From contig PLZL01000147.1 in the NCBI GenBank assembly GCA_003152145.1, positions 1 to 21,397 on the forward strand: a stretch of 21,397 nt of DNA, in the 5' to 3' direction. This stretch comes from Limisphaerales bacterium. Its GTDB lineage: Bacteria > Verrucomicrobiota > Verrucomicrobiae > Limisphaerales > UBA11358. Each line of letters begins with the position of its first letter. Position 1 is the first letter of the stretch. The notes below the pieces were generated by a model. That model ran no database searches. It was not told the DNA's origin and saw only the letters and a program-made list of their open reading frames with translations. Shown in pieces: positions 1 to 21,397 of the stretch. Made by a program: the position numbers and the translations under genes.

Positions 1-2146
1 CGGTGATGACGTCCACGCTCGGCCGTTGCGTGGCGACAATGCAATGGATGCCTGCCGCGCGCGCCATTTGCGTGATGCGCGCGATGGCCATTTCCACGTC
101 GGCGGGCGCGACGAGCATGAGGTCGGCCAGTTCATCAATGATGACGACGATATAGGAAAGTTTTTCGGGGATGATGATGTCCTCCTCGCGCGGCACGACA
201 ATTTCCTCGTCCACCTCGACGGCAAATCCTTCCGCGCCCGGCTCGACTTTCTCCTTCTTCGCCGTGAGCGGCAATTCGGGTTCCAGCGGAACCAGTTTTT
301 TATTTGGCCGCGAGTTGAACGAGCCGATGTTGCGGACGCCGACGCGCGCGAAAATCTGGTAGCGCTTTTCCATTTCGTTCACGACCCAGCGGAGCGCGAG
401 AATGACCTTCTTCGGATCGGTCACCACCGGCACGACGAGATGCGGCAGCTTGTTGTAGTGCTGCAACTCGACGATCTTCGGGTCAATCATCACGAACCGG
501 AGCTGGTCGGGCGAGAATTTGTAGAGCAGCGACGTGATGATCGCATTGATGCAAACGGATTTGCCGGAGCCGGTGCTGCCGGCGATGAGGAGGTGCGGCA
601 TTTCCGAAAGGTCGGCGACGATGGGATGGCCATAAACGTCCTTGCCGAGCGCAATGGGAATCTTCGCCTTGCTGTTGCGCCATTCCTCGGACTCGAACAT
701 GTCGCGCACGATGACCTTGGAAGTAACCGGGTTCGGCACTTCGATGCCGACAGAGCTTTTTCCCGGCACGGGCGCGAGGATGTGGATGCGCTCGGCTTTG
801 ACCGCGGCGGCAATGTTATTGGAGAGCGCGGTGATTTTTTCCAATTTCACGCCCGGCGCGGGATGCAACTCGTAACGCGTGATCGTCGGGCCTTTGGTGA
901 TGTCGCCGAGTGAAACCTCGATGTCGAACTGCGCGAGCGTCTGCTGCATGAGCCGCGCGTTGGCCATGAGTTCCTCCTTGGACTCGGTCGGCTTGACGGT
1001 CATGTCCGGGTGCTGGAGAAAATCCATCGGCGGCAACTGGTAGTTGCCAATGATGGGCGTCGAGGCCACGGTGAGCGGCCTCGGCTTTTTCGGCGTCCGG
1101 GGTTTGCGTGCGGAGCCGTCGGCGATGTGAACCGCCGGTTCGGTCTTCGGCTCGCCGGGTTTTTCAGGCCCGGTTCTTTCTGTTTCGGCAATGGGCGTTT
1201 CGGTTTTGGCTTCAACCGGCTTTTCGGCCTCCGCCTTTTTGCCGAGGATATCCTCGGTGGTGGCGGCGGCGACTTCGCGCGGAGCAGTTTTTTCGCCGTC
1301 ATCAACGGCGCTTGGAGCAGCCTCCTTGGACGGTTCGGGCAAGGTGGTTTTGCGGAAGCGCGGCCCTTTGGATTGCGGCACGCTCAAATCGCGGACGGTC
1401 GGTTCGGGCACGGGCTGCATATCTGCGCCGAGACCGGAGCGGGCGACCTGCTCCTGCAATTGCTTCGCCTGTCTTTCGAGTTCGCGGGCGTGGCGATCCA
1501 GTGCGCGCTCCTCGTCCGGTTCTGATTCAATATCGGCGGATTTTCTGTCCGCAAAAAATCCGCGGATCCATTCACCCAGCCGGAAATCAGTCAGGAACAG
1601 CAGGCTGATCAAACCCAGCGCCCCATAAACAATCGTCGCGCCAATCGGGCCGAGCAGGGAAAAGCCGTATTGCAGGCTGTAATTCGGGCGGTGTATTTCG
1701 CCGTAGGTTGCGTAGCCAAGCAGTCCGCCGATGCTTTGAGCGCCGATGATTTCGTGGATTCTTCCGCGCAAGCCGCCGTTGTCCGCGAGGTAGAGGAGGC
1801 CGGTGAGCGAAATCAATAAAATCACCGACCACAACACCGACCAGCGGGAACGCTCGCGGAGGTAGCCGGGAAAATTCAAAAGATATGCCGTGCCGAACGC
1901 CGCGAACACCAATGGCAGAAGATAAGCGGAGATTCCCAGCAGTAAAAATGAACCCCACGCCAGATACGCGCCGGGCAGCATGATCCAGTTGTGCGTGTAT
2001 TTGTTGTGCGGGTCGCCAAGCCATGAAATGTCATGACAGTCGAACGACCATTGCGCCACGAGCAGCAGGAGCGCGACCGCCAGGAGCGCGACACCGATGA
2101 CGTCGGCAAAACCGTTTCCCGAACCCGATGCTGTCCTGCGTGACAT
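1..2146 (-). CDS. ftsK: DNA translocase FtsK/SpoIIIE, N-terminal part (runs off the window start)
   Basis: Single open frame from ATG at 2146 to the window edge: 715 residues are visible and the C-terminus is missing. FtsK is a membrane-anchored hexameric motor that pumps DNA at the septum for chromosome segregation. The first ~170 residues hold about four hydrophobic segments, the first starting near residue 16 (VIGVALLAVALLLLVA). A Pro/Glu/Lys/Ala-rich linker spans roughly 200-390. The alpha/beta motor follows: Walker A GSTGSGKS at residues 523-530 (bases 557-580) and Walker B VVIIDELADLM near residue 665. A charged insert (KKEKVEPGAE and following) lies between the two, longer than I would expect in E. 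coli FtsK. The ATG is supported by a promoter ending six bases upstream. It is transcribed divergently from the gene at 2269. Identification is secure. The gamma domain, if present, is outside the window. Confidence 0.95.
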   Translation of the reverse strand, partial: MSRRTASGSGNGFADVIGVALLAVALLLLVAQWSFDCHDISWLGDPHNKYTHNWIMLPGAYLAWGSFLLLGISAYLLPLVFAAFGTAYLLNFPGYLRERSRWSVLWSVILLISLTGLLYLADNGGLRGRIHEIIGAQSIGGLLGYATYGEIHRPNYSLQYGFSLLGPIGATIVYGALGLISLLFLTDFRLGEWIRGFFADRKSADIESEPDEERALDRHARELERQAKQLQEQVARSGLGADMQPVPEPTVRDLSVPQSKGPRFRKTTLPEPSKEAAPSAVDDGEKTAPREVAAATTEDILGKKAEAEKPVEAKTETPIAETERTGPEKPGEPKTEPAVHIADGSARKPRTPKKPRPLTVASTPIIGNYQLPPMDFLQHPDMTVKPTESKEELMANARLMQQTLAQFDIEVSLGDITKGPTITRYELHPAPGVKLEKITALSNNIAAAVKAERIHILAPVPGKSSVGIEVPNPVTSKVIVRDMFESEEWRNSKAKIPIALGKDVYGHPIVADLSEMPHLLIAGSTGSGKSVCINAIITSLLYKFSPDQLRFVMIDPKIVELQHYNKLPHLVVPVVTDPKKVILALRWVVNEMEKRYQIFARVGVRNIGSFNSRPNKKLVPLEPELPLTAKKEKVEPGAEGFAVEVDEEIVVPREEDIIIPEKLSYIVVIIDELADLMLVAPADVEMAIARITQMARAAGIHCIVATQRPSVDVIT

Positions 2147-2152
2147 GGGAGC

Positions 2153-2181
2153 AAGTTAGCGAAATTGCGGCGCAGTTTCAA
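2153..2181 (-). promoter_or_regulatory. Putative sigma70-type promoter of ftsK
   Basis: Reading the minus strand: TTGAAA (2181-2176), a 17-base spacer, TAACTT (2158-2153), then six bases to the ATG at 2146. The first base of the -35 hexamer is exactly 35 bases from the start codon. This predicts a transcript with almost no leader, and no Shine-Dalgarno sequence is seen. Confidence 0.5.
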
Positions 2182-2233
2182 AGTTGAAATTGAACTGCGA
2201 ATGCAATTGATGAAACAGTCCGAGCGATAAATG

Positions 2234-2262
2234 TTGACACCTTTGCGCAATCGTGGAGTCAT
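2234..2262 (+). promoter_or_regulatory. Putative promoter of the CBM9-like/PKD gene
   Basis: TTGACA at 2234-2239, a 17-base spacer, and AGTCAT (a weak -10, 3 of 6 consensus bases) at 2257-2262. The ATG is at 2269, again 35 bases from the first base of the -35 hexamer. The -35 is perfect and the -10 poor, so the call rests mainly on the shared spacing with other starts in this window. Confidence 0.35.
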
Positions 2263-2268
2263 TTTTGG

Positions 2269-3372
2269 ATGAACACGTTCCGCCCATTTCGCCAATTGCT
2301 TTTGGTTTGCGCCTGTCTGACCATGATGGCGCTTCCCGCCGCCGCTCTGGACCGCACCAATGAGGTCTTCAAGATTTTCCAGTTCCCGCCGGACAAAATC
2401 CCGACGATTGACGGCGACACGAACGACTGGAACATAGTTCCCGAAAGCTACCTCATCGGCAGCGACCAGTTGGTGGACGACAACGGCAAGCATCAGTGGA
2501 ACGATCCGTCGTCACCGAAGATTCACGTGCGCGCCGGCTGGGTGAAAGGATTGAACCGGCTGTATTTTCTATACGAAGCTGACGACGATTACTGGGATTT
2601 CTCACTGCCGGGATTGCACAATGACACGTTTGAAATCGTGGTGGACGGCGATTTGTCCGGCGGGCCGCTGATCGGACAGTTTATGCCGGCGACAAATTAT
2701 CTTAGCCAGTGGGAAGCTTATCTCACCCTGCAAGGCGCGCACGCGCAGAATTACCACATCTTCACGCCGGCGGAGGGCAAGGATTGGTGCATGGTCTGGG
2801 GGCCGGAGCAATGGGTCAAGGAACTGCCTTACGCCAACGCGGCGCAGAAATATGATTTCAAGCCGGGCCAGCCGGGCCATTACGTTTTGGAATTTTGGAT
2901 CACCCCATTCGATTACGCCGGCGCGGAAGGTCCGCAGCGTGCGGTCGAGTCGGTGTTGAAGGAAAATAAAATCATCGGCCTGTCGTTCGCGCTGATTGAT
3001 TATGACGATGTGAACTCCGGCGGCACCAACAACGGCTTCTGGAATCTGTCGCGCCACCACACGATGTATGGCCAGGCCGATTACCTGTGCGCGTGCAAGC
3101 TGATGCCGCTGGAGCCGCAATTCCAAAAGCCCATCGAGGCGCAATGGTCGTTTTCGGTCCTGGACATGGACCGCCGGCTCGTCGCGTTCAAGGATTTGTC
3201 CGTCGGCAAAATCACCTCCTGGAAATGGAATTTCGACGATGGCGAAACTTCGACGGAACAGAACCCAATTCACGCCTACAAAAACCCCGGTCACTACGTC
3301 GTGGTGCTGAACGTTGAAGGTCCGGCGGGCAAATCGCGTCGCGCGAAAGTCTGGGATGTGGCGGTGAAATAA
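2269..3372 (+). CDS. Secreted CBM9-like sugar-binding protein with C-terminal PKD domain
   Basis: 367 residues. A signal peptide is evident at 1-26 (Arg, then LLLVCACLTMMALPAAA, likely cut before LDRTN). Residues ~43-230 resemble the CBM9/DOMON-like beta-sandwich that often opens 'IDGDxxDW' (here IPTIDGDTNDW) and binds sugars or haem. The last ~75 residues are a PKD domain: FKDLSVGKITSWKWNFDDGE, then a HAY motif and a final beta-strand ending VWDVAVK. PKD domains are usually spacers or adhesion modules in exported proteins. No catalytic domain is visible, so a binding role in polysaccharide use at the cell surface is likely. The downstream GH28 gene on the same strand fits pectin or other polysaccharide degradation. 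The domain call is by pattern and substrate is unknown. Confidence 0.75.
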   Translation: MNTFRPFRQLLLVCACLTMMALPAAALDRTNEVFKIFQFPPDKIPTIDGDTNDWNIVPESYLIGSDQLVDDNGKHQWNDPSSPKIHVRAGWVKGLNRLYFLYEADDDYWDFSLPGLHNDTFEIVVDGDLSGGPLIGQFMPATNYLSQWEAYLTLQGAHAQNYHIFTPAEGKDWCMVWGPEQWVKELPYANAAQKYDFKPGQPGHYVLEFWITPFDYAGAEGPQRAVESVLKENKIIGLSFALIDYDDVNSGGTNNGFWNLSRHHTMYGQADYLCACKLMPLEPQFQKPIEAQWSFSVLDMDRRLVAFKDLSVGKITSWKWNFDDGETSTEQNPIHAYKNPGHYVVVLNVEGPAGKSRRAKVWDVAVK

Positions 3373-3417
3373 CTTTCTATGAAAACAAAATCATTCGGCA
3401 GCGTCCTCATTTTTGGC

Positions 3418-3491
3418 GGAGCGCGGATTGTCCCCAATCCGCAGCGGATGGCCAGTGCGAACGCGCTGCGAGTTGGGACAACTCGCGCTCC
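3418..3491 (+). repeat. REP-like double hairpin (palindromic pair)
   Basis: Two short perfect palindromes lie 25 bases apart: GCGGATTG-TCCC-CAATCCGC (3423-3442) and GCGAGTTG-GGA-CAACTCGC (3468-3486). The larger flanks (GGAGCGC...GCAGCG at 3418-3446 and CGCTGC...GCGCTCC at 3464-3491) are also inverted copies of each other, so the block can fold as two small hairpins or one long one. This architecture is typical of intergenic REP/BIME elements. It ends one base before the preferred start of the GH28 gene. Confidence 0.75.
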
Positions 3492-3492
3492 G

Positions 3493-4842
3493 ATGGTAAA
3501 GCTGTTTCTCTTTTGTGCGCTGCTCGCGCTGAATTTTCCCCTCGCGGCGAAAACCTTCGACGTCCTCGATTTTGGCGCGGCCGGCGACGGCGCGACGCTC
3601 GACACGGCGGCGATTCAACGCGCGATTGACGCGGCGGCCAATAACGGCGGACAGGTTTTGATTCCGCGCGGCCACAAGTTTCTGGTCGCCACTCTGGAAT
3701 TGAAGAGCGGCATTGATTTCCACCTCGACGGCGAGCTGGTCATCAGCACCAACCAGTCGGACTACGCCAGCGATGGCGTCATCACCGCCTCTGACGCGGC
3801 CAATCTCCGCATCACCGGCAGTGGAAAAATTTCCGGCCGTTCGCTGTCATTCATGACCAGTTATGAAACCACCAACGAATGGTGGCTGTTCAAGGAATGG
3901 CGGCCAAAAATGTTCGTGCTCACCGGCTGCACCAATCTGGTCGTGCGCGACATCTCGTTTGGCGACGCGCCATTCTGGGGATTGCACATGCTTGGCTGTA
4001 AAAACGTCCTCGTGGAGAACGTGACCGTCAACAACCGGCTCGACGTGCCGAATGACGACGGCATTGATCCCGATCATTGCCAGGACGTGGAAATCCGCAA
4101 TTGTCATCTGACTTGCGGCGACGATTGCATCGTAGTCAAAACCACGCGGCAGAGGAGCGACTTCGGCCCGTGCGCCAACATCCACGTCCACGACTGTGTT
4201 TTGCGAACGCAGGATTCCGGCTTGAAAATCGGCACGGAAACCACCGGCGACATTCATGACATTGTGTTCGAGCGGTGCAATATTCTTTCCGGCAGCCGCG
4301 GCCTGACGATTCAACTTCGCGACGAAGGCAAAGTTTTCAACATCACTTTCCGCGACATCCAATTCACTTCGCGATATTACAGCGATCCGTGGTGGGGGCG
4401 CGGCGAGGCGATTTCACTCACGGCCATCCCACGTTTGCCGACGACGAAGCTCGGAACGATGCGCGACATTCAAATTCAAAATGTCACCGGCCGCGCCGAG
4501 AACAGCGTTCGCATCAACGGCAGTGCCGCCAGCCGGATCCAAAATGTGAGTTTGGAAAACGTGCGTGTGAAGCTGGATCGCTGGACGAAATACAAAGGCG
4601 GTCTCTTTGACAATCGTCCAACCAAGGTGCTCGATCCGATTGAAACGCACGATACTCCCGGTTTCAGCATTCGCTGCGCCGATGATGTTACTTTGGATGA
4701 TTGCTCCATCACTTGGGGACGGAATTTGCCGGACTATTTCGGCGGCGCGCTCGAAACCGAAAGCGTGACCGGGTTGCGTCTGACTGGATTCAAAGGCAAC
4801 GCCGCCCATCCCAACCGCGACGCCGCCATTCTCATTCATTAA
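3493..4842 (+). CDS. Secreted glycoside hydrolase family 28 (polygalacturonase-like)
   Basis: 449 residues from ATG 3493. An upstream in-frame ATG at 3379 would add 38 residues encoded mostly by the REP-like hairpin, and would bury the signal peptide (MVKLFLFCALLALNFPLAA), so 3493 is preferred. The mature protein begins KTFDVLDFGAAGDG, the usual opening of pectin-lyase-fold right-handed beta-helix enzymes. GH28 landmarks follow: NDDG at residue 187, GDDC at 209-212 (the catalytic Asp pair region) and DSGLKIG at 241, where many GH28 enzymes have GHG or a variant. Repeated short strands (NVTVNN, IRNCHL, VHDCVL) fit helix turns. Expected reaction is hydrolysis of alpha-1,4 galacturonosidic or related uronic bonds in the periplasm or outside the cell. 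It follows the PKD protein by ~120 bases and may be co-transcribed. The exact substrate is uncertain. Confidence 0.85.
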   Translation: MVKLFLFCALLALNFPLAAKTFDVLDFGAAGDGATLDTAAIQRAIDAAANNGGQVLIPRGHKFLVATLELKSGIDFHLDGELVISTNQSDYASDGVITASDAANLRITGSGKISGRSLSFMTSYETTNEWWLFKEWRPKMFVLTGCTNLVVRDISFGDAPFWGLHMLGCKNVLVENVTVNNRLDVPNDDGIDPDHCQDVEIRNCHLTCGDDCIVVKTTRQRSDFGPCANIHVHDCVLRTQDSGLKIGTETTGDIHDIVFERCNILSGSRGLTIQLRDEGKVFNITFRDIQFTSRYYSDPWWGRGEAISLTAIPRLPTTKLGTMRDIQIQNVTGRAENSVRINGSAASRIQNVSLENVRVKLDRWTKYKGGLFDNRPTKVLDPIETHDTPGFSIRCADDVTLDDCSITWGRNLPDYFGGALETESVTGLRLTGFKGNAAHPNRDAAILIH

Positions 4843-4876
4843 ACTGAAGGCGTTGTTCCGTGCATGCCAAAAAATC

Positions 4877-4906
4877 TTGCCACGCGGACAAATTCTAATT
4901 TAAACT
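4877..4906 (+). promoter_or_regulatory. Possible promoter of tRNA-Val
   Basis: TTGCCA at 4877-4882 and TAAACT at 4901-4906 with an 18-base spacer, placing initiation about five bases before the mature tRNA 5' end at 4918. Confidence 0.35.
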
Positions 4907-4917
4907 GTCGACTCATT

Positions 4918-4992
4918 GCGCGGTTAGCTCAGTGGTAGAGCACTACATTGACACTGTAGGGGTCACAGGTTCGAACCCTGTATCGCGCACCA
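4918..4992 (+). tRNA. tRNA-Val (anticodon GAC)
   Basis: Complete cloverleaf. The acceptor stem GCGCGGT pairs with ATCGCGC (one G-U). The D arm is GCTC-AGTGGTA-GAGC and the anticodon stem CTACA/TGTAG with loop TTGACAC gives anticodon GAC. The T arm is ACAGG-TTCGAAC-CCTGT, with discriminator A and an encoded CCA at 4990-4992. Val decoding (GUC/GUU) follows from the anticodon. The mobile element begins about 35-140 bases downstream. Confidence 0.97.
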
Positions 4993-5037
4993 TCCTCAAT
5001 AGAATCTGAAGAGCCACGGCAATGATGTCCGGAATGA

Positions 5038-5077
5038 CGGAATTAGACGGATTTAGGCGGAAACAGGCGGAAACAAA
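5038..5077 (+). repeat. Four 10-base units beginning CGG, helically phased
   Basis: Units start at 5038, 5048, 5058 and 5068: CGGAATTAGA, CGGATTTAGG, CGGAAACAGG, CGGAAACAAA. An exact 10-base period places each CGG on the same face of the helix. It lies between the tRNA and the first inverted-repeat candidates, so it may be host or element DNA. Confidence 0.6.
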
Positions 5078-5108
5078 GGGCTTTGAGAGGGTTTTCAGCA
5101 GGAAAGAA

Positions 5109-5146
5109 TGTCCGGTTTTCTTCAGCGTGTCCGGTTTCCAAGTTCC
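5109..5146 (+). repeat. Left terminal inverted repeat candidate
   Basis: TGTCCGG at 5109-5115 and again at 5128-5134, followed by TTCCAAGTTCC at 5136-5146. The reverse complement of the right end reads TGTCCGG, ten bases, then TTCCAAGTTCC (18482 back to 18455). Same order and orientation but different spacing. Confidence 0.55.
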
Positions 5147-5185
5147 AAACACAAGCTTCTGATAATCAACGGTTGGAACTCAAAG

Positions 5186-5201
5186 CCGGACAAAATCACC
5201 G
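5186..5201 (+). repeat. 16-base end repeat, left copy
   Basis: CCGGACAAAATCACCG matches 18476-18491 (CCGGACAAAATCATCG) at 15 of 16 positions in direct orientation. Both copies are preceded by TTGGAAC within 7-10 bases. Probably a transposase-binding site shared by the two ends. Confidence 0.6.
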
Positions 5202-5290
5202 TGAATCAAAGGGGGTGGAACGTAGAACCTGCCTCAAGCCAGTTTTCAGGCCGCGCCGCGCCGATGGAATCATGGCTACAAACGCTCGTT

Positions 5291-5332
5291 GATGCCGGTT
5301 TAAGCCGCCAACGATGGCCGGTTAAGCCGCCA
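5291..5332 (+). repeat. Tandem pair of 20-base sites (GGTTTAAGCC type)
   Basis: The unit GATG(G)CCGGTT(T)AAGCCGCCA occurs at 5291-5310 and 5313-5332, offset 22 bases (about two helical turns). The core GGTTTAAGCC has an exact inverted copy at 18359-18368 and the variant CCGGTTAAGCCG a direct copy at 18381-18392. Candidate internal transposase or regulator sites. Confidence 0.6.
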
Positions 5333-5394
5333 TTAACCTCGCACAAAATCGCGCCGCCACTGCCAAGGTGACGCCGGCCGCCGCTGGAAATTGT

Positions 5395-5419
5395 CGGGCC
5401 GGACAGCGACGCCGGCCCG
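5395..5419. repeat. GC-rich perfect hairpin in the left end
   Basis: CGGGCCGG (5395-5402) pairs with CCGGCCCG (5412-5419) over a 9-base loop. There is no T run on either side, so it is not a standard terminator. The left arm overlaps one CCGGACA heptamer. Confidence 0.5.
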
Positions 5420-5549
5420 TTGATGTTGAAAAATATTCCATCGGTTTGCCGTCGCCACCGCCGAAAGATTTCGGTCGTGGGTTGCCGGATTGTTGCTGGG
5501 GAGTTGGCTCCATTTAATGGAACTAACGGAATTCTGAACCCCGAAATCC

Positions 5550-5574
5550 GTTCAGTCCAGAATTTGGACTGAAC
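5550..5574 (-). terminator. 10-bp inverted repeat, possible end of the leftward cargo operon
   Basis: GTTCAGTCCA (5550-5559) and TGGACTGAAC (5565-5574) pair perfectly over a 5-base loop, 68 bases beyond the stop of the gene at 5642. Only a short T stretch follows on the minus strand, so it could instead be a protein-binding palindrome. Confidence 0.35.
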
Positions 5575-5641
5575 TTGAAGGTTTTGCCGCCAGTCTGGTC
5601 CTCGCAGAGAAAGCCATTGATGGCGCGAATCTTAAAATCTG

Positions 5642-6187
5642 TTATTTCCCGCAGCAACGTTTGTATTTCTTCCCGCTCCCACACGGACAGGGATCGTTTC
5701 TTCCGGCTTTAGGGACGCTTCCCGGCGGCTTTGGTGCTGCGCCAGTAAAATCAATTCGTTGTAGTGACGGACAACGAAAACTAAAGCATGTTTTGTTGTC
5801 AAAATTTGTTACCGCAAAATCCCCACGGATGATTATGTCCATTCCCACCAAAACATCGTCACCGCGTAATTTGCCCCGCGTCACTCTCGCAGCGCTAAAA
5901 CCCACGCCGTTCGGAAGCCTAATGTTAATCAGATAAACGTCGGTATTATATTCTCCATCCACGCCGTGTGCTTTTGTCATTCCAATGGGCTTCAATCCGC
6001 ACTCGAAAATGACCTTTTCGGTAATAACTGTTCCCGTTGCTCCAGTATCCCAGATTGCTTGATATGGTCTTAAGGGGGGAGGGTAATGCGTTGTGTTTGG
6101 GTCAAAAGCTGCGGCGATTTCCACCGTCGTCCGCAACACAGGCAAAAGTCCGCTCGCCTGCATTGTGAACGCATGTCCTTGTTGCAT
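5642..6187 (-). CDS. Retropepsin-like aspartyl protease domain fused to C-terminal SEC-C zinc motif
   Basis: 181 residues. Residues ~18-145 resemble the single-domain retropepsin-like fold: the active-site signature [10 protein letters not shown] has Asp at residue 47, and a later [11 protein letters not shown] matches the second conserved 'GMD' loop. The C-terminus is a SEC-C motif ([15 protein letters not shown]), a Zn-binding tail first known from SecA and found on many unrelated proteins. Such proteases act as homodimers, so proteolysis is possible but no substrate is suggested. The ATG follows directly after the stop codon of the upstream gene (TAAATG), implying translational coupling with the DUF5678-like partner. 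It lies inside the mobile element near its left end and is best seen as cargo. Fold calls are by motif. Confidence 0.75.
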
Positions 6188-6502
6188 TTAAGCAAAAGAC
6201 ACCCGTGAATGAAACGACTGGGTGTAGTTTTCACTACCCGGTTCGCATTTCTGAACTAGGAATGTTCCAAGCGTGTGTTCTTTACAAGTTTCGCTCAAAG
6301 CCTCAAGCTCGCTCTCGTAAGCCCCGATCACCTTGCAGTCCTTGATGACAATAAATTTCCCGCCGTATTTCTTGACCAATTCCCCTTGGTGGTCGAGATA
6401 ATACTCAAATTCTTTTTCAAGTGGGCTTGCCACAAATTTGCCTTTCATTTCCGATGACACCATGCGCCCGTTTGCGTTCAATTTCAACCAGGCCGCATCC
6501 AC
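6188..6502 (-). CDS. DUF5678-like small protein
   Basis: 104 residues from ATG 6502. Alternative starts at Met14 (6463) and Met19 are possible because the first residues look less conserved. The core runs EYYLDHQGELVKKYGGKF, then VIKDCKVIGAYESELEAL, and GTFLVQKC before a C-terminal HSRVSF. This is the pattern I associate with DUF5678 proteins, a short alpha/beta fold of unknown role. It lies immediately upstream of, and is probably coupled to, the retropepsin-like/SEC-C gene. I believe this two-gene arrangement occurs in other bacteria but cannot verify it here. No enzymatic residues are recognised. Confidence 0.7.
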   Translation of the reverse strand: MDAAWLKLNANGRMVSSEMKGKFVASPLEKEFEYYLDHQGELVKKYGGKFIVIKDCKVIGAYESELEALSETCKEHTLGTFLVQKCEPGSENYTQSFHSRVSFA

Positions 6503-6672
6503 AACATTCCCATAATAGGCACAAAATCAACCGCCGCGCCACTCCTTTTTAGGGGTGGTATGTGGGCAGATTGTGCCCTTAAATTTAGCAAAGCGGGAGA
6601 AAAAGTCAAACTTCCTCCACGATTTCTTGGCCAGATGTTGACTTGGACTGCGGCGGGAAAGTTCCGTTCAAC

Positions 6673-6702
6673 AAAAAACGCCGGCCAACCACTGGCCGGC
6701 GT
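6673..6702 (-). terminator. Rho-independent terminator of the repressor operon
   Basis: On the minus strand, ACGCCGGCC (6702-6694), a 7-base loop and GGCCGGCGT (6686-6678) form a perfect 9-bp stem followed directly by a run of T (complement of the A run at 6673-6678). It lies about 20 bases beyond the stop of the gene at 6723 and closes the leftward repressor unit before the cargo pair. The rest of 6503-6722 holds no gene that I can support. Confidence 0.85.
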
Positions 6703-6722
6703 GTGGTGGATCAGCGGTGCAT

Positions 6723-7139
6723 TTAAGACGCCGGCGGCGTGCCGGAATCGCACTGGCCAGAGAATTCACTGGGGAGATTTATTATTGGAATTGGGTTTAG
6801 CCCGGGGAGTAGTCCTGATTTTGCCGCTTCCAACGCTCTGTTTGCAACGGCAATGAGATTATTGCAACCAATGGTCGAATTTCGGATCGCTGTATTACAT
6901 TGGTCGCTTTTGAAACTCATCAACGACTGCTGTTTCGACAGAAACTGCCGGAGTTCATCGTTGACGACAGTTTGGAACAACTCTGAATTAAAATTCTCCC
7001 CGGATTTGATCCAACTGGCCATTACAAGGCTGATTTCGTTAACGGAGGAAAGTTGCTGCAACGCCAAATTGTTTAGACTGATGAGCAAGGAGACGGTGTT
7101 TTCCAATTTGATGACGCGTGCATTTTCTTCAGGTGTCAT
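6723..7139 (-). CDS. Hypothetical helical protein, last gene of the repressor operon
   Basis: 138 residues, not recognised. The N-terminal half is rich in Leu, Asn, Ser and Gln with heptad-like spacing (VIKLENTVSLLISLNNLALQ), suggesting a helical or coiled-coil protein. The last ~30 residues are Pro/Gly-rich (LLPGLNPIPIINLPSEF). No signal peptide, transmembrane helix or metal motif. It is 60 bases downstream of the 7200-7979 gene and directly upstream of a strong terminator, so it is probably transcribed with the repressor. Its position suggests an accessory or maintenance role in the quiescent state, which is inference only. Confidence 0.6.
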   Translation of the reverse strand: MTPEENARVIKLENTVSLLISLNNLALQQLSSVNEISLVMASWIKSGENFNSELFQTVVNDELRQFLSKQQSLMSFKSDQCNTAIRNSTIGCNNLIAVANRALEAAKSGLLPGLNPIPIINLPSEFSGQCDSGTPPAS

Positions 7140-7199
7140 AAGTCAGATTTTCGTTTTGCGCCGGCCAGCGCGAGCCAGTCGGCGCGGTTGTGGTTTGGT

Positions 7200-7979
7200 T
7201 CAGGCCGCTTGGGGAATTTTTTCAGGAGGCAAAACACGCGCGGTCGTCTTGGTTTTGTGAGCGGCTTTCCACGCCCTGTCGAAGGCCAACTCCAAACTGG
7301 ACTTGATAATAAACGATGCAGCAAATGCACTATTGTCATTGCGGACGCTGATGTCGGTGCCTTGCAGATCAATCAAGTGCGCCAGCGCATTGACGCCGTT
7401 TTCGATATTGTTTGACACACGGCAGGGGCCTTGGACTTCGTTGGCCGTTCCTGTCATCTCGTCGCGCCAGGCGGAAAAATCACGCCGGAAATTTTCCGCC
7501 AAAAGCCGCGGCAGTTCAAGATTTCCGGCTTGGAATAATACCATCTCCAAATCCTCCCAGCCGGCAAAACAATCCGTGCAAAACTTTATCTGGCGGGCTT
7601 GCATAACGGCCAGCGCAACGGCCGCCGACGCGCATTTCTCCAGCTCATCACACGCGGCCAGCGCCTGGTCGCGCGTATCCTCCGGCACTTCATTCAGCCT
7701 GATGATTGCGGGCGGATTTTCAGCGGGCTTGCTGCGTCCGATTTTGTCCCTGACGGCGTTTTCTATCCACTGCCGCACGCTGATACCCGCGCGCACAACG
7801 TCGCGCAGCATGGCTTGGTATGCGGCCAATGGAATTTCAAAATCTGCCGCCGGCTCGCCCTTGACTTCACTGATGAGGATGCGGACATTCTCCGGCTGAT
7901 GGTTACGGGAGGTTTTGACTTGCGGCGACGTGCGTGCCGCGCTACGGTGTTGAAGGACTCGATTTGTTGGTGTTTTCAT
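7200..7979 (-). CDS. Hypothetical protein, middle gene of the repressor operon
   Basis: 259 residues, not recognised. The first ~30 residues are basic and low in hydrophobics. Around 45-80, FEIPLAAYQAMLRDVVRAG then ISVRQWIENAVRDKIG resembles a small helical DNA-binding or dimerisation segment like those of ribbon-helix-helix proteins, but this is weak. The remainder is helical with conserved-looking Trp and Cys (CTDCFAGWEDLEM). The preceding bases include GAAAGG about six bases from the ATG, one of the few plausible Shine-Dalgarno sites here. It lies between the repressor gene (57-base gap) and the 6723-7139 gene, all leftward. Confidence 0.65.
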   Translation of the reverse strand: MKTPTNRVLQHRSAARTSPQVKTSRNHQPENVRILISEVKGEPAADFEIPLAAYQAMLRDVVRAGISVRQWIENAVRDKIGRSKPAENPPAIIRLNEVPEDTRDQALAACDELEKCASAAVALAVMQARQIKFCTDCFAGWEDLEMVLFQAGNLELPRLLAENFRRDFSAWRDEMTGTANEVQGPCRVSNNIENGVNALAHLIDLQGTDISVRNDNSAFAASFIIKSSLELAFDRAWKAAHKTKTTARVLPPEKIPQAA

Positions 7980-8036
7980 AGATGCCTTTCATTTGGGTCT
8001 GCGCTCTGGCGGTGTTCACGCACAGCCAGGGCATTT

Positions 8037-8858
8037 TTATTTTTCCGGCAGCTTTGGTTTCCAATACTGAAGCCGGATGGCAATATCCGCCGAAGGATTG
8101 CTTTCACCAGAAAGCCACTGATTCACCGCCTGGCGAGTCACCTTGAATTCCCGCGCCAGCGCGGCCTTTGCTCCACGCGGCACGGTGACTTTTTTCAGGC
8201 GCGCAATCAGCCCCTTCAGATCACGGATTTCATTTTGCACGCCGGCAGTATGCGAAAGCAGCTCTGCATTGTCAAGCACAGATTTACTTGAAATTGACAT
8301 GGTTTCCGATTTCTCTTCCGGCAGTAAAGGGTTCGCAAACAAGTCACTGGCTTTTTTCCGAAATTTAACGTCCCTCCGCATTGTCCGAAGCTGCTTTTTC
8401 ATCAAGCCCTCCAGTGCAACGGCCCATTTTCGCCGCTCGAAAATGGGAACTGACTCATCGTTCAGAATGTTCGGAATCAAATCCAGGGCTTTTCTTTGTC
8501 TGCTAAATTTGTGGCTAGCCTCGCTTTGCAAGACGCGCATTTTAGGCATGATGTGTTTATCGTAAACCTCGCTGAATAAGGCGCGGGGCCGCACTAGATT
8601 GATGAAATCCGAATCGTCAAATACGTTTGGAAATTTGGGGGAATTAACTTGCGTTGCCAGCCACAGCGGACTTACGTGATAACGCTTGGAAATTGCTCGA
8701 AAGACTTCATAGGGCAACGGCGCACGCCCCGCTTCATAGCTGGCAATGCGCTCACTCCCAAAGCCGACCGCCACAGCAAATTTTGATCGTGGAATTTGAA
8801 GCGTTTCTCGAAACGCCCGCAGCCTAGCTCCGATCAACTTTTCACGTTCAGCTACCAT
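8037..8858 (-). CDS. Element repressor with Cro/CI-type HTH at both ends
   Basis: 273 residues. Residues ~8-65 form an HTH_3-type domain (GARLRAFRETLQIPRSKFA, GSERIASYEAGR, then HVSPLWLA). A second HTH lies near the C-terminus (AALAREFKVTRQAVNQWLSG), separated by ~150 mainly charged helical residues. Divergent orientation from the 57-residue Cro/Ner-like gene, with palindromes in the shared 75-base promoter region, is the classic lysogeny-type switch of Mu and lambdoid elements. The protein most likely represses the rightward operon and possibly its own promoter. Mu c and lambda CI do not, to my knowledge, have two HTHs in this layout. A TAGAAT -10-like hexamer (complement of 8868-8873) lies nine bases upstream of the ATG. 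Confidence 0.8.
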   Translation of the reverse strand: MVAEREKLIGARLRAFRETLQIPRSKFAVAVGFGSERIASYEAGRAPLPYEVFRAISKRYHVSPLWLATQVNSPKFPNVFDDSDFINLVRPRALFSEVYDKHIMPKMRVLQSEASHKFSRQRKALDLIPNILNDESVPIFERRKWAVALEGLMKKQLRTMRRDVKFRKKASDLFANPLLPEEKSETMSISSKSVLDNAELLSHTAGVQNEIRDLKGLIARLKKVTVPRGAKAALAREFKVTRQAVNQWLSGESNPSADIAIRLQYWKPKLPEK

Positions 8859-8897
8859 GCGCCGATAATTCTAGCACAATACGGGGGAAAAATAAGT

Positions 8898-8929
8898 CTT
8901 TACAATATTCCGTAAAGTGGTAAATTACC
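8898..8929 (+). promoter_or_regulatory. Rightward promoter with overlapping operator palindromes
   Basis: TTTACA (8899-8904), a 16-base spacer and TAAATT (8921-8926) form a promoter ending seven bases before the ATG at 8934. Two palindromes lie exactly over it: CTTTAC-N8-GTAAAG (8898-8917) across the -35, and GGTAA-A-TTACC (8919-8929) across the -10. Both contain GTAAA-type half-sites, so a repressor bound here would block RNA polymerase directly. Confidence 0.6.
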
Positions 8930-8933
8930 GAAA

Positions 8934-9107
8934 ATGGCTGCCAAATGCCAACGACGACAGTATCGGCGACGCCCCGGACTCACGGAGGCGGCGCATGAAC
9001 TTTCGGTGACGTATTCACACCTTCGTCGCGTCATCAAGGGCGAGCGCAAATCACCGCTGCTCGCTCTTTACCGAGCAAGGAAGCGCAACCGCCGCAACGC
9101 ACCATAA
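8934..9107 (+). CDS. Small Cro/Ner-like DNA-binding protein
   Basis: 57 residues, strongly basic. It opens MAAKCQRRQYRRRPGLTEAA, then HELSVTYSHLRRVIKGERKS reads as a helix-turn-helix (helix, turn at SVTY, recognition helix SHLRRVIKG) close to the Cro/Ner size class. It is the first gene of the rightward operon, directly behind the operator-promoter and divergent from the repressor. This is the position of ner in Mu, where Ner down-regulates early transcription and the repressor gene. The ATG may be the first base or close to the first base of the mRNA. Function is inferred from context plus the HTH. Confidence 0.65.
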   Translation: MAAKCQRRQYRRRPGLTEAAHELSVTYSHLRRVIKGERKSPLLALYRARKRNRRNAP

Positions 9108-9135
9108 ACCGAAATCAAAACAACACGATAAAACC

Positions 9136-9663
9136 ATGAATCCAAACTTAGAGTCCGTTCAAATTGCCCTGGATAACGTCAGCAAGATTGCCGAGCGCCG
9201 ACAGGGACTGGAGGCCGAACAGCAGGAATTGCAGACCAAGATCCAAACGTTGACGGCAACCGTTGCCGGTGGCGATGCCAAATCCGTCAACGCCCTGAAT
9301 ATCGCCAAGGCCCGCGCCGAAGTGTTGCCCGACGATCTGTCGTCTCTGTCACTGGAATTCAGCGGAGCCATCACCACGTTGAGCAATTCCCTGCTGCCGA
9401 TATCGCCAATGGTTGCGAAGGCTCACGGAAAAGAATTCCGGCGGATTGAGGCAACCGTCCAGGCTTTTCTGGAAACGCTAATTACTGATGGCTATTTGAT
9501 CGAAAAGTTCGCGCTAGAGATCACCAACAACGCCAAGACCGTCAGAGCTTTGGAATTTTTGAATGCGCGGTTTTCGTCTCTGCAAATCAACAAACTTGTT
9601 GATGCGAAATCGGTGATTTCGCGCGCTGAAGATGCCATTGCCAGGCTTGAACATGTTGAATAA
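9136..9663 (+). CDS. Coiled-coil hypothetical protein in the early operon
   Basis: 175 residues, not recognised. Residues ~5-45 (QIALDNVSKIAERRQGLEAE and following) form a heptad-rich coiled coil. The rest is helical with few aromatic residues. No signal, membrane or catalytic motif. It lies between the Cro/Ner-like gene and the gpI-like gene. Size and coiled-coil content are close to Mu Gam (a DNA-end protector), but I see no Gam sequence similarity, so that is only one possibility. Twenty-eight bases separate it from the preceding stop, with no Shine-Dalgarno. Followed by a hairpin-containing gap. Confidence 0.6.
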   Translation: MNPNLESVQIALDNVSKIAERRQGLEAEQQELQTKIQTLTATVAGGDAKSVNALNIAKARAEVLPDDLSSLSLEFSGAITTLSNSLLPISPMVAKAHGKEFRRIEATVQAFLETLITDGYLIEKFALEITNNAKTVRALEFLNARFSSLQINKLVDAKSVISRAEDAIARLEHVE

Positions 9664-9714
9664 CGCAACCATTTTAGCGGGCGTTTTGCCCATTATGTTC
9701 GGTCACGTCATGCG

Positions 9715-9746
9715 CTGCTCCGGGGTTGAATTTTGCTCCGGAGCAG
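9715..9746 (+). terminator. 9-bp hairpin between coiled-coil and gpI-like genes (partial terminator or attenuator)
   Basis: CTGCTCCGG (9715-9723) pairs perfectly with CCGGAGCAG (9738-9746) over a 14-base loop, followed by CTCTTTCT. The T tract is weak, so it may be a partial terminator setting lower expression of downstream genes, or an RNA processing site. Confidence 0.4.
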
Positions 9747-9779
9747 ACCTCTTTCTAAATTTCAATTTCCATAAAAATT

Positions 9780-10883
9780 ATGCTTCCCCTTGCGCTTGAA
9801 CAGGCCACACCCCACACCGCGCTCGCCACAGCCATCTCCGGTATATCGGCCGATGGGCCGCTACAGCCGGTCGATGCACCCGATGGTGATTACAACATTC
9901 AGTGGATGCCGCCCGGAGAGCAGGATATCATGTGCTGGGTGTCTGGCCAGCCGCGCCGATTGAAATTCACCGTCAAGGCGAAGCATGCCGAACTATTCAA
10001 CGCGCAATTGCAAAAAATGATTTCCCGCGCGCAGGCCGGCGACGGCGACAGGCCGTTCACGGATTACAACCACGAAGACCGCGCAGCTTCCAGCCGGCCC
10101 AAACGCATCGAATGGGGTGGTAACGATCCCAAGACGGGCGGCATCCGGCTCATTGGCCCCTGGACGGGCAAGGCCAAGTCGGCGATCCTCGACGATGAAT
10201 TTGACCGCTTCAGTCCGCAATGGGATTTCGACGAGAACACCGGCGAGCCGGTTGGAATCAATGAGAATCTTGGAGGCCTCGTAAATAAACCCGCGTTCAA
10301 ATCCATAGCCAAGGTGCAAGCCAATGATGCGAGTGGCGCGGTGCAAAATGATCCCGCCACCGAACCGCCGGGAAGTTTTTTCAATCTCGTAATGACCCGC
10401 GCCGCGCAGAAAAAAATCCCGGTTGAGCGGGCGGTGCAGGAAATTTCGCGCGAGCACCCCACCCTTGCCGAACAATATGCCTTCATGATGCGCGGGGTGA
10501 CCTCAGGTAGCACGCCGTTTAAGCCATCCGTTGAGATGGCCAAGGCATACGCCATGCGGGGTTCAACAACAGTGCTGGCGTTGAAGAATCATCCGTTCCT
10601 CGTGCAAGCCAGAGCTCTTGCCACGGCAAAAGGTTTCAGTGAGCAGGAAGCGCAAATTATTCTCGCGGGCAAAAATTATCCGCTGTATCAGCAATTCTGC
10701 GCGAGCCTTCATCAGGCCGAGAAAAGACGCCTTACCGCCGCTGCCGCTGATTCCGGGCAGATGGATTTCGTGAAGGAAGTCCAGACCGCGCAAGCAAACG
10801 GAACATCATTTGATGAAGCCGTTAATTTCGTTGCCTCTAGCAGGCCACACCTCCTTGATGAGTATCGGCGTTCGTTTCGCTAA
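9780..10883 (+). CDS. Mu gpI-like prohead protease/scaffold protein
   Basis: 367 residues. The central part carries the pattern of Mu I-like proteins: TDYNHED at residues 94-100, GGIRLIGPWTGKA, then FSPQWDFDENTG (FSP at 144-146) and GGLVNKPAF at 165-173. In Mu the full-length I protein is the maturation protease and its shorter internal product Z is the scaffold during head assembly. The C-terminal ~190 residues are helical, as a scaffold part would be (RAVQEISREHPTLAEQ, RALATAKGFSEQEAQ). Its presence is odd because no portal, major capsid or terminase gene is visible. It follows a hairpin-containing 116-base gap without Shine-Dalgarno. Whether it still has a virion role or has been reused is unknown. 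Confidence 0.75.
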   Translation: MLPLALEQATPHTALATAISGISADGPLQPVDAPDGDYNIQWMPPGEQDIMCWVSGQPRRLKFTVKAKHAELFNAQLQKMISRAQAGDGDRPFTDYNHEDRAASSRPKRIEWGGNDPKTGGIRLIGPWTGKAKSAILDDEFDRFSPQWDFDENTGEPVGINENLGGLVNKPAFKSIAKVQANDASGAVQNDPATEPPGSFFNLVMTRAAQKKIPVERAVQEISREHPTLAEQYAFMMRGVTSGSTPFKPSVEMAKAYAMRGSTTVLALKNHPFLVQARALATAKGFSEQEAQIILAGKNYPLYQQFCASLHQAEKRRLTAAAADSGQMDFVKEVQTAQANGTSFDEAVNFVASSRPHLLDEYRRSFR

Positions 10884-10899
10884 AAGTATGAATGATGCC

Positions 10900-11085
10900 T
10901 CAAACATTTCGCGCGGCGGTTTTGTGCTCGACGGCGTTGGTCATCTTCATAGTCAGAGCATTGTTGTGCCGCGTCGCAGCGGATCGGCTGCCAGTTTCTT
11001 CCGGTCCGCCGCCAATTTTTCCAAGGGCTTTTTCCAGCACATCGGAGGATTGAGCTGGTTTCGCAAAGCGGAGGGCCTGATCCAT
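10900..11085 (-). CDS. Possible 61-residue antisense small protein
   Basis: A minus-strand frame from ATG 11085 with GGAG eight bases upstream: MDQALRFAKPAQSSDVLEKA, then LGKIGGGPEETGSRS, ending TAARNV. Its composition looks more protein-like than the plus-strand frames in the same 237-base gap between the gpI-like gene and the gene at 11121. It has no known relatives that I recognise and runs against the surrounding operon. Low confidence; this gap could simply be noncoding. Confidence 0.25.
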   Translation of the reverse strand: MDQALRFAKPAQSSDVLEKALGKIGGGPEETGSRSAATRHNNALTMKMTNAVEHKTAARNV

Positions 11086-11120
11086 CCAGGCTCTCCGCCC
11101 TTTTAATCCCAACTGAAGCC

Positions 11121-11744
11121 ATGAAAGAAATCCTCCCCGCTTCAAAATCAATCCCAGCTTGGCAGATGGAACGAGCAAGGAAAATCCACCGGGCCTGCCT
11201 CTGTGTCCAGGCCGCTGCCGCGCGTGGCGAAAAAATTTCCAAATACATCCGGCGCACGGCACGCCGCTACAATGGACGCAAACTCAAATCCGATTCGGAG
11301 CGCCTGTTGCAACTTTCCGCGCAGACACTTCGCCGACATTTTGGAGTTTGGAAACGCGGCGGCCAGGTTGCCGCCGCTTTGCTGCCGCGATACACGCCGC
11401 GCCGCTCGGTTTTCACCGCGCCCATTCTGATCCGCTTCGTGAATTTTATCACCAGCCGCCCGCAGCCATCCATGCAGGAGGCATGGCGGGAGTTCGCCAA
11501 GCGCGGCGGCAATTTCGGACCGGGCCGGCGGGCGGGCAAACCATTGAAAATAACATACGGCCAGCTTAGGTATTCGTTCCCCGCGGCAAATTTTTACCTG
11601 TTGCGCGCGCAACAGAAGGCGATGGAAACGGCGCAAGCAAATGCGGATGCGCTACAGCAGAAGTTCATCGCCGAAATCCGCAAACGATTTCCAGCGCGGC
11701 CGCCACGCCGTCGCGTGAAACGAGAAACTGATTTTCAAATCTGA
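11121..11744 (+). CDS. Basic hypothetical protein with HTH-like N-terminal half
   Basis: 207 residues, very rich in Arg/Lys/Ala. Residues ~12-85 (ARKIHRACLCVQAAAARGEK, YIRRTARRYNG, LLQLSAQTLRRHFGVWKRGG) read as a series of short helices like the multi-HTH N-termini of transposases and recombinases. The C-terminal third is a charged helix ending RPPRRRVKRETDF. Probably nucleic-acid-binding; no catalytic triad. The stop overlaps the next start (TGATG, one-base overlap), showing an operon with 11744-12187. It could be an accessory end-binding or target protein of the transposon, which is inference from composition and position only. Confidence 0.55.
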   Translation: MKEILPASKSIPAWQMERARKIHRACLCVQAAAARGEKISKYIRRTARRYNGRKLKSDSERLLQLSAQTLRRHFGVWKRGGQVAAALLPRYTPRRSVFTAPILIRFVNFITSRPQPSMQEAWREFAKRGGNFGPGRRAGKPLKITYGQLRYSFPAANFYLLRAQQKAMETAQANADALQQKFIAEIRKRFPARPPRRRVKRETDFQI

Positions 11745-12187
11745 TGATCAACAATTCCACAACGAACCCGACGCGCCCAATGGGCGACCTCAACGCCGTA
11801 ATGCGCGACCTGGACTTGGACGCGGATAAAGTTCGCGCGCTGCTCGACGAAGGGAAGCTCATCGGTTTCAACATCTCGACTAACAAATCCGCCCGCGTCT
11901 GTTTGCGTCTTTTGACCAAAAGCGTCGAGCACTACCAGCAGACTGGCGGAAACAAAACGCTGGTGTTGGAATGGCCGCAAATTTTCCGGCTGGTTGTGAA
12001 GCACGACAAACTTTTTGTGCGGGGCTTGGAGATTCAGCGGGCTTTGAACTGTGACGAAGGCCACGTCGCAAGCCTGATTTTGGCGGGCTATTTTGTTTTG
12101 GTGAAGAAATCGCACCCCGGGCACGGCGGATCACCAATCGTTACGCGCGGGAGCTTCGAGGCGTTTCTGAAGGGGAGGCTGCTATGA
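11744..12187 (+). CDS. Hypothetical protein, excisionase/HTH-like
   Basis: 147 residues. LNAVMRDLDLDADKVRALLDEGKLIGFNI near the N-terminus resembles the opening of MerR/excisionase-type winged-helix proteins, where a short helix is followed by 'LLxxGxLxGF'. A second similar pattern (FVRGLEIQRALNCDEGHVASLILAGYF) lies at about residues 88-120. This suggests two small DNA-binding domains. Mu-class elements do not need an excisionase, so a regulator or end-binding factor is equally likely. Start overlaps the upstream stop by one base and its stop overlaps the next ATG (ATGA). Confidence 0.55.
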   Translation: MINNSTTNPTRPMGDLNAVMRDLDLDADKVRALLDEGKLIGFNISTNKSARVCLRLLTKSVEHYQQTGGNKTLVLEWPQIFRLVVKHDKLFVRGLEIQRALNCDEGHVASLILAGYFVLVKKSHPGHGGSPIVTRGSFEAFLKGRLL

Positions 12188-12405
12188 AAACGACTTGCGG
12201 CAAAATGCACACATTTGTTCCGTGGCGATTTGGCCAGGACGCGCGAACAGAGTGTTTGCCGCGCCGACAGGCGCAGTCCGGTCGCCGACGCACCACGCGG
12301 GCGATTAAAGGGGTCTTAATGGCATTGTGGCGCGTGTGTTTTGCGGACGATGAAGCCCCGGAAACCCCATTTCTTAATTTCGCCGTCCAACCCTCAAGAA
12401 TCTGA
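12184..12405 (+). CDS. Small basic hypothetical protein
   Basis: 73 residues beginning MKTTCGKMHTFVPW, rich in Arg with several Cys and Trp. It is supported mainly by a four-base ATGA overlap with the preceding stop and by filling the gap up to the tape-measure-like gene, whose ATG follows three bases after its stop. No motif recognised. It could be a chance frame. Confidence 0.4.
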   Translation: MKTTCGKMHTFVPWRFGQDARTECLPRRQAQSGRRRTTRAIKGVLMALWRVCFADDEAPETPFLNFAVQPSRI

Positions 12406-12408
12406 CCT

Positions 12409-13920
12409 ATGGCCGCCGACAATCAATCCCAGCTCGAGATCCTGATCAAGACCATCGCGGACACGACGGGATTCACCCTCACCCGCGAACAGGCCGCCGC
12501 CACCCAGCAGGCCCTGGGCAAATACGCGGAATCCACCGCCGATCTCGGCAAGAAAACCGAGGCCGCCGGCTTGATCCAGGAGAAATCCACCGCGTATGTG
12601 CGCGCGCAATTTGTCCTCTTTACCGAACTAAACAAAATTGTTCCCGGCCTTGGCATGGCCCTGCACGCCGCGTTCGCCGGGCCACTCGGGCCGATCATCC
12701 TGCTGGCCGCCGGCATCGCCGAGGTCACCTCGCTCATCAAGGCCCAGAACGCGGCACTGGACGAGCAGGCCAAGGCCGGCGCCAATGCCGATTTCCTCGA
12801 CGCCATCCAGTCGCGCCTCGCTGTCTTCACCAACGCCGCTGCCTCCGCGCAGCAGTTCGCCGACGGCCTGAAGAACATCGAAGACAATTCCAAGTCCGCC
12901 AAAACTGAACTGGAAGGCCAGATCAAGACATTGCAGGCCCTCGAACGCGCCCAGGCGGCACTCACCAGCGCGCAAAAGGAACTGGAGATCGCGCGGATTC
13001 AGCAGGACGAGGCCACGGGCAAAATCACGCCCGAGCAGGCCGCCGAACGGCGCGCCAAGACGGAAAAAGATTATCTCGAAAAATCTCAAAAAGACAAAGA
13101 AGCCGCGCAGCACAAGGACTTGGCAACGCGCCAGGCGGCGGCGGACAAGGCGAGGCAAAGCCAAACCGGGTTTGATTACGCCGCGACCGGGGCCACCGCC
13201 CGTGTGACCGCCGAAGAGGCGCACGCGGTCGCTGTAAAAGTTGATCCAAAAGAACAGGCGGAAAAGGAAAAGGCCGCCCAAGCGGAACTGGACAAGGCAA
13301 ATGCCACGGTTGAATCGCAGAAGAAATGGAACATGGCCGAGCGGGGCATCGGCATGACCACACCAGCAATGGACGCCCAGCAAATCGCCAACTTGCAAGC
13401 GGTTGCCGACAAGGCAGCGGCAAAATTGAGCGCGCTCCGCGAACAGGATAAAGAATTCGCCGCCACGCAAACGCCTCAAGCCGCCGCGAAGCTGCAACAC
13501 GACAAGAAGGCCGCTGAACGGGCCGAAAAACGCGCGGAGGAAAATGCGGCGTTCGCGGCGGAGCAACAGCGGCAGATTGACCAGGAAAAAGCCACGCAGT
13601 CAGGGACGCGCCCCATCGAAGAGCAGACGATGCAGATCAAGGAGAAGACGGTTGAGAGTCAGGAAACAACCCGACAGACGAAACAAGCCAAGGCGGACGT
13701 TGGCGCTATCGAGAGCTTTGAGCGGTCTGCAAATCCTTCGCCTGAATTAATCAGCAAAGCCGCGCAGGCAATTGCCGAATGGCAATCAGTCCCGGCCGCA
13801 ATTCAGGAACTGGTCGCCGCACTTGCCGGTCTTGACGCCAAACAATTAAAGGCTGACATGGCCGATGCAAAACGGAAAATCGCGGAAATCCAATCCCAAC
13901 TCTCCCATCACGGCCCTTAG
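12409..13920 (+). CDS. Tape-measure-like long coiled-coil protein
   Basis: 503 residues. The N-terminal 70 residues are helical. Residues 77-110 are a hydrophobic Gly/Ala/Leu/Ile-rich segment (IVPGLGMALHAAFAGPLGPI then ILLAAGIAEVTSLI), as in phage tape-measure proteins. Residues ~130-440 are almost continuous Ala/Glu/Lys/Gln-rich coiled coil (KEKAAQAELDKANATV, KKAAERAEKRAEENAAFAAE). It is short for a tape measure (usually 600-2000 residues), and no tail tube, chaperone or baseplate genes accompany it. It sits six bases upstream of the transposase gene. It could be a remnant tail protein or an unrelated membrane-linked coiled-coil protein. Confidence 0.5.
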   Translation: MAADNQSQLEILIKTIADTTGFTLTREQAAATQQALGKYAESTADLGKKTEAAGLIQEKSTAYVRAQFVLFTELNKIVPGLGMALHAAFAGPLGPIILLAAGIAEVTSLIKAQNAALDEQAKAGANADFLDAIQSRLAVFTNAAASAQQFADGLKNIEDNSKSAKTELEGQIKTLQALERAQAALTSAQKELEIARIQQDEATGKITPEQAAERRAKTEKDYLEKSQKDKEAAQHKDLATRQAAADKARQSQTGFDYAATGATARVTAEEAHAVAVKVDPKEQAEKEKAAQAELDKANATVESQKKWNMAERGIGMTTPAMDAQQIANLQAVADKAAAKLSALREQDKEFAATQTPQAAAKLQHDKKAAERAEKRAEENAAFAAEQQRQIDQEKATQSGTRPIEEQTMQIKEKTVESQETTRQTKQAKADVGAIESFERSANPSPELISKAAQAIAEWQSVPAAIQELVAALAGLDAKQLKADMADAKRKIAEIQSQLSHHGP

Positions 13921-13926
13921 TGACCC

Positions 13927-16731
13927 ATGTCCGACACGCTTACATCTTATCCGGCGAATTCCGATGGCGTGAAGGCTGCCTTCACGGCGTCACAAATCGC
14001 CGCCGCGCTGGGCAGGACGCCGCAGGCGGTTCGCCGACAGTTGCGCGATGTGAGTCCGGCTGCTGTGCGGATCGTCGTCGGCAATGAGGCTGCCGCGTGG
14101 ACGGTAGAGCAATTGCCGGGGCCGATGCGTGAGCGCCTGGCTGCCGAGGCCGCGCTGCAACACTGCCGCACGATTGAAGCGTTGCTTTCGATGCCGCGCC
14201 AGCAATGGCAGCCGACGATTCCGCTGGACAAAGTTTCTGATGCCAACATTCAAGCGGCGACAAAACTCCGCGACGCGCTTAAGCCGTGGTTGATTCAGCA
14301 GCACGATCCGAATTTGTCCACGTCAGAACTTGAAAGCCGGGGCTTGGCGGATTATCAGCGGGTTTTGGGAAATCGGATCACTGCGCGTTACTGGCGCGAA
14401 TTATTCTCTCGCACTTTGCGCCGTGACAGCGGCGCCGAGGATTGGAACCGGCTGGAAATTTATTCGCCGGATCGGCTGAAGCGAAAGGAAGCGCCGGCCG
14501 CTGCCGTATCGGAAGCTCTCGCCGCTGATTTTGCCGAGATTGAAAGTTTCATCGCCGGATGCACCAACCCGCACGCGCCAAACAAAGCTGAATGCGCCGG
14601 CGTGTGGACACTCGCGCTGGAAAAATTCACGGCGCTGGTGAATGCCGGCGCGCCGGAAAAATCAGCCGCGCGCGGCGTGCGTCAATTCCTTTTTGCACGC
14701 GCCTCATTTTTGGCCGCGTCGCGCGATGCGTTGCTGAAAGCGTTCAATCGCAAACTTGAAGCATTGAACAAGGCCAACGGCGACGTGAAGGCGCTGCGCG
14801 ACGGACGCGAAGCGAATGGGATGCCTTTTGTATTGCCGGATGATGACCGGGATTTGTTGATTGCTTCCATTATGCAGGGGCGTTACGGCAAGCGCGGCGA
14901 CATCGCGCCAGCCTGGCGCGAATTGTTGCGCAAAGGATTCTCGCCGGCCGTGGTGGACCGCTACGCCGGACGCGCGCAGAACAAATCCCATGTGCCGGCG
15001 TCTGTAATGGAGTCCGTAGCGTCGGAAGCGGAAATCTTGACGGTGATGCATCGAGGCCCGCGCGCCTTCGATTCAATCAAGGGCCACGTCACGCGCAGCT
15101 ATGACGGCATTTCCTCTTTGCAGTGCATCTCCGGAGACGATTTCACGCTCAACACCTATTTTTATGTGCCGGATGGCAAGGGCTGGTTTCAACTTACGCG
15201 CGGCCAGGTGATTCTCTTCATTGATTTCCGGTCGCTCCGAATTTTGGGCTGGGCATTGGAGCCGCGCAAATCGTATTCATCGCTGACAATCCGCAGCCTT
15301 TGCACTCACGTCTTTGGCGAATTCGGTGTGCCGGAGATTTTGTATTTCGAGCGCGGACTGTGGAAAAGCGCTACTCTGTTGAAAGGCAAAACCGATCCGT
15401 TTGACTTCACCGAGATCAGCCAGGGCTTGCGCGAGTTTGGCATCAAGTTCATTCATGCCATCCGTCCGCGCACAAAGGCCGTTGAGCGCGTCGGCGGAAT
15501 GTTTCAGGACATCGCGGAGGCCGAGCCGGGTTATTGCGGCCGTGATGAACGCCGCGACGCGCCGGAATCGTTGCGCAAACAAATGGCTGAAGTCGAAGCG
15601 CGGAAAGTTCATCCGGGAAAATACTTTTATTCGCTGGACCAATGGAACCGCCGCCTTGGACAACTTGTGAATCAATACAATGCCGAAGCGCAGCAAGGCA
15701 ACATTCTCGCCGGGTTGTCACCTGAACAGGCTTTCGAGGCTCACGTGAACCAAGACGATCCACCGATGCAATTCAACGCTGCCATGCGTTACTTGCTCGC
15801 CAACGATAAGCGCTTGTCGCATGTCACGCTCAACGGCGTCACGATCCAGATCGGCAAACAGAAATTCAATTATCGCGGGAAGGAAATCGCGCACCTGGTT
15901 GGCCGCGAAGTCCTGGCATGGTTTGACCCGGAAAATACTGAATCCATCGTTGTCACCAATTCCGACCGGACGAATCCGATTTGCGTGGCACGGTCAGAAA
16001 ATCCGAGCGCGCTGGAAAGTTTGGTTGCGCCGGAATCCGGCACGCTGGGCCGCGAGCTGGCCCGGATCGAAGGCCACGCGTCGCACATGAGAACTCGCTT
16101 CAACGTCGTCAAGGCAAAATTCCCACTGCCTCAACGCCAATTGCTGGCTGATGCCAAAGGCGACTTGCTCGGCTATCAAATCAATACCCGCAAATCGGCC
16201 TTTGCCGCCCGCACGGATGAAAGCCGGCGGCGCACGACCGCAAACAAAAACAAGGCTCGGCGGCTGGATATTCCTTCAGTGATGGTTGGCGATGATGAAC
16301 AAAGCCGCCGAGCGCTGGAATTGCTCGGTGATGCACCGCGCCGGACGCGAGGCGAAGTTGAAATCGGCCCGGAAAAATCAGAGGCATTGCCAGCAAAGTC
16401 GCTCATCCAAAAAGACGGACAATTCATCTATCACTTGAAGCCGTCCGGCGATGACAGGATTGAGTATGTGGATTATCTCATTACCCAGTTGACCAAATTT
16501 CGCAAGGCCGGCAAATCCTTCGGCCAGAATCTTTCCGGCGCAATTTCCTTTGGCGTCACGCGCAAAATCATACAGTCACAAATCGGCGGCGACATTTACG
16601 CTTCCGAAAACTTTGAATCCGTTTGCGCGCATCTGAAGGAGAAAATTGACGCGACGATCTTGGGCAAACACAACACCGCCAAAGGCGCTCCGAACTACCA
16701 CGAATTCGCCGAGGCACAGGAGACACGATGA
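13927..16731 (+). CDS. MuA-like DDE transposase, enlarged
   Basis: 934 residues (Mu A has 663). The N-terminus (AFTASQIAAALGRTPQAVRRQLR, then NEAAAWTVEQLP) matches the winged Mu-type HTH that binds the enhancer. Helical end-binding domains follow. The RNase-H-like core begins near residue 395: SGDDFTLNTY (D404), a beta-strand QVILFIDFRSLRILGW, FGVPEILYFERGLW and RPRTKAVERVGGMFQ (E520). By alignment to Mu A D269-D336-E392 the triad would be D404-E475-E520, with Glu at the second position. A Mu-type C-terminal beta-barrel (ITQIGKQKF-like VTIQIGKQKFNYRG) and a long extra C-terminal region follow; the end includes a helical part (LITQLTKFRKAGK). It performs strand transfer at the element ends with the MuB-like ATPase, whose ATG overlaps this stop by four bases. 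Confidence 0.88.
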   Translation: MSDTLTSYPANSDGVKAAFTASQIAAALGRTPQAVRRQLRDVSPAAVRIVVGNEAAAWTVEQLPGPMRERLAAEAALQHCRTIEALLSMPRQQWQPTIPLDKVSDANIQAATKLRDALKPWLIQQHDPNLSTSELESRGLADYQRVLGNRITARYWRELFSRTLRRDSGAEDWNRLEIYSPDRLKRKEAPAAAVSEALAADFAEIESFIAGCTNPHAPNKAECAGVWTLALEKFTALVNAGAPEKSAARGVRQFLFARASFLAASRDALLKAFNRKLEALNKANGDVKALRDGREANGMPFVLPDDDRDLLIASIMQGRYGKRGDIAPAWRELLRKGFSPAVVDRYAGRAQNKSHVPASVMESVASEAEILTVMHRGPRAFDSIKGHVTRSYDGISSLQCISGDDFTLNTYFYVPDGKGWFQLTRGQVILFIDFRSLRILGWALEPRKSYSSLTIRSLCTHVFGEFGVPEILYFERGLWKSATLLKGKTDPFDFTEISQGLREFGIKFIHAIRPRTKAVERVGGMFQDIAEAEPGYCGRDERRDAPESLRKQMAEVEARKVHPGKYFYSLDQWNRRLGQLVNQYNAEAQQGNILAGLSPEQAFEAHVNQDDPPMQFNAAMRYLLANDKRLSHVTLNGVTIQIGKQKFNYRGKEIAHLVGREVLAWFDPENTESIVVTNSDRTNPICVARSENPSALESLVAPESGTLGRELARIEGHASHMRTRFNVVKAKFPLPQRQLLADAKGDLLGYQINTRKSAFAARTDESRRRTTANKNKARRLDIPSVMVGDDEQSRRALELLGDAPRRTRGEVEIGPEKSEALPAKSLIQKDGQFIYHLKPSGDDRIEYVDYLITQLTKFRKAGKSFGQNLSGAISFGVTRKIIQSQIGGDIYASENFESVCAHLKEKIDATILGKHNTAKGAPNYHEFAEAQETR

Positions 16732-18365
16732 GCACGCGCCACGAAAAGACAGCCGGCCCACTTTCGCAAGAACGCTACATGAGCAGCATCGAGTTTGCCG
16801 AATTGCGCGGCATCAGCGGCGTGGCGGTGTCGGCGCGGGCCGCAGTGTTGATCCCAGCGATAAAGCGAAACCTGATTTGGTTTATCCAGGGCTTGTCACT
16901 GGCTGAAGGTGGATTGAAGCACGTCGCCAGGGAGTTGGTCGAAATGTTTCCCGACCGACTCGGCACGCCGAAAATGCACAAGACGGGCATCAAGCCTGAA
17001 AAGACTTATCCGGGCGAAGTGGTTTCTTCCGTTGAATTGGACTTGGACGTGCGCGATGGGCTTTCCGATGATCCAGCAAAACCGAGAAAGGGATCGGAAT
17101 TGATCCAACGATGCCGTGCCGCCGCGTTGTCGCGCCACGAAAACCCGGCGCGCAATCAATACGTGTCGCAGTGGCGACGGCTTCAATCGTTGGAACAATT
17201 TCTTGTTGATCTGTGCATCAATCCGCGAATTCATTTCGCCGCGCCGGGCGAGCAAGTTGACGTTTCGGATATTGAATCCGAAAAAGCTATTGAGCAAAAT
17301 CCGGAGCTTTCAAAAGACGATTTCAAAGCCGCGAACCTGATTTATTTCCGCGACATCATCGGTGCGGTGTTTGAATACCAGGCGCGGCACGAAGCCAAAA
17401 TTAGGCAGTCTTTCCAACTCACTTCAATTGGCAAAACGATTTGGGAGACGTTGGATTATGCACTGGCCAGCCGTGGCATGGTGGTTTTGGACGGTTTGGA
17501 GGGGCGCGGTAAAACCGAAGCCGTGAAAGCCTGGTGCGCATTGCACGGAGGCACGGCCCGTTTTGTCAGCCTGAAGGGCATTACCAACAAAACCACAGCG
17601 TTTCGTGAAATTGCCAGGGCGCTCGGCATCGCGTCCAGTTACGCGCGCACCTCGCTGGAAATGCAGGCGCGGATCGAGGACGTGCTGAAGCGTTCAAAGC
17701 TGCTCTTGGTTTTAGATGAGGCACACTTCCTTTTCAACCAAAGCCGTCGCATGTATTCGCGTCCAGAGTTAATTGATTGGCTGGACACCTCTCTCGCCAA
17801 CTGTGGAATTGGCTGCGCCTTGATTACAACCCCCCAATTTATAGTTTGCATGACACGCGCGGCGGATCAGGTGGAATGGAACTACCGCCAGTTTCGCCGC
17901 CGCGTCAAACGCTGGGAGAAGTTGCCGGCGTCCAACACGGAAGATGACATCAAAGCAGTTGCGCGGAATGTTTTTCCGAAGGCAGAGGCGCGCCTGATTT
18001 CACAAATCGCCGGTTACGCGCTCTTGAGCAAACGCGATCTGTCGGCGGTTGGCGACGTGGCCAGCGAAGTGCGCGCCATGCTCGGCACAGATGATTTGAG
18101 CAAAGCAACCTTGGATCAAGTCCACCGGGCGATTTACGATTTCCTTTTGCCCAGCGACAAGACTTTTTTGGAAGGCATGGAGGCCGCGCGCCAGAGTGGC
18201 AGGAAATCATTTCGCAAGTCAGCGCCTGCATTGCCTGAAGAAACGTTGCAAGAGCCGGTGCAGCCGCCGCAGGAAGAAAGACAGAGTGCCAGGCGTGGCG
18301 TCGTGCCGATTGCCTCTGCATCGCGCCAGCGCGCCGAGAATCCAGCCGCATTAATTGTGGCTTAA
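16728..18365 (+). CDS. MuB-like AAA+ target-selection ATPase, enlarged
   Basis: 545 residues (Mu B has 312). Walker A GLEGRGKT is at residues 256-263, Walker B LLVLDEAH at 326-333 (D330, E331) and a sensor-1 region ALITTPQF follows. This places the ATPase core at ~230-430. The first ~190 residues are an extra region with an HTH-like start (FAELRGISGVAVSARAAVLI) and a helical middle (QWRRLQSLEQFLVDLC), not present in Mu B. The last ~60 residues are a low-complexity Pro/Glu/Arg tail. MuB-type ATPases form ATP-dependent filaments on DNA, choose the target and stimulate the transposase; TnsC of Tn7-like elements is related. Coupled to the A gene by ATGA overlap. The stop codon lies within an end-type repeat. 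Confidence 0.87.
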   Translation: MSTRHEKTAGPLSQERYMSSIEFAELRGISGVAVSARAAVLIPAIKRNLIWFIQGLSLAEGGLKHVARELVEMFPDRLGTPKMHKTGIKPEKTYPGEVVSSVELDLDVRDGLSDDPAKPRKGSELIQRCRAAALSRHENPARNQYVSQWRRLQSLEQFLVDLCINPRIHFAAPGEQVDVSDIESEKAIEQNPELSKDDFKAANLIYFRDIIGAVFEYQARHEAKIRQSFQLTSIGKTIWETLDYALASRGMVVLDGLEGRGKTEAVKAWCALHGGTARFVSLKGITNKTTAFREIARALGIASSYARTSLEMQARIEDVLKRSKLLLVLDEAHFLFNQSRRMYSRPELIDWLDTSLANCGIGCALITTPQFIVCMTRAADQVEWNYRQFRRRVKRWEKLPASNTEDDIKAVARNVFPKAEARLISQIAGYALLSKRDLSAVGDVASEVRAMLGTDDLSKATLDQVHRAIYDFLLPSDKTFLEGMEAARQSGRKSFRKSAPALPEETLQEPVQPPQEERQSARRGVVPIASASRQRAENPAALIVA

Positions 18366-18394
18366 ACCAGCTTTTAATACCCGGTTAAGCCGGG
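18357..18394. repeat. Right-end pair of GGTTTAAGCC-type sites
   Basis: GGCTTAAACC (18359-18368) is the exact reverse complement of the left-end core at 5297-5306. It overlaps the stop codon of the MuB-like gene. CCCGGTTAAGCCGGG (18380-18394) carries the direct variant seen at 5317-5330 and is itself a short palindrome. Confidence 0.55.
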
Positions 18395-18454
18395 GTTGAA
18401 TCTACGGTTTTACACCCGCCAAAAGGGTGCGCTATTTCCTTGCTTGCGATTTTC

Positions 18455-18491
18455 GGAACTTGGAACAGACTCAATCCGGACAAAATCATCG
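18455..18491 (+). repeat. Right terminal inverted repeat candidate and right copy of the 16-base end repeat
   Basis: GGAACTTGGAA (18455-18465) is the inverse of the left TTCCAAGTTCC. CCGGACAAAATCATCG (18476-18491) is the direct counterpart of 5186-5201, and its first seven bases CCGGACA (ending at 18482) are the inverse of the left TGTCCGG. Confidence 0.55.
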
Positions 18492-18622
18492 CGGCTTTAC
18501 AAATCAATGGTTTTATCAATTTTCAAGCTCCCAAAACTGCCGAGTCATAACAGAAAGTCATAAGATCGCCTGAAATCGGCCTTATCGCGGAGCGCAAAAG
18601 TTGTCACGGAAGTTGCCGCAAT

Positions 18623-18660
18623 GTGAGCGGACAGCGGCATGGTGAGCGGCCAGCGGATTA
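18623..18660 (+). repeat. Two tandem 19-base units
   Basis: GTGAGCGGACAGCGG (18623-18637) and GTGAGCGGCCAGCGG (18642-18656) differ at one base and are spaced 19 bases apart. Function unknown. Confidence 0.5.
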
Positions 18661-18782
18661 AATTTGCGACAGGCAATAATTCTTTTTTTCGCGGCGACCC
18701 CGTCCCCGCCGGGTGCGGTGGCAGGGGGAAATTCACGCCAGCCGTGCACCTATGATTCCCGCTTTTGAGTGAAAGGCCGTTC

Positions 18783-18810
18783 TTGACATTCTACGTCATT
18801 GGCGTATCTT
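18783..18810 (+). promoter_or_regulatory. Promoter and operator of the toxin-antitoxin operon
   Basis: TTGACA (18783-18788), a 16-base spacer and TATCTT (18805-18810), then seven bases to ATG 18818. Between the hexamers lies TACGTCA-T-TGGCGTA (18792-18806), a palindrome with one mismatched pair. This is well placed for autorepression by the antitoxin, as is usual for higBA-type operons. Confidence 0.65.
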
Positions 18811-18817
18811 GGCGGCA

Positions 18818-19135
18818 ATGGTCTTTGAAGAATTTGCACCGTTCACCCGTCGCGTGATGGATTTGCTGGACGATGACGACTTGGCGGACGTGCAAGGGCT
18901 GCTGCTGGCGCGGCCTGACGCGGGCAAGGTGATTCCCAAGTCCGGCGGGTTGCGGAAACTGCGCGTCGCGGCCAAAGGCCACGGCAAGCGCGGCGGAGCG
19001 CGGATGATTTATTATTGGGTGGTTGCCCGCGACCGGATTCTGATGCTGGACATTTACGCCAAGAACGAGAAAGAAGATTTGAGCGCGGGCGAATTGAAAC
19101 AACTGCGGACACTGATTGAGGACTACAAAACATGA
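18818..19135 (+). CDS. RelE/HigB2-family toxin
   Basis: 105 residues from ATG 18818. A TTG nine bases earlier is in frame but overlaps the -10 hexamer, so it is rejected. The sequence has the features of HigB2-like RelE-superfamily toxins: an N-terminal FxRRVMDLLDDDDLADVQGL helix, PDAGKVIPKSGGLRKLRV, GKRGGARMIYYW and a C-terminal IYAKNEKEDLSAGELKQL. These toxins are ribosome-dependent mRNA endonucleases that stop translation. The ATG is about where transcription should start. The stop overlaps the antitoxin ATG by four bases. Lies just outside the predicted right end of the element. Confidence 0.88.
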   Translation: MVFEEFAPFTRRVMDLLDDDDLADVQGLLLARPDAGKVIPKSGGLRKLRVAAKGHGKRGGARMIYYWVVARDRILMLDIYAKNEKEDLSAGELKQLRTLIEDYKT

Positions 19136-19497
19136 ACAAAGAACGATTTGAGGAATTGAGCGAAGCACTCCGGCAGGCGAAAGCCGTGCGCCGGGGTGAG
19201 GCCGCGCCGTCGCGCGTGTGGAGCGTGACGCGCGGTAGCAACGGACAACTCCACCGCCGCCAGCTTGACGCCAAAGAGTATCAGCGCGGACAACGGGCGG
19301 AGTGGGAAAAGACCATTGCGGCCACGCGGACGCGGTTGCGGCTGTCGCAAAACAAGTTTGCGGAACTGCTCGGCATTTCCGTCAAGACGCTGCACAACTG
19401 GGAACAGGGGCGGCGTAAGCCGACGGGCGCGGCGCGGGTGCTGTTGCGCGTGGCATCGCGTCATCCCGAAGTGGTTTTGGAAGAAGCAATGGCATGA
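19132..19497 (+). CDS. HigA2/NadS-type HTH antitoxin
   Basis: 121 residues. The N-terminal ~55 residues are the likely toxin-binding part (FEELSEALRQAKAVRRGEA). The C-terminal half is an HTH_3 domain: TRTRLRLSQNKFAELLGISV then KTLHNWEQGRRKPTG, ending VLEEAMA. Normal toxin-first gene order for HigB2/HigA2. Expected to neutralise the toxin and repress the operon through the palindrome at 18792-18806. The ATGA overlap with the toxin stop and another with the following gene show a three-gene operon. A 37-bp near-copy of its 3' end recurs at 20415-20451. Confidence 0.88.
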   Translation: MNKERFEELSEALRQAKAVRRGEAAPSRVWSVTRGSNGQLHRRQLDAKEYQRGQRAEWEKTIAATRTRLRLSQNKFAELLGISVKTLHNWEQGRRKPTGAARVLLRVASRHPEVVLEEAMA

Positions 19498-19808
19498 AAC
19501 GGAAACTGCCGCCGATTCATCCGGGCGAAATTCTCCGCGAGGAGTTTATGACGCCGCACGGTCTTTCGCAAAACGCGCTTGCGCGGGCTTTGGGTGTGCC
19601 GCCGCGCCGGATCAACGAGATTGTCTTGGAGAAGCGCGGCATCACGGCGGACACGGCGTTGCGGCTGGCGCGATTCTTTAACACGACGGCGGAACTATGG
19701 ACGGGCTTGCAGGCGGACTACGATTTGCGGCTGGCGCGTTACAAGAAGGCGCGGACGATTGAACGCGAAGTCGAGCCGCTGGCGGCGTTGCAACTCGCGG
19801 CGGCGTGA
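19494..19808 (+). CDS. Second HTH antitoxin, HigA1/VapI family
   Basis: 104 residues. IHPGEILREEFMTPHGLSQN, then ALARALGVPPRRINEIV and ITADTALRLARFFNTTAELW are hallmarks of the HigA/VapI 'addiction module antidote' family, a different family from the preceding antitoxin. Normally it is paired with a HigB1 (plasmid maintenance killer) toxin located upstream, but here no HigB1 gene is present. The start overlaps the previous stop (ATGA), so it is co-expressed with the HigB2/HigA2-type pair. It may be an orphan antitoxin acting as an extra regulator or countering a toxin elsewhere. Confidence 0.87.
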   Translation: MKRKLPPIHPGEILREEFMTPHGLSQNALARALGVPPRRINEIVLEKRGITADTALRLARFFNTTAELWTGLQADYDLRLARYKKARTIEREVEPLAALQLAAA

Positions 19809-19835
19809 GGCCATGAACACAAATCTTGAACCGCC

Positions 19836-20204
19836 ATGACAATTCACCGAGTCAAACACAGCACAATTCCGGTTTCGGCTTTCAAGCCAGACCCGAAAAC
19901 CCATCGCCCAAAGTTTTTGCGCTGGTTTGAGGATGAGCATATTAAACACCCGGATTGTCGGTTGAGGGTTGAGAATGAGCGCGAGGGGTATTTTGAATTG
20001 TGGGCAGACTTCGTTTCCCCAGTCCTCTTAACCTTACCAGCAGGCGGGGGAGTAACATCAGCAACGGGACGCGAATCACTGGATCAAGCCACCGTTGATA
20101 AAATCGAAGTCGCGCCAAATGCCGATTCAGCGCAGGGCTTCGACTTTGTAATTTTTCAAAACTCGCCACAAATCCGGCAATCGTTCCATCATCAAGATCA
20201 ATGA
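19836..20204 (+). CDS. Hypothetical protein, possibly truncated or fused at its 3' part
   Basis: 122 residues, not recognised. The first ~60 residues look like a real protein (KPDPKTHRPKFLRWFEDEHI, then EREGYFELWADF). The later part is low in conserved-looking residues and lies antisense to the 5' half of the gene at 19942-20334. It follows the second antitoxin by 27 bases and could be part of the same transcript. It may be a truncated gene joined to unrelated DNA near 20015-20060. Confidence 0.4.
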   Translation: MTIHRVKHSTIPVSAFKPDPKTHRPKFLRWFEDEHIKHPDCRLRVENEREGYFELWADFVSPVLLTLPAGGGVTSATGRESLDQATVDKIEVAPNADSAQGFDFVIFQNSPQIRQSFHHQDQ

Positions 20205-20334
20205 AGTATCCCCGCCCCAAAGGTATGAGGTGGTCGCCGTAGTGTTCCCCGTGAGTGTATCGGAAAAGCCGATACCACACTTGTTCGCTGGTTATCCGGT
20301 TATGAAATTGGGTTTGTTTCGATTTGTTGAGCAT
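19942..20334 (-). CDS. Hypothetical protein with a strong promoter
   Basis: 130 residues, not recognised. The N-terminal ~60 residues look genuine (SEQVWYRLFRYTHGEHYGDH, then YFIDLDDGTIAGFVASFEK) and are preceded by a near-consensus promoter ending seven bases before the ATG. The C-terminal half is Arg/Leu/Pro-rich and antisense to the gene at 19836-20204, so the true protein may be shorter or the gene truncated. Lower GC around its start than in the neighbours suggests separate ancestry. Confidence 0.45.
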   Translation of the reverse strand: MLNKSKQTQFHNRITSEQVWYRLFRYTHGEHYGDHLIPLGRGYFIDLDDGTIAGFVASFEKLQSRSPALNRHLARLRFYQRWLDPVIRVPLLMLLPRLLVRLRGLGKRSLPTIQNTPRAHSQPSTDNPGV

Positions 20335-20341
20335 TTATATC

Positions 20342-20369
20342 ATCATATCTGGATACATTGATATGTCAA
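20342..20369 (-). promoter_or_regulatory. Near-consensus sigma70 promoter
   Basis: On the minus strand: TTGACA (20369-20364), a 16-base spacer, TATGAT (20347-20342), then GATATAA and the ATG at 20334. Both hexamers are consensus or one base from it. The spacing implies a leaderless or nearly leaderless mRNA. Confidence 0.7.
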
Positions 20370-20414
20370 GTTGAAGTTAAATTGTGGCCGCCAGAATCTC
20401 CTCAATCGTCCACG

Positions 20415-20451
20415 CATCCCGAAGTGGTCTTGGAAGAAGCAATGGCGTGAA
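20415..20451 (+). pseudogene. 37-bp scrap duplicating the 3' end of the HigA2-type antitoxin gene
   Basis: CATCCCGAAGTGGTCTTGG and following through the stop codon at 20448-20450 matches 19462-19498 at 35 of 37 positions, including the TGA stop. Sequence on either side is unrelated, so this is a fragment of a second antitoxin copy or a recombination footprint. Confidence 0.75.
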
Positions 20452-20456
20452 GCCGA

Positions 20457-21397
20457 TCACTGCAACTGGTTTGAGCGGTAGAACCTCTGCCCACTGACAG
20501 TTGAACTGGTATCAACCCACAAATAAGGGCTGTATGGCAGCATGAAATTGGTGAGAGTTTGCCATGTGGAATTAAGACTGGTGGTATATTGGATTTGATA
20601 TACCGCGCCAGCCGTCCCGTTGATTGTCACGCCGGGATATGTAGAAATACCCAGTGATGTAGCGGGTGAGTTTGATTGAGTTGCAAATACTCCCGATTGG
20701 GAAATAGCGCTGCCGGCTGCCACAAACGTTCCTTAGCCGTAGGTGAAGGATTTTATAAGCCCCAAGTTTAAGTTATAAAGATTAGTGGTGGTCCATGTGG
20801 TTCCATTCGAACTTGTTGAAATTGGACAAAGACCCGAACTCTGTGAAGTGACAAAGTGATTTCCGCCAAAGGCGACAGGGTAGAAGGGATAATACAGGTT
20901 TTCAAGAGAAGTCAATGCTAAAGCCCAATTGACAAGATTGCTAGAGACAAATACCTGATAATAGAAGTTGTTTGAAAGAGTAATGGAAGAAGCAACAAAC
21001 ACGCCATTTCCATAAGCAATTCCAAAAACAGGAAGAGTAGAATAGGCTCCAGAGTAGAACGGCAAATTGCCAGTATATTGCCAAGTGATCCCATCAAACG
21101 ACGAAAACAAATCATACGAAACGCCACCGATATAGGCACCAATCAAGAAAACTCCATTGCCATAAGTAATGCAAGCAGGTGAAAAGCTGGGTTGAAATTC
21201 CGACCAACTCCAATTTGAAGATGTTACATTAGCAGTTACGATTTCATTAGTTCCAACGAATACCCAAGTATTGTTCCCAAACACTGCGGCAAATAAAGCG
21301 TTTGATGATGTGTAAATCGTCGTCCATGTCGTCCCGTTGGTTGATTGGAGAATGTAGTTGGCTTTGTATTGATTATTTGTCCCAAACGTCAGAAACA
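20457..21397 (-). pseudogene. Extracellular repeat protein (beta-propeller-like), C-terminal part, broken by an in-frame stop
   Basis: The open frame enters from beyond 21397 and runs to a TAA at 20733-20735, then continues in the same frame to a stop near 20457. Before the stop, units of ~55-65 residues repeat: ITYGNGVFLIGA...SSFDGITWQY, IAYGNGVFVASS...SSNLVNWALA, and SSNGTTWTTT. This pattern is common in large secreted proteins of Verrucomicrobia. The stop sits where a unit should read YGNGTFVA: it reads YG-stop-GTFVAAG. The C-terminal ~60 residues (VYQIQYTTSLNSTWQTLTNF, ending GQRFYRSN) look like a surface-anchoring or sorting module. Composition is more AT-rich than the neighbours. Function was probably adhesion or polymer binding. 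Confidence 0.75.

Follow-up and report, generated by a model that had tools for sequence, protein, structure and literature searches.

A stretch of 21,397 nt from a Limisphaerales bacterium (Verrucomicrobiota; GCA_003152145.1, contig PLZL01000147.1; hereafter the window, with coordinates on the forward strand) very probably carries a Mu-type transposon from a family that is for the most part site-specific for tRNA genes. The element spans positions 5007–18501 (13,495 bp) and its left end lies 14 bp past the 3′ end of a tRNA-Val gene. Judged from sequence comparisons across relatives, the targeting of tRNA genes by this family is well supported.

Element boundaries and target-site duplication

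Boundaries were placed by an end alignment across elements, which gave inverted TG...CA ends for the window element. The left terminal inverted repeat (TGAAGAGCCACGGCAATGATGTCCGG) occupies 5007–5032 (+) and the right one 18476–18501 (−), with matches at 21/30 positions. Two neighbouring registers of these ends were tied in score, and the one giving TG...CA was taken; AATC then flanks both ends as a 4-bp target-site duplication (5003–5006 and 18502–18505, both +). The earlier note had placed the ends (TGTCCGG/CCGGACA) at 5109 and 18482 and had expected a 5-bp duplication, which is absent in the window. Those ends were dropped because the cross-element alignment places TG and CA farther out, and the motifs are inner repeats: TGTCCGGTTT occurs at 5109 and 5128 (5109–5137, +), with inverted copies at 5186 and 5399. 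By analogy with Mu, these inner repeats are probably transposase-binding sites. Among 19 testable elements, the duplication was 4 bp in twelve and 5 bp in three (one of them ambiguous), and four had none. The right end was located 112–142 bp downstream of B (see below) in 24 of the 30 elements with a proposed right end (window included), and the 20 elements mapped at both ends measured 8–16 kb. The right ends of G017, G600, G415, and G523 and the left ends of G603, G123, and G251 were without firm mapping.

Transposase A and its partner B

The final two genes of the rightward run are A (13927–16731, +), encoding a MuA-like DDE-type transposase (phrog_310, 4.8e-34) with conserved acids D404/D405, E475, and E520, and B (16728–18365, +), encoding a MuB-like AAA+ ATPase (phrog_296, 1.3e-22) whose first ~26 residues form a conserved tail. 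The MuA-family transposase and adjacent MuB-family AAA+ partner expected of a Mu-type element were hence both present, as the earlier note had read them. In profile searches, MuA was the top PDB match of A (4fcy, 2.5e-9, versus 1.2e-4 for TnsB), and MuB came first for B (8xvb, 2.2e-7, versus 1.9e-5 for TnsC); by fold, A was equally near to ShCAST TnsB and MuA. TniQ (PF06527) exceeded its cut-off in 0/29 genomes, a search that a very divergent TniQ could escape. One sub-threshold TniQ match was located on a G849 contig other than that of the element.

Searches of metagenomes yielded 282 A and 325 B homologues over threshold. Among the matches listed, stops in A were counted for G449, G736, and one marginal match (G385) and for no other. 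Phage and plasmid records searched with A gave no match; in IMG/VR, A alone returned nothing, and an alignment query returned one contig, identical to the G658 element over 6,560 bases. The compact Mu-like family in which A and B occupy the right end, as proposed in the earlier note, was borne out, since relatives at many insertion sites have this plan in common. This recurrence speaks against a lone deletion derivative, and, as 24/30 elements end at a similar distance after B, it is unlikely that the window element is one.

Fixed spacing between insertion point and T-arm

The intact target gene in the window is tRNA-Val(gac) (4918–4992, +; ARAGORN), and its T-arm box GGTTCGA (4968–4974, +) lies 39 bp from the insertion point. 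Both the tRNA gene and insertion at a fixed T-arm distance had been overlooked in the earlier note. Across the family, the distance from the T-arm box (GGTTCRA) to the element end was 38–41 bp in 19/19 T-arm elements and exactly 39 bp in 15/19; as background, a spacing of 38–41 bp was found for 56 of 62,581 TG dinucleotides on the same contigs. The 19 T-arm elements comprise 14 with both ends mapped and five with only the tRNA-side end mapped, and their targets are tRNA-Val, -Arg, -Leu, and -Gly genes as well as one tmRNA. The spacing was kept despite the tmRNA target, one tRNA called without CCA, and two flipped elements. Outside this set are G658 and G669, where a tRNA is near the left side but a canonical end is lacking, and G449, whose degenerate end lies 14 bp from a tRNA. 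When only the elements with both ends mapped were considered, a T-arm box was located 38–41 bp from one end in 14/20 (window included) and six were not at a T-arm, so that the near-random insertion expected of Mu-type elements was not what was found.

The window element and G803 are both inserted at a tRNA-Val near ftsK, and in nine relatives tRNA-Val(gac) near ftsK is without an element end. The 12 loci retrieved via the neighbour gene of G001 in an empty-site search contained no tRNA in any case and are thus uninformative on the empty site. When tRNA association was treated as a label on the tree, it required five changes, compared to a shuffled mean of 5.6, and 168 of 500 shuffles were equally low; homing is therefore not restricted to one clade, and a single-origin account is without support.

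A guide RNA was searched for by comparing the own tRNA with the interior of 17 elements, and matches of 9–12 bases were obtained, no longer than those to other tRNAs. Rfam at gathering threshold gave zero matches at seven loci (G502, G721, G379, G603, G123, G251, and G833, the left end of the latter lying outside the searched locus). No candidate for a dedicated selector gene was universal among 38 loci (p3 16/38, p4 22/38, cc 9/38). The N-terminal tail of B, which scores 45.8 bits in the window, was associated with homing: among elements with both ends mapped, 14/15 with the tail were at a T-arm, compared to 0/5 without it. This comparison excluded G251, which has the tail, an unmapped left end, and no visible tRNA; the tailed G697, G529, and G738b, whose end is unmapped; the tail-less G683, G847, G429, and G643, whose ends are likewise unmapped; and G611 and G703, in which B was not found. 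In G683, a tRNA-Glu was observed to the right of B, its 5′ side facing the element.

Other genes of the window element

The leftward genes encode an aspartyl-protease-like protein with a SEC-C motif (5642–6187, −; PF02810 2.3e-10; PF13650 24.7 bits, cut-off 24.3), a DUF5678 protein (6188–6502, −; PF18929 23.4 bits, cut-off 23.2), an ORF without match in profile searches (6484–6753, −), two ORFs without significant match in these searches (6723–7139, −, and the 259-aa ORF at 7200–7979, −), and a repressor with two HTH domains (8037–8858, −; PF01381 1.9e-11, PF13560 5.2e-10), which is divergent to the rightward genes, was already recognised in the earlier note, and has homologues in 17/38 loci (window included). 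The rightward run comprises a 57-aa ORF (8934–9107, +) that falls into cluster c7 with rightward genes of four relatives, an ORF seen in this element only among the 38 loci (9136–9663, +), and, in the cargo slot, a Mu gpI-like head maturation protease (9780–10883, +; PF10123 7.3e-8, 32.8 bits versus a cut-off of 25.2; phrog_328 1.2e-7), in agreement with the earlier gpI-like label. Three small genes follow: p3 (11121–11744, +; 16/38 loci), which resembles part of the MuA-family profile (phrog_310 positions 101–221, E 1.5e-5); p4 (11744–12187, +), the profile of which was found in 22/38 loci and whose copy in G001 matched HTH_17 at 22.0 bits, under the cut-off of 27, so that p4 is perhaps HTH/excisionase-like; and p5 (12184–12405, +), common to G800 only of the 38 loci. 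The 503-aa protein upstream of A (12409–13920, +) matched no family and has relatives in 9/38 loci (window included); its earlier label as tape-measure-like was not retained, as it had no Pfam match up to E 1 and PHROG matches of E 0.18 or worse. No tyrosine-integrase match was obtained among the scanned element proteins of the window (ORFs 7136–7372 and 8934–9107 lay outside the scan).

Overall, the compact family and the terminal position of A and B stood, while the ends, the 5-bp duplication, and the tape-measure label of the earlier interpretation did not.

Cargo slot across the family

Isolated virion genes (protease, capsid, portal, or short tape measure) were found between repressor and A in 17/32 elements. 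A single recognised virion gene was present in G002, G449, G736, and the window (protease), in G379 and G889 (portal), and in G603 (short tape measure), whereas portal and capsid genes occur together in G658 and G660, the former with a prohead protease in addition. One element has IetAS defence genes in place of virion genes. Of the head, tail, and packaging genes of a Mu phage (saltovirus), those recognised in the elements were thus limited to isolated ones for protease, capsid, portal, or tape measure, and none for packaging was among them. Two terminase families had no match on the element contigs of 29 genomes, and by Terminase_6C no resident phage of its kind was seen in 24/29 genomes; phages arriving by infection might nonetheless act as helpers. 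In G001, B is followed by a GemA-like gene (PF06252 8.8e-4, under the curated cut-off), and the gene-by-gene scan of its flanks, the only flanks so scanned, revealed no head-and-tail or morphogenesis block.

Alternative explanations

A non-phage transposon or a satellite, as put forward in the earlier note, remains the right pair of choices. A helper-dependent phage satellite, in which protease, capsid, and portal would build or redirect capsids and a helper phage would give terminase and tails, is a real possibility, albeit one that we do not favour. It agrees with the gene sets of G658 and G660, the missing terminase matches, and the small element sizes, whereas many elements have one recognised virion gene, too few for a particle, a further element carries IetAS in their place, packaging genes went unrecognised throughout, and most genomes show no resident phage by Terminase_6C. 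As far as the accessible sources describe them, the satellites cf-PICI and PLE are likewise small elements that encode or reshape head proteins while lacking a complete set of virion genes; the present family is set apart by its Mu-type transposition, its often single virion gene, and the lack of a recognised packaging gene. Such capsid-forming or -remodelling satellites use a site-specific recombinase. A Mu-like prophage that decayed or underwent deletion but retained a few structural genes would account for the phage origin of the virion genes and for A, B, and the GemA-like gene, which recall Mu, but is very unlikely: relatives whose A is 26–70% identical to that of the window repeat both the plan and the right end, the virion genes are located left of A and not right of B, stops in A are confined to the few matches named above, and the G001 flanks hold no morphogenesis block.

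A Tn7-like identity, with TnsB/TnsC and a TniQ/TnsD selector as in the tRNA-homing CASTs, was considered improbable. The fold of A is as close to ShCAST TnsB as to MuA, and homing downstream of tRNAs is described for Tn7-like elements in the accessible parts of the sources (PMC10293859, PMC8649781). The tRNA-homing Tn7-like elements and CASTs (I-B2, I-D, V-K) likewise insert at a fixed distance downstream of an intact tRNA and have an AAA+ regulator and a related transposase fold. The sequence profiles, in contrast, prefer MuA and MuB, no TniQ over cut-off and no spacer match was found, the window element inserts 14 bp past the tRNA versus 30–33 for the I-D CAST, and one element family here serves several tRNA families as well as a tmRNA. 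The tRNA-homing transposons of the superfamily found in print use TniQ/TnsD or CRISPR guides, as far as the same sources could be accessed (PMC10293859, PMC8649781). That a tyrosine recombinase, or one insertion inherited by shared descent, caused the tRNA association is extremely unlikely. The shared tRNA-Val near ftsK of the window and G803 would be compatible with it, and tRNA 3′ ends are usual targets of tyrosine integrases; yet short target duplications together with inverted TG...CA termini characterise a DDE transposase, the scanned window proteins gave no integrase match, different tRNAs and a tmRNA are targeted in both orientations, and nine relatives have the ftsK-proximal tRNA-Val without an element end.

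Compared to Mu, a classic case of near-random insertion, a Mu-type transposon of the present family shares the adjacent DDE-type transposase and AAA+ partner genes, the TG...CA ends with repeated inner sites, the divergent repressor, and, in G001, the sub-threshold GemA-like gene after B. It differs in that most mapped elements are site-specific at tRNA T-arms, the duplication is mostly 4 bp instead of 5 bp, A and B are at the right end with virion genes left of A, and no morphogenesis or packaging block was recognised. In the literature, covered at the level of titles and abstract beginnings with subscription papers mostly beyond reach, no tRNA-homing Mu-type element was found.

Proposed mechanism and implications

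From these patterns we infer roles for the B tail and the cargo. A very probably joins both TG...CA ends to target DNA, mostly with a 4-bp stagger and 39 bp from GGTTCRA, which in the window is 14 bp beyond the mature 3′ end, so that the tRNA survives. The DNA of the T-arm itself may be what is read, with B bringing A to the T-arm and the N-terminal tail of B being required for targeting. The slot between repressor and A would hold phage-related cargo, i.e., isolated virion genes or, in one relative, IetAS, which may interfere with invading phages or borrow from a helper. Taken together, we tentatively propose, as a model that is more doubtful than not, Mu-clade transposition with protein-only tRNA/tmRNA homing, independent of TniQ or guide RNA, in which the ~26-residue N-terminal tail of the MuB homologue would give specificity, at a 39-bp ruler, by reading T-arm DNA or recruiting a factor to it, and the cargo slot would be a rotating store of virion-protein genes acting as assembly poisons against invading phages. 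A precedent for defence by disturbing virion assembly is Tab, a prophage tail-assembly blocker, according to the accessible part of its description (PMC10884400); Tab is prophage-encoded, and its likeness to the cargo is one of idea only.

With its fixed spacing from tRNA genes, this family would form a site-specific branch within a group known to insert near-randomly. A Mu relative inserting at a fixed base spacing from tRNAs would show how a MuB-type ATPase gains specificity, and would offer a simple A and B system that inserts DNA at a universal safe site. Isolated capsid, portal, protease, and tape-measure genes as regular transposon cargo, at the place where one relative has IetAS, would raise a new and testable idea, namely that virion parts may serve as anti-phage weapons or satellite tools.

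Element ends and target-site duplication

Sequence downstream of tRNAs was compared across elements and contained a common motif starting with TG. Both ends were obtained by pairing this motif with the region after B (the MuB-like ATPase gene), further ends were found with a position weight matrix from ten end pairs and six left ends, and TG...CA was chosen where neighbouring registers tied. In the window, the left end is TGAAGAGCCACGGCAATGATGTCCGG (5007) and the right end is TGTAAAGCCGCGATGATTTTGTCCGG, inverted (18501). A right end was proposed for 30 elements. It lies 112–142 bp past the B stop in 24 of them (22 of 28 without the weak ends of G251 and G603, at 6.9 and 8.5 bits, the latter chosen for its position over a higher-scoring alternative), 624–681 bp past it in four, 434 bp in G803, and 2,302 bp in G060. 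The four elements with 624–681 bp spacing carry an extra gene of 165–189 aa after B; in G001, this gene resembles GemA, at a PF06252 score (20.6 bits) under the Pfam cut-off of 27.

Both ends were mapped in 20 elements, and 19 of these were testable for duplication, as G660 stops at a contig end. The earlier note had suggested looking for 5-bp duplications; the direct repeats are mostly 4 bp long (12 of 19), with 5 bp in three and none in G379, G736, G833, and G849. One of the 5-bp cases is ambiguous: in G803, the inverted repeat favours an end at 2667 (no repeat), and the 5-bp repeat requires 2669. Because the repeat was part of the score by which the ends of G667, G689, and G849b were picked, a stricter count without them gives 11 or 12 of 16 elements with a duplication, at a chance expectation of about 1 in 256 per element.

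Spacing from the tRNA T-arm

One end of 19 elements lies 38–41 bp from the start of the GGTTCRA box in the T-arm of a tRNA or tmRNA, namely at 39 bp in 15, at 38 bp in two, and at 41 bp in two, including G803, for which an alternative register gives 39. Targets were Val, Arg, Leu, and Gly tRNAs and one tmRNA (in G736, the tRNA is represented in the contig by its 3' part alone), and the left end points towards the tRNA in 17 of the 19, the right end in two (G667, G004c). As the spacing is 39 bp both in G600, whose tRNA was called without CCA, and in G060 with its tmRNA target, distance seems to be measured from the T-arm rather than from the tRNA 3' end. Many left ends were first spotted by starting from a tRNA; the safer figure is that for elements with both ends mapped, 14 of 20 at a T-arm and six not, because the other end, and often the duplication too, confirms those elements. 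As background, 56 of the 62,581 TG dinucleotides of 38 contigs lie at T-arm spacing, element ends included.

The window element and that of G803 both sit at tRNA-Val near ftsK (in the window, tRNA-Val(gac), 4918–4992, + strand). Among the loci of relatives, tRNA-Val(gac) was found near ftsK in 10 of 30, one of them cut off; in the other nine, no end motif was present in the interval 8–23 nt beyond the tRNA (top score 3.4 bits vs 20.9 for the window end). The nine count as comparable loci that are unoccupied and do not represent empty sites at base resolution.

Target selection and the N-terminus of B

None of 29 genomes had a TniQ (PF06527) match above cut-off; one match below it was seen in G849, on a contig other than that of the element. 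No stretch inside 17 elements matched the element's own tRNA better than other tRNAs, and none of the small genes tested was present in all loci. T-arm homing correlates with B itself, via a conserved tail in its first ~26 residues (S-[SN]-T-R-x-A...L-x-Q-E-R-[YF]-x-S-S-P-E-F). A tail profile was derived from 24 of the 29 B proteins in the alignment, once others had been seen to lack the tail. The profile scored 28–53 bits in 32 of 38 loci and failed in G379, G603, G502, G833, and G123, and also in L005, whose B runs off the contig. It reached at least 20 bits in 102 of 120 B homologues among the matches listed, and several of the other 18 look as if their start had been called too late.

Of the 15 tail-positive elements mapped at both ends, 14 lie at a T-arm (exception G721), vs none of the five tail-negative ones (G379, G502, G833, G689, G849b; p ~4e-4 as calculated by hand, ignoring kinship). 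Whether G689 and G849b carry a tail or sit at a tRNA became known only after their retrieval; tail-positive G697, G529, and G738b from the same batch have no mapped end and stand outside the test. A wider table gives 20 of 21 vs 0 of 7 (p 6.8e-6, again ignoring kinship), counting G449 among the 20 despite its degenerate end, leaving out G251, and including among the seven G603 and G123, whose left ends are not firmly mapped. In the tree of A (the MuA-like transposase), the tail-positive, tRNA-homing G406 falls within a well-supported clade of the tail-negative, tRNA-less G379, G603, and G123, as sister to G123 (support 99/53), and a second tail-negative group is the pair of G502 and G833; given these placements, tail and homing seem to have changed together at least twice.

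Gene order and extent of the family

In the window, A (13927–16731, + strand) lies near the end of a rightward run whose last gene is B (16728–18365, + strand). Ahead of A, the run contains a gpI-like head protease, several small genes, and a protein of 503 aa; a repressor with accessory genes points leftward. This bears out the earlier note in placing A and B last in the rightward run of genes, and the neighbourhood comparison that it proposed shows the same plan recurring among relatives: repressor, rightward genes, A, B, end. Layouts were compared for 38 loci including the window (37 distinct, because L005 and G658 are one element); 12 more were inspected later, one of which extends G833. 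A leftward repressor homologous to that of the window was present in 17 of 38 loci. The window element belongs to a family and is unlikely to be a decayed remnant.

The second catalytic acid of A (window residue 475, 15349–15351) is Glu in 31 of 31 aligned members; MuA shows Asp there in the alignment. In G449, a 495-aa gene (L049:17042–18529) related to the 503-aa protein sits between A and B, not before A as in the window, so this gene has moved. Genome G004 holds three distinct family members (contigs C112, C293, C311).

Scoring of 7,995 candidates gave 282 A homologues at E ≤ 1e-3; organism names among the best 120 of these, few of them named, were Verrucomicrobiota plus one Pseudomonadales, and no homologue was found in the phage and plasmid records searched. 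Searches of overlapping Verrucomicrobiota genome samples detected A in 17 of 387 and 21 of 384 genomes with weak matches counted, and in 27 of 320 and 7 of 49 at E ≤ 1e-40.

Left of the window element lie ftsK, a gene with a PKD domain, and one for a glycosyl hydrolase 28, all host-like, and then tRNA-Val. Since the FtsK of the window is 79% identical to that of G560, the host very likely belongs to the G803/G560 family of Verrucomicrobiota, which also includes G002 and G001. To the right, two adjacent HTH genes (19132–19808), one MqsA-like (PF15731, 1.3e-8), the other resembling a plasmid antitoxin (phrog_1381, 3e-25), are a possible toxin-antitoxin remnant, and a 42-bp direct repeat (19462–19503 and 20415–20456, 953 bp apart) has 90% identity.

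Cargo between repressor and A

Cargo was counted in the 32 of 37 distinct loci with sequence upstream of A (≥ 2.9 kb, not always the whole element). In 17 of the 32, at least one virion gene could be identified in the interval from the repressor side to A, a lower bound because only part of the ORFs were scanned. These comprised a protease only (window, G002, G449, and, below the Pfam cut-off and via homology to that of the window, G736), a capsid (G664, G800, G849, G667, G669, G003b), a fusion of prohead protease and HK97-type capsid (G001, L001:5246–7192), portal plus capsid (G658, also with a separate prohead protease, and G660), a Mu-type portal (G379, G889), a fusion of Mu-type portal and gpI-like protease (L068:7599–9626) together with a short tape measure (G123), and a 753-aa short tape measure (G603); G170 gave a weak tape-measure match. 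The commonest PHROG labels of 77 proteins were head, portal, protease, tape-measure, one DNA repair label, and some unknown; the 25 of 82 families listed included no terminase, tube, or baseplate. Terminase_6C was detected in 5 of 29 genomes, on contigs other than that of the element, and TerL_ATPase in none of the 29.

In G415, a tRNA-homing Mu-type element, the known anti-phage pair IetA (3.4e-121) and IetS (4.6e-291) occupies the place of the virion genes (L066:5780–9241), which suggests, no more, a role for the slot in conflict with phages; PADLOC found no match in the window proteins scanned beyond the SEC-C end of one. Tab offers a precedent for interference with virion assembly (PMC10884400).

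Relation to known systems

Sites downstream of tRNAs are used by Tn7-like elements (PMC8649781), and a type I-D CAST inserts 30–33 nt past a tRNA-Leu through TnsD (PMC10293859); the latter source sets the Mu clade apart and gives TniQ/TnsD as characteristic of the Tn7 clade. No tRNA-homing Mu-type element was reported in the titles and abstract openings of the literature searched. The MuA/MuB pair and the repressor are ordinary parts of the element; what is new is the combination of a Mu-type system placed site-specifically at tRNA T-arms with isolated virion genes as cargo.
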